Shown: positions 1 through 64,000 of the stretch, piece by piece
How the letters are laid out: every line of letters starts with the position of its first letter
Position numbering within the stretch: position 1 is the first letter of the stretch
Source: Curtobacterium poinsettiae
GTDB lineage: Bacteria; Actinomycetota; Actinomycetes; Actinomycetales; Microbacteriaceae
DNA: 64,000 bases
Reading direction: 5' to 3'
Assembly (NCBI RefSeq): GCF_025677645.1
Contig: NZ_CP106879.1
Span: forward strand, 992,001-1,056,000
The notes under the pieces: model-generated
Seen by the model: the letters and a program-made list of their open reading frames with translations, nothing else
The model's database searches: none
What the model was told of the DNA's origin: nothing
Program-made: the position numbers and the translations under genes

Positions 1-16
1 GCGCTACCGTGCGAGC

Positions 17-508
17 GTGCCGTCCTTCCTCGAGGGGCTCCCGTTCCGGTGGCTCGTCCTCGCGCTCTTCCTGGTCGTGTTCTGCCGCGCGCAGGCCACG
101 TACTGGGTCGCGCGGCTCGCGGTGGCGGGTGCGTCCCGCTCGCGGTGGGGTGGCTGGTTGCGCTCGCCAGCCGTCCGTCGCGGTTCGGCGTTGCTCGACC
201 GCTGGGGCCTGCCCGTCGTGACGGTGAGCTTCGTCGTGGTCGGCCTGCAGACGGTGATGAACGCCGCAGCCGGGCTGGCACGGGTCGCCTGGTGGCGGTA
301 CACGATCGCGATGGTGCCGGGGTGCGTGGCGTGGGCGCTCCTGTACGCGACCGTCGGGCTCGCGGTGTTCTGGGCCGTCGTCGCGGCGCTCGCCGGCTCG
401 CCGTGGGGCATCGCGGCGCTCGTGGGTTTCGTGGTCACCGCCGGTGTCGCGCTGACGGTGCTGCGTCGTCGCCGCGACCGCACAGGAGGCCCATCCCGGC
501 TTCCGTAG
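17..508 (+). CDS. DedA/VTT-like integral membrane protein (5' end possibly cut)
   Basis: Small integral membrane protein with about four hydrophobic stretches and an Arg-rich cytoplasmic tail. The middle part (around residues 68-105, with VGLQTVMNAAAGLARVAW and a following helix) resembles the conserved loop and helix of DedA/VTT proteins, which are implicated in lipid flipping and membrane homeostasis. DedA proteins are usually 190-220 residues, and the frame stays open to the left edge of the window, so the GTG at 17 may be internal and the gene 5'-truncated. It ends 10 bases before the next gene. Family assignment is by motif only; no substrate can be given. Confidence 0.62.
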   Translation: MPSFLEGLPFRWLVLALFLVVFCRAQATYWVARLAVAGASRSRWGGWLRSPAVRRGSALLDRWGLPVVTVSFVVVGLQTVMNAAAGLARVAWWRYTIAMVPGCVAWALLYATVGLAVFWAVVAALAGSPWGIAALVGFVVTAGVALTVLRRRRDRTGGPSRLP

Positions 509-518
509 GCTGGCCCAC

Positions 519-1214
519 GTGACGACAGAACCGCTCCAGAACCGTCCGGTCGCCCTGGTGACCGGAGCCACCCGCGGCATCGGCCGTGCGATCGCCGCCG
601 ACCTCGGCCGCACGCATCACGTGCTCGTCGGCGGCCGGTCCGCCGACGCAGTGGACTCCATCGTCCAGGAGCTGCCGAGTGCTGCGCCGTTCGTCGGTGA
701 CCTCGGCGCGGGCGAGGTCCCGGCGCTGCCCGAGCGGCTCGACGTGCTCGTGCACTCGGCCGGCGTCGAGCAGGGCACCACCGTCGCCGAGACCCCGCGT
801 GCCGTGTGGGAGCAGGTCTTCGCGACGAACGTGTTCGCGGTCGCCGAGCTCACCCGGGCGGCGCTGCCGGCACTGCGGGTGGCGCGAGGCATCGTCGTAC
901 CGATCAACAGCGGGTCCGGGTTCCACTCCGGCCCCGGCGGTGGCGTGTACGCGGCGTCGAAGTTCGCGCTGCGGGCCTTCGCCGACGCCCTGCGTGAGGA
1001 GGAACGGGCGAACGGCGTCCGGGTGTCGAGCGTGCACCCGGGCCGCACCGACTCGGACATGCAGCGGCAGCTCGTGGCGAAGCTCGGGGAGTCCTACGAC
1101 ACCGACTACTACCTGGCGCCGGAGGACGTCGCCGCCGCGGTCCGCACCGTCGTCGACCTGCCCGAGCGCGGCACGGTCGAGTCGCTCGCGATCCGACCGA
1201 CCCGACGGCGCTGA
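519..1214 (+). CDS. SDR-family NAD(P)-dependent oxidoreductase
   Basis: Classical short-chain dehydrogenase/reductase of 231 residues. The N-terminal nucleotide-binding motif TGATRGIG lies at about residues 15-22, the NxxS strand region is present (INSGSG), and the catalytic YxxxK is Y144/K148 in GVYAASKFA. The length is typical of compact cytosolic SDRs. GTG at 519 is the first start that leaves a complete Rossmann fold; the ribosome-binding site is weak. The gene lies alone between a DedA-like gene and a convergent ABC-F gene 7 bases downstream, so context gives no substrate. Confidence 0.9.
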   Translation: MTTEPLQNRPVALVTGATRGIGRAIAADLGRTHHVLVGGRSADAVDSIVQELPSAAPFVGDLGAGEVPALPERLDVLVHSAGVEQGTTVAETPRAVWEQVFATNVFAVAELTRAALPALRVARGIVVPINSGSGFHSGPGGGVYAASKFALRAFADALREEERANGVRVSSVHPGRTDSDMQRQLVAKLGESYDTDYYLAPEDVAAAVRTVVDLPERGTVESLAIRPTRRR

Positions 1215-1221
1215 CCGCGGG

Positions 1222-2793
1222 TTACGTCAGCTCGATGCGCGCGTCGAGCTCCAGCCGCTCCAGGAACGTCGCGTCGTGGCTCACCACGACGAGTGCTCCT
1301 CGGTAGGCCCGCAGCGCGTCGACGAGCTGGTCGACGCTCGTCAGGTCGAGGTCGTTCGTCGGTTCGTCGAGCACGAGCAGCTGCGGCGGCGGGTCGGCGA
1401 GCACCAGGGCCGCCAGCGCCACCCGGAACCGCTCCCCGCCGGACAGGTCCCCGGCCGGGCGGTCGACGGTGTCCCCGCGCACCAGGAACTTCGCCAGCCG
1501 GTTGCGGACTTCGGCGACGGGGACGTGCGGGGCGTCCCGGCGCACGTTGTCGAGCACCGTGGCGGTGTCGTCCAGGCTGTCCTTCCGTTGCGGCAGGTAC
1601 GCGATCCGGTCGACGTGGGCGACGGCCGTGGTCTCGGGCAGCGGGTGCTCCCGGGCCGCGGGGTCGCCGACCAGCTGTTCGAGCAGGGTGGACTTGCCGA
1701 CGCCGTTGTCCCCGGTGACGGCGATCCGTTCCGGCCCCTGCACGATCACGTCCCGTCCACGCACCGTGACGGTCGCGATCCGCCGTGACGCCGGCACGTC
1801 CGGGTCGGGCAGGGTGACGTGGATCGACTCGTCGTCCCGCAGGCGGAGCTCGGCCTCGCGCTTGGCGGCGAGCGCGGCGGCTTCGTCGTCCGCGTACCCG
1901 ACGCGCAGTCGGCCGGCGGTCTCCTGTGCTTTCTTCCGCTGCTCGTTCGCCAGGATCTTCGGCATCGAGCGGCCCGCCTTCGCACCGGCCTTCGCACGAC
2001 GCGCGATCTTCGTCTCCGCCTCGATGCGCTGCCGCTTCTCGGTGCGGTGCCGCTGCTCGGCGACGCGGACCTCGCGTTCGACGGCCGCCTGCTGCACGGC
2101 CAGGTGCTCCTCGAACGCGCTGAACGTCCCGCCGAAGACCGTCACCGCCCCGGCGCGGAGCTCCACGGTCTCGTCGACGTGCTCGAGGAGCTCCCGGTCG
2201 TGGCTGACGAGCACGAGCGTGCCGCGCCAGTCGTCGACCAGGTCGAGGAGCAGCCCGCGGGCCCGGCGGTCCAGATTGTTCGTCGGCTCGTCCAGGAACA
2301 CGATCGGCCGGGCGCGCAACCGCACCCCGGCGACGGCGACGAGCACCGACTGCCCGCCGGACAGCGTCGACACCGGCCGGTCGAGGTCGTCGCCGTCGAT
2401 CCCGACCCGGTCGAGCACGGCGGCGGCCCGTTCCTCGAGGTCCCAGTCGTCGCCGACTGCCTCCAGCTGTGCGGCCGTGGCGTCGCCGGCCAGGACGGCC
2501 CGGAGCGCGGTGAGTGTGGGCCGGACGCCGAGCAGGTCGGCGACGGTGTCGTCGGCACCCGTCGCCAGGCGCTGCGGCAGGTGGTCGACGGGACCCGACG
2601 TCGCGATGCTGCCCGACGTGGGGTGGAGCCGGCCGGTCGCGAGCCGGACCAGCGTGGACTTGCCGGCCCCGTTCCTCCCGACCAGGCCGGTCCGGCCATG
2701 TCCGAAGGCGGCGGTGAGGTGGTCGAGCGCGACGGTGCCGTCGGGCCAGGCGAAGCTGACGTCGTGCAGGACGACGGACGGACTGGTGGGCAT
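1222..2793 (-). CDS. ABC-F family ATP-binding protein
   Basis: Duplicated ATPase without membrane segments, 523 residues, the architecture of ABC-F ribosome-associated proteins (translation factors or antibiotic-resistance proteins). Cassette 1 has Walker A GRNGAGKST, signature LSGGQ and Walker B LDEPTNNLD. Cassette 2 has GDNGVGKST, LSGGE and LDEPTNDLD. A long basic, charged linker between them (KRQRIEAETKIARRAKAGAK region) fits the P-site tRNA interaction motif. I chose ATG 2793, preceded by GGGAGA, over the GTG at 2826. The 274 bases upstream could hold a leader, but I found no clear attenuator. Whether it gives drug resistance cannot be told from sequence. Confidence 0.92.
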   Translation of the reverse strand: MPTSPSVVLHDVSFAWPDGTVALDHLTAAFGHGRTGLVGRNGAGKSTLVRLATGRLHPTSGSIATSGPVDHLPQRLATGADDTVADLLGVRPTLTALRAVLAGDATAAQLEAVGDDWDLEERAAAVLDRVGIDGDDLDRPVSTLSGGQSVLVAVAGVRLRARPIVFLDEPTNNLDRRARGLLLDLVDDWRGTLVLVSHDRELLEHVDETVELRAGAVTVFGGTFSAFEEHLAVQQAAVEREVRVAEQRHRTEKRQRIEAETKIARRAKAGAKAGRSMPKILANEQRKKAQETAGRLRVGYADDEAAALAAKREAELRLRDDESIHVTLPDPDVPASRRIATVTVRGRDVIVQGPERIAVTGDNGVGKSTLLEQLVGDPAAREHPLPETTAVAHVDRIAYLPQRKDSLDDTATVLDNVRRDAPHVPVAEVRNRLAKFLVRGDTVDRPAGDLSGGERFRVALAALVLADPPPQLLVLDEPTNDLDLTSVDQLVDALRAYRGALVVVSHDATFLERLELDARIELT

Positions 2794-3067
2794 GGGGGTG
2801 TCTCCCGGTGTCGATGCTGGGCGCACGACACCGAGGCCACCGCGGTGCGGTGGAGCGCCCGACGGGGCGCGCGATCACGGTGTCAGCGCGTGGGCTGAGC
2901 GGTACCGGTGATCGACAGCAATCCGTCTGCTTCCGTCGGGGGACCCCCGTGTCCGCCATCCGTTCCGCCGGTCGGTCTCCCGCCCCGGCGGCCCCGCGAT
3001 GACGACGAGGTGACCTCCACGGTAATCCCGTGACGCGGGCACCCGCAAGGGATGACAGGCTGGGGGC

Positions 3068-3493
3068 ATGCCGGAGAACCTGTTGCCGACCCCGTCGTCG
3101 AACCCCGAGACCCTGCTGCCCGCCGAGCCGGAGGTGACCGCCGCGATCGAGGCGGACGCCCCCGTCGCCAGCGTGGTGGTGTCCTACCCGTCGTCGAGCC
3201 TGGCGTGGGCGCTGCTCGCCGACGAGGCGTGGGCGCGCGGCGCGACCCTCGAGTCCTACGCGTACGCCCGTGTCGGGTACCACCGTGGGCTCGATGCCCT
3301 GCGCAAGGCCGGCTGGCGCGGTGTCGGTCCGGTGCCGTGGTCGCACGAACCGAACCGAGGCGTGCTGCGGGCGCTGTTCGCCCTGCGCCGTGCCGCCGAG
3401 GCGATCGACGAGCCCGGCGAGCCGGAGCGCCTGACCGACTTCCTGAACGCGAGCGACCCCGAAGCCCTGCGGGCCCTGTCCGCCGGCGCGTAG
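3068..3493 (+). CDS. DUF3151 domain-containing protein
   Basis: Soluble 141-residue protein matching the actinobacterial DUF3151 family, which has no known function. Recognisable features are the central WALLADEAWARG and YAYARVGYHRGLD segments and the WRGVGPVPWSHEPNRGVLRAL block at about residues 86-106. The length is normal for the family. ATG 3068 follows a G-rich stretch (GGCTGGGGGC). It is transcribed alone, convergent to the lacZ operon, and followed by the inverted repeat at 3507-3569. Confidence 0.88.
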   Translation: MPENLLPTPSSNPETLLPAEPEVTAAIEADAPVASVVVSYPSSSLAWALLADEAWARGATLESYAYARVGYHRGLDALRKAGWRGVGPVPWSHEPNRGVLRALFALRRAAEAIDEPGEPERLTDFLNASDPEALRALSAGA

Positions 3494-3506
3494 GTCCCGC
3501 ACGCGG

Positions 3507-3569
3507 AACACCGGTGTTCGCACTGCACGCCGCGGGATGCGGGTGTGCAACGTGCGAACACCGGTGTCT
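3507..3569. terminator. Nested inverted repeat between convergent genes
   Basis: Two outer arms, 3507-3524 and 3553-3569, are reverse complements of each other and each contains the self-palindrome AACACCGGTGTT. An inner TGCAC/GTGCA pair lies between them. It lies between the stop of the DUF3151 gene and the stop of the beta-galactosidase, so a bidirectional terminator is the simplest reading. There is no T-run. Confidence 0.6.
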
Positions 3570-3587
3570 TGCGGGGCCGCCGCCCGC

Positions 3588-6500
3588 CTAGCCCAGCAGC
3601 ACGCTCCAACTGAACGCCTGCGGCCAGAGCTGGTGCTCCGGCAACACGTCGAGCCCGCACGCCCGGCTGCCGAGCCCGTGCTGCGCGGCGTCGAGGTACA
3701 GGTACAGGTGGTCGGACGTCGGCAGCTCGTACGGGTGCTCGGCACGGTCGATCTGCTGCGCGGTCCACGGCGACAGCGTGAACCCCGCACGGTGCGACCC
3801 CACCGTGGTCACGGTGAACGGCCCGACGGACAGCTCCCGCAGGTCGGGCCGGTGCCCGGTCTCCTGCGGCCGCGAGTACGCCACCCCGAGCGATCGCACC
3901 GGCGCGGTGAACCGGCCGACACGGGCAGCGTGCGAGGAATCGGCGTACGACTCCAGCGGTCCGGTCCCGAACCAGGTGGCGTCCGCATCGGCCAGCGATG
4001 CCGGCAGGTCGAACCGCACCCCGATCCGCGGCCAGGTGACGTCCCAGGCGCCGAACGGCACGGCGTCGGTCTGCAGCACGAGCCCGTCGGACGTCAGGGT
4101 CCAGCGGTGCGTGACCTCCAGCCCCCACCCGCTGTTCGCCGCCGCGACGCGGACACGCTGCTCCAGACCGGAGTCGGTGCGTGACACCGACACCAGCCGG
4201 TGCGTCAGCCGGTCCAGCCCGCGATCGCGCCAGCGCGTCGCCGACGGGGGAGCGCTCGGGTCGCCGACTCCGTGCGTGAGCACCGGGTCCGCGGTCTCGT
4301 AGCCGCCCTGTGACGCCAGGCTGTCGTTGTCCGTGGGCGCTCGCCAGAGCTCCAGGCGGGGCCCGGCGACCACGTGGTCCTTCCAGGACACCAGGTCACC
4401 GCGGGCGTTGAACGTTCCCTCGCCCAGGTGGTCGCCGTCCCACCCCTGCCGGGAGGCCCGTGGTGCGTCCGCCGCGCGCGCCGCGACGAGCCGCTGGGTG
4501 CGTGCGACGACGTGGCCGGTGTCCGCCCACGCGGTCGGCCCCGCCAGTTCCACGGTCAGGTCGAACCAGAGCTCGTCGCCTGGTGCGAGTTCGGACGTGA
4601 CCGCGTCGAGCACCTCCGAGGGCACCGGGACCGTCGCCGACTCCCGAGCGGCGACGATGCCCGCGGCCAGGCGCCCCGAGGCCTCGACGACGCCGTTCCG
4701 CGACAGGGTCCAGCACAGCCGGAGCCCGGCGGTCGAAGCCGAGTGGTACCGGTTCTCGACCAGCACCGTCGTGTCCGAGACCGCCAGGCGGATCGGGGCC
4801 ACGACGGCGGCGAACTCGGCGAGCCCCGGCGTCGGGGTGTCGTCGGGCAGCACCAGGCCGTCCATCACGAAGTTGCCGTCGTGCACGACCTCGCCGAAGT
4901 CGCCGCCGTACGCGTAGTAGTCCTCGCCCGTGGGCGACTTCGCGAGCAGGCCGTGGTCCCGCCACTCCCACACGAACCCGCCGTGCAGCCGTGGGTACCG
5001 GTCGACCAGGGCCTCGTACTCGGCGATCTGCCCGGGGCCGTTGCCCATCGCGTGCACGTACTCGCAGTGGATGAAGGGCTTCGACCGCTGCCGAGCGGCC
5101 TCGGCCGGGCCGCAGCCGAGCAGGGGCGTCGGGGTGCCGCCGCCGATCGACTCGGTCTCCTGCAGCGTCGGGTACATCCGCGAGTAGACGTCCGTGTACT
5201 CGCCCGTGTAGTCGCCCTCGTAGTGCACGGGGCGCTCGGCGTCGCGGTCGTGCACCCACTGCGACATCGCCGCGAGGTTCCGGCCGGTGCCGGACTCGTT
5301 GCCGAGCGACCACATCACGATCGACGCGTGGTTCTTGTCGCGCTCGACGGTGCGGGCGATGCGGTCGAGGTAGGCCTCGGCCCACGCCGGGTCGTCCGAG
5401 GGGTTGCCCACCCAGTCGGTGAACAGGAACCCGTGGGTCTCCAGGTCGCACTCCAGGATCACCCAGAACCCGAGCTCGTCGGCCAGGTCGAGCACGCGGG
5501 GGTGCGGCGGGTAGTGCGAGGTGCGGATCGCGTTGACGTTGTTCCGCTTCATCAGCGCCATGTCGGCGCGGGCGTGCGCCTCGTCGAACACCCGGCCGCG
5601 CACGGGGTGGGTCTCGTGCCGGTTCACGCCGTGGAACACCACGCGCTCACCGTTCACCAGGAACCGGTCGCCGACGATCGACACGGTGCGGAACCCGAGC
5701 CGGAGCGAGACGGTCTCGCCACCGGCGGTACCGCCCGCGGCGCCCGAGCCGGCCGCCGCGGAACCGGTCGACAGCGTCGCGTCGTACAGCTTCGGCAGTT
5801 CGGCGCTCCACGGTTCGACGCCCTCGACCTCGATCGGCGCGACGTCGTCCGCCGCGGCCCAGGTCACGTCGACGCCCAGGTCGGGCACCGTGAACCGCAC
5901 CGGGAAGACCGCGTCGAGCGTCGGGAACGTGATCGTGCCGGTCCCCGTCTCCGGCCGTCCCGACGCCGCGGTGCCCGCCGAGGCAGCCGTGCCGAGCGTC
6001 GCCCGCCATCCAGCGCGCACGAACACGTCGTCGATCGGCGCCGTGGGCCGGGCGAGCAGGGTGACGTCACGGAAGATGCCGGGCAGCCACCACTGGTCCT
6101 GGTCCTCCAGGTAGGACGCCGCCGACCACTGGTGCACCCGCACCGCGAGCTCGTTCGCCCCCGGGCGCACCAGTTCGGTGACGTCGAACTCGGTCGCCAG
6201 GCGCGAGCCCGTCGACCATCCCACGAGTGTCCCGTTCAGCCACACCCGGAAGTGCGACTCGACCCCGTCGAACCGCAGCAGCACCCGGGCGGCACCGTCG
6301 AACGACGACGGCAGCTCGAACGTGCGGCGGTGGTCTCCGGTCGGGTTCTCCTCCGGCGGGTGCGGCGGGTCGATCGGGAACGGGTACTGCAGGTTCGTGT
6401 AGCTCGGCGCCCCGTGGCCGTGCAGCACCCAGTGCGACGGCACCGGGAGCTCGCCCCAGGCCGGGTCGTCGTCCTCCCCACCCTCGGTCGCGAAGTCCTC

Positions 6501-6641
6501 GGAGACCGAGGCGACGGGCGACCACCGGAACCGCCAGTCCCCGTTCAGCGACAGGGACGGGGCGTCGGTGTGCAGCCAGGCACGGGGTGCCAGCCGCGAG
6601 TCGGAGCCGGGTGCGGTGGACGAGAGTGCGGAGTGGGTCAA
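3588..6641 (-). CDS. lacZ: Beta-galactosidase, glycoside hydrolase family 2
   Basis: Large GH2 enzyme of 1017 residues, close in length to E. coli LacZ, hydrolysing beta-D-galactosides. The sugar-binding jelly roll, two Ig-like domains, TIM barrel and C-terminal beta-galactosidase small-chain domain follow in order. The general acid is E449 in GNESGTG and the nucleophile E527 in HCEYVHAMGNG; R-x-SHYPPHP is also present. There is no signal peptide, so it is cytoplasmic. The TTG start overlaps the stop of the upstream permease by four bases (TTGA), making it the last gene of a sugar ABC operon, which fits hydrolysis after import. Domain 2 has an Ala/Gly-rich insertion near residues 205-225. Confidence 0.95.
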   Translation of the reverse strand: MTHSALSSTAPGSDSRLAPRAWLHTDAPSLSLNGDWRFRWSPVASVSEDFATEGGEDDDPAWGELPVPSHWVLHGHGAPSYTNLQYPFPIDPPHPPEENPTGDHRRTFELPSSFDGAARVLLRFDGVESHFRVWLNGTLVGWSTGSRLATEFDVTELVRPGANELAVRVHQWSAASYLEDQDQWWLPGIFRDVTLLARPTAPIDDVFVRAGWRATLGTAASAGTAASGRPETGTGTITFPTLDAVFPVRFTVPDLGVDVTWAAADDVAPIEVEGVEPWSAELPKLYDATLSTGSAAAGSGAAGGTAGGETVSLRLGFRTVSIVGDRFLVNGERVVFHGVNRHETHPVRGRVFDEAHARADMALMKRNNVNAIRTSHYPPHPRVLDLADELGFWVILECDLETHGFLFTDWVGNPSDDPAWAEAYLDRIARTVERDKNHASIVMWSLGNESGTGRNLAAMSQWVHDRDAERPVHYEGDYTGEYTDVYSRMYPTLQETESIGGGTPTPLLGCGPAEAARQRSKPFIHCEYVHAMGNGPGQIAEYEALVDRYPRLHGGFVWEWRDHGLLAKSPTGEDYYAYGGDFGEVVHDGNFVMDGLVLPDDTPTPGLAEFAAVVAPIRLAVSDTTVLVENRYHSASTAGLRLCWTLSRNGVVEASGRLAAGIVAARESATVPVPSEVLDAVTSELAPGDELWFDLTVELAGPTAWADTGHVVARTQRLVAARAADAPRASRQGWDGDHLGEGTFNARGDLVSWKDHVVAGPRLELWRAPTDNDSLASQGGYETADPVLTHGVGDPSAPPSATRWRDRGLDRLTHRLVSVSRTDSGLEQRVRVAAANSGWGLEVTHRWTLTSDGLVLQTDAVPFGAWDVTWPRIGVRFDLPASLADADATWFGTGPLESYADSSHAARVGRFTAPVRSLGVAYSRPQETGHRPDLRELSVGPFTVTTVGSHRAGFTLSPWTAQQIDRAEHPYELPTSDHLYLYLDAAQHGLGSRACGLDVLPEHQLWPQAFSWSVLLG

Positions 6642-7573
6642 CCCTTGACCGATCCTTCCGTGAGGCCTCCACGCCAGAAGCGCTGGAGGACGATGATGGC
6701 GATGACGAGCGGGATGACCGAGACGAGCACCCCGCCGGTGGTGAGTTGGTAGAACTCCGGCAGGCGGTCGACCTGCGAGCGCCAGTTGTTCAGACCCAGT
6801 GTTATCGGGTACAGCTTCTGGTCTGCCAGCATGATGAGCGGCAGGAAGAAGTTGTTCCAGATCCCGACCACCTGGAACAGGAACACGGTGACGAGCGCCG
6901 GGGTCATCTGCCGGAGCACCACGGTGTGGAAGATCCGCAGTTCACCGGCCCCGTCGATGCGTGCCTGCTCGAGGAGCGCCGTGTCCACCGACGCCGCGGC
7001 GTACACCCGGCACAGGAACAGGCCGAACGGCGAGACGAGGCTCGGGATGAGCACACTCCAGTACGTGTCCGTCAGGCCCATCGACGAGAACAGCAGGAAC
7101 AGCGGCAGCGCCGTCGCGGTCCCCGGCACGAGCACGCCGCCGAGGATCGTGCCGAACACGAACTGGCGCCCCCGGAAGTCGTACTTCGCCAGCGCGTACC
7201 CGCCGGCCGCGGCGAAGTAGGTCGCCAGGACGGCACCGACGCCGGAGTACAGGATGCTGTTCGCGATCCACCGGACGAAGATGCCGCCGTCGTAGGTGAA
7301 CACCTGCTGCAGGTTGCTCCAGAGCGCGAACTCGCCGCCGAACCAGAACCCGTTCGTCGAGAACAGTGCACCCGTGGTCTTCGTCGCGGCGATGACGACC
7401 CAGTACAGCGGGACGATGAAGTACAGCGCGACGATGACGAGGATCCCCGTGACGACGATCTGCGACCGGGGGGACCGGTCGAGCTTGCGGCGCTGGTGCG
7501 CACTGATCGACGTGGTGTCGACCGGGACCGCGGTCTTCGCCGTGGCCGGCGCTTCGATGGCTTCGCTGGTCAT
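6638..7573 (-). CDS. Carbohydrate ABC transporter permease (MalG type)
   Basis: Inner-membrane permease of 311 residues with six predicted membrane helices and the EAA-type cytoplasmic loop (LLEQARIDGAGELRIFHTVVLRQMTP). It is the MalG-like half of a CUT1 sugar importer. ATG 7573 overlaps the stop of the upstream MalF-like permease by four bases (ATGA), so the much longer open frame upstream of it is spurious. No ATPase gene is present in the operon; CUT1 systems in actinobacteria often share an MsiK-type ATPase encoded elsewhere. Confidence 0.94.
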   Translation of the reverse strand: MTSEAIEAPATAKTAVPVDTTSISAHQRRKLDRSPRSQIVVTGILVIVALYFIVPLYWVVIAATKTTGALFSTNGFWFGGEFALWSNLQQVFTYDGGIFVRWIANSILYSGVGAVLATYFAAAGGYALAKYDFRGRQFVFGTILGGVLVPGTATALPLFLLFSSMGLTDTYWSVLIPSLVSPFGLFLCRVYAAASVDTALLEQARIDGAGELRIFHTVVLRQMTPALVTVFLFQVVGIWNNFFLPLIMLADQKLYPITLGLNNWRSQVDRLPEFYQLTTGGVLVSVIPLVIAIIVLQRFWRGGLTEGSVKG

Positions 7574-8700
7574 GCGTCCGCCCCCTTCGTGACGTTGATG
7601 CCGTGGTCCGGACCGGAGCGGTCCTGGAGGCGCGGTGCGGCCTGGGTGGTGACCGTCCCGGCCGACGTGACGCGCGTCTGGAGCGCGGCCCGCGCCTCCT
7701 GGCCGTCCCGCTTCGCCCGCTTGCGGCGATCTCGTTCGTCCTTCGGCGGACGGTTCGTCAGCGCGAGGAACGTGAACGACAGGATGAACGCGGCCAGGGC
7801 GATGATGACCGCCTGCGCACTCGCGACGCCGTACTCGTTGAACGCGAACGCGTTCGTGTAGGCGGCGTAGTTCGGCGTGTACTCGGTGTCGATCGCGGGG
7901 GCGACCGTGGACAGGATCTGCGGCTCCGCGAAGAGCTGCAGGGTGCCGATGATCGAGAACACCGTCGTGAGCACCAGGGCCGGTGCGATGAGCGGGATCT
8001 GGATCCGCCACGCGACCTGGAACGCGTTCGCGCCGTCCACCTTGGCGGCCTCGTAGACCTCGCCGGGGATGGACTTCAGCTGCGCCACGATGATGAGCAT
8101 GTTGTAGCCGGTGTACGTCCACGTGACGATGTTCGCGATCGACCACAGCACGCTGTCCGCGCCGAGGAAGTCCGGCTGCAACCCCATCGACTGCAGCAGC
8201 GACACGATGGGCGACAGGCCGGGCACGTACAGGAACGACCACAGGATCGTGGCGATGACGCCGGGGACGCCGTACGGCATGAAGTAGATCGCCCGGAAGA
8301 AGCCCGGCCAGCGGGCGCTCGCCGACTCGAGCAGCAGCGCGAGGATCGTGCAGGCGATGATCATCACCGGGACCTGGACGATGCCGAAGAGCAGCATGCG
8401 GCCGATCGAGGCGACGAACCCGCTGTCCTGCAGGGCGATCGCGTAGTTGTCGAACCCGGCGAACCGGCCGACGACGCCGTCCTCACCGAACAGGCCCTCG
8501 CGGTCGACGGTGGTGAACGACTGGAACAGGGCGCTGATGATCGGGATCACGAACGTCAGCAGGAACAGGGCCAGGAACGGGGCGAGCAGGATCCACGGGG
8601 CACGCTTCTGCGCGCTCGTGGCCTTCGTGCTCGTACGGAAGGCGGGACTGCCGCCAGCCGGACGACCGGTGGACCGTGGCGTGGTGGTCTGCTGGGTCAT
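7570..8700 (-). CDS. Sugar ABC transporter permease (MalF type)
   Basis: MalF-like permease, 376 residues, with an N-terminal cytoplasmic extension, six membrane helices and an EAA loop (VYEAAKVDGANAFQVAWRIQIP). It pairs with the downstream MalG-like protein. Its ATG overlaps the stop of the solute-binding protein gene by four bases. The C-terminus carries a basic, low-complexity tail of about 60 residues after the last helix (DERDRRKRAKRDGQEARAAL), longer than usual. The substrate is probably a galactoside, because the operon ends in a beta-galactosidase. Confidence 0.94.
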   Translation of the reverse strand: MTQQTTTPRSTGRPAGGSPAFRTSTKATSAQKRAPWILLAPFLALFLLTFVIPIISALFQSFTTVDREGLFGEDGVVGRFAGFDNYAIALQDSGFVASIGRMLLFGIVQVPVMIIACTILALLLESASARWPGFFRAIYFMPYGVPGVIATILWSFLYVPGLSPIVSLLQSMGLQPDFLGADSVLWSIANIVTWTYTGYNMLIIVAQLKSIPGEVYEAAKVDGANAFQVAWRIQIPLIAPALVLTTVFSIIGTLQLFAEPQILSTVAPAIDTEYTPNYAAYTNAFAFNEYGVASAQAVIIALAAFILSFTFLALTNRPPKDERDRRKRAKRDGQEARAALQTRVTSAGTVTTQAAPRLQDRSGPDHGINVTKGADA

Positions 8701-10055
8701 CGTGCCGTCCTGACACTGAGGCCCTTGTCCTTGAAGGACTGGACGATCTCCCGCTGTGCGAGCTCCACCGCGTCACTGAGCTTCAGGCCCGAGGTGAGCT
8801 TGCGGCGGAACTGGTTCTGCAGGCTGGTGAAGGCCGACTGGGTCACCGGGGACCAGGACCAGTCGATGTTCTGTTCCTTCGAGGCCGGCACGAAGACGTC
8901 CTCGTTGTAGTTCTGCCCGGAGAACCACTTCGACGGCTTCTCGCGCTGTGCCCCGATGTAGTCGACGGCGGGCGACCAGCCGATGCCGCAGTACTTGATC
9001 ATCGCGTCGATGCCCGCCTTCGAGGTGGTCATCCACGTGATGAACTCGAGCGCCTCCTTCGGGTGCTTCGCGTTCGCCAGGACCGCGGCGGTGGAACCGC
9101 CGATGGCACTCGAGCCGAAGCCGTCGGCGCCCCACTTCTGCATCGGGGCGACCTTCCACTTGCCCTCGCCGCCCTGCACCGACTCGATCAGGGCGTCACC
9201 CCAGCTCGCACTCGTGACCGCGGCGATCTTGCCGCTCGCGGCCGCCGCGTACCACCCGGGGGAGTACGCGCCGGCACTCGTGTCGACGAGCTCGTCGTCG
9301 ATCACACCGTCGAAGAAGTCCGCGACCATCAGGGTCTTGTCGTCGGTCATGTCGACGACCCACTCGTCGCCGTCGACCGTGAACCAGCGCGCGCCGGCCT
9401 GCTGTGCGTACGCGGCGAACGGTGAGGCGTCGGCGACCGGGAACACCTCGAGGTAGTTCTGCTTCCCGGTGCTCCGGACCTTGTCGGCCAGGTCACGCCA
9501 CTCGTCCCACGTCGTGGGGGGTTCGCCGCCGGCCTGCTCGAGGATCGCGGTCTGGTAGTAGAACCCCATCGGGCCGGTGTCCTGCGGGATGCCGTAGATG
9601 CCGTCGACGAACGACACCTGCGCCCACGCGGCCTCGTCGTACTTCGACTCGAAGTCCTTCGCGCCGTACCGGGCCAGGTCGACCAGGCCGTTCGCGAGCA
9701 TGAACTCGGGGATCTGCCGGAGCTCGACCTGCCCGATGTCCGGGCCGCCGCCGGCCGCGAGCGCGGAGTACATCTTCTGGTACCCGCCGCTGTTGCCGCC
9801 GGGGATCCAGTTCGCGGTCACCTGGATGTCCGGGTGCGTCTCGTTCCAGACGTCGCAGACCTTCTGCAGGTCCTTGAGCCAGGCCCAGTAGGTGAGCCGG
9901 ACGGTCTCACCCGAGGCTGCGGCGGGCACGAGGGCCGCCTTGTTGACGTTGGTCGAGCCCGGGACCGCACAGCCGGCGAGGAGTCCCGCCGCCGCGGTGC
10001 CGAGGCCGAAGCCCAACAGGTGTCGTCTCGTGATGGGTCGTGGTCGTGGCGCCAT
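8697..10055 (-). CDS. Extracellular sugar-binding lipoprotein, Tat-type signal
   Basis: Family 1 solute-binding protein of the CUT1 importer, 452 residues. The N-terminus has a twin-arginine motif (TRRHLLG, R10-R11) and a lipobox LLAGC with C29, so it is probably exported folded by Tat and anchored as a lipoprotein. The mature part starts with the usual LTYWAWLKDLQKV-type first strand. ATG 10055 is preceded by GGAG; the open frame continues 2.8 kb further upstream but only as a shadow of other genes. First gene of the operon SBP-permease-permease-lacZ. An inverted repeat at 10097-10124 lies upstream. Confidence 0.94.
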   Translation of the reverse strand: MAPRPRPITRRHLLGFGLGTAAAGLLAGCAVPGSTNVNKAALVPAAASGETVRLTYWAWLKDLQKVCDVWNETHPDIQVTANWIPGGNSGGYQKMYSALAAGGGPDIGQVELRQIPEFMLANGLVDLARYGAKDFESKYDEAAWAQVSFVDGIYGIPQDTGPMGFYYQTAILEQAGGEPPTTWDEWRDLADKVRSTGKQNYLEVFPVADASPFAAYAQQAGARWFTVDGDEWVVDMTDDKTLMVADFFDGVIDDELVDTSAGAYSPGWYAAAASGKIAAVTSASWGDALIESVQGGEGKWKVAPMQKWGADGFGSSAIGGSTAAVLANAKHPKEALEFITWMTTSKAGIDAMIKYCGIGWSPAVDYIGAQREKPSKWFSGQNYNEDVFVPASKEQNIDWSWSPVTQSAFTSLQNQFRRKLTSGLKLSDAVELAQREIVQSFKDKGLSVRTAR

Positions 10056-10096
10056 TGCCGCACTCCGTTCGTCGTTGATCGGGGTTGTCCACACCC

Positions 10097-10124
10097 AACC
10101 ACAGAACCGAACGCCGGTGTGGTT
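10097..10124. promoter_or_regulatory. Inverted repeat upstream of sugar operon
   Basis: AACCACA-N14-TGTGGTT, perfect 7-base arms, 42-69 bases before the ATG of the solute-binding gene. It could be an operator for a sugar regulator, but no regulator gene adjoins the operon and the long spacer is unusual. Confidence 0.3.
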
Positions 10125-10277
10125 TCGTGGCCGACTCGTTGCCGTGTCCGAGCCGGCCCGGGGTCGCCTGGGTGTTCCCTCCCGACTGCGGACGAGCGCA
10201 GGTCGACGGGTGGAGTGTTGTCGCACGTGAGAGCGCCGGGGCTCATCGGCTCCGGCATCCGTCCGAGAGGAGCTGCC

Positions 10278-11441
10278 ATGACGTCGACCAACGCGACGAG
10301 CGAACTGCACCGGATCCTGGGAGAGCGGCTGGAGGGCGGAGGCACCTGGGCCTGGGCGTACGCCGACGTCTCGGGCAACGTCGAAGACCCACGACGGCAG
10401 GCGGCACTCCGACTGCGCGGGATCGAGGAGACCCTCCGTGCGCAGGGCGCGTCCGACGCGGTCGTCGACCTGGTCGCCGCCGAGTTCGAGCAGGAGCCGG
10501 GCGTCCCGTCGCCGGTCGCGCGCTACGTCCTGGTGCACGACGACGTCGTGGTGCTGAGCGAGGTCCTGCCCGGGCACCTGCACGGACCGGAGTCCGTGGG
10601 GGTCGGTGCCGTGCCGGACCTGGTGCCGCTCGTCGCCCACCGCCCGGTCGACCTGCCGTTCCTGGTGGTCCACGCCGGCAAGGAGGGCGGGGCGTTCCGC
10701 GCCTACCGCCTCGGGCACGCGCCGGTCGCGGGGAACACGTCCGAGCAGCAGGTCCAGGGTCGCAACGACACCCTGCACTACGCGAAGGCCGGCACCGGGT
10801 GGAAGCAGCCGCACTGGCAGCAGCACACCGAGGAGATCTGGAAGCAGAACTCGTCGGAGACCGCGGCCGCCGTCGACGAGACCGTACGGACGATCCGCCC
10901 CGGTCTGGTCGTCGTCGCCGGTGACGTCACCGCGCGCGAGCTGCTGGTGAAGGCGTTCTCGGCCGAGACCCGGGCGCTCGTCTCGGTCTTCCCCGGTGAT
11001 CCCCGCGCGGACGCCGCAGCGAAGCAGGCGTTCGTCGAGCACGTCGAGACCGCGCTCGCCCGTGTCGTCGCCACTCGTCGCCACGACCTCGAGGATGCGC
11101 TCCGCACCCACGTCGGCCGCGGCGACAACCAGGTCGTGACCGGTCTCGGGCCGGTCGTCGAGGCGCTGCAGCAGGCCCAGGGCGCCACGATCGCGCTCGA
11201 CGCGGTGGCCGTCGGGGACCGGACGCTGCTCGCGTTGGCGGGGGCGCCCTGGGTCGCGACCGCGCCGGAGCAGGCCGTCGGTGTGCCGGTCATCGCCGCC
11301 GTCCCCGCCGTGTGCGCGCTCGTCCGTGCGGCGGTGCTGACGGATGCGGAGCTCGTGCTCGTCAACGCCGCGTCCCTGCCCGCAGGTGCCCCCGCGGCCG
11401 CGCTGCTCCGCTGGCCGGTCGGTCCGGTGGTCCCCGCGTGA
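10278..11441 (+). CDS. Rv2629-like protein (bacterial archaeo-eukaryotic release factor family)
   Basis: Soluble protein of 387 residues resembling mycobacterial Rv2629 and related bacterial eRF1/Vms1-like proteins, recently linked to ribosome hibernation or rescue. Supporting features are the central VQGRNDTLHYAKAG and WKQPHWQQHTEEIWKQN blocks, followed by a Rossmann-like release-factor fold (LVVVAGDVTARELL) and a C-terminal L7Ae-like region. ATG 10278 has a good GAGAGGAGCTG ribosome-binding site; the open frame to 9834 is not coding. Single gene, divergent from the sugar operon. Function is inferred from family knowledge. Confidence 0.85.
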   Translation: MTSTNATSELHRILGERLEGGGTWAWAYADVSGNVEDPRRQAALRLRGIEETLRAQGASDAVVDLVAAEFEQEPGVPSPVARYVLVHDDVVVLSEVLPGHLHGPESVGVGAVPDLVPLVAHRPVDLPFLVVHAGKEGGAFRAYRLGHAPVAGNTSEQQVQGRNDTLHYAKAGTGWKQPHWQQHTEEIWKQNSSETAAAVDETVRTIRPGLVVVAGDVTARELLVKAFSAETRALVSVFPGDPRADAAAKQAFVEHVETALARVVATRRHDLEDALRTHVGRGDNQVVTGLGPVVEALQQAQGATIALDAVAVGDRTLLALAGAPWVATAPEQAVGVPVIAAVPAVCALVRAAVLTDAELVLVNAASLPAGAPAAALLRWPVGPVVPA

Positions 11442-11457
11442 GCCGGAGTTCGAGCTG

Positions 11458-11495
11458 ACCTGGTCGAAACGGGCGTACCTGGTCGAAACGGGCGT
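11458..11495 (+). repeat. Two tandem 19-bp repeats plus partial third
   Basis: ACCTGGTCGAAACGGGCGT occurs twice back to back (11458-11476 and 11477-11495) and a third copy begins at 11496. The third copy and part of the second form the left arm of the hairpin at 11487-11529. Confidence 0.8.
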
Positions 11496-11529
11496 ACCTG
11501 GTCGGTTCTTCCGACCGGGTACGCCCGTT
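11487..11529. terminator. Hairpin terminator between convergent genes
   Basis: Arms 11487-11505 and 11511-11529 pair over 19 bases with one G-U pair around the loop TTCTT. It lies between the Rv2629-like gene and the convergent MFS gene and probably ends transcription both ways. Confidence 0.65.
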
Positions 11530-11578
11530 CCGGCAAGGCATCGCACGTGTCCTGGGAAGGAACGAACGGGGTGAGGAG

Positions 11579-12790
11579 TCAGTCGTGCGAGCGGTCGCGG
11601 CTGGGCACCAGCGGGACCGCCAGCAGCGGGAGCACCGCCACGATGCCGAACGACGCCGCGAAGCCGAGCGCACCGACCAGGGCGCCGATGCCCGGACCGA
11701 CGGCGCTCGCCGCGATGAACTGCCCGGTGTTCTGCGCCCCGAGTGCCCGGCCCGACCAGAACGGTCCCGCCGCCTCGGCGACCGACGTGTAGGCCAGCCC
11801 GTTGTCCGCGACCGTCACACTCGTCGCGAGCACCAGGAACACCCCGGCCCCGGCCAGGTGCGTCGCGTCGACGACCGCGAGCACCGCCATCACCCCCGCG
11901 GCGCTCACCGCGACGATGCGCAGGGGTCCGACGCGCGATCCGGCACGGTCGCTCCAGCCACCGACCAGGATCCGGCCGATCGCCCCGACGAACTGCGCAG
12001 CGCCGACGAGCAGCCCGGCCGCCGGTGTCGACCAGCCGAGGCCCACGAGCCAGACCAGCCCGTACGTCGACAGCGTGAACTGCGGCACCACGAGCAGGAC
12101 CGAGACCGCGTGCACCCGCCACAGGAAGCCGCTCGACCGGTAGGGGTTCGCGGTCATCGTCGTCGCGACCGTGGCCCGGGCCGGGCGTGGCGGGTCGGTG
12201 ATCCCGATCGTGCAGCAGACGGCGAGCACCGCGCACAGCACGATCGGCAGGACCAGGGCCGCGCGGATCCCGGAGGCCTCGGCGAACTGCGGCACCGTGA
12301 CCGCCGCGAGCGTCACCCCGAGCGGCTGTGACATCTGTCGGATGCCCATCGCGAGCCCCCGGCGCTCCTTCGGGAACCACCCCACCACGACCCGGCCGCT
12401 CGCCGCGTTCGTCGAGGCACTCGTCATGCCGCCGGCCAGGAACGCCGACCCGAGCAGCACCGGGTCGCCCGCAGCCAGCCAGGCAGCGACCACGGCCAGC
12501 GTGGTGAGCACGAGGCCGCCGGCGATGACGACGCGCTCGCCGAACCGGTCGGTGATCGCACCCCAGGCGATGAGCGTCAGGACCATGCCGAACGTCGGAG
12601 CAGCGGCGAGCAGCCCGGCGGCCGGCAGGGACGTACCGCGGCTGAGCAGGTGGGGGATGAGGAGCGCCGGCGCGGACACGACGAGCGTCCCCGCCGCCTG
12701 GGCCGCGACCCCGAGGGCGAGCATCGTCCAGGCGCGGGCGGAGACCGGCGGCGTCGTGGTCGATCTCGGCGCGGCGTCGGTCGTGGGCAT
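11579..12790 (-). CDS. MFS transporter
   Basis: Major facilitator permease of 403 residues with about 12 hydrophobic helices. The loop between helices 2 and 3 is AWGAITDRFGERVVIAGG, the usual MFS motif A position. A second copy-like loop in the C-half (GGWSDRAGSRVGPLRI) supports the two-fold repeat. It is divergent from the GntR regulator gene, with a double GTATAC operator between them, so it is probably that regulator's target. The substrate is unknown; FCD-type regulators usually sense small carboxylates, which suggests an organic acid. Confidence 0.9.
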   Translation of the reverse strand: MPTTDAAPRSTTTPPVSARAWTMLALGVAAQAAGTLVVSAPALLIPHLLSRGTSLPAAGLLAAAPTFGMVLTLIAWGAITDRFGERVVIAGGLVLTTLAVVAAWLAAGDPVLLGSAFLAGGMTSASTNAASGRVVVGWFPKERRGLAMGIRQMSQPLGVTLAAVTVPQFAEASGIRAALVLPIVLCAVLAVCCTIGITDPPRPARATVATTMTANPYRSSGFLWRVHAVSVLLVVPQFTLSTYGLVWLVGLGWSTPAAGLLVGAAQFVGAIGRILVGGWSDRAGSRVGPLRIVAVSAAGVMAVLAVVDATHLAGAGVFLVLATSVTVADNGLAYTSVAEAAGPFWSGRALGAQNTGQFIAASAVGPGIGALVGALGFAASFGIVAVLPLLAVPLVPSRDRSHD

Positions 12791-12833
12791 GGGTCGTCTC
12801 GGCCGTTCGTCGTCGTTCCATCGCGGAACGGTT

Positions 12834-12856
12834 TGGTATACCAGAACGGTATACCA
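12834..12856. promoter_or_regulatory. Tandem GntR (FadR-type) operator
   Basis: Two near-identical decamers, TGGTATACCA (12834-12843) and CGGTATACCA (12847-12856), are spaced 13 bases apart in the MFS/GntR intergenic region. The core GTATAC is the typical half-site of FadR-subfamily regulators. Location and symmetry suggest control of both divergent genes. Confidence 0.78.
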
Positions 12857-12888
12857 TTCCCGCCGTCACGCCGCTAGGCTTGTCCGCC

Positions 12889-13590
12889 GTGACCGACACG
12901 ACCGACGCCGCGCCCGTGTCGCAGACGGCCCAGCTCTACGACAACCTGCGCGCAGCCATCCTGACCCTCGACATCGCACCGGGGGAGCGCATCTCGGAGC
13001 GCGGGCTCGAGGCACGGTTCCACGCCTCGCGCACGCCGGTCCGCGCCGCACTGTCGCGGCTCGAGCGCGAGGGACTCATCCTGCACGAGGGCCGCTCGTG
13101 GACGGTCACCCCGATCGACCTCGACGAGATCGCCTCGCTCGCCGAACTCCGCGGCATCCTCGAGCCCGCTGCCGTCCGGTTGGCCGTCCAGCGCGCCACC
13201 CCGGAGCAGCTGGCCGAGGTCCGCGGGCACCTCGACGCGCTCCGGCCCACCCCCGACCAGCAAGCCGGTATCCGCATGGGGTCGACGTTCCACCTCGACC
13301 TCGCCGCGCTCGGTGGCAACCGGTTCGTCACCGACGCCATCGCCGATGCCCTGACGCGGCTCGAGCGCACGCGCTGGATCGAGGTCCGCACGCCCGAGGC
13401 CCGCGACGCCGCCTGGGACGAGCACAGCGCCATCATCGACGCGGTGCGCGACGGTGACGCCGACCGCGCAGCGGAACTCGTGGCCGCCCACGTGGCCGGC
13501 ACGAACGACCGGCTCCTCAGCTGGATCGCGCAGGAGCGCCGACGCCTGCGCGGGGCGGGCATGACGATCGTGGGCGCGACCGAGGGGTGA
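12889..13590 (+). CDS. GntR-family regulator with FCD domain
   Basis: Transcription factor of 233 residues from GTG 12889; a TTG nine bases earlier is the alternative. Winged helix at about residues 12-72 (LYDNLRAAILTLDIAPGERISE, then SRTPVRAALSRLEREGLI) followed by an all-helical FCD ligand domain. The FCD metal-binding residues appear conserved: a D/E-rich RGILEP region, FHLDL, EHSAII and VAAHVAG, supplying the expected His residues. It probably binds the tandem GTATAC sites upstream of its own start and controls the divergent MFS gene. Confidence 0.92.
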   Translation: MTDTTDAAPVSQTAQLYDNLRAAILTLDIAPGERISERGLEARFHASRTPVRAALSRLEREGLILHEGRSWTVTPIDLDEIASLAELRGILEPAAVRLAVQRATPEQLAEVRGHLDALRPTPDQQAGIRMGSTFHLDLAALGGNRFVTDAIADALTRLERTRWIEVRTPEARDAAWDEHSAIIDAVRDGDADRAAELVAAHVAGTNDRLLSWIAQERRRLRGAGMTIVGATEG

Positions 13591-13667
13591 GTGCCCGCGG
13601 ACGTGAGCGGTCTGCGGGCGTGTCCCGGGCCTCCTGGCCGTGTCCGGGGGAGGCCGGGCGCGAGTTG

Positions 13668-13817
13668 CTAGCGCAGGTCCGTCGTCTCCTGCGGTGCGTC
13701 GGCGTCGTCGAACGTGCTGATCGAACCCGTGTGTTCGAGCAGCGCGTCGCGCACCTCGGCCTCGTCGTGGCTCGCGCGGAGTGCGAGCTTGCTCCCGGAA
13801 CGTGTCGACTGCGACAT
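13668..13817 (-). CDS. Small hypothetical protein (49 aa)
   Basis: Short hydrophilic protein, MSQSTRSGSKLALRASHDE at the start and rich in Asp, Glu, Ser and Thr at the end. I accept it as a gene because ATG 13817 has a very strong ribosome-binding site (GGGGAAGGA, 6-7 bases away) and the sequence is charged and non-repetitive, unlike the shadow frames. No domain, signal or membrane segment is seen. It is convergent with the GntR gene and divergent from the LacI gene. Function unknown. Confidence 0.6.
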   Translation of the reverse strand: MSQSTRSGSKLALRASHDEAEVRDALLEHTGSISTFDDADAPQETTDLR

Positions 13818-14045
13818 GTCGTGTCCTTCCCCTGCGTGTGGGCAACCTGTTCGGTGCGGGCACACGGCCCGCTGGTGCGCTTCCTCACGGGACGTACTGA
13901 GGTCGGAACAGTGTCGCGCGGCCCGCGCTCTCCCGCAAGCGTCCCCGGCGCCCTGTGGAGGACTCCCGGCACAGGGCATGCCTAGGATGGTCCGGCCGCA
14001 CAGCGCGAGGCGCGGCACCAGCGGACGTCGAAGGGGAGGCACGGG

Positions 14046-15146
14046 TTGGCCGACCAGCGCACCGCACCTCCCACGGTCTACGACGTCGCCTCGGCGGCCG
14101 GCGTCTCCATCGCCACCGTCTCGCGTGTGCTCCGCACGCCCGACGCCGTCCGTGAGGGCACCCGGGACCGCGTGCAGGCGGCGATCCGGAGCCTCGGCTA
14201 CGTCCCGTCCGGCAACGCCCGGGCCCTCGCCGGCAAGCGCACCGGCGTCGTCGGGCTCCTGCTGCCCGGGTTCGACGTGGTGCCCGACGAGCGCCCGGAC
14301 CTGGTCACCGACGGCGGCGTCCGCGTGGTCGACGACCGGCGCCACGTGACGCAGCCGTTCTCGTCCAACCTGTACTTCGACGAGGTCCTGCGCGGTGCCG
14401 AGACCGAGGCCTGGCAGCGGGGGCTCGCGCTCATGGTGGCCGCCGGGCGGGGCTCGTCACGCGACGTCATCGTGAACGACGTCGCCGGCCGGGTCGACGG
14501 GCTCGCCGTGCTGGCGCAGACCGTGCCCGACGACCTGCTCGAGCACGTCGCCCGCCGCATCCCCGTCGTGGTGCTCGCCGACGACCGGCGCTCGCACGGG
14601 TTCGACTCGGTGAGCGTGGACAACGCCGCGGGCATGCGGACCCTGGCGTCGCACGTGATCGGGCGCCTGGGTATCCGGTCCCTCGCGTACGTCGCGGGCC
14701 CGATCGACTCGCCCGACGACATGGAGCGCTCGGCGGGCTTCCGCGCGGCGCTGGCCGACCACGGGGTGCCGGCCTCGGCGGTGCGCACCGTGCACGGCGA
14801 CTTCGGGCGGGCTCGGGCGCGGGAGCTCGCGGTGTCGCTGCTGGCAGACGACGTCCCGCGCGCCGTCGTCTGCTCGAACGACCAGTCCGCGCTCGGGGTG
14901 CTCGACGCCGCCGCTGCCAGGGGGCTCCGCGTCCCCGAGGACCTCGTCGTGACCGGGTTCGACGGCATCGACGCCGGGCGGTTCTCGGCGCCGCGCCTGA
15001 CGACCGTGCACCAGCCGATGGGGGCCCTCGGGCGTGCCGCCGTCCAGGCGATCGTCGACCGGCTGGAGCGCCGCGAGGGGCCGCCGCGCGCCGTGCGCCT
15101 GCCCGTCGAGGTGCTGCTGCGCGAGAGCTGCCCGCCCGCGCTGTAG
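14046..15146 (+). CDS. LacI-family transcriptional regulator
   Basis: Repressor of 366 residues. The N-terminal helix-turn-helix and hinge helix are canonical: TVYDVASAAGVSIATVSRVL at about residues 10-29, then GYVPSGNARALAGKR. A periplasmic-binding-protein-like sugar domain follows, with the family motifs VVCSNDQSALGVLDAA and VVTGFDGIDAGRFSAPRLTTV. Between the two parts is a slightly long insertion near residues 80-105. The TTG start is preceded by GGGGAGG. It precedes the oligosaccharide operon by 245 bases and probably represses it through the site at 15339-15352. Confidence 0.94.
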   Translation: MADQRTAPPTVYDVASAAGVSIATVSRVLRTPDAVREGTRDRVQAAIRSLGYVPSGNARALAGKRTGVVGLLLPGFDVVPDERPDLVTDGGVRVVDDRRHVTQPFSSNLYFDEVLRGAETEAWQRGLALMVAAGRGSSRDVIVNDVAGRVDGLAVLAQTVPDDLLEHVARRIPVVVLADDRRSHGFDSVSVDNAAGMRTLASHVIGRLGIRSLAYVAGPIDSPDDMERSAGFRAALADHGVPASAVRTVHGDFGRARARELAVSLLADDVPRAVVCSNDQSALGVLDAAAARGLRVPEDLVVTGFDGIDAGRFSAPRLTTVHQPMGALGRAAVQAIVDRLERREGPPRAVRLPVEVLLRESCPPAL

Positions 15147-15157
15147 GCGTGCGACGC

Positions 15158-15296
15158 CTCGCACCGTGCGAGGGGCGTGTGGTGCGAGCTTCCGTGTTCG
15201 GTGCGAGCCTCGCGACCTCGCACCACGGACGGAACCTCGCACCACGCGCGACGACCCTCGCACCGTGCGGCGCCCCGCGCCGACGACACCTCGCAC
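15158..15296. repeat. Cluster of CTCGCAC / GTGCGAG heptamers
   Basis: Within about 140 bases, CTCGCAC occurs at 15158, 15217, 15236, 15257 and 15290, and its reverse complement at 15166, 15182 and 15201. Adjacent opposite copies can form hairpins. The cluster lies between the lacI stop and the operon promoter region, and may act as a terminator for lacI or be a dispersed intergenic repeat. Confidence 0.7.
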
Positions 15297-15338
15297 GGTG
15301 CCACCCCGCAAAACAACACCCGCGCTTGCACGCTGCGA

Positions 15339-15352
15339 TGTAAGCGCATACA
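15339..15352. promoter_or_regulatory. LacI-type operator
   Basis: TGTAAGCGCATACA is a 14-base near-palindrome with a central CG, 12 of 14 positions symmetric, the classical form of LacI/GalR operators. It lies 40 bases upstream of the solute-binding protein start and directly follows the lacI gene, so autologous control is likely. Confidence 0.75.
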
Positions 15353-15391
15353 TTGAGCAGGTACCGAATCGACATGGAGGTCGACCGAGCA

Positions 15392-17134
15392 ATGACGCTT
15401 CCCCCACAGCGCACGCGCGGCACGCGCGACCCGGGCCCCCGCCGCCGAGGCCGCCTCGTCGCGGCCATCGCCGGCCTCGCCGCAGTGGCCCTCGTGGCCA
15501 CCGGCTGCAGCATCCAGGTCCGATCCGAACCCGATCCCACCATCGGCAAGGACACGATGCTCATCAACGCGGACCGCGGCAACCCGCTGTTCGACCGCAA
15601 CTTCAACCCGTACATCGCGAACGCCCGCACGGCCTCCAAGTGGATGTACGAGCCCCTCATCGAGGTGAACCCCCTCGACGGCAAGCGCAACCCGTGGCTC
15701 GCCAGCGCGTGGAGCCAGCCCGACGCGAAGACCATCGACATGACGATCCGATCGGGCGTCGAGTGGTCCGACGGTTCGCCGTTCAGCGCGAAGGACGTCG
15801 TCTTCACCTTCGACCTGCTCAAGAAGTTCCCCGCCATGGACGTCAAGGGCGCCTGGCAGCACATCAAGAGCATCGAGCAGGACGGCGACCACGTCGTCTT
15901 CCACCTCAAGAGCGAGGACGTCCCGAGCCTGACGATCATCGGGCAGACGTACATCCTCGGCGAGGACCACTGGGGCGGCGTGAAGGACCCGACGACCTGG
16001 CGCGACCCGAACCCGGTCGGCACCGGGCCGTTCGTCCTCGGCAACTACACCGACCAGCAGTACTCGATGGACAAGAACCCGAAGTACTGGCAAGCGGACA
16101 AGATCGCCATCAAGCACCTCATCCTGCCGGCGACGAACACGCAGCTCGACACCGTCACCCGCGGCTACGACTGGGCGTACTCGTTCATCTCCGACGTCAA
16201 GGGCACCTGGGGTGCCGCGTCGAAGACGAACGAGTGGTGGTTCCCGGCCGGCGGTGTGATCGGCCTCATCCCGAACCTCACGAAGGCGCCGTACAACGAC
16301 GTCAACGTCCGCCGGGGCATCTCGCTCGCGCTGGACCGTGACGCCATCGCCGAGACCGCGTCCGAGGGCAACCTGTCGGCGGCGGGTCAGACCGGCCTGA
16401 TCCTGCCGAACCAGGAGCGGTACCTCAACCCGGACATCCCCGACCAGGGCATGATCACCCAGGACACGAAGGCGGCGCTCGCCAGCCTCGCGAAGTCCGG
16501 TTACACCGTGCAGGGCGGCAAGGTCGTCAAGGACGGCAAGCAGCTCGCGATCACGATCATGACCGCGAACGGCTACTCCGACTGGCTCCGCGCCGCGCAG
16601 GAGGTCCGCCGCGAACTGACGGCCATCGGCATCAAGGTGACGATCCAGGCGCCGCAGCCCGCCGGGTACCAGCAGAACATCAACAACGGCACGTTCGACA
16701 TGGCGATGGGCGGCATGGGCAACGGTGACGTCTACCAGGCGTTCAACTCCCTGCTCAGCAGCGAGTTCTACCAGCCCGTCGGCAAGTCGACCGTGAACAA
16801 CTACGAGCGGTACAAGAACGCCGACACCCAGAAGCTCCTCGACGAGTACAAGGCGACGACGGACACCGCGAAGCAGCAGGAGATCCTCGACCAGCTGCAG
16901 CAGACCGTCTACGACGAGCTCCCCGTCATCGGCATGTACTACGGCGGGCTCTGGGGCCTGTTCAACACCGGCAAGTTCGTCGGCTGGCCGAGCGCGAAGG
17001 ACCCCTACATGGCACCGCAGAACTACGACTCGGCACCGCTGCTCATCTTCACCAAGCTCCGTCTGCGCGACAGCGCCGCCGGCGAGCAGATCCTGCAGGA
17101 GCAGGACGGCGCGCAGCAGGAGGACCAGAAGTGA
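15392..17134 (+). CDS. Family-5 (peptide/oligosaccharide) ABC substrate-binding lipoprotein
   Basis: Extracytoplasmic binding protein of 580 residues (SBP_bac_5 family). The signal has an Arg-rich n-region, a hydrophobic core and the lipobox ATGC with C39. The mature protein shows the DppA/OppA fold motifs, for example IEVNPLDGKRNPWLA and VEWSDGSPFSAKDVVFTFDLL. ATG 15392, with GGAGG 11 bases upstream, fits the signal better than an upstream in-frame start near 15353. The gene opens an operon with two permeases, a fused ATPase, a hydrolase and a GH1 enzyme. By analogy with cellobiose systems of the Opp type, the ligand is more likely a beta-linked oligosaccharide than a peptide. Confidence 0.93.
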   Translation: MTLPPQRTRGTRDPGPRRRGRLVAAIAGLAAVALVATGCSIQVRSEPDPTIGKDTMLINADRGNPLFDRNFNPYIANARTASKWMYEPLIEVNPLDGKRNPWLASAWSQPDAKTIDMTIRSGVEWSDGSPFSAKDVVFTFDLLKKFPAMDVKGAWQHIKSIEQDGDHVVFHLKSEDVPSLTIIGQTYILGEDHWGGVKDPTTWRDPNPVGTGPFVLGNYTDQQYSMDKNPKYWQADKIAIKHLILPATNTQLDTVTRGYDWAYSFISDVKGTWGAASKTNEWWFPAGGVIGLIPNLTKAPYNDVNVRRGISLALDRDAIAETASEGNLSAAGQTGLILPNQERYLNPDIPDQGMITQDTKAALASLAKSGYTVQGGKVVKDGKQLAITIMTANGYSDWLRAAQEVRRELTAIGIKVTIQAPQPAGYQQNINNGTFDMAMGGMGNGDVYQAFNSLLSSEFYQPVGKSTVNNYERYKNADTQKLLDEYKATTDTAKQQEILDQLQQTVYDELPVIGMYYGGLWGLFNTGKFVGWPSAKDPYMAPQNYDSAPLLIFTKLRLRDSAAGEQILQEQDGAQQEDQK

Positions 17135-18111
17135 AGTACATCCTCCAGAAACTCGTCCTCTTCGTCCTGACCCTCTGGGCCGCGGTCACGCTGAACTTCG
17201 TGCTCCCGCGCCTGATGCCCGGCAGCCCGGCCGACGCCGCGCTCGCGAAGCTCAGCCAGAACGGCCCGGTCACCGACGCCACAAAGAAGGCCATCGAGGC
17301 CCAGCTCGGGGTGCCGACCGGCAACCTCTGGGACCAGTACGTCAGCTACCTGCACCAGGTCATCACCCTCGACTTCGGCACGAGCTACACGTTCTACCCG
17401 CAGCCCGTCGGTGACCTCGTGTCGAAGGCCCTGCCCTACACGCTGATCCTGGTCGGGGTCGTCACGATCCTGGCGTTCGTCCTCGGCACCCTGATCGGTG
17501 TCGCGGCGGCATGGAAGCGCGGCACCTGGCTCGACTCGCTCCCCACCCTGTCGGGCAGCTTCATGTCGACGTTCCCGTACTTCTGGACCGCCCTGTTGCT
17601 GCTGTTCTTCCTCGGCTACGTGCTGCACTGGTTCCCGACCACGGGCGCCTACTCCGCCACGACGACCCCGGGCCTGAACGGTGCGTTCGTCGGCGACGCC
17701 CTGCAGCACGCGGTGCTACCGGCGGTCACGATCCTGGTGACGAGCCTCGGTGGCTGGATCATCGGCATGCGCAACGCGATGATCAACACCCTCGGTGACG
17801 ACTACGTGACCTTCGCCGAGGCCAACGGCCTCCGCGGGCGCACCGTCGCCATCCGCTACGCGGCCCGCAACGCGATCCTGCCGAACCTGACCGGATTCGG
17901 TCTGGCGCTCGGTGGCGTGGTCGGCGGTTCCGTCCTGGTCGAGCAGGTCTTCGGCTACCCGGGCATCGGCTACCTGCTGTTCAACGCCGTGATCGGGCAG
18001 GACTACCCGCTCATGCAGGCCCTCTTCCTGATGATCACCGTGTCGGTGCTCATCGCCAACTTCATCGTGGACGTCATGTACGGCGTCCTGGACCCGAGGA
18101 CGCGTCGATGA
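17131..18111 (+). CDS. ABC transporter permease (DppB/OppB type)
   Basis: Integral membrane permease, 326 residues, six helices, with the N-terminal helix and large loop typical of DppB (FVLPRLMPGSPADAAL). The conserved motif FAEANGLRGRTVAIRYAARNAILP is the EAA loop that contacts the ATPase. The GTG start overlaps the binding-protein stop by four bases, implying translational coupling. It pairs with the following DppC-type permease. Confidence 0.94.
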   Translation: MKYILQKLVLFVLTLWAAVTLNFVLPRLMPGSPADAALAKLSQNGPVTDATKKAIEAQLGVPTGNLWDQYVSYLHQVITLDFGTSYTFYPQPVGDLVSKALPYTLILVGVVTILAFVLGTLIGVAAAWKRGTWLDSLPTLSGSFMSTFPYFWTALLLLFFLGYVLHWFPTTGAYSATTTPGLNGAFVGDALQHAVLPAVTILVTSLGGWIIGMRNAMINTLGDDYVTFAEANGLRGRTVAIRYAARNAILPNLTGFGLALGGVVGGSVLVEQVFGYPGIGYLLFNAVIGQDYPLMQALFLMITVSVLIANFIVDVMYGVLDPRTRR

Positions 18112-19058
18112 CCAACACCACCACTCCGGACGCCACAGTCGCAGTCCGCACGCAAGAAGAAGAACAGCACGCCCCGAGCAAGCTCCGCGCCGCCGTCCGC
18201 CAGTTCGGCGTCGTCTGGTCGAACAAGAAGGCCCGGATCGGCATCATCATCCTCGGCGTCTTCGTGTTCGTCGCGGTCTTCGCCCCGCTCCTGGCCCCGT
18301 ACGGCGCCAGCCAGAACGGCTTCGCCCGGTCCGCCGACGCGACGCCCGACCACTGGATGGGCACCACCGCCGCCGGCGAGGACGTCCTGTCTCAGATCAT
18401 CTACGGCGCACGGATCTCGGTCATGGTCGGCGCGGTCGCGGGCATCCTGTCCACGCTCGTCGCCGTCGCGATCGGCCTCAGCTGGGGCTACGTCCGCGGC
18501 TGGATCGCCGAGGTCATCGGGTTCATCGTGAACCTGTTCCTCGTCATCCCGGGTCTGCCCCTGATGATCGTCATCGCTGCGTACCTGCAGAACGGCGGCA
18601 TCGCGGTGATCATCGCGGTCATCGTCGTGACCGGATGGGCGTGGGGCGCTCGCGTGCTCCGCTCGCAGACGCAGTCGCTGCGCGGTCGGGACTTCGTCAC
18701 CGCCGCCCAGTTCTCCGGCGACGGCGCGACCCGCATCGTCTTCCGCGAGATCCTGCCGAACATGACGAGCCTCATCGTCGGCAGCTTCTTCGGGGCCGCC
18801 ACCAGCGCGATCCTCGCCGAGGCGGGCCTCGAGTTCCTCGGGCTCGGCGACTCGTCGATCGTCAGCTGGGGCACGATCCTCTACTGGGCCCAGAACTCGA
18901 ACGCGCTCCTCACCGGGCAGTGGATCCTGCTGTTCGCGCCGGGTCTCTGCATCGCGCTGCTCGCGATGAGCCTCACCCTGATCAACTTCGGCGTCGACGC
19001 CGTGTCCAACCCGCGGCTGCGCGAGGGCGCGCGGCCCCGTAAGGAGAAGCGCGCATGA
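18108..19058 (+). CDS. ABC transporter permease (DppC/OppC type)
   Basis: Second permease of the importer, 316 residues, with a cytoplasmic N-terminus, the characteristic DHWMGTTAAGEDVLSQIIYGAR motif, and the EAA loop FVTAAQFSGDGATRIVFREILPN. Five to six membrane helices. Start ATG overlaps the preceding stop by four bases, and the gene in turn overlaps the ATPase gene by four. The usual DppC phrase is GTDxxGRDVLSRxIYG; here the Arg is replaced (AAGEDVLSQ), seen in many oligosaccharide systems. Confidence 0.94.
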   Translation: MTNTTTPDATVAVRTQEEEQHAPSKLRAAVRQFGVVWSNKKARIGIIILGVFVFVAVFAPLLAPYGASQNGFARSADATPDHWMGTTAAGEDVLSQIIYGARISVMVGAVAGILSTLVAVAIGLSWGYVRGWIAEVIGFIVNLFLVIPGLPLMIVIAAYLQNGGIAVIIAVIVVTGWAWGARVLRSQTQSLRGRDFVTAAQFSGDGATRIVFREILPNMTSLIVGSFFGAATSAILAEAGLEFLGLGDSSIVSWGTILYWAQNSNALLTGQWILLFAPGLCIALLAMSLTLINFGVDAVSNPRLREGARPRKEKRA

Positions 19059-20851
19059 GCGGCTCGCCAGAAACGCACCCCGCAGACGGCCTGGAGGCGC
19101 CCACCGGCGCCGCCACGCGCCTCCCCTCCGACGCCACGAGCGCCACGCAGGATGTCCTGCTCGACGTGCGCGACCTGTCGGTCGTCTACGAGTCGGCCGG
19201 CCAGACGGCCGTCCAGGCCGTCGACCACGTGTCGTTCCAGCTCAGGAAGGGTGAGTTCGTCGGCCTGGTCGGCGAGTCCGGTTCGGGCAAGTCGACGCTC
19301 GGCTACGCGCTGACCCGGCTGCAGAAGCCGCCGGCGCGCACCAACGGCGGCAGCATCGTCTTCGCGGGCAAGGACATCCGCGACCTCGACGACGAAGCCC
19401 TGCGCCAGCAGCGGCAGGGTGGCTTCGCGATGGTGCTGCAGTCCGGCATGAACGCGCTCAACCCGGTGCGCACCATCCGGAACCACTTCATCGACGTCTT
19501 CAAGGCACACGGCCACGTGCCGCGCGACCGCTGGGACGCGCGGATGAAGGAGCTCATCGAGAAGGTGAAGCTGCCGGCCTCGATGCTCGCCCGGTTCCCC
19601 GGAGAGCTCTCCGGCGGCATGCGGCAGCGCGTCTCCATCGCCCTGGCGCTCTCGCTCGAACCGCAGCTCATGGTGTTCGACGAGCCGACGACGGCGCTCG
19701 ACGTCCTGGTGCAGCACGCGGTGATGGACACGATCATCGAGCTCCAGCGCACCGAGGGCTTCACGGCGATCCTGATCAGCCACGACCTCGGCATCGTCCT
19801 CGAGGCCACCGAGCGCGTCCTCGTCATGCACGAGGGCCGCATCGTCGAGGACGGCGGCTCCCGCGAGATCCTCCGCGACCCGCAGGACGAGTACACGCAG
19901 ATGCTCCTGTCGCACTACGCCGACCCGCGCGCCGAGGTCGTCTCGCTCCCCGGGTTCCCGGATCGATCGCTCCGCGACCCGTCGGCCACCCGACAGGAGA
20001 CCACCAGCTCGTTCAGCACCGTCGGGTCCCGCGAGCGCAGTGCCGCCCGCAACCCGATCGTCGTCGACCACATCGTGAAGACCTACCCGGCACCCCGCCG
20101 CGGCGAGCAGCCGGTGCAGGCCGTGCGCGACGTGTCGTTCACCCTGGAGCCCGGGCAGTCGCTCGCCCTGGTCGGCCAGTCCGGTTCGGGCAAGTCGACC
20201 ATCGCGAAGCTGCTCACCGGCGTCGAGAAGCCGACCACCGGCACCGTCCGGTTCGGCGACCTCGACGTCGCCCGCCTCGGCAAGCGCGGCCTGCGGGACC
20301 TGCGCTCCGAGGTCCAGATGGTGTTCCAGGACCCGTACTCGGCGCTCAACCCGCTGCACACGGTCGAGTACACGCTGTCCCGGCCGATCGCGAACTACAC
20401 CGGCTTGACCGGCCGTGATGCCCGGCGCCGGGTGCTCGAGCTGCTCGAGACGGTGGGGCTCACCCCCGTGGAGCAGTTCGCGCAGAAGCTCCCGCACCAG
20501 CTCTCCGGCGGGCAACGGCAGCGCGTGGTGATCGCCAGGGCGCTCGCCAGCGACCCGCAGGTGATCATCGCCGACGAACCGGTCTCGATGCTCGACGTGA
20601 CGCTGCGTGCCGGTGTGCTCGCGCTGCTCGAGGACCTCCGCGAGCAGTGGGGCGTCTCGCTCCTCTACATCACGCACGACCTGCTGAGTGCGCGGCTCAT
20701 CACGGACGACATCATGGTGCTCCACGAGGGCGCCGTCGTCGAACGCGGTCACACGGCCCAGGTGCTGCAGGATCCGCAGGACCCGTACACGATCGCCCTC
20801 CTCGACGCCGTGCCGAACCCGCGGCGCACGCTCGTGGAAGGACGACCATGA
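19055..20851 (+). CDS. Fused double ATPase of an Opp-type ABC transporter
   Basis: DppD-like and DppF-like ATPases joined in one 598-residue chain. The first domain has Walker A GESGSGKST, signature LSGGM and Walker B FDEPTTALD. The second has GQSGSGKST, LSGGQ and IADEPVSMLD. A linker of about 30 residues connects them. In the second Walker B region the canonical S/T-A-L-D loop is VSMLD, as is common for DppF. ATGA overlaps on both sides show it belongs to the operon. It energises the permease pair encoded just upstream. Confidence 0.95.
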   Translation: MSGSPETHPADGLEAPTGAATRLPSDATSATQDVLLDVRDLSVVYESAGQTAVQAVDHVSFQLRKGEFVGLVGESGSGKSTLGYALTRLQKPPARTNGGSIVFAGKDIRDLDDEALRQQRQGGFAMVLQSGMNALNPVRTIRNHFIDVFKAHGHVPRDRWDARMKELIEKVKLPASMLARFPGELSGGMRQRVSIALALSLEPQLMVFDEPTTALDVLVQHAVMDTIIELQRTEGFTAILISHDLGIVLEATERVLVMHEGRIVEDGGSREILRDPQDEYTQMLLSHYADPRAEVVSLPGFPDRSLRDPSATRQETTSSFSTVGSRERSAARNPIVVDHIVKTYPAPRRGEQPVQAVRDVSFTLEPGQSLALVGQSGSGKSTIAKLLTGVEKPTTGTVRFGDLDVARLGKRGLRDLRSEVQMVFQDPYSALNPLHTVEYTLSRPIANYTGLTGRDARRRVLELLETVGLTPVEQFAQKLPHQLSGGQRQRVVIARALASDPQVIIADEPVSMLDVTLRAGVLALLEDLREQWGVSLLYITHDLLSARLITDDIMVLHEGAVVERGHTAQVLQDPQDPYTIALLDAVPNPRRTLVEGRP

Positions 20852-21720
20852 CCACCCTGCACGACTTCCCGACGGTCCCGCCGTTCGGGCACCTGCCCAC
20901 CCCGGACGGCGTCGACGTCGTCGGGATCGACGTCCCGGTCGGGCGGCTGACGGCCTACCGGATCGTGCCCGAGGGGGTGTCGAAGGGCACCGTGCTCATC
21001 GTCCCCGGCTACACCGGCTCGAAGGAGGACTGGCGGACCTTCCTGCCCGTCCTCCGCGACGCCGGGTGGACCGCGGTCGCGATCAGCCGGCGGGGTCAGG
21101 CCGACTCGGCCGCGCCGACCGAGCCGCGGGACTACTCCCTCGACGAAGAAGCCGCCGACGTCGTCCGGGTCGCGCGCCTGCTCGACGACGGCGCCCCCGT
21201 GCACCTGGTCGGGCACTCGCTCGGCGGTGTGATCGTCCGGGCCGCCGCGCTCCAGGACCCGACGGCGTTCCGCGACGTCGTGCAGTTCTGCTCCGGGCCG
21301 CACGGCTGGCCGTACCGCAAGGTCGCCGAGCTGACGATCCTGCACGACACCGGCGGGAACCTTCGGCAGCTGTTCGACTCGACGAACCCGCTCTGGGCGG
21401 GCCGGCCCGACGAGGAGCTGCCCGACGACGTCCGGATGGTCCGGGACCGCTTCGACGCGACGAGCCCGCTCAGCGTCGTCGCCGGTGGCCACATCCTCGA
21501 GGACCACACCGACGCCTCCGACGCCCTGCGCGCCACGGGCCTGCCGGTCCTCGTCGCCCACGGCGAGTGGGACAACGCCTGGCCGATCCCGTGGCAGCGG
21601 GCGATGGCCGAGCAGACCGGTGCCGAGTACGTCGTCATCCCCGCGAGCTACCACGGCCCCCAGGTCGAGAACCCGCTCGGGACGGTCGCCGTCTTCGACG
21701 CATTCCTGAGCCAGCACTGA
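20848..21720 (+). CDS. Alpha/beta hydrolase
   Basis: Soluble hydrolase of 290 residues. Nucleophile elbow GHSLGG, an oxyanion strand (VLIVPGYTGSKEDW), a probable acid Asp in AHGEWDNAWP and a catalytic His in YHGPQVENP complete the triad. There is no signal peptide. ATG 20848 overlaps the ATPase stop by four bases; the longer frame from 20647 is within the ATPase gene. Its place between a sugar importer and a beta-glucosidase suggests an esterase that deacylates imported glycosides, but that is inference. Confidence 0.88.
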   Translation: MTTLHDFPTVPPFGHLPTPDGVDVVGIDVPVGRLTAYRIVPEGVSKGTVLIVPGYTGSKEDWRTFLPVLRDAGWTAVAISRRGQADSAAPTEPRDYSLDEEAADVVRVARLLDDGAPVHLVGHSLGGVIVRAAALQDPTAFRDVVQFCSGPHGWPYRKVAELTILHDTGGNLRQLFDSTNPLWAGRPDEELPDDVRMVRDRFDATSPLSVVAGGHILEDHTDASDALRATGLPVLVAHGEWDNAWPIPWQRAMAEQTGAEYVVIPASYHGPQVENPLGTVAVFDAFLSQH

Positions 21721-21747
21721 CTCGAACAAGCACTGAAAGGCACCATC

Positions 21748-22941
21748 ATCTCCACGCTGCAGTTCCCCGACGGCTTCCTCTGGGGTGCCGCCACCGCCGC
21801 CCACCAGATCGAGGGCAACAACGTCAACAGCAACTGGTGGGTGCACGAGCACGAGCCGGACACCACCATCGTCGAGCCGTCGGGCGACGCGGCGGACAGC
21901 TACCACCGGTACCGCGAGGACATCCGCATCGCGGCCGAGCTCGGGCTGAACTCGTACCGGTTCAGCATCGAGTGGGCCCGCATCGAGCCCGAGCGCGGGT
22001 TCGTCAGCCGTGCCGAGGTCGATCACTACCGCCGCATGGTCGACGCCTGCCACGAGTTCGGCATCGAACCGATCGTCACCCTCATGCACTTCACCGTGCC
22101 GCGCTGGTTCGAACGCGACGGCTTCTGGCGGGCACCCGACGCCGCCGACCTGTTCGCCCGCTACACCGAGGCTGCGCTCCCCGTGGTGCAGGACGGTGTC
22201 CGCTACGTCTGCACGATCAACGAGCCGAACATCGCGGCGATGCTCGCCGGCGGCGAGGACGCGGCCAACCTGGTGGCCTTCGGCCTGCCGAACCCGGACC
22301 TGGGGGTCGCCGACGCCCTGCTGGCCAGCCACAGGCGGTCGCGCGAGGTCCTGTCACAGGTGTCGGGCCTCCGGTCGGGGTGGACCATCGCGACGCAGGC
22401 CTTCAAGTCGTCCGGCGAGCCCGGGGCGGACGCCATGCTCCGCGAGTACGGGTACCCGCGCGACGACTGGTACCTCGAGCAGGCCGCCGGCGACGACTTC
22501 CTGGGGGTGCAGGCCTACACCCGCACGTTCATCGGTCCGGACGGGCCCCTGCCCGTGTCGGACGACGTCGAGACGACCCTGACCGGCTGGGAGTTCTACC
22601 CCGAGGCCTCGGCCGACGGGCTGCGCAGCGCGTGGGAGCTGTCCGGCGGCGTCCCGCTGATGATCACCGAGAACGGCATCGCCACCGCCGACGACTCCCG
22701 CCGGCAGGCGTACACACAGGGCGCCCTCGAGGGCATCCACCGCTGCATCGAGGACGGCATCGAGGTCCTGGGCTACCAGCACTGGTCGCTCCTGGACAAC
22801 TACGAGTGGGCCTCGGGCTTCCGCCCGACGTTCGGGTTGGTCGCATGGGACCGCGAGACCTTCGAGCGCACGCCGAAGGACTCCGCCCGCTGGTACGGGC
22901 GGGTCGCGCGGGCGAACGCCATCGAGCAGGTCACCGTCTAG
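21748..22941 (+). CDS. GH1 beta-glucosidase with non-canonical start
   Basis: Retaining glycoside hydrolase family 1 enzyme. The N-terminal signature FPDGFLWGAATAAHQIEG is intact and begins upstream of every ATG, GTG or TTG available in frame; the first usable one (GTG 21841) would remove it. The acid/base is the Glu of TINEPN and the nucleophile the Glu of ITENGI. With AAAGG at 21736-21740, the expected start is 21748, where the codon reads ATC rather than ATG. CTG at 21733 or 21757 are alternatives. Length from 21748 is 397 residues, slightly short for GH1. Last gene of the LacI operon, likely splitting imported beta-glucosides in the cytoplasm. Confidence 0.85.
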   Translation: MSTLQFPDGFLWGAATAAHQIEGNNVNSNWWVHEHEPDTTIVEPSGDAADSYHRYREDIRIAAELGLNSYRFSIEWARIEPERGFVSRAEVDHYRRMVDACHEFGIEPIVTLMHFTVPRWFERDGFWRAPDAADLFARYTEAALPVVQDGVRYVCTINEPNIAAMLAGGEDAANLVAFGLPNPDLGVADALLASHRRSREVLSQVSGLRSGWTIATQAFKSSGEPGADAMLREYGYPRDDWYLEQAAGDDFLGVQAYTRTFIGPDGPLPVSDDVETTLTGWEFYPEASADGLRSAWELSGGVPLMITENGIATADDSRRQAYTQGALEGIHRCIEDGIEVLGYQHWSLLDNYEWASGFRPTFGLVAWDRETFERTPKDSARWYGRVARANAIEQVTV

Positions 22942-22960
22942 GACGGTCGACCCCGCAGGC

Positions 22961-22998
22961 GCGCGGCGGACGGGAGGCCCTGCTCCCGTCCGCCGCGC
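22961..22998. terminator. Strong hairpin terminator after GH1 gene
   Basis: A 16-base perfect stem (22961-22976 with 22983-22998) around a 6-base loop, followed by TT. It lies between the GH1 stop and the convergent ankyrin gene and probably works in both directions. Confidence 0.8.
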
Positions 22999-23049
22999 TT
23001 CTGCGCGCCCGGCACATGACCGGGGCACGGGCCGTGGTGCGGGCCGCGG

Positions 23050-24237
23050 TCAGGCCGCGGCGAGCAGGTCTGCGACGGCCGCCTCGCGGAGCAGCTCCGC
23101 GCGGTCCGCGGCGGTCGAGCCCTCGTCGTCGACGGCGTCCCGGTCGACGTCGAGCGACAGCACGACCCGGACCGTGTCGAGGTCGCCGGAGTCGACGGCC
23201 GCGATCAGCAGCGTCGCACCCCGTGACCCGCGCGCCCTGGTGTCCGCACCCGCGGTGGCGAGGGCACGCACGATCGCGGCGTGCCCACCCCACGCAGCGC
23301 GGACGATCGGGGTGTTGCCGTCGCCGTCACGGGCCTCCAGGTCGGCACCCGCTGCGACCAGCGCGTCGACCGCCCGTCGCGCGTCGCGGTCGATCGCCAG
23401 CGTCAGCGGCGTCCGCCCCTCGGTGTCCTCCAGCTGCAGGGTCGCGCCGCGGCGCAGGAGTTCCTCGAGCATCTCGGGGTGGTCGAACCACGCGGCGGCG
23501 TGCAGCGGGGCGAAGCCCCAGCGGGGGTCGACGTCGTCGACGTCGCTCGCGTCGTCGGCCAGGTGCAGTCCGCCGAGGTCGCCGGAGGCCGCTGCCCGCA
23601 CCACCTCGGTCGTCCACTCGACCCAGCCGTCCGGTACCGGGCCGTGCCAGCCGCGTGCCGGGCGTGCCTCGAGGCCGGCGTACACGCTCTCGGCGACGCT
23701 CCGGATCGCCACCCGGACGCCCCGGAACCGGATCGCGACCTCGCCGACGGGGGAGATCAGCAGGCGGAGTTCCCAGGCGTCGTGCTCGTTCAGGTACTCG
23801 AGCTCGCCCCGGGCGACGTGCGCGTCACCGGCGAGCAGTGCTGCGGCGTCGATGCCCGGCGGGTCGATGACGGCGTCCCGGAGTCGGAGCGACACCCTGG
23901 CGTGGTTCCAGCGGCGCCACAGGCCGTCCGAGGTGTCGAGGACCTCGTCGTTGCGCACCACGATGTCGGCGTGCACGACGACCGGGTCGGGCACACCGTG
24001 CCCCGGCAGGTCGACGGGTGTCGTCACGTCGTCCTCGTCGGCGTCCGGGTCGACGACGGCGTCGGCGGACTCCACGACCCAGCGTTCGACCCGTGAGTCG
24101 GTCCACTTGACGGTCAGGAGCGCGGCGACCGTGGGTGGGGCGTCCTCGAGCAACCGGGTCACGTGTTCGCGCTGGCCGTCGAAGTCCTCGAGGGAGACGT
24201 AGCCAACGGAGGGCCAGTTCACTCGACTCCATCGCAC
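23050..24237 (-). CDS. Ankyrin-repeat protein with unknown N-terminal domain
   Basis: Soluble protein of 395 residues. Residues from about 225 to the end form four to five ankyrin repeats (FAPLHAAAWFDHPEMLEELL, GRTPLTLAIDRDARRAVDAL, GNTPIVRAAWGGHAAIVRAL, GATLLIAAVDSGDLDTVRVV). The first 220 residues are acidic, contain several Trp-rich strands and match no family I can name. No signal or membrane segment. ATG or an alternative start near 24237 begins MRWSRVNWPSVGYV. It is a single gene divergent from the polysaccharide operon; a protein-binding role is the most that can be said. Confidence 0.85.
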   Translation of the reverse strand: MRWSRVNWPSVGYVSLEDFDGQREHVTRLLEDAPPTVAALLTVKWTDSRVERWVVESADAVVDPDADEDDVTTPVDLPGHGVPDPVVVHADIVVRNDEVLDTSDGLWRRWNHARVSLRLRDAVIDPPGIDAAALLAGDAHVARGELEYLNEHDAWELRLLISPVGEVAIRFRGVRVAIRSVAESVYAGLEARPARGWHGPVPDGWVEWTTEVVRAAASGDLGGLHLADDASDVDDVDPRWGFAPLHAAAWFDHPEMLEELLRRGATLQLEDTEGRTPLTLAIDRDARRAVDALVAAGADLEARDGDGNTPIVRAAWGGHAAIVRALATAGADTRARGSRGATLLIAAVDSGDLDTVRVVLSLDVDRDAVDDEGSTAADRAELLREAAVADLLAAA

Positions 24238-24292
24238 GGGACGACACTACCGGCGTCCGGCTGCGGGGCGGGGGCGCGAACCCCTGGCACTC

Positions 24293-24303
24293 GTGATCAT
24301 CAC
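24293..24303. promoter_or_regulatory. Short palindrome upstream of polysaccharide operon
   Basis: GTGAT-C-ATCAC, a perfect 5-base palindrome around one base, adjacent to the -35 at 24306. Its place suggests an operator, but no partner regulator is known in the window. Confidence 0.35.
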
Positions 24304-24305
24304 GC

Positions 24306-24335
24306 TTGATATGTCGTACCGGTATATCGTATGGT
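24306..24335 (+). promoter_or_regulatory. Sigma-70-like promoter of polysaccharide operon
   Basis: TTGATA (24306-24311), 18-base spacer, TATGGT (24330-24335), in an AT-rich patch that stands out in this GC-rich window. It lies 47 bases upstream of the first gene of the rightward operon. Confidence 0.6.
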
Positions 24336-24381
24336 GGTCCGGCAGCGGAGGTCCCGCCGCGCCTGATCCGGCAGCGCACCC

Positions 24382-25002
24382 ATGACCCCCAGTCCCACCC
24401 TCCCGACGGCGTTCATCGCCCCGGCAGCCGTCGTGTCGCCCTCGGCGGACGTCGCTCCCGGAGCCCGCATCTGGGACGACTCCCACGTCGAGGCGCACGC
24501 GTCCGTCGGCAGCGAGACCCTCGTCGGTCGCGGCGTCACGATCGGAGCCGGGGTCCGCATCGGTGCTCGCTGCAAGGTCCAGAACGGGGCTCTCGTCTAC
24601 GGACCGGCGGTCGTCGGCGACGGAGTCTTCATCGGACCCGGTGCCGTCCTCACCAACGACAACACTCCGCGGGCGATCAACCCGGACGGCTCCGTGCAGG
24701 ACGCCGACGACTGGCGGCCCACGGCCGTCGTCGTCGAGCACGGTGCGTCGATCGGGGCCGGGGCGCTCTGCGTCGCCCCCATCCGCATCGGCCGGTGGGC
24801 GATGGTCGCGGCCGGCGCCGTCGTCGTCCACGACGTCCCGGACCACGCGCTCGTCGCCGGGGTCCCCGCGCGCCGCATCGGCTGGGTGAGCCGGACCGGC
24901 CGACGGCTGGCGCAGGTCGACGACCACACGCTGGTCTGCACCGAGACCGGTGACCGCTTCCTCCACTCCGAGACCACCGACACGATCGAGGCCATCCGTT
25001 GA
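24382..25002 (+). CDS. Left-handed beta-helix N-acetyltransferase (WbpD-like)
   Basis: Acyltransferase of 206 residues built from hexapeptide repeats (GVTIGAGVRIGARCKV, GVFIGPGAVL, GASIGAGALC and IRIGRWAMVAAGAVVVHDVP). The fold and length match WbpD/WlbB, which acetylate the 3-amino group of UDP-2-acetamido-3-amino-glucuronate. The N-terminal phrase FIAPAAVVSPSADVAPGARIWDDSHVEAHA and the loop TNDNTPRAINPDG are as in that family. It begins the rightward operon and its stop overlaps the next start (TTGA). Pathway neighbours encode the aminotransferase, oxidase and dehydrogenase of the same route. Confidence 0.88.
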   Translation: MTPSPTLPTAFIAPAAVVSPSADVAPGARIWDDSHVEAHASVGSETLVGRGVTIGAGVRIGARCKVQNGALVYGPAVVGDGVFIGPGAVLTNDNTPRAINPDGSVQDADDWRPTAVVVEHGASIGAGALCVAPIRIGRWAMVAAGAVVVHDVPDHALVAGVPARRIGWVSRTGRRLAQVDDHTLVCTETGDRFLHSETTDTIEAIR

Positions 25003-26096
25003 CCACCACACTCGAACTCATCCCCGCGGCGAAGCCCCTCATCGGCCTCGACGAACGCCGCGCCGTCGATGCCGTCCTCGAAAGCGGCGGTCTCGCGCAG
25101 GGCCCCGAGGTCGCCGCCTTCGAGCGCGAGTTCGGCGACGTCCTCGTCGCCGGAGCCTCGGTCACCGCGGTCAACAGCGGCACCGCTGCACTGCACCTGG
25201 CGCTCGTCGCGCTCGGCATCGGTCCGGGTGACGAGGTCATCGTGCCGTCGTTCACCTTCGCCGCCACGGCCAATGCCGTCCGACTCGTCGGCGCCGAGCC
25301 GGTGTTCGTCGACATCGATCCCCTGACCTACTGCGTCGACCCGGCCGCCGTCCGCGCTGCGGTCACCCCGGCGACCCGGGCGGTGATGCCGGTGCACCTC
25401 TACGGACACCCGGCCGACATGACCGCGATCGCGCGCATCGCCGAGGAGCACGACCTGCTCGTGGTCGAGGACGCTGCGCAGGCGCACGGAGCCCGGTGGG
25501 CGGGCACGCGCGTCGGCAGTTCGTCCGACGCCGCGGCGTTCAGCCTCTACCCCACCAAGAACATGACCGCCGGCGAAGGGGGCATGGTCTCGACCCGCGA
25601 CGCCGCGGTCGACCGCATGCTCCGGCTGCTGCGCAACCAGGGCATGGAGCAGCGCTACGCGAACGAGGTCATCGGTTTCAACGCGCGGATGACCGACATC
25701 CACGCCGCGATCGGGCGCGTGCAGCTCCGCAAGGTCCTGGGGTGGACCGCGCAGCGGCAGGCGAACGCCGCCTACTTCAGCCGCGAGCTCGACGGCGTGG
25801 TGACGCCGACGACCGATCCGCGGGCAGAGCACGTCTTCCACCAGTACGTCGTACGGGTGCCCTCGGACCGCGACGGCTTCGCGGCCGCACTCCGCTCCGA
25901 GTTCGGGATCGGCTCCGGCGTCTACTACCCGACCCCCGTGCACCGGCTCCCGTCGTTCGGGCACGACCTCGACCTGCCCGAGACGGAGCGTGCGGCGTCC
26001 GAGGTCCTCGCGCTGCCGGTGTACCCGACCCTCACGCTCTCGCAACTCGACCGGGTCGTCGAGGCCGTCAACACCCTCGCCGGGGCCGGACGATGA
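24999..26096 (+). CDS. DegT/DnrJ/EryC1/StrS aminotransferase (WbpE-like)
   Basis: PLP-dependent sugar aminotransferase, 365 residues. The Schiff-base lysine is K187 in YPTKNMTAGEGGM; the NSGTAALHLAL and EDAAQAHGA motifs that hold the cofactor are intact. In the WbpB-WbpE couple it would convert the 3-keto sugar into the 3-amino sugar, which the upstream acetyltransferase then acylates. The TTG start overlaps the upstream stop by four bases, and the stop overlaps the next ATG by four. Confidence 0.92.
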   Translation: MTTTLELIPAAKPLIGLDERRAVDAVLESGGLAQGPEVAAFEREFGDVLVAGASVTAVNSGTAALHLALVALGIGPGDEVIVPSFTFAATANAVRLVGAEPVFVDIDPLTYCVDPAAVRAAVTPATRAVMPVHLYGHPADMTAIARIAEEHDLLVVEDAAQAHGARWAGTRVGSSSDAAAFSLYPTKNMTAGEGGMVSTRDAAVDRMLRLLRNQGMEQRYANEVIGFNARMTDIHAAIGRVQLRKVLGWTAQRQANAAYFSRELDGVVTPTTDPRAEHVFHQYVVRVPSDRDGFAAALRSEFGIGSGVYYPTPVHRLPSFGHDLDLPETERAASEVLALPVYPTLTLSQLDRVVEAVNTLAGAGR

Positions 26097-27109
26097 GCGG
26101 CGTGCTGCGGGCCGGGGTGATCGGCCTCGGGATGATGGGGCGGCACCACGCCCGGGTCCTCCGGTCGCTCGAGGGGGTCGAACTCGTCGGCGTCGCCGAT
26201 GCCCTCGGTGACCAGCACGACGTCGCCCAGGGCGTGCCGGTCGTCCGGTCGGTCGGGGAGCTCATCGCGCTCGGCCTCGACACCGCGGTCGTCGCGGTGC
26301 CCACTGCGCACCACGAGACCGTCGGTCTGGAACTCGCCGCGGCGGGGGTGCACGCCCTGATCGAGAAGCCCGTCGCGGTCGACGGTCCGGCTGCGGCGCG
26401 CCTCGTGGGCGCGTTCGACCGCGCCGGACTCGTCGGCGCGGTGGGGCACATCGAGCGGTACAACCCGGCGTTGCAGGCACTGCGGCAGCGGCTCGACGCC
26501 GGCGAGCTGGGCGACGTCTACCAGATCGTCACGCGTCGACAGGGGCCCTTCCCTGCACGGATCGCGGACGTCGGCGTCGTGAAGGACCTCGCCACGCACG
26601 ACATCGACTCGACGTCGTGGATCGCCCGGTCACCGTTCGTCCACGTCGGTGCGCTCGCGGGGACCAAGAGCGGGCGCCCCCACGAGGACCTCGTCACCGT
26701 CACCGGTCGCCTGGCCGACGGCACGCTGACCTCGCACCTCGTGAACTGGCTCACCCCGTACAAGGAGCGCCTGTTGATCGTCACCGGTGACCGCGGCACG
26801 TTCGTCGCCGACACCCTCACCGCCGACCTGACCTTCCACGAGAACGGCACCGTCCAGACCGAGTGGGACCAGGTCGCCGCGTTCCGGGGTGTGTCCGAGG
26901 GGGCCAGCACCCGGTTCGCCATCAGCAAGCGCGAGCCGCTCCTGGTCGAGCACGAGGCGTTCCGCGACGCCGTGCTCGGGCGGCCGTCGGACATCGTCAC
27001 CCTCCGCGACGGCCTCCGGACGGTGCTCGTCGCCGAGGCCGTCCTCGAGTCCTCGCGGATCCAGCAGACCGTGCAGCTCGGCACGGACGCCGAAGGAGCA
27101 GCAGCATGA
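26093..27109 (+). CDS. Gfo/Idh/MocA family oxidoreductase (WbpB-like)
   Basis: NAD-dependent sugar oxidoreductase of 338 residues. The N-terminal Rossmann motif is GVIGLGMMGRHHARVL; the catalytic EKP (LIEKPVAVDG) and the following GHIERYNP and KDLATHDIDSTSW segments are typical of the family. Predicted role: C3 oxidation of UDP-GlcNAc uronate, as in WbpB. ATG 26093 overlaps the aminotransferase stop (ATGA); the open frame from 25496 is a shadow of the aminotransferase gene. Confidence 0.9.
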   Translation: MSGVLRAGVIGLGMMGRHHARVLRSLEGVELVGVADALGDQHDVAQGVPVVRSVGELIALGLDTAVVAVPTAHHETVGLELAAAGVHALIEKPVAVDGPAAARLVGAFDRAGLVGAVGHIERYNPALQALRQRLDAGELGDVYQIVTRRQGPFPARIADVGVVKDLATHDIDSTSWIARSPFVHVGALAGTKSGRPHEDLVTVTGRLADGTLTSHLVNWLTPYKERLLIVTGDRGTFVADTLTADLTFHENGTVQTEWDQVAAFRGVSEGASTRFAISKREPLLVEHEAFRDAVLGRPSDIVTLRDGLRTVLVAEAVLESSRIQQTVQLGTDAEGAAA

Positions 27110-28413
27110 ACGTCGTCGTCGTCGGTCTCGGCAAGATCGGGCTCCCGCTCGCCGTCCAGTACGCACGGTCCGGTGCCCGCGTCACGGGTCTCGACGTCGC
27201 GAGCGGGGTGGTCGACGCGGTGAACGCCGCGACCGAGCCGTTCCCCGGCGAGCACGGGCTCGCCGACGGCCTGCGTGAGGTCGTCCCCGCGGGGCGGCTC
27301 CGTGCGACCACTGACGCCGCGGCAGCGATCCCCGGCGCCGACGTCGTCGTGGTCGTCGTGCCCCTCTTCGTGGACGCCGACGGCATCCCCGACTTCGGCT
27401 GGATGGACGCCGCCACCGACACGATCGGCGACCACCTGCGACCCGGCACCCTGGTCGCGTACGAGACGACGCTGCCGGTCGGTACGACCCGTGGTCGCTG
27501 GGCACCCCGGCTCGAGGCCCGCTCCGGACTCCTCGAGGGGCAGGACTTCCACGTCGTCTTCTCGCCGGAGCGGGTCCTGACCGGCCGGGTGTTCGCCGAC
27601 CTCCGGCGCTACCCGAAGCTCGTCGGTGGTCTCTCCGACCAGGGCTCGGCGCGCGGCCGGGCGTTCTACGAAGCGGTGCTGCAGTTCGACGAGCGCGACG
27701 ACCTCGGCCGGCCGAACGGCGTCTGGGACCTCCACACCGCCGAGGCCGCCGAGCTCGCGAAGCTCGCCGAGACCACCTACCGCGACGTCAACATCGCGCT
27801 CGCGAACGAGTTCGCCCGGTTCGCCGAACGGCAGTCCATCGACATCGCCGCGGTCATCGACGCGTGCAACTCCCAGCCGTACAGCCACATCCACCGTCCC
27901 GGGATCGCGGTCGGCGGTCACTGCATCCCGGTGTACCCGCGGCTGTACCTCTGGAACGACCCGGAGGCCACGGTCGTCCGTGCCGCTCGTGCCAGGAACG
28001 CCGCGATGCCGGCCCACGCGGTCGACCTCCTCGGGCGCCTGCACGGGGACCTGCGGGGCCAGCGGGTCGTCGTCCTCGGTGCCGCCTACCGTGGCGGCGT
28101 GAAGGAGACCGCGTTCTCCGGGGTCTTCGGCACCGTCGACGCGCTCCGGGCGCACGGCGCAGTGGTGACCGTGTCCGACCCCCTGTACGCCGACGTCGAA
28201 CTCCGCGGTCTCGGCTTCGAGCCCCACGCCGACGGTGAACCGGTGGACGCGGCGGTCGTGCAGGCCGACCACGCCGAGTACGCGACGTGGGACGAGTCCC
28301 GGCTCCCCGGCGTCCGCACGGTCGTCGACGGACGACGGGTCCTCGACGTCGAACGGTGGGCATCCACCACGGTGACCGCGATCGGTGCGCCGCCCGTGGT
28401 CCCCGTGGCCTGA
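27106..28413 (+). CDS. Nucleotide-sugar 6-dehydrogenase (WbpA-like)
   Basis: UDP-sugar dehydrogenase of 435 residues with the three family domains: Rossmann VVGLGKIGLPLAVQYA at the N-terminus, a central helical domain, and the C-terminal UDP-binding domain. The catalytic cysteine is C273 in GGHCIPVYPRLY; the family's usual GGHCIPVDP is altered to VYP, consistent with UDP-GlcNAc dehydrogenases. GGAG and the ATGA overlap with the upstream gene support ATG 27106. It would make the uronic acid that the upstream enzymes then modify. Confidence 0.92.
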   Translation: MNVVVVGLGKIGLPLAVQYARSGARVTGLDVASGVVDAVNAATEPFPGEHGLADGLREVVPAGRLRATTDAAAAIPGADVVVVVVPLFVDADGIPDFGWMDAATDTIGDHLRPGTLVAYETTLPVGTTRGRWAPRLEARSGLLEGQDFHVVFSPERVLTGRVFADLRRYPKLVGGLSDQGSARGRAFYEAVLQFDERDDLGRPNGVWDLHTAEAAELAKLAETTYRDVNIALANEFARFAERQSIDIAAVIDACNSQPYSHIHRPGIAVGGHCIPVYPRLYLWNDPEATVVRAARARNAAMPAHAVDLLGRLHGDLRGQRVVVLGAAYRGGVKETAFSGVFGTVDALRAHGAVVTVSDPLYADVELRGLGFEPHADGEPVDAAVVQADHAEYATWDESRLPGVRTVVDGRRVLDVERWASTTVTAIGAPPVVPVA

Positions 28414-28417
28414 CGCC

Positions 28418-29680
28418 GTGCGGTCCTCGCCACGACGGCGGCTCCCGGCGATCGCGACGATCCTCGTCGGCACGGTCCTCGGCCAGGGTCTGGTCGTGGC
28501 GATCTCACCGCTGCTGACGCGGCTCTACACCCCGGCGGACTTCGGCACGCTCGCGGTCGTCACAGCGGTCGCGAGCATCCTCGGAGCCGGTGCGACGCTC
28601 GGCACCGACCGTGCACTGGTCGTCGCGCACGACCGGGCGACGACCAGCGCGCTGGTCGCACTCGGTCTGTTCTCGACGCTGATCGTCGGCGTCGGCACCG
28701 CCGGGGTCGCCTGGGTCCTCCGCGGCGACGCGGCACGGTGGTTCACCGCACCGGCCCTCGAGGACCTGTGGTGGACGGTCCCCGTGACGGTCGTCGCGGT
28801 GGGGGCGCAACGGATCGCCTCCGCCGTGCTCGCGCGGCGGCAGCAGCACCGGTCCATCGCCGTGCGCAACGCCTGCCAGGGCATCGGCCAGTCCGTCTGG
28901 AACGTGGCGATGGCCGCGGCGGGTCCGGTCGGGTTGGTGGGCGGCCTGGCGGTGGGCCGGATCGCGGCCGTGCTCGGGATGGTCCGGTTCCGGCGAGGCG
29001 ACGCCGAGCGGACCACCCCTCGGTCGCTCACGGCCGCCGCCCGTCACCACCGGCGGTTCCTCGTCATCACGCCGTGGTCCTCGATGCTGAACGTCGTCGG
29101 CCAGCAGGCGCCCGGCTTGCTCATCGCGGCGCTGCACGGCAGCGTCGCCGCAGGCTTCGTCGCCCTCACGATGCGGGTGCTCGGTGCTCCGGTCGGCATG
29201 GTCGCGGACGCCACCGCGCAGTACGCCGCCGGGGCGTTCGGACTCCGCATCCGGTCGGGTGATCCGGTGCGCCGGCTCGTCCTGCGGCTCGTCGTGCGTC
29301 TCGCCACCGCGGGTGCGGTCGCGGTACTCGTCGTCGTGCTGCTCGGACCCGCCGTGTTCTCGACCGTGTTCGGTGCGGAGTGGGCGGTCTCCGGCACCTA
29401 CGCGCAGGTCCTCGTCCCGGCGTTCGCGGTCCAGGTCGCCGCATCGCCGGTCACGCAGGTGCTGTCGATGCTGCAGCGGCAGGGTGCGCAGCTGACGTGG
29501 GACGCATCGCGTCTCGTGGTGTGCGCCGCCGCGGTGCTCGTGCCCTCCGTGCTCGGGGCCCCGATGCCGGTCGTGCTCGTCGCGCTCGCCTCGGCGATGA
29601 CCGTCTCCTACGCGGCGGTCCTGCTGCTCGTGGTGCGAGCGACCCGCCAGCACGACGAGATGCTCGGTGTGGTGCCGTGA
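28418..29680 (+). CDS. Polysaccharide flippase-like membrane protein (Wzx type)
   Basis: Membrane protein of 420 residues with 12 or more helices and the N-terminal signature of MOP-family polysaccharide exporters (SPLLTRLYTPADFGTLAVVTAV). It probably flips the lipid-linked repeat unit across the membrane. GTG 28418 is right after the dehydrogenase stop; GTG 28385 is an in-frame alternative inside the upstream gene, and neither has a convincing ribosome-binding site. The rest of the pathway, with Wzy and Wzz, is encoded on the opposite strand 4 kb downstream. Confidence 0.88.
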   Translation: MRSSPRRRLPAIATILVGTVLGQGLVVAISPLLTRLYTPADFGTLAVVTAVASILGAGATLGTDRALVVAHDRATTSALVALGLFSTLIVGVGTAGVAWVLRGDAARWFTAPALEDLWWTVPVTVVAVGAQRIASAVLARRQQHRSIAVRNACQGIGQSVWNVAMAAAGPVGLVGGLAVGRIAAVLGMVRFRRGDAERTTPRSLTAAARHHRRFLVITPWSSMLNVVGQQAPGLLIAALHGSVAAGFVALTMRVLGAPVGMVADATAQYAAGAFGLRIRSGDPVRRLVLRLVVRLATAGAVAVLVVVLLGPAVFSTVFGAEWAVSGTYAQVLVPAFAVQVAASPVTQVLSMLQRQGAQLTWDASRLVVCAAAVLVPSVLGAPMPVVLVALASAMTVSYAAVLLLVVRATRQHDEMLGVVP

Positions 29681-29752
29681 GTGGACCGGTCCGCTGGAAT
29701 GCAACATGTAGATAACTCGCGCGGGTGCCGGGCCGCCCCGTAGTTTCGCTGC

Positions 29753-30930
29753 ATGGCCCCTCGACCCCGCCCGTTCGACATCGTCCATGTCTCGAGCGCC
29801 CACCCGTGGACCGACAACCGAGTGCACCTCCGTGCTGCGGCGAGCGCGGCGCGTGCCGGGTACCGCACGGCGTTGGTCGCCGTCGCTGCCGCCGGTGCCG
29901 GCCCTGAAACGGACTGGCACCTCCCCGACCCCGAGACGGGGGTCTACGTCCGACGCATCCCGGCCCGGCGTCGCGGGCGACGGGTCCTGGTGTCCTCGGT
30001 GCAGGTCATCGGGGCGGCGCTCTCGTCGCGGGCGCCGATCGTGCACCTGCACGACCCCGAACTGCTCTGGGCGCTCCCGCTCCTGCGGGTGCTGCACCGG
30101 ACGGTGGTGTACGACGCCCACGAAGACCTGCCGGAGCAGGTGCGGGGCAAGGAGTACCTCGGCCCCGTCGCCCGCCGTGGCAGCACGGTGGCGGCGCACG
30201 CCGCAGTGGCCCTGGCACGCCGGTCACGCACCGTGGTGGCCGCGACGCCAACCATCGCACGCCGCTTCCGCGCCGACCGGACCGTCCTGGTCCGGAACGT
30301 CCCACGGCTCCGTGCCCAGGACACCGACGCCCCGCCAGCCGCTGCTCGTGGTCAGGTGGCCGTCTACCTCGGCTCGATGAGCCGCGACCGGGGGATCGAC
30401 GTCCTGACCGGGGTCGCGGCGTCACCCGGGCTCCCGGACGGCTGGCGCGTGGTCACCGCCGGTCCGATCGACTCGGCGGTCGACCGCGTGCGTTCGACGC
30501 ACTGGTCGACACCGGGCGCATCGACCACCGGGGCGTCCTGGCCCCGCACGCGGCCCGCGACCTGTTGGTGACCGCCCGCGTCGGGCTCCTCCCACTCCTG
30601 CCGACGCCCGCCTACGCGGCGTCGATCCCCACCAAGCTGTTCGAGTACCTGGCGGCCGGACTGGCGGTCGTCGCGACCGACGTCCCGCTCTGGCGCGAGC
30701 TGCTCGACGGCGCCGACTGCGCGACGTGGGTGCCACCGGGTGACCCGGAGTCCGTCGTGGCCGCGCTCCGCCGGTACGACAGCGATCCTGAGCTGCTGCG
30801 GCGGCACGCCGAAGCCGGCCGCGCCCTGGTGCTCGAACGCTTCCGGTGGGACCACGAAGAGCACGTCCTGCTCGACCTGTACCGGTCGCTGTCCGGCGCT
30901 CCGCCGATGCCGGAAGCCGTCGGGCGGTGA
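29753..30930 (+). pseudogene. Glycosyltransferase interrupted by a -1 frameshift
   Basis: A GT4-like glycosyltransferase split over two frames. The first part (29753 to about 30490) starts MAPRPRPFDIVHVSSAHPW and runs to GPIDSAVDRVR. The second part resumes as FDALVDTGRIDHRGVLAPHA and continues to 30930, including PTKLFEYLAAGLAVVATDVPLW. Adding one base near 30491-30494 restores one protein that aligns end to end with the intact paralogue at 33913-35055. It is therefore a recently broken gene, a sequencing error or, less likely, programmed frameshifting. The downstream beta-helix gene overlaps its stop by four bases (GTGA). Confidence 0.85.
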
Positions 30931-32336
30931 CGCCGCTCCCGCCACCCCGGTCGGTCGTCAGCCGACGGGGTGCGCTGTTCGGCGCGGCCGGAGCGATCCC
31001 CGCAGCGCTGCTCGCCACCGGAACCCGGTCGGCCGCCGCGTCCGGACGCTCGACTCCCGCGCCGGCGGACACGGCCCGGATGGTGACCGACGCCGGGGTC
31101 GGCCGGTTGCAGGACGCCGTCGCGGCCACCGACGCGGGTGCCGTGCTCGTCGTGACCCGGCACTGGGTGTTGTCCGAGCCGCTGCGGATCGACCGCGCGA
31201 TGACGATCCGGTTCGTCGGCGGATCGCTCTCCACCACGCGCGACATCGACGTGCTCGTCGTCGCTGCGTCGGACGTCACCATCATCGACGCGGTCCTCCG
31301 TGGTTCCGGGTCGGACCACTCCGGGCTCGGTCGGGGGATCCACGTCGTCGGCACCGTCACACGGCCGTTCCACGACGTGCGGATCCTCGGCGCGGACATC
31401 CGCGACTTCTCCCACGACGGTGTCCTCCTCGACCACTGCGCCGCGTTCACCGTCGCGGACTGCGTCATCGCCGACGTCGGCTACGCCGGAGTGCTCATGT
31501 TCTCCTGCACCGACGGCACGGTGCGTGGCAACCGCATCGCCCGGGTGACCCAGCCTGCGCCCTACCTGAACTCGTACGGCATCGAAGCCGTCCGCGCGAC
31601 CACCACCGGGCTCCTCGGCGCACCGCGTTCGGCCCGGGTCGTCATCGCGGACAACCACGTCTCCGACGTCCCCGCGTGGGAGGGCATCGACACCCACGGC
31701 GGGCAGTCCATCGCGATCCTCCGCAACCTCGTGGAGAACTGCCGGGTGGGGATCGCCGTCGTCCCCTCGAAGGACGAGTCGAACGCCGGCGCCACGAAGT
31801 ACGCGCCCCTCGACTGCTCGGTCATCGACAACGTCGTCCGCCGGACGACGTCCGGCCCCGGGTCCGGCATCGTCATCCGCGGCGCGGGCGAGACCGTCGG
31901 TGACCCCGCCGAACGGGCGAACGGCATCGTCCTCCGCAACACGGTGTCGGGGTACGGAGACGGTGACCGCGACGGGGCCGTCCTCGTGTACCTGACGCGG
32001 CATCTGATCGTCGCGCACAACCACTGCCCGGGTGGCGTCCGTCGCGGGCTCTCCCTCTACCACTCGAACGACGGCATCACGCTCGTCGGCAACCGGATCG
32101 CGGGGCTGCGGCGACAGGGCACTGCCGCATCGGTCGCGATCGACATCCGCGCCACCGAGAACCGCGGGCACCTGGTGGGGAACCGGTACGAGGGCAGTGT
32201 CGAGAGCGGTGCCGTCTACGGGGTGCTGTGCCGTCAGACGGCCAACGACCTGGTGCTCGTGGACAACGACTGGGCCGCGACGACGACCGCGGTCGTGGCG
32301 GGTGCCGGCGCGGTGCTCCGGATCCGCGAGGGCTGA
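30927..32336 (+). CDS. Tat-exported right-handed beta-helix protein (paralogue 1)
   Basis: Predicted secreted protein of 469 residues. The N-terminus has a twin-arginine motif (S12-R-R-GALF) and an Ala-rich hydrophobic core, so export through Tat is likely. The rest is built of short repeated strands of the parallel beta-helix type (FHDVRILGADIRDFSHDGV, NRIARV, NLVENCRVGIAVVPSKD), as in pectate lyases and polysaccharide-modifying epimerases or lyases. The phrase VPAWEGIDTH is shared with the protein at 48933-50300. GTG 30927 overlaps the glycosyltransferase stop. It may cut or modify the polysaccharide made by this locus. Confidence 0.85.
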   Translation: MTPLPPPRSVVSRRGALFGAAGAIPAALLATGTRSAAASGRSTPAPADTARMVTDAGVGRLQDAVAATDAGAVLVVTRHWVLSEPLRIDRAMTIRFVGGSLSTTRDIDVLVVAASDVTIIDAVLRGSGSDHSGLGRGIHVVGTVTRPFHDVRILGADIRDFSHDGVLLDHCAAFTVADCVIADVGYAGVLMFSCTDGTVRGNRIARVTQPAPYLNSYGIEAVRATTTGLLGAPRSARVVIADNHVSDVPAWEGIDTHGGQSIAILRNLVENCRVGIAVVPSKDESNAGATKYAPLDCSVIDNVVRRTTSGPGSGIVIRGAGETVGDPAERANGIVLRNTVSGYGDGDRDGAVLVYLTRHLIVAHNHCPGGVRRGLSLYHSNDGITLVGNRIAGLRRQGTAASVAIDIRATENRGHLVGNRYEGSVESGAVYGVLCRQTANDLVLVDNDWAATTTAVVAGAGAVLRIREG

Positions 32337-33916
32337 GCTGCCCGACGCCCGGGCACCTTCCGCCGGTCGGTCCGTGCACGTGCTGCAGCATCGCGGCGCC
32401 CAGCGCCCTGCCCCGGCAGCGCGCGGAGCAGCATCGATGCCGGCCCCTGTGACAGCGCGGGTGCGGGTGCTTCGCACGCGAGCGCCGAGCGGCGGCCGGC
32501 CCGGGATCGTGCTCGCAGCCGATCGTCGCCCAGGATGGTGAGGCGCCGTCTGGGCGCGGCCCGCTCCCAGCCACTGCGCGGGGCGATCAGCAGGATCAGC
32601 GTCCCCATCAGCAGCCCGTGCGAGAGCATCGCCGTGAAGATGGACGTGTTGGACAGCATGATGCTCGGCATCACCACCGCCATCGCCGCGACCCGCATCG
32701 GGAGCCCCCGGCTCGCACCGTCCAGGAACCGAAGCCAGACGAACAGTGCAGCCGCCGCGACGAAGATCCCGATCCAGCCCAGGTTCGCGAACCCGTCGGC
32801 GAACAGGTTGGCGTTCGCGTAACCCACCGACCCGGGCACCAGGTAGTCGGAGATCCGTTTCGGCGGCGGCAGGTCGTACGGGTACTCGATCCAGGGGCTG
32901 AGGAACGAGTACCCGTAGCGTGCGATGGGGTTGTCGGAGAAGTAGTCGACGTAGACCGAGGACAGCAGCCCCGGCGTCAGCATGAACCGACGGGTGAACA
33001 CCGACGTCCAGGTGATGCCGCCCTGCACCTCATCGGCGACCGCAGAGACGATCATGATCGCGAGGGGCGCAGTGAGGAAGGCGAGCGACCGCGCCGGTTT
33101 CGTACCCCGGAACAGCACGGCCATGCCGAGGACGGCGATGAACGAGAACAGGACCGCCTTGAACCCGGTGCTCGAGTACAGCAGGAACTGCCCGGCGAGG
33201 GCGAGGACCACCAGGGACGGGCGCCGACGGAAGATGCCCCGCGCGAGGACCAGCGGGTTGATCACGTACGCCTGACCGGTCAGCAGGTACCCGAGGGCAC
33301 CGCCGGTCCCGACGTCTGCCGAGTAGTCGGCACGCACCTCGTAGATGTCGTCGAGCGCCAGGAAACGAATGTGGATGCCGACCGTCCCCGCCATCAGGCC
33401 GTACGTGACGAGGGAGTAGAGGCCGCACACCAGCCACGTGAGCGTGCCACGGTCGATCCGTCGCGCACCGATGACCAGCACGTCGTCCGCCCGCTCGACC
33501 CGGGCTTCCGGAGCAGTCGCGCCGCTCGGAGTGGCGAGGCTGACCAGTGCGAAGGCCGTCCCGACCGCGGCACTCAGCGCGATCGCCGTGGCGGTGGACA
33601 CGTACCCGGTCGAGATGCTCATGATCATCGTCGGGCTGACGCACACGACGAAGATCGTCCAGAGCACGACGTGCGACGGCCGGACGAGCACCCGGGGGAG
33701 CGTGAGCGCCACCCCGGTCGTCAGCACGATGACGACGAGCAGCGCCTGCCAGGTTGCGGGGACGTAGCCGTACCCCAGGTACGAGAAGATCGGCGCGACG
33801 AGGTTCGCCGAGATCCAGTTCATCGTGAGGCCGAGGAGTCCGACCGCGATGAACACGCCGATCACCCGTCCCACCGGACGGGCGAGCTCGCCGCGGTCGA
33901 TCGTCGCCCGCGTCAC
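32234..33916 (-). CDS. Wzy-like O-antigen/exopolysaccharide polymerase
   Basis: Membrane protein of 560 residues with roughly 10-12 helices and a large central extracellular loop (residues about 190-290), the layout of Wzy polymerases, which link repeat units outside the membrane. It begins with GTG 33916, which overlaps the glycosyltransferase stop (GTGA). After about residue 455 the chain becomes an Arg/Ala-rich tail of some 100 residues with no recognisable family character, and its last 103 bases are antisense to the beta-helix gene. The tail suggests that a natural stop was lost or a frameshift occurred near the end. Confidence 0.8.
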   Translation of the reverse strand: MTRATIDRGELARPVGRVIGVFIAVGLLGLTMNWISANLVAPIFSYLGYGYVPATWQALLVVIVLTTGVALTLPRVLVRPSHVVLWTIFVVCVSPTMIMSISTGYVSTATAIALSAAVGTAFALVSLATPSGATAPEARVERADDVLVIGARRIDRGTLTWLVCGLYSLVTYGLMAGTVGIHIRFLALDDIYEVRADYSADVGTGGALGYLLTGQAYVINPLVLARGIFRRRPSLVVLALAGQFLLYSSTGFKAVLFSFIAVLGMAVLFRGTKPARSLAFLTAPLAIMIVSAVADEVQGGITWTSVFTRRFMLTPGLLSSVYVDYFSDNPIARYGYSFLSPWIEYPYDLPPPKRISDYLVPGSVGYANANLFADGFANLGWIGIFVAAAALFVWLRFLDGASRGLPMRVAAMAVVMPSIMLSNTSIFTAMLSHGLLMGTLILLIAPRSGWERAAPRRRLTILGDDRLRARSRAGRRSALACEAPAPALSQGPASMLLRALPGQGAGRRDAAARARTDRRKVPGRRAAQPSRIRSTAPAPATTAVVVAAQSLSTSTRSLAV

Positions 33917-35055
33917 GGGGTTGCCGTCGGCGTCGGTCGTGCTGCGCGGACGCCGGGCAGGAGGTCGTCGTACATCGCGACCAGACGCTCGGCCTCCGGC
34001 GCCCAGCTGAACCGTGCGGCGGCCCGCCGGGCCTCGGCCCCGTGGCGCTCGAGGAGCGCGGGGTCGTCCGCGTACCGGCGGATCGCCTCCGCGATGGCAG
34101 AGGGATCGTCGGCCGGAACGAAGGTCACGCACTCGACACCGCGCAACAGGTGCCGCCACAGAGGCACGTCGGTGGCGATGACCGCGAGTCCGGCCGCGAG
34201 GTACTCGAACAGCTTCGTCGGGAAGATCTGGTCGGTGACGGGCGTCCGGCGGAACGGGACCACGCCGATCCGAGCCCGCAGGAGCAGGTCGCGCGCTTCC
34301 AGCGGGCCGACGACGCCACCGTGCACAGCCCGGCCGGTGGCCTCGGCGGCACGCAACCGCTCCGTCGACGTCGCCCGGTCGATCGATCCGACCATCTCGA
34401 TCCGCCATCCCGCCGGGAACGACGGTTCCTCGACGACGGACGCGAGCACGTCGATGCCGCGGTCGTGACTCAGGACCCCGACGTGCGCGACCAGGGCGGG
34501 CCGCGCCTCCAGGCCGACCTGGGCGTCGTCCTCTGGACGCGCGAAGGGGAAGTTGTGGATCGCGATCCGGCGCGGCGCCGGGAACCGGCGTCCGGTCCAC
34601 TCGGTGGCGGTGACCACCCGGTTCGCGGTCCCGGCCACGCGGAGCAGCCCGTGCGAGAGCAACGCGAACACGGCACGCTGCCGGTGGGTCAGGTAGTCCT
34701 TGCCCCAGACCTGGTCAGGCAGGTCCTCGTGCGCGTCGTAGACGACGGTGCGACCGGCCAGCCGGAGCACCGGGATGGTCCAGATGAGCTCGGGATCGTG
34801 CAGGTGCACCACCCGGGCGCGCGACCGCAGCGCGAGGGTGAGTGCCTGCGTGGTCGACACGACCATGCGCCGGACCCGGGAACGCCGGGGGATCCGGACC
34901 ACCTCGACGGACGTGGGAGGCGCGTCGAGGTCGGATTCGACCGCGATGAGCCGGACGCGGTAGCCGGCGTCGGCGGCTGCCCTGGCTTCCCGCAGGTGGA
35001 CGCGGTTGTCGACCCAGGGGTGGGCGCTGGAGACGTGGACGATGTCGGGGAGCAT
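33913..35055 (-). CDS. Glycosyltransferase, GT4-like
   Basis: Cytoplasmic glycosyltransferase of 380 residues with the GT-B fold. The N-domain starts DIVHVSSAHPWVDNRVHLR; the C-domain has GGVVGPLEARDLLLRARIG and the donor-binding helix PTKLFEYLAAGLAVIATDVPLW. It is a full-length paralogue of the broken gene at 29753-30930, so the two probably add related sugars. ATG 35055 has no strong ribosome-binding site, and the gap to the upstream gene is 47 bases. Third-last gene of the leftward polysaccharide operon. Confidence 0.92.
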   Translation of the reverse strand: MLPDIVHVSSAHPWVDNRVHLREARAAADAGYRVRLIAVESDLDAPPTSVEVVRIPRRSRVRRMVVSTTQALTLALRSRARVVHLHDPELIWTIPVLRLAGRTVVYDAHEDLPDQVWGKDYLTHRQRAVFALLSHGLLRVAGTANRVVTATEWTGRRFPAPRRIAIHNFPFARPEDDAQVGLEARPALVAHVGVLSHDRGIDVLASVVEEPSFPAGWRIEMVGSIDRATSTERLRAAEATGRAVHGGVVGPLEARDLLLRARIGVVPFRRTPVTDQIFPTKLFEYLAAGLAVIATDVPLWRHLLRGVECVTFVPADDPSAIAEAIRRYADDPALLERHGAEARRAAARFSWAPEAERLVAMYDDLLPGVRAARPTPTATP

Positions 35056-35102
35056 GCTCGGGGTTCCTCGGACGGGACAGGACAGGACGGGGGAGGGGAG
35101 GG

Positions 35103-36392
35103 TCAGGCGGCGACGGTGTCGTCGAGGACGCCGGCCAGGACGCCGGCCAGCCGGCGGTAGTCGTGCTCGCGGACGACGTGGTCGCGGCCGCGGGCACCCA
35201 TGGCCTCGCGTTCGGCGGCGGGCATCGTCGCGAGCGCGAGGATGCCCTCGGCGATCGCCTCGGGGTCGTCCGGCCGGACGTGCAGGCCGCTGGTCGAGGC
35301 GGCCACGGGTTCGAGCGTGACGGGTGCTCCGACGAGCAACGGGCGGCCGAGCAGCATGTACTCGTACTGCTTGTTCATCGAGACGCCGTGTCGGTAGAGC
35401 GGGAGGTCGTGCATGTTGACGACCAGGCAGTCCGCCCGGCGTCCGATGCGGCGGGCGTCGTCCTGCGGCACCCGTCCGTCCCAGATCACGTCGGCGCCGG
35501 CCGGGAGGCGCGACGCGCGTTCCCGGAGCGCGCTGACGTCCGATCCGTCCCCGACCATGCGGAGCACCAGACGTGGGCCGCCGCGCGCGGCGGCCCGGCG
35601 GGCGGCGAGGTCGAAGCCGTCGAGGACGGCTTCGAGCGCGTTCGCCGGCCCCATCGAGCCGATGTAGGTGACCGTGAAGCGGTCGTCATCGGGCGCGGGC
35701 GCGAGTGCGGAGTCGGGCTCGTCCGAGGGCTCTTCGGGTGCGTCGGGTTCGTCGGCTCGCTCGTCGAGCGCGACACCGTTCGGGACCCAGGTGAAGGGCG
35801 TGGGCTGACCGCGGTCGGCGTAGTACCGGCCGACGCCCTCGAGCGGGGAGACGATGTGCGCTGCCCGACGGACGACGGTCCGTTCCAGCCGTCGGAGCAG
35901 CCGGACCACCGTGTGCCGTTCGGTCATGCCCGCCAGCCCGAGGGCTGACTCCGGCCAGAGGTCGCGCGGTTCGAAGACGAACGGCACGTCCATCCGTCGT
36001 GCGAGCACCGAGGCGCCCCACGCGGCCAGGGGATGGAAGGAGCCACCGATCACGACGTCCGGTCGGGGGAGCCCTCGGAGTGAAGCAGGTCGGAGCAGTA
36101 GCGCGGTGAACAAGCCGATGTCGGCGATGCGACGGATCGCTCGGCGGGCTCCAGCGCCACGGTGGTCGACTCCGCGGAGCCAGCAGAACTCGTACCCGTC
36201 GCCCGTCCAGCGCTCGCGCAGCGTCGTCCCGTGCAGGTGGGAGCGGCCGGAGGGGTGGTCCGTGCCGGCGGCGATGACCACCGTGCGCCAACCGTGCTCG
36301 GTCAGACCCGCGGCGAGGTGCTGGTGTCGGGTCGCGCGGCCGTCCCGCTCGCGGTGGTGCGCGTAGTGGTTGACGATCCAGACGGTCCTCAC
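35103..36392 (-). CDS. Glycosyltransferase, WbuB-like GT4
   Basis: GT-B glycosyltransferase of 429 residues resembling the WbuB group used in polysaccharide assembly: N-terminal VWIVNHYAHHRERDGRATR with a Gly-poor strand, then FEPRDLWPESALGL and the C-terminal YIGSMGPANALEAVLDGF and MNKQYEYMLLGRPLL segments. An acidic stretch at about residues 220-240 (DEPDAPEEPSDEPD) is unusual for the family and may be a flexible linker between the two domains. The GTG start overlaps the stop of the priming transferase gene by four bases. Confidence 0.9.
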   Translation of the reverse strand: MRTVWIVNHYAHHRERDGRATRHQHLAAGLTEHGWRTVVIAAGTDHPSGRSHLHGTTLRERWTGDGYEFCWLRGVDHRGAGARRAIRRIADIGLFTALLLRPASLRGLPRPDVVIGGSFHPLAAWGASVLARRMDVPFVFEPRDLWPESALGLAGMTERHTVVRLLRRLERTVVRRAAHIVSPLEGVGRYYADRGQPTPFTWVPNGVALDERADEPDAPEEPSDEPDSALAPAPDDDRFTVTYIGSMGPANALEAVLDGFDLAARRAAARGGPRLVLRMVGDGSDVSALRERASRLPAGADVIWDGRVPQDDARRIGRRADCLVVNMHDLPLYRHGVSMNKQYEYMLLGRPLLVGAPVTLEPVAASTSGLHVRPDDPEAIAEGILALATMPAAEREAMGARGRDHVVREHDYRRLAGVLAGVLDDTVAA

Positions 36393-37048
36393 CGGGAACG
36401 ACCCGTCATCGCGGCGGTGCCCTCGAAGACGTCGGAGCTGACGTGACCCGGCGCGGCGATCCCTTCGCGGCGGAGCACGATGACGACCGTGCGGAGCAGG
36501 ATGCGCAGATCCAGGCCGAGCGTCACCGTGTCGACGTACTCGACGTCGGACCGCAGTCGCTCGGGCCACGGGAGCGCGTTGCGGCCGCGCACCTGGGCGA
36601 GACCGGTCAGACCGGGCAGGACGTCGTGTCGGCGTGACTCCTCGGCGGTGTACAGCTCGAGGTAGCGGCAGAGGGTCGGGCGGGGGCCGACGAAGCTCAT
36701 GTCGCCCCGCAGGATGTTCCAGAGGCTGGGGAGCTCGTCGAGGCTCGTCGACCGCAGGAAGGAACCGATCGGCGTGAGCCGGTCGCTGTCGCTGACGAGC
36801 CCTGCCACGGGGTCCGGCTCGAGCATCGTCCGGAACTTCAGGATGGTGAACGTCTTGCCGTGCAGCCCGGGGCGGGGCTGCCGGAACAGCACCGGACGAC
36901 CGAGCCGAGCCGCGACCAGGACGGCGACGACGGCGAGCACCGGAGCGAGTGCGACGAGCGCGAGCGAAGCGCCGATGACGTCGGAGAAGCGCTTCGCACG
37001 GAGGGTGCGTCTGCGGCTGGGGGAGTGCATGGGTCGGATCCTTGTCAT
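36389..37048 (-). CDS. Undecaprenyl-phosphate sugar phosphotransferase (priming transferase)
   Basis: Polyprenol monophospho-sugar transferase of the WbaP/PglC type, 219 residues. The single hydrophobic segment at about residues 20-45 (SDVIGASLALVALAP) is followed by the catalytic domain with ILKFRTM, LDELPSLWNILRGDMSFVGPRP and LPGLTGLAQVRGRN. This enzyme loads the first sugar phosphate on the lipid carrier. It lacks the N-terminal domain of long WbaP proteins. ATG overlaps the kinase stop by four bases (ATGA), tying chain initiation to the length regulator. Confidence 0.94.
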   Translation of the reverse strand: MTRIRPMHSPSRRRTLRAKRFSDVIGASLALVALAPVLAVVAVLVAARLGRPVLFRQPRPGLHGKTFTILKFRTMLEPDPVAGLVSDSDRLTPIGSFLRSTSLDELPSLWNILRGDMSFVGPRPTLCRYLELYTAEESRRHDVLPGLTGLAQVRGRNALPWPERLRSDVEYVDTVTLGLDLRILLRTVVIVLRREGIAAPGHVSSDVFEGTAAMTGRSR

Positions 37049-38409
37049 CGTTCGGCAGTGCGGGTGCTCGTGTACTCCGAGCGGTAGTACGCGCTTCGGG
37101 ATGCCTTGTGCTTGGTCTTGGTGAGGACGACGCCGTCGACCTGCTGGCCGACGCGCGCCAGCGCCTCGATCGCGAGTCGCACGTCGGACCGTTTCGTCTG
37201 GTTGGCGGCGGTGACGAGCAGCGTCGTGGACACGAGCGTGCTGACGAGCGCGGAGTCGGTGACGGCGAGGACCGGTGGCGTGTCGACCAGGACGACGTCG
37301 TGGTCGGCGGCCAGCTCGGCGAGGACGCGCGCCATCGCCTCGGACCCGATCAGTTCGCTCGGGTTCGGGGGGATCGTGCCGGCGGGCAGGACCGAGAGGC
37401 CGTCCAGCCCCCAGTCCTGCAGGACGTCGACGAGTTCGACGCGACCGACGAGCAGGTCGGTGAGCCCGACGGCGCCCTCGACGTTCATGACGGCAGCGAC
37501 GTTCGGGCGGCGGAGGTCGGCGTCGACGATGACCGTCCGCATGCCGCTCTTGCTCAGAGCGATCCCGAGGTTGGCGGTGGTGGTCGTCTTGCCCTCGGAC
37601 GGACGCGCACTGGTGACGGCGATGGTCGGTGCCCCACTGGTCCGCAGGAACTGGATGTTCGTCCGGAGGCTGCGGAACGCCTCCGACCGCGCCGAGTTCA
37701 CCTCGTCTCGGATAATCAGCGGGTGCCGGGCGGCATCGGCGTCGAATGCGATGTCACCGACCAGCGGGACGTCGCCTTCGAGGTCCTCGCCGGAGCGGAC
37801 GCGCGTGTCGACCGCGGCGCGGAGCAACGCGAGGGCCGCGCCCACTGCCAGACCACCGAACAGGCCGAGGGCGAGGTCTGTGGCCTTCTTCGGGGCGACG
37901 GGGCTCAGCGGACGGGTCGCGGGGGTCACCTCCTCCAGTCTGACGGACGGCGCCCGGTCGGCGCCGGCCGGCTCGATCTGCTGCACCACCGCTGCGAGGC
38001 TCCTGCCGATCCGTTCGGCGATCCTGGCCGCGGCGTCGGCGGACCCGTCCTGCACGGCGATCCGGATGATCACGGTGCCGGTGTCGACCGATGTCGTGAC
38101 TCGGGAGGCGAGTGCCGCCGGGGTGGTGTCGAGGCCGAGCTCGTCGATGACGCCCTGCAGCACCCGGGGGGAGGTCGCGAGCTGCGTGTAGGACTTGATC
38201 TTCTGCTGCGCCGCGTTCGATCCCTGCGCGATCTCGCCCGCGGAAGCCGAGGTGTCGCCGGCAACGGACACGTAGTAGGAGGTCGACGCTTCGTACGTGG
38301 GCGGGGTGACGCTCGTGATGACGATCGATACGCCAGCTCCGAGGAGCGTTGCACCGGCGATGATCCACCAGCCCGAGAGGAGGGCGCGGATGACGGCGAG
38401 GTAGTTCAA
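37045..38409 (-). CDS. Wzz-like chain-length regulator fused to a tyrosine autokinase
   Basis: Combined capsule chain-length determinant and BY-kinase of 454 residues. The N-terminal Wzz domain has two membrane helices (about residues 5-30 and 165-190) and the PTYEASTSYYVS motif; the cytoplasmic domain carries Walker A SEGKTTTTANLG, Walker A' VDADLRRPN, Walker B VLVDTPPV and a C-terminal Tyr cluster (SAYYRSEY) for autophosphorylation. TTG 38409 has GGAGG at a 6-base spacing; a GTG at 38436 lies upstream of the likely transcription start. First gene of the leftward operon kinase-priming transferase-GT-GT-Wzy. Confidence 0.93.
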   Translation of the reverse strand: MNYLAVIRALLSGWWIIAGATLLGAGVSIVITSVTPPTYEASTSYYVSVAGDTSASAGEIAQGSNAAQQKIKSYTQLATSPRVLQGVIDELGLDTTPAALASRVTTSVDTGTVIIRIAVQDGSADAAARIAERIGRSLAAVVQQIEPAGADRAPSVRLEEVTPATRPLSPVAPKKATDLALGLFGGLAVGAALALLRAAVDTRVRSGEDLEGDVPLVGDIAFDADAARHPLIIRDEVNSARSEAFRSLRTNIQFLRTSGAPTIAVTSARPSEGKTTTTANLGIALSKSGMRTVIVDADLRRPNVAAVMNVEGAVGLTDLLVGRVELVDVLQDWGLDGLSVLPAGTIPPNPSELIGSEAMARVLAELAADHDVVLVDTPPVLAVTDSALVSTLVSTTLLVTAANQTKRSDVRLAIEALARVGQQVDGVVLTKTKHKASRSAYYRSEYTSTRTAER

Positions 38410-38437
38410 GAGGAGCCTCCGGTCGGGATGTGGCACC

Positions 38438-38466
38438 AGTGTAAAACATCACATCTGAAAGAACAA
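38438..38466 (-). promoter_or_regulatory. Promoter of leftward polysaccharide operon
   Basis: Read leftward, TTGTTC (38461-38466) and TACACT (38438-38443) are spaced 17 bases apart in an AT-rich patch. Transcription would start near 38431, which supports TTG 38409 as the kinase start. Confidence 0.65.
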
Positions 38467-38476
38467 TACGGCGCGC

Positions 38477-38511
38477 AGGAGGGGACGGGAAGACTGCTCC
38501 CGTCCCCTCCT
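38477..38511. terminator. Hairpin terminator after DUF3060 gene
   Basis: A 14-base stem (38477-38490 with 38498-38511) with a 7-base loop, 21 bases beyond the DUF3060 stop and just upstream of the kinase promoter. It separates the two leftward transcription units. Confidence 0.7.
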
Positions 38512-38532
38512 CGGTGCCGTCGGCGGTCGGAC

Positions 38533-38961
38533 TCAGCCGGCTGCCGTGATGGTGTTCCCCTTCCCCTGGTCGTCGACCTCGGGCGCCTCCCCGTTGTAGG
38601 TGAGGGTGTTGTTCGAGCCGCTGAAGAAGACCTTCTTGGTCGACGACACGGTGATGGTGGCGTTGCTGGCCTCGACGGTGATGGTCCCGACCGAGCCGAG
38701 CGCGTACGTGCGGTCGGAGCTGATGAGGTTCGCCGCAGCGCAGTCGTCAGTCGTGATCGTCTCGTCGGACTCGGCGTTCTCGTCCCAGAGCTGCACCGCA
38801 CCGTCGATGCACTCGTTGTAGACGGTCTCAGCCGCCTTCGTCGTGCTCGAGGCCGTCGGCTTCGGGTCCTTCGCTTCGGACGAGCTGCACGCCGTGACGC
38901 CGATCGCGGCGACGAGGGCGATGGATGCTGCGGCGAGGCCGCGGCGGAGCGTGGTGTTCAT
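38533..38961 (-). CDS. DUF3060 lipoprotein
   Basis: Secreted lipoprotein of 142 residues. The signal MNTTLRRGLAAASIALV ends in the lipobox VTAC. The C-terminal half has the repeated short strands of DUF3060 (NATITVSSTKKVFFSGSNNTLTYNG), a beta-solenoid-like domain found in actinobacterial surface lipoproteins, function unknown. Two cysteines (NECIDG and DDCAAAN) could form a disulphide. It is flanked by hairpins on both sides, so it is probably monocistronic, between the polysaccharide operon and the large surface protein gene. Confidence 0.87.
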   Translation of the reverse strand: MNTTLRRGLAAASIALVAAIGVTACSSSEAKDPKPTASSTTKAAETVYNECIDGAVQLWDENAESDETITTDDCAAANLISSDRTYALGSVGTITVEASNATITVSSTKKVFFSGSNNTLTYNGEAPEVDDQGKGNTITAAG

Positions 38962-39015
38962 CGGGTTTCCTCTCCGAGGAGTTCGTTCGGCGCTGACGCC
39001 GTGCGGAAGAAGGGA

Positions 39016-39046
39016 GGCCCCTCCCGTCTCGTGGACGGGAGGGGCC
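39016..39046. terminator. Hairpin terminator after surface protein gene
   Basis: A perfect 13-base stem (39016-39028 with 39034-39046) and a 5-base loop, directly downstream of the stop of the leftward repeat protein gene. Confidence 0.75.
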
Positions 39047-39052
39047 GGGGTG

Positions 39053-42000
39053 CTACTTGGTGTCGGCCGGCAGCGTGAAGAGCTCGCTGCGCTCGGTCTT
39101 GCCGTTCTTGGTCAGCTCGAGGGCGAACCGGAACTCGGTCGCACCGCGGGAGACCGCGCGGTCGAAGGTCCAGTTGCCCTGCCCGTCCACCTCGAACGTT
39201 CCGGGGACGATCTGCGTGCCGGAGACGTTCAGCACGCGGTAGCTCGCGTCGGGCTCACCGGTGCCGGAGAAGGTGTTCACGACACCGGGGGTGACGGAAC
39301 GGTTGGCGACGGTCACCGGAGCGAAGTCCGCGGCGGCGATCGTGAACAGCTCGGACTTCTCGGTCCGGCCGTTCTTGGTCTGCTCGATCACGAAGCGGAA
39401 GTTCGGTGCGCCGTTGGAGACGACGCGGTTGAACGTCCAGTTGCCCTGTGTGTCGATCTCGAACGTGCCGGGGACGATCTGGGTGCCGGAGACGTTGAGC
39501 ACGCGGTAGGTCGCGCCGGGCTCACCGGTGCCGGTGAAGGTGTTCGAGCGACCCGGGGTGACCCGTTCCGGCGTCGTGACGGTCACCGGGGTGAGCGCCG
39601 CGGCGTTGATCGTGAACAGCTCGGACTTCTCGGTCTGGCCGTTCTTGGTCTGCTCGATCACGAAGCGGAAGTTCGGTGCGCCGTTGGAGACGACACGGTT
39701 GAACGTCCAGTTGCCCTGTGCGTCGATGTCCAGCGTGCCGGGGACGATCTGCGTCCCGGAGGCGTTGAGCACGCGGTAGGTCGCGCCGGGTTCACCGGTG
39801 CCGGTGAAGGTGTTCGAGACACCGGGGCGGACGGCGGCCGGCGTGGTGACGGTCACCGGCGCGAGGGCGGTGGCGTCGACCGTGAAGAGCTCGGACTTCG
39901 TGGTCTGGCCGTTCTTGGTCTGCTCGATCACGAAGCGGAAGTTCGGTGCGCCGTTGGAGACGACGCGGTTGAACGTCCACTTGCCGTTCTCGTCGATGTC
40001 CAGCGTGCCGGGGACGATCTGCGTCCCGGAGACGTTGAGCACGCGGTAGGTCGCGCCGGGTTCACCGGTGCCGGTGAACGTGTTCGAGCGCCCCGGAGTG
40101 ACCGAAGCCGGGCCCGAGAGGGTGATCGGCGCGAGCTCGGTGTCGCGCTCGACCGTGGCGGTGACGGTCTTGCGGTCGACCTCGACGCCGTTGACCTTCT
40201 GGACGACGGTGAGCTCGTTGTCGCCGTCCTCCAGACCGGTGACAGTGATGCTCCAGGCGCCCGTCGTCTCGTCGGCGGTGGTGCGCTGGTCACCGATGGA
40301 GACCTCGGCACCCTTCGTGGCGGTCCCGGAGATGACCGCGGACATCGCGTCGTCGTCCACGGAGTCCACCGCCGCCGTGAGCGGAGCGGCGATGGTCGTC
40401 GCGGTGGTGCTGGACGTGTCGAACGACCCCTCGACCGCCGTTCCGGCGAGCGTGGTCGTCATCGAGGGCGTTCCGTCTGCGATCTCCGCCGGCGTCTCGA
40501 CCTCGATGCTCCAACGGAGCAGCGACGCGTCCGGCAGGGTCCACGTGCTGCTGGTCGGCTTGAACGTGAAGGTGTAGGTCTTGCCGTCCATCGACAGGTC
40601 GCCGTTGGTGAGGGTGGCGGAACGGTTCGTCCAGTCCTCACCGGGCCGCTTGTAGGAGCCCTCGATGGTGTTCTGCCCCTCGGCGAAGGTGGTGCCCTCG
40701 GGCGCGGTGAACGTCACCTGCGCATCCGGACGGGACACGTCGCCCTTGGTCTGGAACTGCGCCTCGACCTTCGTCGTCTCGCCGCGCTGCAGGGTTGCAG
40801 CTGCGCCGTCCTGCCCGACGATCGCGGCGTCGTTGATCGTGACCGTGACCGGCTTCGAGTCAACCGTGTCGTTGCCGATCTTCTGCTCCACGAGCAGGCT
40901 GTTCGGGCCCGACTCCAGGCCGGGGACCTCGAGGCTCCAGTCGCCGTCCTCGTTCGCGGTCGCGCTCTGCTCACCGACGACGATCGTCGCACCCGGCGTC
41001 GCCGTGCCCGTGAGGACCGCGCTGCCGGCTGCGTGGTCGATCGAGTCGACTGCAGCCGTCAGCGCACGCTGCGCGACCTCGATGTTCGTGGTCGTCTTCC
41101 CCTCGGCACGGTAGTCACCCTTGGAGCTGTCGCCGGAGTAGGTGAAGCTCATCTGCCCGGAGCCTGCGGCGGCATCGGCCGGCGTCGTGACGTTGAGCAT
41201 GTACTGGTACTGCTCGCCGGCGACCATATTGCCGCCAGCGGTGTCCAGGTCGAAGGTGATCTTCGTGTTCCCGTCCGAACGCACACCGTTCTTCAGGTCC
41301 AGCGGCGTGTAGGGACGGAAGTCACCGCTCGTGCCGGAACGATAGCTGGCAGCGACCGTCGCCTGTCCGTCCGCGAACGTCGTGCCCGTCGGCGCGGTCA
41401 GCGTGACCGAGCCCTTCATGTTCGAACGGGTCTCGTTGTTCTGCACCAGGAACGGCACCTGCGTGCTCTCGCCACGCGTCAGGTCGACCGGGCCGTGGTC
41501 GACACCGACGACGGTGCCACCCTCCACGATCGTCACCGTGACGGGCTTCTCATCGACGTCGGCGTTGTTGAACCGCTGCTTCGCCGTCAACGTCTGGGTC
41601 CCAACCGAGAGCCCTTCCACCGTCATCGACCACGTGCCACCATTCGACACGTTCACCGACTTCGACCCGATCGTCACCGTTCCGTTCGGTGTTGCCGACC
41701 CTGAGATAATCGCCGACTTCGCAATGTTGTTCGTTTTCGACACCGACGCGGTCAGCGGGGTCGTACTCTTCTCCTTGATCAACCGATCCAAGTCCGTGAA
41801 CTTGTACCCCGTGGACCCGAGAGCAAGCTTAGTAGCTTTCATGCTTGTCGAGTAGGACGTCGACCCGACCGGTCGGTTCGCGGAAACGCTCGTGAGAGTG
41901 CCGTCGGAGGAGATAGACCACAGCGTGTCCGATGCTCCCGTCCTGCACTTGTACTCGCTATTGATTTGAGTGAGTACCGTACCGGGATAGTCGTGGTAAT

Positions 42001-42340
42001 TAGTGAGGGGCCAGAAGCATTCTGTGCTGTTGTAATAGAGCTGATAATTATTGCCGACCTTGTAAACAGTGTTTGTGCCTGCTGCAGAAAGTGCCGCAGC
42101 GTAGGACGAATGGGTGGTTATTGATACGGCACCAGCCAGGCCCTGGCTCGAGGCTTTCCACGATCCAGTGGAACCCCAAACTGCTTTGAACGTGCCGACA
42201 AGTGTCTTCGTTGCCGTTAGTTCAGGCGCTGCTGAGGCGGGGGCGGTGCCGAAGGACAACCCGCTGACGATCGTGGCGGCGGCCAGCCCGGCCGCGCCCA
42301 TGGACTTGAAGGCCGTCGAGGCCCTCTTCTTGTGAGACAT
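39053..42340 (-). CDS. Large secreted repeat protein A (Ig-like domains)
   Basis: Extracellular protein of 1095 residues. A signal peptide (KSMGAAGLAAATIVSGLSFG, cut near ASA-A) is followed by a Tyr/Ser/Thr-rich unique domain (to about residue 190). Several Ig-like domains come next, each ending in EKPVTVTI or DSKPVTVTI, and then four copies of a 90-residue repeat with the core YRVLN-SGTQIVPGT. No LPXTG motif, SLH domain or C-terminal helix is present, so how it is retained is unclear; the final residues LPADTK are not a sortase signal. ATG 42340, with GAAAG 6 bases upstream, is preferred to 42346. The first 180 codons are visibly richer in A and T than the rest. Confidence 0.88.
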   Translation of the reverse strand: MSHKKRASTAFKSMGAAGLAAATIVSGLSFGTAPASAAPELTATKTLVGTFKAVWGSTGSWKASSQGLAGAVSITTHSSYAAALSAAGTNTVYKVGNNYQLYYNSTECFWPLTNYHDYPGTVLTQINSEYKCRTGASDTLWSISSDGTLTSVSANRPVGSTSYSTSMKATKLALGSTGYKFTDLDRLIKEKSTTPLTASVSKTNNIAKSAIISGSATPNGTVTIGSKSVNVSNGGTWSMTVEGLSVGTQTLTAKQRFNNADVDEKPVTVTIVEGGTVVGVDHGPVDLTRGESTQVPFLVQNNETRSNMKGSVTLTAPTGTTFADGQATVAASYRSGTSGDFRPYTPLDLKNGVRSDGNTKITFDLDTAGGNMVAGEQYQYMLNVTTPADAAAGSGQMSFTYSGDSSKGDYRAEGKTTTNIEVAQRALTAAVDSIDHAAGSAVLTGTATPGATIVVGEQSATANEDGDWSLEVPGLESGPNSLLVEQKIGNDTVDSKPVTVTINDAAIVGQDGAAATLQRGETTKVEAQFQTKGDVSRPDAQVTFTAPEGTTFAEGQNTIEGSYKRPGEDWTNRSATLTNGDLSMDGKTYTFTFKPTSSTWTLPDASLLRWSIEVETPAEIADGTPSMTTTLAGTAVEGSFDTSSTTATTIAAPLTAAVDSVDDDAMSAVISGTATKGAEVSIGDQRTTADETTGAWSITVTGLEDGDNELTVVQKVNGVEVDRKTVTATVERDTELAPITLSGPASVTPGRSNTFTGTGEPGATYRVLNVSGTQIVPGTLDIDENGKWTFNRVVSNGAPNFRFVIEQTKNGQTTKSELFTVDATALAPVTVTTPAAVRPGVSNTFTGTGEPGATYRVLNASGTQIVPGTLDIDAQGNWTFNRVVSNGAPNFRFVIEQTKNGQTEKSELFTINAAALTPVTVTTPERVTPGRSNTFTGTGEPGATYRVLNVSGTQIVPGTFEIDTQGNWTFNRVVSNGAPNFRFVIEQTKNGRTEKSELFTIAAADFAPVTVANRSVTPGVVNTFSGTGEPDASYRVLNVSGTQIVPGTFEVDGQGNWTFDRAVSRGATEFRFALELTKNGKTERSELFTLPADTK
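39075..40137 (-). repeat. Four tandem 270-bp coding repeats
   Basis: Periods of 267, 270 and 270 bases separate matching positions at 39075, 39342, 39612 and 39882. The central copies are nearly identical in DNA, which suggests recent expansion or gene conversion. Each encodes one GTQIVPGT repeat of protein A; boundaries are approximate. Confidence 0.85.
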
Positions 42341-42474
42341 GTGCATCTTTCAGGACAAGCCGCGCGACGGCGGCTGTGCGGGAGGGAAGCACGCGGGCGA
42401 CGATGAGCGCCGCGGCATGTACATCCAGAATATCATGTGAAATACACATACTGGTGCGACACTGCTTACTGGGA

Positions 42475-42495
42475 GTTGAGTGGGTTCGACGCAAC
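42475..42495. promoter_or_regulatory. HAIR-like element 1 upstream of dnaK
   Basis: GTTGAGT-N7-ACGCAAC, close to the HspR-binding HAIR consensus CTTGAGT-N7-ACTCAAG. It lies about 105 bases before dnaK, upstream of the promoter. Confidence 0.78.
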
Positions 42496-42510
42496 TTCTG
42501 CCTTCCTGGG

Positions 42511-42538
42511 TTGACGTCGCCGCGGTCCCGAGTAGAGT
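42511..42538 (+). promoter_or_regulatory. Promoter of the dnaK operon
   Basis: TTGACG (42511-42516), 16-base spacer, TAGAGT (42533-42538). The -10 runs into HAIR element 2, so HspR bound there would block RNA polymerase. Confidence 0.6.
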
Positions 42539-42557
42539 TGAGTCCATCGGACGCAAG
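42537..42557. promoter_or_regulatory. HAIR-like element 2 upstream of dnaK
   Basis: GTTGAGT-N7-ACGCAAG, overlapping the -10 region and the probable transcription start. Together with element 1 it gives two HspR sites 62 bases apart. Confidence 0.82.
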
Positions 42558-42594
42558 TCCAACGACTTACCCCTAGCAAGAGGAGCATCACCAC

Positions 42595-44463
<1,869 letters not shown>

Positions 44464-44465
44464 CG

Positions 44466-45125
44466 ATGACGGATCCCAAGGACAACGTGCCCGAGGAGAG
44501 CGAGCCCCAGGTCGAGGGCGACGCCACCAACGCGCAGGAGCCCGAGGACCTCATCGAGGCGGAGGGGCCCGACGTCGAAGTGCCGACGGACGGCCCCGCC
44601 GCCGGGGGCCCGGCTGCGGACGCGGCGAACGACCTCTCCCCGGAGGACGAGGCCCTGCTCGCCGACGCCGCCCGCGGCATCGCCGAGGACAAGCTGAGCA
44701 CCGAGGACCGCGACCTGGTCGCCGAGATGCGTGCGGACATGCTCCGTGCGCAGGCCGAGCTGGTGAACTTCCGGAAGCGCGTCGAGCGTGACCGCGAGGC
44801 GAACCGCGAGGTCGCCATCGCCGAGGTCGTCCGGGCACTGCTCCCCGCGCTCGACGACCTCACCCGTGCCGAGGCTCACGGTGACCTCGCCGAGGGTCCG
44901 ATGCAGGTCATCGGCCAGAAGATCCGCGGGGGCTTCGAGAAGTTCAAGCTCGTGCAGATCGGCGAGAAGGGCGAGGCGTTCGACCCGAACATCCACGAGG
45001 CGATCGTCCAGCTCCCCACACCGGGCGCCACCGGACAGACCGTCGCGGACGTCGTCGAGCCGGGCTACAAGCTCGGTGAGCGCGTGCTCCGCGCGGCCAA
45101 GGTCGCGGTGGCGGTCCCGGCCTGA
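44466..45125 (+). CDS. grpE: Nucleotide exchange factor GrpE
   Basis: DnaK nucleotide-exchange factor, 219 residues. A long acidic, disordered N-terminus (about 75 residues rich in Glu, Asp and Pro) precedes the coiled-coil dimer helix (AEMRADMLRAQAELVNFRKRVERDRE) and the C-terminal beta-wing with the signature NIHEAIVQLPTPGA. It starts two bases after the dnaK stop. It belongs to the heat-shock operon. Confidence 0.96.
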   Translation: MTDPKDNVPEESEPQVEGDATNAQEPEDLIEAEGPDVEVPTDGPAAGGPAADAANDLSPEDEALLADAARGIAEDKLSTEDRDLVAEMRADMLRAQAELVNFRKRVERDREANREVAIAEVVRALLPALDDLTRAEAHGDLAEGPMQVIGQKIRGGFEKFKLVQIGEKGEAFDPNIHEAIVQLPTPGATGQTVADVVEPGYKLGERVLRAAKVAVAVPA

Positions 45126-45166
45126 GCCGGGTCCCCGTGGCGACGACAGAAGAAGGCAGGTGATCC

Positions 45167-46171
45167 ATGGCCAGTCAGGATTGGTTCGACAAGGACTTCT
45201 ACAAGGTCCTCGGCGTGTCCAAGGACGCCTCCGACGCCGAGCTGAAGAAGACGTACCGGAAGCTCGCGCGGCAGTTCCACCCGGACTCCAACCCGGGTGA
45301 CGCCGCCGCCGAGAACCGATTCAAGGAGATCAGTGAGGCGTACTCGGTGCTCTCCGACAAGGAGCAGCGTCAGGAGTACGACCAGGTCCGTGCCATGGGG
45401 TCCGGCGCTCGCTTCACCGCGGGTGGCGGAGGCCAAGGCGGGTTCGAGGACGTCTTCGGCGGGATGTTCGGGCAGCAGGGCGGCGGTGGACAGCGCGTCC
45501 GCTTCGGCCAGGGTGGCGCGGGCGGTGCCGGGGGGTTCGAGGACATCCTCGGCGGGATGTTCGGCGGCGGCGGTGGCTTCGGTCAGACCTCCGGCGGCTA
45601 CCGCGGCTTCGGCGGGCCGACGAAGGGTCGTGACGTCACGGCGTCGACGACACTCGACTTCACGACGGCCATCGCCGGTGACACCGTCAAGCTGTCGCAG
45701 GGCAACGGCCGGCCGGTGAACGTCCGGATCCCCGCGGGGGTCGCGGACGGGCAGAAGATCCGATTGCGCGGGCGCGGCGAACCCTCGCCCGACGGCGGGG
45801 AGTCCGGTGACCTCGTGGTCCAGGTGTCGGTGCGCAAGCACCCGGTCTTCGAGCGCGACGGGCTCAACCTGCGCGTGGACGTCCCCGTGACGTTCACCGA
45901 GGCGGCGCTCGGCGCGACGATCGAGGTGCCGACGCTCGGTGGTTCGCCCGTGAAGCTCAAGGTCGCTCCCGGCACGCCGTCGGGTCGCGTCCTGCGCGTC
46001 AAGGGCCGCGGCGTCACGACCAAGAACGGCACGGGTGACCTGCTCGCGACCGTCCAGGTCGCGGTGCCGTCCCACCTGTCGGACAAGCAGCGCGAGGCCG
46101 TCGAGGCGCTCGCGGCCGCTCTGCCCGACGAGAACCCTCGCGAGGACCTCCTCGCGAAAGCGCGTGACTAG
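45167..46171 (+). CDS. dnaJ: DnaJ-type co-chaperone lacking zinc finger
   Basis: J-protein of 334 residues. The J-domain (residues about 9-75) has the HPD motif at FHPDSNPG; a Gly/Phe-rich linker follows (two copies of GGFEDxxGGMFG). The C-terminal substrate domains are DnaJ_C-like (GRDVTASTTLDFTTAI and VRIPAGVADGQKIRLRGRG). No CxxCxGxG zinc-binding repeats are present, so this is a type-II, CbpA-like protein although it sits in the dnaJ position. AAGGCAGGTGATCC precedes ATG 45167. Confidence 0.95.
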   Translation: MASQDWFDKDFYKVLGVSKDASDAELKKTYRKLARQFHPDSNPGDAAAENRFKEISEAYSVLSDKEQRQEYDQVRAMGSGARFTAGGGGQGGFEDVFGGMFGQQGGGGQRVRFGQGGAGGAGGFEDILGGMFGGGGGFGQTSGGYRGFGGPTKGRDVTASTTLDFTTAIAGDTVKLSQGNGRPVNVRIPAGVADGQKIRLRGRGEPSPDGGESGDLVVQVSVRKHPVFERDGLNLRVDVPVTFTEAALGATIEVPTLGGSPVKLKVAPGTPSGRVLRVKGRGVTTKNGTGDLLATVQVAVPSHLSDKQREAVEALAAALPDENPREDLLAKARD

Positions 46172-46193
46172 CGTCACGCCAGCACAGCAGTAG

Positions 46194-46254
46194 AACCGGT
46201 CTGGAGGAACGGTGCGGCTCCGTCAGGAAGCCGCACCGTTCCTCCAGACTGGTT
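46194..46254 (+). terminator. Long hairpin between dnaJ and hspR
   Basis: Arms 46194-46219 and 46229-46254 pair over 26 bases with a single mismatch and a 9-base loop. It contains CTGGAGGAACGG and its complement. There is no T-run after it. It probably attenuates transcription into hspR or protects the upstream message. Confidence 0.7.
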
Positions 46255-46288
46255 CCAGGACCCCGCGGACGACGGAAAGGAACGCGCC

Positions 46289-46708
46289 ATGACCGACATG
46301 GACGAGAACTCGCCCGTCTTCGCGATCGCGGTGGCGGCGGAGCTCGCCGAGATGCACCCGCAGACGCTGCGCCAGTACGACCGGCTCGGCCTGGTCGTGC
46401 CGGGGCGCACCCGTGGTGGGTCCCGCCGCTACTCCATGCGCAACGTCGCGCAGCTGCGCGAGATCGCGCGCCTCGGCTCCGAGGGGGTGTCGCTGGAGGG
46501 GATCCGGCGGGTGCTCGACCTGGAGAACGAGAACAAGGAACTCCGCGACCGGGTGCGCGAGCTCGAGTCGGCGTTGGCCGACCAGCTCATCAACCGTCCC
46601 GGTGCGCGCGTGTTCGCGGCGACGACGACGGGGGCTGCGGTGTCGCTGCGCGCCGGCGCACGACCCCAGCGGAACACGCAGATCGTCCTCTACCGCGGGC
46701 CGCGCTGA
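46289..46708 (+). CDS. hspR: Heat-shock repressor HspR (MerR family)
   Basis: MerR-type regulator of 139 residues. The N-terminal winged helix (VFAIAVAAELAEMHPQTLRQYDRLGLV, then RTRGGSRRYSMRNVAQL) and the coiled coil after it (ENENKELRDRVRELESALAD) are as in HspR. It binds HAIR operators, in complex with DnaK in known species, and represses its own operon and clpB. Such sites occur in front of both dnaK and clpB in this window. The long hairpin upstream could set its level apart from the chaperones. Confidence 0.93.
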   Translation: MTDMDENSPVFAIAVAAELAEMHPQTLRQYDRLGLVVPGRTRGGSRRYSMRNVAQLREIARLGSEGVSLEGIRRVLDLENENKELRDRVRELESALADQLINRPGARVFAATTTGAAVSLRAGARPQRNTQIVLYRGPR

Positions 46709-46726
46709 CGGCTCTGCGCGGACACG

Positions 46727-46757
46727 TCGCCCCCGGGATCGCCGATCCCGGGGGCGA
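46727..46757. terminator. Bidirectional hairpin terminator after hspR
   Basis: A perfect 14-base stem (46727-46740 with 46744-46757), 3-base loop, between hspR and the convergent gene for repeat protein B. Confidence 0.8.
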
Positions 46758-46773
46758 ACTGTGCGCGCGGTGA

Positions 46774-48699
46774 TCAGCGGGTGTTCGCGTACACTGTGTA
46801 GAGCGACGACGTGTACTGCACGTCGGACACCGAGACCTCGAGCTTGAACTCGAACTTCGTTGCGCCACGCGACACGGCGCGCTGGAAGCTCCAGTCACCG
46901 TCCTCGGACACCGCGACCGTCCCCGGCACGATCTGCGTCCCCGAGGCGTTGAGCACGCGCATGGTCGCGCCGGCCGGACCGGAGCCCTGGAACGTGTTCA
47001 CCTCGCCCGGGTCGACCGCGCGTGTGTCGACGATGATCGGATCGAGGCCCTCGTTCGCGTCGATGCTGAACAGGTCGGAGGTCTCCGGGCCCTGATCGTC
47101 CTTCGTCTGCTCGATCACGAACTCGAACTTGATCGCGCCGGCCGTCACCACGCGGTCGAAGCTCCAGTTGCCGTCCTCGTCGACCGTGCGGGTACCCGGC
47201 ACGATCTGCGTCCCCGACGCGTTGAGCACGCGGTACGACGCCCCCGGTTCGCCGGTGCCGGAGAACCGGTTCGAGACCCCGGGGATCACGGTCTCCGGAC
47301 CGGAGAGACGCGCGGGCGTCAGGCGTCCGGTCGCGCCCGGGTTGATGGTGACCTCGGCGACCGTGGTGTTCGCGCCCTTCGACTGCTGGACGACCCGGAG
47401 CACGTGCTCGGCGCGGTCGAGGTCGTCCGTCTCGACGAACCAGCGACCGCTCGGCAGGACGCCCTCGTCGCTCCGGCCGACGACGCGGTCCTCGTCGCCG
47501 GACACGTCGAGGACCTCGACGGAGGATCCCGGCTCTCCACCGCCCGACATCGAGACCGGCCCACCGCGGTGCGCGTCGCCGTCCTCAGGGGTGCTGATGC
47601 TGACCGCTGCGCCGTAGTCGACGTCACGTTCCACCTCGTGCTCGGTGTCGCGCGCGCCGTCGATGAACTGCGCCCCCGTCACCCGGAGCACCCCGCCGGT
47701 CCCCGGCGCCGGGATCGTGATGCTCCAGGAACCGTCGTCCGGGTCGGCGGTGGCGGACGTACCGAGCTGGGCTCCCGTCGGACCGAAGAGCCGGACCTCG
47801 GCACCGGGCTGTGCCGTGCCGAAGGCGGTCGCGGGTTCGGTGCGCTCGTCGGGCTCGATGGTCGTCTCCATCGTCAACGGCGCGGCCGTGACGGTGACGT
47901 CGAGGTCGGCCGTGGCGGTGCGTTCGGTGCCCTCGTACTGCTCGAGGGCGAGCGTGCTCGTGCCGAGCGGCAGGTTCGTCACCCGTGCGCTCCACCGCCC
48001 GTCGGCGTCGATCCGCTGCGGGTTCCGACCGTCGATCAGCACGGTGGCCGACGGCGTCCCGGTGCCGGAGAGCTGCGCGCTGCGGGACAGGACGTCGACC
48101 GAGGCGACGGACGCGCTGAAGGACGGCACGAAGTCCTCGATCGTGGGCACGCGGTCGGCGACGTTCTGTGACTGCAGCCGCATCACGCCGTCGGTGTTGA
48201 ACAGGCCGAGGAAACCGCGGTTGTACGTCGACTGCAGGCCGGTGCCGACGGGGTTGTTCGAGCCCGAGTTCGCAGCCGTCCGGAACCGTTGCTTGGCGTC
48301 CCCGGGCTCGCACGTCTCGAGGGTGACCGGGGAGGAGCTGGTGATCGATGCGGTGCCGGCCGTCAGGCAGAGCTCCGGCGCGGAGACCGGGCGGACGGTG
48401 GTGACCGCGCCGGGGGCGGGGATGACCCACCGCACGGCGGCGGCCCGGGCGGCTTCGAGGGTGCGGGTGCGGTTCGCCGGGAGTTCCTGCCCGGCGGCCA
48501 CGACCGTCGGTGAGCCGAAGGTCGGCGTCGTCGGGTCGCCGGCGAAGGCGGACGTCTCCGTCACCAGGGGACCGACCAGGGTGGGGACTGTCTCGTGCGT
48601 CGATGCGGCCTGTGCCGGTGTCAGGCCGGCAGCAGCGATCGTCAGGGCCGTCAACCCTGCGGCACCGACTGCCGTGATCGAACGGGGTGTTCTCGTCAT
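46774..48699 (-). CDS. Secreted repeat protein B (Ig-like domains)
   Basis: Extracellular protein of 641 residues, related to protein A. The signal peptide is MTRTPRSITAVGAAGLTAL with a cut near AQA-A. After a globular N-part (to about residue 200) come Ig-like domains of the types GTGTPSATVLIDGRN, FGTAQPGAEVRLFGP and GGGEPGSSVEVLDVS. The end has two copies of the 90-residue repeat (YRVLNASGTQIVPGT and MRVLNASGTQIVPGT). No anchor motif or C-terminal helix is visible. ATG 48699 is chosen as the start immediately before the signal; the open frame continues upstream without one. Confidence 0.85.
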   Translation of the reverse strand: MTRTPRSITAVGAAGLTALTIAAAGLTPAQAASTHETVPTLVGPLVTETSAFAGDPTTPTFGSPTVVAAGQELPANRTRTLEAARAAAVRWVIPAPGAVTTVRPVSAPELCLTAGTASITSSSPVTLETCEPGDAKQRFRTAANSGSNNPVGTGLQSTYNRGFLGLFNTDGVMRLQSQNVADRVPTIEDFVPSFSASVASVDVLSRSAQLSGTGTPSATVLIDGRNPQRIDADGRWSARVTNLPLGTSTLALEQYEGTERTATADLDVTVTAAPLTMETTIEPDERTEPATAFGTAQPGAEVRLFGPTGAQLGTSATADPDDGSWSITIPAPGTGGVLRVTGAQFIDGARDTEHEVERDVDYGAAVSISTPEDGDAHRGGPVSMSGGGEPGSSVEVLDVSGDEDRVVGRSDEGVLPSGRWFVETDDLDRAEHVLRVVQQSKGANTTVAEVTINPGATGRLTPARLSGPETVIPGVSNRFSGTGEPGASYRVLNASGTQIVPGTRTVDEDGNWSFDRVVTAGAIKFEFVIEQTKDDQGPETSDLFSIDANEGLDPIIVDTRAVDPGEVNTFQGSGPAGATMRVLNASGTQIVPGTVAVSEDGDWSFQRAVSRGATKFEFKLEVSVSDVQYTSSLYTVYANTR

Positions 48700-48932
48700 G
48701 CGTTCGTCTTCCTCGTCACTGAGTCCGGATCGACAGGTGCCGAGCCGGGCCGGCTCTGCCGGCTGCGGGTAACATATCAGACGTGAAGCTTCATCGACGA
48801 TGGTGCGCATTGCCGATACGGGATGGGCCCGCCGCGACATGTGGAGTGTTCGAACGAGCGGTGTTCGTGCCCCTACGGTGGGGTGGCGACCCACGGCGAC
48901 CCCGCCTGGTCGAGTGTCTTCGGGGAGGGGCC

Positions 48933-50300
48933 ATGCGCAGCCGAACACCGGGCGGTGGCCCTGCGAGCAGCTGCACCGTTCGCCGCCGCACGCTGTTGAC
49001 GGCGGCCGCGGCGCTGGCGGGTGGAGCTGCGCTCCTGGGTGCGGTGGGGAGGACGACCGCGACGAGAGCCGCCGACGACGCTGACCAGGACGTCCTGCAG
49101 GACGCGCTGCGGGCCGTTCCCCTCGGCGGTGCGATCGTCATCGACCGCGAGTGGGTGCGTTCCCGGAGTCTCGTGGTGGACCGCCCCGTCCGCATCCGGT
49201 TCACCGAGGAAGGACGTATCAGGATGGTCACCACGGCCACCGCAGTGGTCGTCACGGCGTCCGGTGTCGAGATCGTCGATGCCGACATCCGCGGAGTCGG
49301 CAGCGAGAGTGGGGGCGAGGGCCACGGGATCGCCGTCATGGGTGACCGGCTGGCACCACTCCGCGGGGTCGTGGTGCGAGGCGGTCGGTTCCGTGACCTG
49401 CCGCACGACGGCGTCCACCTCGAGTACTGCGATCACTTCCGGGTGACCGGGACGACGATGGACCGTGTCGGGTACGCGGGGGTGCTCGGCGTCGGTGTGG
49501 TGGACGGGGTCATCGACCGCAACCGGGTGTCCGACGTCCGGCAGCCCCGGGGTCGCGTGAACTCGTACGGGATCGCGCTGACCCGGGATGCGACCGCGAC
49601 GCCCGACGTCACGCGGCGGTCGGCGCGTGTCCGGGTCGTGGACAACCACGTCAGCGGCGTCCCGGCGTGGGAGGGCATCGACACCCATGCCGGCGAGGGC
49701 ATCGAGATCCGCGGGAACGTCGTCACGGCGTGCCGCGTGGGCATCGCGGCCGTGCCGTCGAAGGACCCCGACGACCGGACGCAGACGGGTGTTGCGCCGA
49801 TCGACCTGGTGATCGCCGACAACGTCGTCACGCGCGGCGCCGGGCTGCCCGCAGGCTCCGGGATCCTGGTCAGCGGTGCCGGCACGACCGTCGGATCGAC
49901 GCGTCCCCGCGCGACCGGACGGGTCATCGGGAACGTCGTGACCGGATACGGAGGCGGCGGGGAAGCAGGCATCCTGGTCAAGCTGACGCGTGGCATGGTG
50001 CTCGACGGCAACCGCGTGCGGTCCAGTGCCGACAACGCGATCTGCCTCGTCCACTCGAACGCGGCCGCAGTCGCCCGGAACAACTCCGTCCGTGGTGTGA
50101 GCGCCACCCGCGTCGGCGTGAACATCCGCGCCGGTGCGAACGACGGATCCATCCACCACAACGCCTTCGCGGTGACGCAACCCGCGCTGGCGGTCGCGGT
50201 GCGGTTCGGGGATCCGGACAACCGGTTCCACGTGTCGGACAACGACTGGGGCAACGCTCGGGTGCACCTCGCGCGCGGTGGCGCGGTCGTGACGAGCTGA
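48933..50300 (+). CDS. Tat-exported right-handed beta-helix protein (paralogue 2)
   Basis: Predicted secreted protein of 455 residues, paralogous to the one at 30927-32336. The twin-arginine signal is TVRRRTLLTAAAALAGGAAL. The mature part has parallel beta-helix repeats; the same block as in the paralogue occurs (VPAWEGIDTH, then CRVGIAAVPSKD). ATG 48933 follows GGGGAGGGG at a good spacing; the open frame from 48783 is not needed. It lies divergent from repeat protein B and convergent to repeat protein C. Possible role: lyase, epimerase or binding protein for the exopolysaccharide; no catalytic residues could be assigned. Confidence 0.85.
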   Translation: MRSRTPGGGPASSCTVRRRTLLTAAAALAGGAALLGAVGRTTATRAADDADQDVLQDALRAVPLGGAIVIDREWVRSRSLVVDRPVRIRFTEEGRIRMVTTATAVVVTASGVEIVDADIRGVGSESGGEGHGIAVMGDRLAPLRGVVVRGGRFRDLPHDGVHLEYCDHFRVTGTTMDRVGYAGVLGVGVVDGVIDRNRVSDVRQPRGRVNSYGIALTRDATATPDVTRRSARVRVVDNHVSGVPAWEGIDTHAGEGIEIRGNVVTACRVGIAAVPSKDPDDRTQTGVAPIDLVIADNVVTRGAGLPAGSGILVSGAGTTVGSTRPRATGRVIGNVVTGYGGGGEAGILVKLTRGMVLDGNRVRSSADNAICLVHSNAAAVARNNSVRGVSATRVGVNIRAGANDGSIHHNAFAVTQPALAVAVRFGDPDNRFHVSDNDWGNARVHLARGGAVVTS

Positions 50301-50309
50301 TCACGGCGA

Positions 50310-50346
50310 CGGGCCCGGCCGGGGAGGTGCACCACGGCCGGGCCCG
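50310..50346. terminator. Bidirectional hairpin terminator
   Basis: Arms 50310-50321 and 50335-50346 (12 perfect base pairs, 13-base loop) between the beta-helix gene and the convergent gene for repeat protein C. Confidence 0.65.
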
Positions 50347-50351
50347 CCCCG

Positions 50352-52412
50352 TCAGGATGCGCGGATGCTGAACACGCGGCTGGTGTCGACGGTGCCGTCG
50401 AGTGTCTGTTCGATGACGAAGTCGAACTTCGTGGCTCCCGTGGAGACGACGCGCTGGAAGCTCCAGTCGCCGTCCTCGTCCGCGGTGACGGTGCCGGGGA
50501 CGATCTGTGTGCCCCAGGCGTTGCGGACGCGGATCGAGGCGTTCGGGGTGGCGGTGCCGGTGAACGTGTTCAGGACGCCCGGGGAGACCGACGACGTCGC
50601 GACCGATGCATCCCGGAGGGCTGCCGCCGCCGCGATGCTGAACACGCGGCTGGTGTCGACGGTGCCGTCGAGTGTCTGTTCGATGACGAAGTCGAACTTC
50701 GTGGCTCCCGTGGAGACGACGCGCTGGAAGCTCCAGTCGCCGTCCTCGTCCGCGGTGACGGTGCCGGGGACGATCTGTGTGCCCCAGGCGTTGAGGACGC
50801 GGATCGAGGCGTTCGGGGTGGCGGTGCCGGTGAAGGTGTTCAGGGCGCCGGCCGAGACGGCCGTCGTCTGCACCGTGGCCGGTTCGATCGGCTGGGTCTC
50901 GTCCGTCGCGGGGGTGAATGCGATGTCCTGCATGACCGAGGTCCGGCCGTCGGCCGTCGTCTGCGTGAAGGTCACCTCGTACCCGTCGCGGCTGGTCAGC
51001 TCGGCGGACGCCGACCACGCGGCGACGCCGGAGCGGGTCTGTACCGCCCGGGTACGGAAGAGCTCTGCGCCGTGCTGGTCCGTCGCGACGACCGTGGCGC
51101 CTGCCTCGGCGGAGCCGCTGAACCGACGTGTGCCGGGCGTGTACTCGTTCTGCTGATGGATGCCGTCGACCTGCAGCAGGCGCGGGAGTGCCAGGCGTTC
51201 GGACGTCGCGGAGTAGTGCTGTCCGTTGAAGGCGAGCGCGACGAGGTCGAGTTGTCGCCCGGTGTGCGCCTGGCCGATCGTGAAGCTCCACCCGGCCGTG
51301 TCGGGACGGATGTGCGCGACGACGACATCGCCGTCGAGCACCTGCAGCCCGGCCGTCCTCTTGACGTCGCCGACGAGCTGGATCGATCCGTTCGGCAGGA
51401 CGTTGACGTCGCGGACACCCGGCGCCTCGACGTCCGGGTCGACGGCGAGCGGCAGGAGTTCGGCCCGTGTCGCGGGGGACTCGGAGCCGTCCTCGGAGAT
51501 CCCGACGACCTCGAGCGCGGCACCGAGGTGCTCCTGCGGGACCGTCGCCACGAACTCCCCGTCGACGACCCGTGTCTCGCCGACGCTCGTGCCCCCGGCG
51601 GTGCGCACCTCGACAGCGACCGTCCGGTCGTCGACCGCGCCCCACAGGGTGAAGTCCCCGTCGAGGCGGCGCTCCGACGGCTGCACCTGCGGAGCAGCAG
51701 GGGTCGCACCGGTGCCTTCCGAGAAGACCACCGGTTCGATCGTGCTCTTCCGGCCGTCCGGCAGCGTCTGGCTGAAGGTGATCGTGTGGTCGCCCGCGGT
51801 CAGGTCGGCTTCGGCGCTCCAGGTACCGACGGCCGAGCGGGCCGACGGGACCTCGGTCCTGAAGAGCGTGGTACCCGTGACGGTGTCCGTCGCGGTGATC
51901 GTCGCGCCGACGGTCGCCGTGCCCTCGAACCGCTTCGGGCCCGGGACGAACCGGTTCTCCGCCCGCAGTCCGTCGACCCGGAGCGTGCGCGGGAGCGGGA
52001 TGCGCTCCGTCCGTGTCGCCGTGCCGTCGGCTGCGATGTGGACGCGGACGAGGTCGAGACCCGTGTCGCGGTACTTGTCGAGGGCGCGGAGGAGGAACAA
52101 GCCCTGGCCGCCGGCCCATCGGCTGACCGTCTCGTCCCCGTCGAGCAGGTACACGTCGTCGGTCCCCGCGAACCCCGTCACCGCGCGTGAACCGGCGAAC
52201 GTGTCCTCGATCCTCGAGATGGCGGGGGACTCGAGCAGGGGGTCGACCGGGAGGTCGGGGACGAACACCGCGTCGGACGCGGACGGTCGGGACGAGGTCG
52301 GGGCGTCCGCGCTCGCGGCGGTCGCCACGTCGGGGGTCAGGACGCCGAAGGCGAGTGATGCGGTGACGATGCCGCAGGCGACTGCGGCGCTCCGGAACGG
52401 AGAGGGTGCCAT
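50352..52412 (-). CDS. Secreted repeat protein C
   Basis: Extracellular protein of 686 residues. The signal peptide MAPSPFRSAAVACGIVTAS ends near ATA-A. The N-terminal 110 residues are unique (FAGTDDVYLLDGDE). Ig-like modules follow, with two copies of an R-F-x-G-(S/T)-A motif (KRFEGTATVGATITATDT and RRFSGSAEAGATVVATDQ), and the end carries two nearly identical 90-residue repeats with IRV-NAWGTQIVPGT. The variant W replaces S of proteins A and B. ATG 52412 has AAGGAG upstream. No anchor is seen. It probably acts with proteins A and B at the cell surface. Confidence 0.86.
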   Translation of the reverse strand: MAPSPFRSAAVACGIVTASLAFGVLTPDVATAASADAPTSSRPSASDAVFVPDLPVDPLLESPAISRIEDTFAGSRAVTGFAGTDDVYLLDGDETVSRWAGGQGLFLLRALDKYRDTGLDLVRVHIAADGTATRTERIPLPRTLRVDGLRAENRFVPGPKRFEGTATVGATITATDTVTGTTLFRTEVPSARSAVGTWSAEADLTAGDHTITFSQTLPDGRKSTIEPVVFSEGTGATPAAPQVQPSERRLDGDFTLWGAVDDRTVAVEVRTAGGTSVGETRVVDGEFVATVPQEHLGAALEVVGISEDGSESPATRAELLPLAVDPDVEAPGVRDVNVLPNGSIQLVGDVKRTAGLQVLDGDVVVAHIRPDTAGWSFTIGQAHTGRQLDLVALAFNGQHYSATSERLALPRLLQVDGIHQQNEYTPGTRRFSGSAEAGATVVATDQHGAELFRTRAVQTRSGVAAWSASAELTSRDGYEVTFTQTTADGRTSVMQDIAFTPATDETQPIEPATVQTTAVSAGALNTFTGTATPNASIRVLNAWGTQIVPGTVTADEDGDWSFQRVVSTGATKFDFVIEQTLDGTVDTSRVFSIAAAAALRDASVATSSVSPGVLNTFTGTATPNASIRVRNAWGTQIVPGTVTADEDGDWSFQRVVSTGATKFDFVIEQTLDGTVDTSRVFSIRAS
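50364..50903 (-). repeat. Two near-identical 270-bp coding repeats
   Basis: The stretch beginning at 50364 recurs at 50634 with only a few base changes over more than 200 bases (for example TTGCGGACG versus TTGAGGACG). Copies this alike point to very recent duplication or gene conversion. The right boundary is approximate. Confidence 0.85.
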
Positions 52413-52524
52413 GGGGGCTCCTTGGGGTAGGGAATGTCCAGAATATTGACATTTCGTATACCCACGCGGTGAACATGCCGAGTGCGATGCCCACGACGCA
52501 GCGACGCCCGGATACGCTGACGCG

Positions 52525-53670
52525 GTGCCCGACTTCGCCGACCTCTTCCGCCGCCGCGACGACTCCGCCCCGGACCTCATCGCGATCGACGGCACCGACC
52601 GGTTCCTCATCGACGAGGCCCCGCACGTGCACGGCGACGCGCTCCGGCAGCCCGGAGAGGTGGCGGTCGTCGACGACCGTCACGGCGTCCTGACCCTCGG
52701 GCTCATCACGCAGTACGGCGCGTCGAACCTCCGGGTCGTGCAGGACTCGCTCGTCGGCCAACGGGCGCTCGAGGCGAACGCCGGGACGTTCGGGCTGCGC
52801 GGCTTCCACCACCCGGACACGCTCGAGGACGCCTTCCGCGACGTCCGGCTCGTCGTGCTGCGGCTGTCGAAGTCGCACGACCGTCTGGACGAGATCGCCC
52901 GAGCCGTCGCCCGGTTCGCGGCGCCCGACGTCGTCCTGCTGTGCGGCGGCAACGTGAAGTACATGCACGCGTCGCAGAACGACGTGCTGCGTCGGTCGTT
53001 CGGCGAGGTCACCGCGTCGCGTGGCCGCGGCAAGTCGCGCCTGCTCATCGCGCAGGACCCGCTGCGTGCTCAGGCGAACCGTGCTGCGGTCACGAACCCG
53101 TGGCCCAGGTCGGTGCACGTCGACGACCTCGGCATGACCCTGGTCGCCCACGGCGGCGTGTTCGCTGGCACCTCGCTCGACCAGGGCACGCGGGTCCTGC
53201 TCGACGAGGTCGACGCCGCGGTACCGAGTGCCCGGACCGTCGTCGACCTGGGCAGCGGCAACGGCGTGATCGCCGCGGCCGTCGCCCTCCGGCGGCCCGC
53301 GGTCCGGGTGGTCGCGACCGACGTGTCGCGGATCGCCGTCGAGTCGACGCGGGCGACGGCGGAGGCGAACGGGGTGGGCGACCGGGTGACCGTGGTGCAG
53401 ACCGACGCGGGGGACGAGCTCGGGAGCGGTTCCGCCCAGCTGGTGCTGTGCAACCCGCCCTTCCACGCCGACACGACGGTGACCACCGACGCTGCCGAAG
53501 CCATGTTCCGGAACGCGGCCACGATCCTCCAGGCCGGCGGGGAACTGTGGTGCGTCTGGAACTCCCACCTGCGGTACCGACCCGTGCTGGAACGACTCGT
53601 GGGTCCGACGCGACAGGTCGTGCGGACCGCGAAGTTCACCGTCACGGCGTCGGTCGCGACCTCCCGGTGA
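52525..53670 (+). CDS. Class I SAM methyltransferase, RlmG/RsmC-like
   Basis: Predicted rRNA guanine-N2 methyltransferase of 381 residues with the duplicated architecture of RlmG/RsmC. The N-terminal half is a degenerate methyltransferase domain and the C-terminal half has SAM motif I (VVDLGSGNGVIAAA) and the catalytic NPPFH at N310. The NPPF motif fits methylation of an exocyclic amine. GTG 52525 is the only sensible start; the ribosome-binding site is weak. It is a single gene, followed by a strong hairpin. The exact rRNA position cannot be told. Confidence 0.88.
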   Translation: MPDFADLFRRRDDSAPDLIAIDGTDRFLIDEAPHVHGDALRQPGEVAVVDDRHGVLTLGLITQYGASNLRVVQDSLVGQRALEANAGTFGLRGFHHPDTLEDAFRDVRLVVLRLSKSHDRLDEIARAVARFAAPDVVLLCGGNVKYMHASQNDVLRRSFGEVTASRGRGKSRLLIAQDPLRAQANRAAVTNPWPRSVHVDDLGMTLVAHGGVFAGTSLDQGTRVLLDEVDAAVPSARTVVDLGSGNGVIAAAVALRRPAVRVVATDVSRIAVESTRATAEANGVGDRVTVVQTDAGDELGSGSAQLVLCNPPFHADTTVTTDAAEAMFRNAATILQAGGELWCVWNSHLRYRPVLERLVGPTRQVVRTAKFTVTASVATSR

Positions 53671-53711
53671 CGACGAGAGCCGCCCGGGGTGACCCCGGGC
53701 GGCTCTCGTCG
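53671..53711. terminator. Perfect 19-bp hairpin terminator
   Basis: Arms 53671-53689 and 53693-53711 are perfect complements around the loop TGA. It begins right after the methyltransferase stop and precedes the convergent reductase gene, so it serves both. Confidence 0.85.
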
Positions 53712-53733
53712 TGTGGCGCGGTGCCGGGACCGA

Positions 53734-54564
53734 TCAGGCCGGCACGTAGTCGAACGTGTCGGGGTCCGGACCGGTGCGGTGGCCCTTGTCGAGGCCCGAG
53801 ATGTCGGTCATGTCCTCGTCGGAGAGCTCGAAGTCGAAGATCGCGAAGTTCTCCTCGACCCGGGCACGGGTGACCGACTTCGGGAACACGATGTCGCCGC
53901 GCTGGATGTGCCAGCGGAGGACGACCTGTGCCGGGGACTTGCCGACCGAGCCCGCGATGCGGGTGATCGTCTCGTCGTCCAGGACCAGGCCCTGCGCGAT
54001 CGGGGACCATGCCTCGGTGGCGATGCCGAGTTCGCGGTTGACGGCGCGGAGCTCGTCCTGCACGAGGTACGGGTGCACCTCGATCTGGTTCACCGACGGC
54101 GGGACGTCGGTCTCGGCACGCAGGCGGTGCAGGTGGTGCGCCTGGAAGTTGGAGACGCCGATCGAGCGGGCGGTGCCGTCGTGGTACAGCGCTTCGAGGG
54201 CCTTCCACGTCGGGACGAAGTCCGAGACGGTGGGGAGCGGCCAGTGGATGAGGAACAGGTCGGTGTAGCCGCCGAGCAGGTCGGCCGACTTCTTGCCGTT
54301 CTCCAGCGCAGCCTCGGGGGCGTGGAAGCCGTTGTTCAGCTTGGAGGTGACGAAGATCTCGGAACGGTCGATGCCGGACTCGGCGATCGCCTCGCCGACC
54401 TCCTTCTCGTTGCCGTACATCTCGGCGGTGTCGATGTGGCGGTAGCCGACCTCGAGCGCGGCCAGGGTGGCGGCCTTCGTCTCGGAGGGGTCGATCTGGA
54501 AGACACCGAAGCCGAGCTGCGGGATGGTCTTGCCGTCGTTCAGGGTGATGTTCGGAACGGTCAT
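53734..54564 (-). CDS. Aldo/keto reductase
   Basis: NADPH-dependent reductase of the AKR superfamily, 276 residues, the usual length for the 2,5-diketo-gluconate reductase group. The TIM barrel begins with IPQLGFGVFQI; the catalytic tetrad can be placed as Asp and Tyr in DTAEMYGNE, Lys in VTSKLNNG and His in LIHWPLP. The cofactor loop PKSVTRARVEENF is typical for NADPH. ATG 54564 is preferred; a TTG four codons upstream is possible. It is a single gene. Confidence 0.93.
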   Translation of the reverse strand: MTVPNITLNDGKTIPQLGFGVFQIDPSETKAATLAALEVGYRHIDTAEMYGNEKEVGEAIAESGIDRSEIFVTSKLNNGFHAPEAALENGKKSADLLGGYTDLFLIHWPLPTVSDFVPTWKALEALYHDGTARSIGVSNFQAHHLHRLRAETDVPPSVNQIEVHPYLVQDELRAVNRELGIATEAWSPIAQGLVLDDETITRIAGSVGKSPAQVVLRWHIQRGDIVFPKSVTRARVEENFAIFDFELSDEDMTDISGLDKGHRTGPDPDTFDYVPA

Positions 54565-54620
54565 GACTCCATGCAACCAAACGTCCCTCAGCGCGCCTTC
54601 CGGGAACGTTCAGTCTCGCG

Positions 54621-55040
54621 TCACGCGAGCGCCGCCGTGATGTACGCCTGCAGCGCCTGTCCGTAGGCGATCGCCGGCACCTCGGACGCGAAGCTGCGGT
54701 CGGTGCCGCCGATCGTCGCCGTCACGGTGAAGACCACCCGACCGCCGACCTGCACACGGGTCAGCCCGACGAACGACGGCCCGAGCAGTTCGCGCAGCTG
54801 GTCCTCACGGGGCAGCCAGAGCGACTCGGTGGCGGTGACCGAGTCGAGCGCCCACTCGGTGGTGCCGTTGAAGCCGAGGATCGTGCCGGTGGGGGAGTCG
54901 TGCCGTTCGACGGTCATCTCGGACACCGTGTAGACGTCGTCGTCGATGCCGGGCTTGTCGATCACGAACCGGTCCCCGGTCTCGGGGTGCCAGCGGAGAC
55001 CGGCGTCACGGAGGGACCTGGCGAGTTCGACGGTGATCAC
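54621..55040 (-). CDS. Conserved hypothetical protein
   Basis: Soluble protein of 139 residues with no motif that I can tie to a function. It starts VITVELARSLRDAGLRWHPE and contains the acidic middle DKPGIDDDVYTVSEMTVE and the later block LWLPREDQLRELLGPSFVGL. Database annotations of similar actinobacterial proteins sometimes mention pilus assembly, but nothing in the sequence supports that. GTG 55040 follows GGGTGGGA. It is divergent from the beta-mannosidase gene. Confidence 0.7.
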   Translation of the reverse strand: MITVELARSLRDAGLRWHPETGDRFVIDKPGIDDDVYTVSEMTVERHDSPTGTILGFNGTTEWALDSVTATESLWLPREDQLRELLGPSFVGLTRVQVGGRVVFTVTATIGGTDRSFASEVPAIAYGQALQAYITAALA

Positions 55041-55277
55041 GTTCCCACCCTGCCCGCGCGACCCGCCCCTGTCACCACCTAGGTTGCCGAAAGCATCCCG
55101 TACTAGCATCGCCGAGCACCCCTCGCGCGAGCGCAACCCGTTCGTGCGCGCGACGTGACGACGCCCGGGCAACCGGTGCCGCGCCTCCAGGCCGTGGGAA
55201 CCGGCCGCGGGTCGGACGCCGGCCGGGGGCACCGACCGAGGCTGACGGAAACCCTGCCGCCGAAGAGAAGGACCCGC

Positions 55278-57929
55278 ATGACCCTCGAACGCGAGGAACT
55301 CCGCGACGACTGGACCGTGACGATGGCCGGAGGAACCGGCGCGCCGGACGGTGTCGCGGGCCGCACCATCCCGGCGACGGTGCCGGGCCAGGTGCACACC
55401 GACCTGGAGCGGGAGGGCCTGCTGCCGGACCCGACGTTCCACCTGAACGAGCAGGCCGCGAAGTGGGTCGGCCGCGCCGACTGGGCCTACCGCCGAGCGG
55501 TCGACGTCGACCCGCGGGGTCACGAGCGCGTCGACCTGGTCTGCGACGGTCTGGACACGGTCGCTGAGCTCAGCCTGGACGGCGTCGTCGTGGGCACGAC
55601 CCGCAACATGCACCGCCGGTACCGGTTCGACGCCCGTGTGCAGACGGGCTCCGGCGGCACCACGAAGGACCTCGAGATCCTGTTCGAGTCGCCCTACCGT
55701 GAGGCCGGCCGGGTCGCCGCGAAGGCCGGCAGCATGCCCGGTCCGTACGACGAGCCGTTCCCGTACGTCCGCAAGATGGCGTCGAACTTCGGCTGGGACT
55801 GGGGTCTGACGGCGGTCACGAGCGGTCCGTGGCGGCCGGTCGCGATCGAGCGGTGGTCGACCGCGCGCCTGCGCGAGGTCCGCCCGCTCGTCGACGTCGA
55901 GGCCGGTGAGGGCGTGCTCGACGCGCACATCACCGTGGAGCGCTCGGGCATGAACGACCTGGACCAGGACGGCGAGGACGACGACCTCGTGCTCGTCGTC
56001 ACCGTCAGCGGCGAGACCGAGGACGGCGGCACCACGCGCCAGCGGTCCCGCGCGCAGCTGACCCCGAAGGACGACGAGACGGTCGTCACCGTCCGCGTCC
56101 CCGAGGCGCGGCGCTGGTGGCCACGCGGCTACGGCGCGCAGCCGCAGTACGACGTCGTGGTCGAGCTGCAGACCGTCGACGGCGAGGTGCTCGACCGCGA
56201 CACGTTCCGCACCGGCTTCCGGTCGACCCGAATCGAGACCCAGGTCGACGGCATCGGCCGCCCCTTCGCCGTGCACGTCAACGGCACGCTCATCGACGTC
56301 CGGGGCGTCAACTGGATCCCCGACGACGTCATCGTCTCGCGCGTCGACCGCGCGCGACTGGAGTCCCGGCTGGGTGCCGCGGCATCCCTCGGCACGAACC
56401 TCGTGCGCGTCTGGGGCGGCGGAGTGTACGAATCGCGCGACTTCTACGAGGTCTGCGACGAACTCGGTCTCCTGGTCTGGCAGGACTTCCCCTTCGCGTG
56501 CTCGGCCTACCCCGAGGTCGAGCCGATCCGCAGCGAGGTCATCGCCGAGGCGCGGGACAACGTCGCCCGCCTCGCCCGCCACCCCTCGCTGGTGGTCTGG
56601 AACGGCAACAACGAGAACATCTGGTTGCACGACGCCGACGGCTGGGGTGCGGAGCTGGGCGATCGGGGCTGGGGACTCGACTACTACCTCGACCTGCTGC
56701 CGACCATCGTCGACGCCGTCGACCCGTCGCGGTTCTACACGGTCGCGTCGCCGTGGTCCGGCTCCGAGTCGCTGCCCGCGAACGAGGTCGACCACGAGAC
56801 GCACCACTCGTGGGACGTCTGGAACCGGCTGCCCGACACCGCCTACCGCGAGTCGGTGCCGCGCTTCGTGTCGGAGTTCGGCTGGCAGGCGCCGCCCGCC
56901 TGGCGCACGCTGCGCGACGCGGTCACGGACGCGCCGCTGCGGGTCGACTCGCCCGGTGTGGTCCACCACCAGAAGGCGGCCGACGGGATGGCCAAGCTGG
57001 CCCGCGGGCTGGAGCCGCGCTTCGGCGCGGTCGGCCCGGCCGCGTTCGACGCGTGGCACTACCTGACGCAGCTGCAGCAGGCGCGGGCGATCGCGACCGG
57101 CATCGAGCACTGGCGCACGCACTGGCCGCGCAACACAGGTGTCGTGGTGTGGCAGCTGAACGACCTGTGGCCGGTGTCGTCGTGGTCGGCGATCGACTCG
57201 GCGGGGCGGCTGAAGCCGCTCGCGCACGAACTGCGCCGCCTGTACGACGACGTGCTGCTGACGATCCGTCCGGTGTCGTCGGTCCCGGTCACGCCGGGTG
57301 CGGAGCGGACTGGAGGCCCGGATCACCCGGGTGCATCGGCGGCGGTCGGTGAGACGGCCGATCTGGGCGAGCTCGCGGACACGCTCTCGCTGGGGGTCTC
57401 GCCCGGCGCCTTCGGGTCCTCGCCCGTCGAGGTGGCCGTCCGGTCGACCCGCACCGGGCACGACAGCGTGGTGCGGGTGCGCCGGATCACCACGGCCGGC
57501 ACGATCCTGGCCGAGGTGTCACTGCCGGTCCGGCTGTCGTCCGCGGGCGTCGCGGTCGTCGCCCTGCCCGAGTCGGTCGGTGTCGTCGACGACCCGGCCA
57601 ATGAGCTCATCGTCGCCGACATGGACTGGCGCCGCGCGGTCTGGACCCCCGGTCCCGACGCCGCGATGCGGTGGGAGCCGGCGCGCTACCGGACCTCGTT
57701 CGCGGTGGTCGACGGTGGCCTGGACCTGACCGTCGAGGCCGACTCGCTCGTCCGCGACCTGCTGGTGCAGCCGGACCGGGTCGCCGCCGGTGGAACGGTC
57801 GACCGCGGGTTCATGACGCTGCTGCCCGGCGAGCGTGTGGTGTTCCGGCTCGGCGGCGTGACCGAGGCCGACATCCCGGCGCTCCGCGAGGCACCCGTGC
57901 TGTGGAGCATCGACCGCGTGCTCGGGTGA
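55278..57929 (+). CDS. Beta-mannosidase, glycoside hydrolase family 2
   Basis: GH2 enzyme of 883 residues of the beta-mannosidase group. The sugar-binding domain ([20 protein letters not shown]), an Ig-like domain and the TIM barrel follow in order. The general acid is E446 in WNGNNEN and the nucleophile E533 in VSEFGWQ. No signal, so cytoplasmic. ATG 55278 is preceded by GAGAAGGA; an in-frame GTG at 55155 is less likely. The C-terminal region has insertions relative to the family norm (about residues 660-720). Monocistronic. Confidence 0.93.
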
Positions 57930-58080
57930 CCGGGGTGCTTCCCTGTGCGAACGGTGTCCGTTCCGGGGGCCGGCCTGGGCATCCAGGGGCGGGGGAGTTA
58001 CGATGGGGGCACACGGACTTTCGCCGCGTGGGTCGACGACGATCACCGGATGGCGACCAGTTCCAGATCAAGGAGTCATG

Positions 58081-58356
58081 ATGCTCGGAAACCTGACCGG
58101 CCTTCACCTGCTGATCATCCTCGGGATCGTCATCCTGCTGTTCGGCGCGACCAAGCTCCCGGCGCTCGCCAAGGGCCTCGGCCAGTCGATCAACATCTTC
58201 AAGAAGGAGATGTCGGACGACGAGAAGAAGGCCAAGGGCGCGGACGGTACCGTGCAGAACACGACCGCCGGGCCGGCGGCGCCGGTGCAGCCGGTCGTCA
58301 ACCCGGAGCCGTCGGTGCAGCCGAACGCGGACTCCCGCCACTACTCCCAGAACTAG
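58081..58356 (+). CDS. tatA: Twin-arginine translocase subunit TatA
   Basis: Small Tat pore protein of 91 residues: one N-terminal hydrophobic helix ([21 protein letters not shown]) with the family's FG-x-x-KLP hinge, an amphipathic helix ([14 protein letters not shown]), and an acidic, Pro-rich tail. Tat substrates of this window include the sugar-binding protein at 8697-10055 and two beta-helix proteins. ATG 58081 fits AAGGAG 5 bases upstream better than the ATG at 58078. tatC is not linked here. Confidence 0.92.
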
Positions 58357-58380
58357 GACACCCAGCCCCGTCCTGTCGGC

Positions 58381-58411
58381 AGCCCCCGCGACCACACCGG
58401 TCGCGGGGGCT
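58381..58411 (+). terminator. Hairpin terminator after tatA
   Basis: A 13-base stem (58381-58393 with 58399-58411) and 5-base loop, 24 bases after the tatA stop. It separates tatA from the MFS gene. Confidence 0.75.
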
Positions 58412-58460
58412 TCGTCGTGCGGGATCGACCGCGGGGTCCCCCGTGCCGCAGGATGAGCAC

Positions 58461-59873
58461 ATGACCGTTCCCGCTCCCGTCCCCGCGCCGCACGGGGTCG
58501 CGCCCCTCCGGGACGACCGGCGGATCGTGCTGGTGGTGGCGATCCTGGCGTCGTTCGTCGTCGGGCTCGACTCGAGCGTCGTGAACGTCGCACTCCCCGC
58601 GATCCGGCAGGAGCTCGGCGGTGGACTCGTCGTGCAGCAGTGGGTCGTCGACGCGTACCTGGTCACGCTCGGCTCGCTCATCCTGGTCGCCGGCAGCCTG
58701 TCCGACCTGTTCGGCCGGGTCCGGATCATCACGTGGGGACTCGTGGTCTTCGGGATCGCGTCCGTGGTGTGCGCGATCGCCCCCACCGGCGAGGTGCTCA
58801 TCGTCGCCCGGGCGCTGCAGGGCGTCGGCGGGGCGCTCGTCATGCCGAGCGCGCTCGCCCTCATCGTCGCGGCGTTCCGCGGGGCGGCGCAGGCGAAGGC
58901 CATCGGCACGTGGACGGCGTGGTCGAGTGCGGCCACGATCCTCGGCCCCGTGGTCGGCGGGCTCGTGGTGGACGGCATCGGGTGGCGGTGGGTCTTCGTG
59001 CTCACCGCGGTGCCGATCGCCGTGACGATCCCGCTGGTCCTGCGCATCACCGGCGACGTGCACCCCGCCGTCCGCCCGCGCATCGACGTCGTCGGGGCCG
59101 TGCTCGCCGTGGTGGGTGTCGGCGGGGTCGTGCTGGGCCTCATCGAACAGGAGCGGCTGGGGTGGGGTGCGCCCGTGGTGGTCGGCGCGCTCGTGCTCGG
59201 TGCCGCCGCACTCGTGGCGTTCGTGCCGTGGGAACTGCGGGTGACGCGGACGACGGGTTCGCCGCTCGTGCCGCTCGAGTTGTTCCGGGCGCGGAACTTC
59301 ACGGTCGGGAACCTCGCGACCCTGTCCATCTACGGGGCGCTCGGCATGGTGTTCTTCGTCGTCACGCTGTTCCTGCAGGAGGTGTGGCGGTTCCCGGCCT
59401 GGCTCGCCGGCCTCGCGACGCTGCCGCCGACGATCATGCTGCTCGCCCTCTCCACCGCCGTCGGGTCGGCGGCGGGTCGGTTCGGCCCGCGGTGGTTCAT
59501 GGCCGCCGGGCCGGCGGTGGGCGCGGTCGGGGCGCTCCTGCTGCTGCTCGCCGGCGACGATCCGACCGGGTACTGGTGGTCGGTGTTCCCGGGGCTGGTG
59601 CTGATCGGCGTGGGCATCGCCCTGATGGTCACGCCCCTGACGAGCGCGGTGCTCGGGTCGGTGCCGCAGTCCGAAGCCGGGTCCGGTTCGGCCGTGAACA
59701 ACGCGGTCGCGCGCATCGCCGGACTCGTCACGGTCGCACTGGCCGGCGTGGTGCTCGGCGGCGAGGTGAGCGTCGACGGGCTGCACCGAGCCATGGTGGT
59801 GATGGCGCTCCTGCTGCTCGCGGGTGCCGTCGTCTGCGCCGTCGGGATCCGGAATACCGTCGAGCGCACCTAA
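58461..59873 (+). CDS. MFS drug/proton antiporter, DHA2 (EmrB/QacA) type
   Basis: Drug exporter-like permease of 470 residues with 14 predicted helices. The N-terminal motif D1 (LDSSVVNVALPAI), motif A (LSDLFGRVRIITWG) and motif C (SAATILGPVVGGLVVDGIGWRWVF) are all conserved. The likely function is proton-driven efflux of hydrophobic cations or drugs. ATG 58461 is the only start before helix 1. The clpB promoter and HAIR element lie in its last codons, so the two genes are physically tied. Confidence 0.92.
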   Translation: MTVPAPVPAPHGVAPLRDDRRIVLVVAILASFVVGLDSSVVNVALPAIRQELGGGLVVQQWVVDAYLVTLGSLILVAGSLSDLFGRVRIITWGLVVFGIASVVCAIAPTGEVLIVARALQGVGGALVMPSALALIVAAFRGAAQAKAIGTWTAWSSAATILGPVVGGLVVDGIGWRWVFVLTAVPIAVTIPLVLRITGDVHPAVRPRIDVVGAVLAVVGVGGVVLGLIEQERLGWGAPVVVGALVLGAAALVAFVPWELRVTRTTGSPLVPLELFRARNFTVGNLATLSIYGALGMVFFVVTLFLQEVWRFPAWLAGLATLPPTIMLLALSTAVGSAAGRFGPRWFMAAGPAVGAVGALLLLLAGDDPTGYWWSVFPGLVLIGVGIALMVTPLTSAVLGSVPQSEAGSGSAVNNAVARIAGLVTVALAGVVLGGEVSVDGLHRAMVVMALLLLAGAVVCAVGIRNTVERT

Positions 59874-59876
59874 GTT
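59851..59876 (+). promoter_or_regulatory. SigH/SigR-like promoter of clpB
   Basis: GGAATA (59851-59856), 17-base spacer, GTT (59874-59876), close to the stress sigma-factor consensus GGGAAT-N16-19-GTT. It sits inside the 3' end of the MFS gene and partly overlaps the HAIR element. Confidence 0.55.
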
Positions 59877-59895
59877 GAGTGGAGTAGACTCAACT
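59873..59895. promoter_or_regulatory. HAIR element upstream of clpB
   Basis: AGTTGAGT-N7-ACTCAACT, a perfect 8-base inverted repeat matching the HspR-binding HAIR consensus in its inner positions. It ends 31 bases before the clpB start. The MFS stop codon directly abuts it. Confidence 0.92.
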
Positions 59896-59926
59896 CCAGG
59901 ACCACCGCAACGAAAGGACGGAACGC

Positions 59927-62095
59927 ATGGCGAACCTCCAGGGCGCTCCTGACTCCCAAGAGCGACAGAAGACCGCCCTCGAGCAGTACGGCATCGACCT
60001 CACGGCGATCGCGCGCAGCGGCAAGCTCGACCCCGTGATCGGACGCGACTCCGAGATCCGGCGCGTCTCCCAGGTGCTCACGCGCCGCACCAAGAACAAC
60101 CCCGTGCTCATCGGCGAGCCCGGCGTCGGCAAGACCGCCGTCGTCGAGGGACTCGCGCAGCGCATCGTCGCCGGCGACGTCGCCGACTCCCTCAAGGACA
60201 AGCGGCTCATCTCGCTCGACATCTCCGCCCTCATCGCCGGCGCCAAGTACCGCGGCGAGTTCGAGGAGCGGCTCAAGTCCGTGCTCAAGGAGATCAACGA
60301 CTCCGACGGGCAGGTCATCACGTTCATCGACGAGCTGCACACCCTGATGGGTGCCGGCGGCGGCGAGGGGTCGGTGGCGGCCTCGAACATGCTCAAGCCG
60401 ATGCTCGCCCGCGGTGAGCTCCGGCTCATCGGCGCGACGACCCTCGACGAGTACCGCGAGTACATCGAGAAGGACGCCGCGCTCGAGCGGCGCTTCCAGC
60501 AGGTCTACGTGGGTGAGCCGAGCGTCGAGGACGCCGTGGCGATCCTGCGCGGACTCAAGGAACGCTACGAGGCGCACCACAAGGTGACGATCAACGACTC
60601 CGCCCTCGTCGCGGCCGCGAGCCTGTCGAACCGGTACATCTCCGGGCGACAGCTGCCCGACAAGGCCATCGACCTGATCGACGAGGCTGCGAGCCGTCTG
60701 CGCATGGAGATCGACTCCAGCCCGGTCGAGATCGACGAGCTGAAGCGGAACGTCGACCGTCTGCGGGTCGAGGAGTTCGCGCTCAAGCAGGAGAAGGACG
60801 ACGCCTCGAAGGCCCGCCTCGAGACCCTGCGCAACGAGCTGCACACGCGCGAGGAACGGCTGGCCGAGCTCGAGCAGCGCTGGCAGGCCGAGCGTGCGAG
60901 CCTGAACCGCATCGGTGAGCTCAAGCAGCGGCTCGACGACCTGAACATGCGGTCGCAGCGGGCCCAGCGCGAGGCCGACTACGAACTCGTCTCCCGGCTC
61001 GAGTACGGCGAGAAGCCCCGCATCGAGGCCGAGCTCGCCGCCGCCGAACAGGCCGAGAGCGCCGACCGGATGGTGAACGACAGCGTCACCGACGAGGACA
61101 TCGCCGCGGTCATCGCGCAGTGGACGGGCATCCCGCTCGGCCGGCTGCTGCAGGGTGAGACCGAGAAGCTCCTGCACCTCGAGAGCGAGCTCGGCCGCCG
61201 GATCATCGGGCAGCGCACGGCCGTGACCACCGTGTCCGAGGCCGTGCGTCGCACCCGCGCCGGCATCTCCGACCCGGACCGTCCGACCGGTTCGTTCCTG
61301 TTCCTCGGCCCGACGGGCGTCGGCAAGACCGAGCTGGCCAAGGCCCTCGCCGAGTTCCTGTTCGACGACGAGAAGGCCCTCGTCCGGATCGACATGAGCG
61401 AGTACGGCGAGAAGCACTCCGTGGCCCGCCTGATCGGTGCCCCGCCCGGGTACGTCGGGTACGAGGCCGGTGGACAGCTCACCGAGGCGGTCCGCCGCCG
61501 CCCGTACTCGGTGATCCTGCTCGACGAGATCGAGAAGGCACACCCCGAGGTGTTCGACGTGCTGCTCCAGGTCCTCGACGACGGGCGACTGACCGACGGC
61601 CAGGGCCGCACGGTCGACTTCCGGAACACGATCCTCGTGCTGACGTCGAACCTGGGGTCGCAGTTCATGACCGACCTGTCCCTGAGCGACGCGCAGCGGG
61701 AAGAAGCGGTCCGTGAGCTCGTGCAGCAGGCGTTCCGGCCGGAGTTCATCAACCGTCTCGACGACATCGTGGTGTTCCAGGCCCTGACGGCCGACGACCT
61801 CGGCCAGATCGTGTCGCTCTACGTCGACCGGCTGGCCCGCCGCCTGACCGATCGCCGGCTCGAGCTCGCCGTCACCCCCGAGGCACGCGGCTGGCTGGCG
61901 GAGCGCGGGTACGACCCGCTGTACGGCGCGCGGCCCCTGCGTCGCTTGATGCAGCGGCAGATCGACGACCGGTTGGCCCGCGCCATCCTGTCCGGTGACG
62001 TCCGCGACGGTGACACCGTCCGGGTGGACGTTGCCGCCGATGGCGACGGCCTGACGGTCGAGCCGTTCGAGCTCGCCGAGATCGTCGAGGAGTAG
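59927..62095 (+). CDS. clpB: ClpB disaggregase lacking the N-terminal domain
   Basis: AAA+ protein disaggregase of 722 residues, about 140 shorter than a full ClpB. The chain begins [20 protein letters not shown], the point that follows the Clp_N domain in full-length proteins. Both ATPase modules are complete: Walker [11 protein letters not shown] and [10 protein letters not shown], with [13 protein letters not shown] and [13 protein letters not shown] as Walker B. The middle coiled coil (about residues 255-375) identifies it as ClpB rather than ClpC. AAAGGACGG precedes ATG 59927. HspR/HAIR control. It works with the DnaK system encoded 15 kb upstream. Confidence 0.94.
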
Positions 62096-62125
62096 TCCAC
62101 CGAGACGGACGGGAGGCCCGTCGCC

Positions 62126-62164
62126 GGGTCCTGGGACCGGGTCCTGGGACCGGTTCCTGGGACC
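62126..62164 (+). repeat. Three tandem 13-bp repeats
   Basis: GGGTCCTGGGACC is repeated at 62126 and 62139, with a one-base variant (GGTTCCTGGGACC) at 62152. The units are themselves near-palindromic (GGTCC-TG-GGACC). The array lies between clpB and the DUF2231 gene. Confidence 0.85.
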
Positions 62165-62195
62165 GGTGACGGGCCGTTCGTCTACCGTCCACGGC

Positions 62196-62750
62196 ATGCC
62201 TGAGATCCGCGCGTTCCGCCGCCTCACCGCCGCCGTCGAGCACGCGAGCGTGCTCGACAAAGCCGTCGACATCGACCGTGCCGTCGTGAACGCCCTGGCC
62301 AAGCCGAAGGCCCTGCGCCAGCTGCTGCACGGCGTGCCGTTCGGTCACCCGATCCACCCGCTCATGGTGCAGGTGCCGCTCGGCGCCTGGATCTCGGCAG
62401 CGGTGCTCGACCTGCTCGGCGGGAAGGGCAACGCGAAGGCCGCGAAGACCCTCGTCGGCGTCGGGGTGGTGTCGGCCGGCAGCGCATCGGTCGCCGGGTA
62501 CGTCGACTGGTCCGAACTGGACCGCGAGCAGCTCCGGACGGGGTGGGTGCACCAGGCCGTGAACTGGGCGGGGCTGTCGCTGTACGGGCTGTCCTGGCTG
62601 GAGCGGAAGCGGGGCAACCACGGAGCGGGCAAGGTGCTCGGTCTCGCGGGACTCGCCGTCGTCAGTGTCGGTGGGTACCTGGGCGGACACCTGTCCTACC
62701 GGCAGCGCGCGGGCGTTAGCGACCACGGCGAGGTGCCGTTCGACGCGTAG
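62196..62750 (+). CDS. DUF2231 membrane protein
   Basis: Integral membrane protein of 184 residues with four helices, matching DUF2231. The signature is FGHPIHPLMVQVPLGAWISAAVLDLL at about residues 47-72. A polar N-terminus (ASVLDKAVDIDRAV) precedes it. The family has no settled function; some members are linked to heme or c-type cytochrome proteins. ATG 62196 is chosen over GTG 62166, with neither having a strong ribosome-binding site. Single gene between clpB and the two-component system. Confidence 0.86.
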   Translation: MPEIRAFRRLTAAVEHASVLDKAVDIDRAVVNALAKPKALRQLLHGVPFGHPIHPLMVQVPLGAWISAAVLDLLGGKGNAKAAKTLVGVGVVSAGSASVAGYVDWSELDREQLRTGWVHQAVNWAGLSLYGLSWLERKRGNHGAGKVLGLAGLAVVSVGGYLGGHLSYRQRAGVSDHGEVPFDA

Positions 62751-62804
62751 TCCGAGCGCGGCTGCTCCCAGCCCGTCCACTGGAACATCACGTGCAATGT
62801 ACGG

Positions 62805-63458
62805 ATGCGTGTACTCGTGGTGGACGATGAAGGGGCCCTCGCCGACCTCGTCGCGAAGGGGCTGACCCGGCAGGACATGGCTGTCGACGTCACCTACCGT
62901 GGCGACGACGCCGACGAACTGCTCGGCGTCAACGACTACGACGTCGTCGTGCTCGACCGGGACGTCCCCGGACTGCACGGCGACGAGGTCGCCCGGCGGC
63001 TGGCATCGAGGGGGAGCCTCACCAGGATCCTCATGCTGACCGCGGCGACGTCCCTGACCGATCGGGTGAACGGCCTGGAGCTCGGAGCCGACGACTACCT
63101 GACGAAGCCGTTCGAGTTCCCCGAACTCGTGGCCCGCGTCCGTGCGCTCGGTCGACGCAGTGTCGCCCCGGTCGCGCCCGTACTCGAGCGCTCGGGGATC
63201 GTCGTGGACACCAACCGGCGGATGGCCACCAGGCAGGGGCGGCCCCTGGACCTGACGTCCAAGGAGCTCGGCGTGCTCGAGGAGCTGCTGCGCGCGGACG
63301 GTCGGATCGTGGCGGCCGAGGAGCTGCTCGAGAAGGTCTGGGACATGAACATCGACCCGTTCACCGCCGCGGTGCGGGTGACGATGTCGAAGCTCCGGAG
63401 GAAGCTCGGCGACCCGGACCCGATCCGCACGGTGCCGGGGCAGGGGTACGCGCTGTGA
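62805..63458 (+). CDS. OmpR-family response regulator
   Basis: Two-component response regulator of 217 residues. The receiver domain has the acidic pair VVDDE, the phospho-acceptor D51 in VVVLDRDVPG, the Thr at LTAAT and the Lys at LTKPFEF. The C-terminal winged helix ends with FTAAVRVTMSKLRRKLGDPDPIRTVPGQGYAL. Its stop overlaps the histidine kinase start by four bases (GTGA). It probably acts with that kinase; the signal and targets are unknown. Confidence 0.95.
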   Translation: MRVLVVDDEGALADLVAKGLTRQDMAVDVTYRGDDADELLGVNDYDVVVLDRDVPGLHGDEVARRLASRGSLTRILMLTAATSLTDRVNGLELGADDYLTKPFEFPELVARVRALGRRSVAPVAPVLERSGIVVDTNRRMATRQGRPLDLTSKELGVLEELLRADGRIVAAEELLEKVWDMNIDPFTAAVRVTMSKLRRKLGDPDPIRTVPGQGYAL

Positions 63459-64000
63459 CCCGCCGACCCCGGACGTGGAGCATCCGGACGCGCACGGCGG
63501 TGACCTTCGCACTCGCGGCGATGGCGTTGGCCGCGGGCGTGGTGGTCTTCAGCAACGTGATGTCCCTGGCCGGCGTCGGCGCCGGACTCGACACCGCAGC
63601 CTTCCGGACGGCGGTCCCGACGCCGGACTTCACGCCGGCGACGCGGGCCCGGGTCGACGGCGGTGCTGCGGGGACGCCCTCGGTCGCGGTGGTCCAGCTC
63701 GTCGCCGTGCAGCAGTGGCAGTGGTCGGCGATCGGCGTCGCGGTCGCCGGGGTCGCGGCGGGCGGCATCGGGTGGGTGCTCAGCCGACGGATGCTCCACC
63801 CGATCGACCGGATCACTGCGACCGCGAACCGGATCTCGGCGTCCAACCTGCACGAACGCATCGCCCTCGACGGCCCCGACGACGAGCTCCGGCGACTGTC
63901 CCGGACCGTCGACGACCTGCTCGACCGGCTGGAGGCCGCCTTCGCCAGCCAGCGGCGCTTCGTCGCGCAGGCCTCGCACGAGCTCCGCACCCCGCTCGCC
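63455..64000 (+). CDS. Sensor histidine kinase (3' end cut by window)
   Basis: Membrane sensor kinase, 182 residues seen. Two membrane helices (about residues 13-35 and 90-110) enclose a small extracellular loop of some 55 residues. A HAMP domain follows (LSRRMLHPIDRITATANRIS), then the HisKA segment with the phospho-accepting His in ASHELRTPLA at the very end of the window. The ATPase domain lies beyond the edge. GTG 63455 overlaps the regulator's stop. It pairs with the response regulator upstream. Confidence 0.94.
   Translation, partial: MTRRPRTWSIRTRTAVTFALAAMALAAGVVVFSNVMSLAGVGAGLDTAAFRTAVPTPDFTPATRARVDGGAAGTPSVAVVQLVAVQQWQWSAIGVAVAGVAAGGIGWVLSRRMLHPIDRITATANRISASNLHERIALDGPDDELRRLSRTVDDLLDRLEAAFASQRRFVAQASHELRTPLA

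What the first reader, a model, noticed from the sequence alone, without database searches (positions are those of the whole stretch)
24382..52412. Possible new surface-coat system: exopolysaccharide locus plus Tat beta-helix pair plus three GTQIVPGT repeat proteins
Seen: a complete Wzx/Wzy-type locus, followed within 14 kb by three secreted proteins that share one unusual repeat, a DUF3060 lipoprotein, and two paralogous Tat-signal beta-helix proteins, one inside the polysaccharide operon and one among the repeat proteins. The shared beta-helix family links the two gene groups. Known: beta-helix folds often cut, epimerise or bind polysaccharides, and Ig-like repeats often act as adhesins. Inferred: the repeat proteins are displayed on, or cross-link, the polysaccharide.
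Basis: partly seen in the sequence, partly recalled or inferred. Interest (0 to 1): 0.8.

Follow-up and report, generated by a model that had tools for sequence, protein, structure and literature searches.

The report
Surface proteins matched to sugar coat
In these plant- and soil-associated bacteria a swappable set of genes for the sugar coat travels with secreted proteins whose tail repeats tend to change when the coat type changes, as if each tail is built to grip its own coat.

Summary
The window is Curtobacterium. Across 66 genus genomes, the GTQIVPGT repeat (E<1e-20), the beta-helix family and WbpB occur in the same 13. On a core tree this "type A" cassette needs 10 changes, so it comes and goes as one package. 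The dnaK-grpE-dnaJ-hspR operon inside it is a bystander.

The larger finding is genus-wide. The dnaK site usually holds a variable polysaccharide locus (54 of 66 genomes with Wzc within 16.4 kb). Secreted Ig-repeat ("R") proteins beside it have C-terminal modules that follow the polysaccharide genes, while N-termini follow phylogeny more. Flanking genes carry little of this signal. A genome with two loci carries both matching module types. One module class occurs, outside type D, in exactly the 8 genomes with a pyruvyltransferase beside dnaK, sometimes 0.7 Mb away (noticed post hoc).

Best reading: the modules bind the polysaccharide made by the same genome and hold R proteins on the coat, like SLH or CWB2 anchoring but with interchangeable specificity. 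Binding is inferred; no structure model could be made.

The parts
24382..28413 (+). wbpD-wbpE-wbpB-wbpA-like operon (N-acetyltransferase, aminotransferase, Gfo/Idh dehydrogenase, UDP-sugar dehydrogenase): probable diacetamido-uronic acid donor
   Evidence: Pfam Hexapep, DegT, GFO_IDH_MocA, UDPG_MGDP_dh; WbpB in 13 of 66 genomes; the Wbp names and pathway are recalled
28385..29680 (+). Wzx-type flippase
   Evidence: Polysacc_synt_3, E 7e-18
29753..30930 (+). GT4 glycosyltransferase, split over two reading frames in this genome
   Evidence: C-half above Pfam cut-offs, N-half a weak GT4 hit, in two ORFs; G204 and G250 have one ORF of 392 aa here
30954..32336 (+). beta-helix protein 1, Tat-like signal
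   Evidence: Beta_helix PF13229 E 5.5e-15; start by eye
32234..33916 (-). Wzy candidate, many hydrophobic stretches by eye
   Evidence: no family hit; position only; homologous stretches in the other type A genomes where that part was fetched (G214's part was not)
33913..35055 (-). GT4 glycosyltransferase
35103..36408 (-). GT4 glycosyltransferase
   Evidence: start approximate
36389..37048 (-). initiating sugar-phosphate transferase (Bac_transf)
   Evidence: E 4.8e-58
37045..38436 (-). Wzz/tyrosine-kinase fusion (Wzc-like)
   Evidence: eps_fam TIGR01007 above cut-off, Wzz PF02706 above cut-off
38533..38961 (-). DUF3060 lipoprotein
   Evidence: PF11259 E 4e-8; similar stretches in the fetched region of 34 genomes, the window's own included
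39053..42346 (-). R1, secreted Ig-repeat protein; four C-terminal GTQIVPGT modules at 39065-40138
42595..46708 (+). dnaK-grpE-dnaJ-hspR: conserved bystander operon
   Evidence: lies outside the cassette in G257 and G246; no association with locus type
46774..48699 (-). R2, secreted Ig-repeat protein; two modules at 46786-47322
48933..50300 (+). beta-helix protein 2, Tat-like signal
   Evidence: PF13229 E 1.1e-11; 42% identical to beta-helix 1
50352..52412 (-). R3, secreted Ig-repeat protein; two modules at 50358-50888

Best explanation
This is one variant ('type A') of a polymorphic surface-polysaccharide locus that sits beside dnaK in most Curtobacterium genomes examined. Wzx/Wzy-type genes make a polysaccharide that probably contains a diacetamido-uronic acid (WbpABDE); the Tat-exported beta-helix proteins probably trim or modify it. 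The Sec-secreted R proteins have no LPXTG and normally no membrane anchor. Their C-terminal Ig-like modules, in tandem in about half of them, bind the polysaccharide made by the same genome and so hold the variable N-termini on the coat. When the locus is exchanged, the matching modules change with it. SHOWN by sequence: the package of type A, its repeated gain or loss, C-terminus following polysaccharide genes, N-terminus following phylogeny more, and some matches at unlinked sites. INFERRED: physical binding, the anchoring purpose, and beta-helix activity.
For: Same 13 of 66 genomes carry strong repeat, beta-helix and WbpB; 10 changes on the 61-genome core tree (12 of the 13 in it); 9 independent contrasts on starred branches, sign test p=0.004 (the sets are identical, so one 0/1 row was entered twice). 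C-terminal module vs locus gene content given core distance: partial Mantel r=0.318, p=0.0002 (permutation floor), 56 genomes; C-terminus vs core given locus: r=0.081, p=0.12; N-terminus vs locus given core and C-terminus: r=0.022, p=0.31. Holds without type A (r=0.282, 43 genomes), for R proteins across the dnaK operon from Wzc (r=0.217, 31 genomes) and at four clustering cut-offs (0.243-0.388). Nine flanking or dnaK-operon genes: r -0.07 to 0.11. R1 of G000 is 67% identical to a type B R1 (G226) over the N-terminus with C-terminal score 0.10, whereas type A G204, G249 and G250 are 46-50% and 84-91%. Nearest C-terminal neighbour has the same locus type for 67 of 86 proteins (78%); shuffled mean 13%, maximum 30% in 2000 shuffles. 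G243 has two loci and both module types. One module class marks, outside type D, exactly the 8 genomes with a pyruvyltransferase beside dnaK. Of 109 R proteins, 0 have LPXTG and 2 a C-terminal membrane helix.
Against: No binding, localisation or polysaccharide structure is known. Ig-like modules are not typical lectins (general knowledge). The R N-terminus also shows some association with locus type before the C-terminus is controlled for (r=0.132, p=0.001; 0.145, p=0.0005). In the far-side set core distance matters at least as much as the locus (0.262, p=0.001). ANK (r=0.111, p=0.012) and g21841 (r=0.075, p=0.035) flanks show weak association. 19 of 86 nearest neighbours do not match; many belong to R-like classes whose C-terminus is not locus-specific. 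G205 and G211 share an R3 module though their loci share no gene cluster (explained afterwards by a pyruvyltransferase in both, post hoc). G202 has a weak type-A-like module (1.2e-17) far from its dnaK locus and no WbpB or beta-helix.
Confidence: 0.58

Rival explanations
1. Hitchhiking: the 3' ends of R genes face the locus and are swapped with it by recombination inside the conserved N-terminal coding part; no functional match.
For: R1 lies next to the locus with its 3' end towards it in the window; near-side R proteins show the stronger association, r=0.419 against 0.217 on the far side; ANK and g21841 show weak associations, r=0.111 and 0.075.
Against: In the window dnaK, grpE, dnaJ and hspR lie between R1 and R2/R3; over the genus they give r -0.06, -0.01, -0.07 and 0.06. 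R1, R2 and R3 of G000 share one module type (0.52 each pair) although their N-terminal parts are hardly alike (scores 0.04-0.10). Type A modules also sit outside the polysaccharide cassette in G214, G257 and G207. In G236 and G242 the pyruvate-class module was found only about 0.7 Mb from the locus.
Confidence: 0.15
2. Both the polysaccharide and the R modules are targets of phages or grazers and diversify in parallel under the same selection, without touching each other.
For: The locus switches often, like a capsule locus (16 changes for four types among 31 rows); surface structures are common phage targets (general knowledge).
Against: Parallel selection does not predict that the same modules return with the same locus type in distant genomes: 20 pairs under 87% core identity that share much of the locus have mean C-terminal similarity 0.51, against 0.16 for pairs sharing nothing.
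Confidence: 0.14
3. Same binding, other purpose: the R proteins are biofilm-matrix cross-linkers or kin-recognition proteins that grip the coat of neighbouring sister cells rather than anchors of their own cell.
For: 52 of 109 R proteins have two to six tandem modules, which could bridge chains; several R proteins in many genomes.
Against: Two R-like proteins end in a membrane helix instead of modules, and one of their genomes (G234) has no Wzc in the fetched dnaK region, which suits an anchoring role; n is small, and the other (G207) is type A.
Confidence: 0.2
4. The beta-helix pair is unrelated to the coat (for example a NosD-type protein or a phage remnant).
For: Weak NosD similarity; best phage similarity found is a tail spike, 30% over 63%, E 7e-22.
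Against: The NosD family score is far under its NCBIfam cut-off (43.9 and 38.2 against 300); found in all 13 WbpB genomes and 0 of the 53 others (the search scored at most 23 candidates a genome); also near Wzc in another genus, G279. Tail spikes are themselves often polysaccharide-processing enzymes (general knowledge).
Confidence: 0.08

Closest known systems
CWB2 repeats binding polymer PSII in Clostridioides difficile (PMC4973711, abstract read)
   Same: Tandem repeats hold secreted proteins non-covalently on a cell-wall polymer with a proposed biosynthesis locus
   Different: Different repeat family (no CWB2 hit); the abstract describes one polymer, whereas here module and polysaccharide genes vary together between genomes
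SLH domains binding pyruvylated secondary cell-wall polymer, CsaB (PMC6030368, abstract read)
   Same: Protein display coupled to polymer pyruvylation; one module class here occurs, outside type D, only with a PF04230 pyruvyltransferase beside dnaK
   Different: Ig-like Big_6 modules instead of SLH; such a gene was seen beside dnaK in only 8 of 66 genomes; pyruvylation of the product not shown
Listeria surface proteins and wall teichoic acid glycosylation (PMC7238011, abstract read)
   Same: Anchoring of surface proteins depends on serovar-specific sugar decoration
   Different: The abstract reports dependence on decoration, not matched variation of anchoring repeats
Capsule (cps) locus switching in pneumococcus (PMC4380333, listing and abstract start seen)
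   Same: Polysaccharide locus exchanged between lineages by recombination
   Different: Here secreted proteins with type-matched modules are part of the exchanged package

Membership tests
Wzx/Wzy-dependent polysaccharide locus | Initiating transferase, flippase and chain-length/kinase protein | tested here: met
   Bac_transf, Polysacc_synt_3, Wzz plus eps_fam kinase
Wzx/Wzy-dependent polysaccharide locus | Wzy polymerase | tested here: inconclusive
   candidate ORF with no Pfam/NCBIfam hit
SLH-anchored proteins | SLH domain | tested here: not met
   no SLH hit in R1-R3 at E<=0.01
CWB2-anchored proteins | CWB2 repeats | tested here: not met
   no hit in R1-R3 at E<=0.01
Sortase-anchored proteins | C-terminal LPXTG, hydrophobic stretch, positive tail | tested here: not met
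   0 of 109 R proteins with LPXTG-like motif in the last 45 aa, 2 of 109 with a C-terminal membrane helix
Bacterial Ig-like repeat proteins (Big_6, PF17936) | Big_6 domain above cut-off | tested here: met
   R1-R3 above cut-off; one R protein each of types B, D and E and one of G279 too
NosD / TIGR04247 | Score over NCBIfam cut-off | tested here: not met
   43.9 and 38.2 bits against 300; Pfam NosD PF05048 is over its cut-off
Non-covalent polysaccharide-anchoring system | Module binds the polymer; protein lost when the polymer is missing | not testable with these tools
   needs bench work

The most novel reading that the evidence does not exclude
Curtobacterium carries an interchangeable lock-and-key coat: Ig-like modules act as a family of polysaccharide readers whose specificity is swapped with the polysaccharide type, down to single decorations (pyruvylation by a locus PF04230 enzyme, acylation by an AT3-SGNH enzyme, uronic acid plus beta-helix processing). 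The modules on R proteins would then be a sequence code for coat chemistry, and predict the coat of a strain from protein sequence alone.
Probability: 0.4. Interest if true: 0.85.

Novelty: new variant of a known kind. Interest (0 to 1): 0.76.

Why it matters
Non-covalent anchoring of surface proteins on polysaccharides is known. Here they appear to do so across a genus, with domain-level swaps. That gives natural matched and mismatched pairs to find how an Ig-like module reads a sugar, and makes testable how these actinobacteria hold such proteins on the cell without sortase motifs. It may also let surface coats of Curtobacterium be typed from sequence.

Tried and rejected
A second round of R-like search with the whole set pulled in antisense ORFs and was dropped.

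Rows dropped before counts: from 120 R-like ORFs, 5 with masked letters at the C-terminus, then 5 judged antisense, frame-shifted or spurious at the C-terminus and 1 remote G202 protein, leaving 109. 56 of 66 genomes had enough locus genes and R proteins for the Mantel tests; 11 pairs without core distance were set to the mean. Near/far sides were assigned for 94 of 105 proteins. The nearest-neighbour count covers the 86 proteins of types with at least two genomes. G207 and G231 did not group with type A by gene content and were assigned to it by beta-helix and WbpB. G215, G219, G231, G239 and G260 are not in the tree. Gene models are crude (GC3-based ORFs) and fragmented contigs lower locus similarity. 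R-like ORFs were sought only in the fetched stretches. The search tools score a capped number of candidates a genome, so absences are not absolute. The pyruvyltransferase match was noticed after the searches and depends on the E<=1e-10 limit set. The core tree uses genes near the dnaK locus and 12 rows are under half filled.

Abstracts and section lists read for PMC6030368, PMC7238011 and PMC4973711; all others listing and abstract start only.
Full report
WHAT IS THERE. The window is G000:C1:992001-1056000 of a 3.76 Mb genome; the repeat's relatives in named genomes are Curtobacterium in 9 of 9 loci. GTQIVPGT occurs 8 times without mismatch, chance 0.02, in three minus-strand proteins: R1 (four modules), R2 (two) and R3 (two). 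Each module is about 90 aa; all three proteins match Pfam Big_6 above its cut-off. Two beta-helix proteins, 42% identical, are the only two found in the genome. The dnaK-grpE-dnaJ-hspR operon lies between R1 and R2.

CO-OCCURRENCE OF TYPE A. In 66 genus genomes the repeat profile hits strongly (E<1e-20) in 13, the beta-helix (E<=0.001) in 13 and WbpB (E<=1e-20) in 13, the same 13 genomes each time. At E<=0.001 the repeat profile hits 51 of 66; the weaker hits are other Ig modules, the best 1.2e-17 in G202, and a number of them lie next to dnaK. Among 199 family genomes the best repeat hit outside the genus is 1.5e-7; among 249 the beta-helix has one further hit, G279, E 5e-125. G279, of another genus, shows dnaK operon, methyltransferase, beta-helix, glycosyltransferase, Wzc, UDP-GlcNAc 2-epimerase, DUF3060-like and Ig-repeat genes within 17 kb; no WbpABDE was seen before the contig ends. 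Within the 13, gene order around dnaK differs: in G257 and G246 the dnaK operon is outside and the polysaccharide, beta-helix and R genes are contiguous; in G243 likewise, except that further R genes lie beyond dnaK. On a tree of 61 genomes (12 of the 13 in it) type A needs 10 changes, no fewer than shuffled labels do in the four-group table, and 9 independent contrasts exist (p=0.004). So the package moves or is lost as a unit.

A GENUS-WIDE POLYMORPHIC LOCUS. A Wzc relative exists in 66 of 66 genomes; in 54 of 66 one lies within 16.4 kb of dnaK. Of the other 12, six are cut by contig ends (G207, G215, G222, G229, G244, G256) and six show none in the fetched region (G163, G225, G228, G234, G237, G238). 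R-like ORFs of at least 250 aa were found in the fetched stretches of 60 of 66 genomes. Of the six without Wzc there, four have no R-like ORF, G225 has R-like ORFs without a module-type C-terminus, and G234 has a short one that ends in a membrane helix.

MODULE FOLLOWS COAT. For 56 genomes I compared the last 85 aa of R proteins with the gene content of the locus (clusters at 50% identity, R genes left out). C-terminus vs locus given core distance: r=0.318, p=0.0002. C-terminus vs core given locus: r=0.081, p=0.12. N-terminus vs core given locus: r=0.192, p=0.005. N-terminus vs locus given core: r=0.132, p=0.001; given core and C-terminus: r=0.022, p=0.31. Subsets: near side 0.419 (42 genomes), far side across dnaK 0.217 (31), without type A 0.282 (43), all p=0.0002; in the far-side set core distance also matters, 0.262. 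At clustering cut-offs of 35, 50, 65 and 80% r is 0.388, 0.318, 0.356 and 0.243 for the C-terminus and 0.123-0.168 for the N-terminus. Under a distal core control nine linked genes give -0.07 to 0.11 (ANK p=0.012, g21841 p=0.035, the others above 0.08), the C-terminus 0.325 and the N-terminus 0.145. Among 143 pairs over 90% core identity, mean C-terminal similarity is 0.21 with no shared locus cluster (81 pairs), 0.26 with a little shared (45) and 0.62 with much shared (17).

DOMAIN SWAPS. R1 of the window is 67% identical over 406 N-terminal residues to R1 of a type B genome (G226) with a C-terminal score of 0.10; its type A relatives G204, G249 and G250 are 46-50% at the N-terminus and 84-91% at the C-terminus, the more distant type A G212 and G217 33-34% and 44-48%. 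R3: 76% N-terminal identity to G251 with C-terminal score 0.15, against 52% and 66% identity for type A G250. R1, R2 and R3 of the window have hardly similar N-terminal parts but one module type (0.52 each pair); over all genomes 72 within-genome pairs have mean similarity 0.28 and 3369 pairs from genomes sharing no cluster 0.12 (pairs are not independent). The nearest C-terminal neighbour has the same locus type in 67 of 86 proteins (shuffled mean 13%, maximum 30%). G243 carries a type A locus and part of a second locus that shares clusters with type E; its R proteins fall in both module types.

DECORATIONS. A type D module profile hits E<1e-20 in exactly the 5 type D genomes it was built from, which share an AT3-SGNH acyltransferase cluster. 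At E<=1e-10 the same profile hits exactly 8 more genomes (G205, G211, G226, G227, G232, G236, G241, G242; best E 1.9e-12 to 7.5e-17). A separate search for pyruvyltransferases (PF04230: 31 of 66 genomes anywhere) places one within about 10-15 kb of dnaK in exactly those 8 (positions; fragmented genomes could hide more). In G236 and G242 the module was found only about 0.7 Mb from the locus. The label needs 6 changes and gives 6 independent contrasts (p=0.03, one label entered twice). Type B splits the same way: a second profile, built from 5 genomes, hits E<1e-40 in 7, including two not used to build it, all 7 with the pyruvyltransferase cluster, while G105, G240 and G254 have another module and no PF04230 hit. 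These matches were noticed after the searches and need a prospective test.

BETA-HELIX. Nine aligned sequences (two of the window) share invariant WEGIDTH and CRVGIAxVPSK. No solved structure is similar in sequence. The best phage hit is a tail spike (30% over 63%). A polysaccharide lyase, hydrolase or epimerase acting on the uronic-acid polymer is my guess; the catalytic class is not determined.

MECHANISM AND JUDGEMENT. The simplest account of type-specific C-terminal modules (two or more in tandem in 52 of 109) on secreted proteins without LPXTG (0 of 109) and with a membrane helix in only 2 of 109 is non-covalent holding on the genome's own polysaccharide. It would work like SLH or CWB2 anchoring but is a member of neither family. 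Hitchhiking and parallel selection remain possible and are scored. No binding experiment was available.

Noticed in passing
window 29753-30930: Glycosyltransferase split over two reading frames here; one-ORF homologues of 392 aa exist in G204 and G250.
   Followed up: partly
G000:C1:1118335-1119633 (outside the window): A second Wzc relative about 80 kb from dnaK, with counterparts at some 70-100 kb from dnaK in many genus genomes, several with a pyruvyltransferase nearby; a second surface-polysaccharide locus not studied here.
   Followed up: no
dnaK region of G251, G248, G224, G255, G258, G210, G209: The dnaK operon is inverted relative to the flanking genes in a number of genomes, so the site rearranges often.
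   Followed up: partly
L097 (G202:C1:2915001-2935000): An Ig-repeat protein with six hits to the type A repeat profile (best E 1.2e-17) far from the dnaK locus, in a genome without WbpB or the beta-helix.
   Followed up: partly
R-like classes MOD 2 and MOD 3: R-like proteins near dnaK whose C-termini do not follow polysaccharide type; function unclear.
   Followed up: no
L209 (G279): Similar arrangement of dnaK, beta-helix, Wzc, DUF3060-like and Ig-repeat genes in another genus of the family, with a different module.
   Followed up: partly
window 38533-38961: DUF3060-like stretches occur in the fetched region of 34 of 66 genomes, so the lipoprotein may be a general part of the coat locus.
   Followed up: partly
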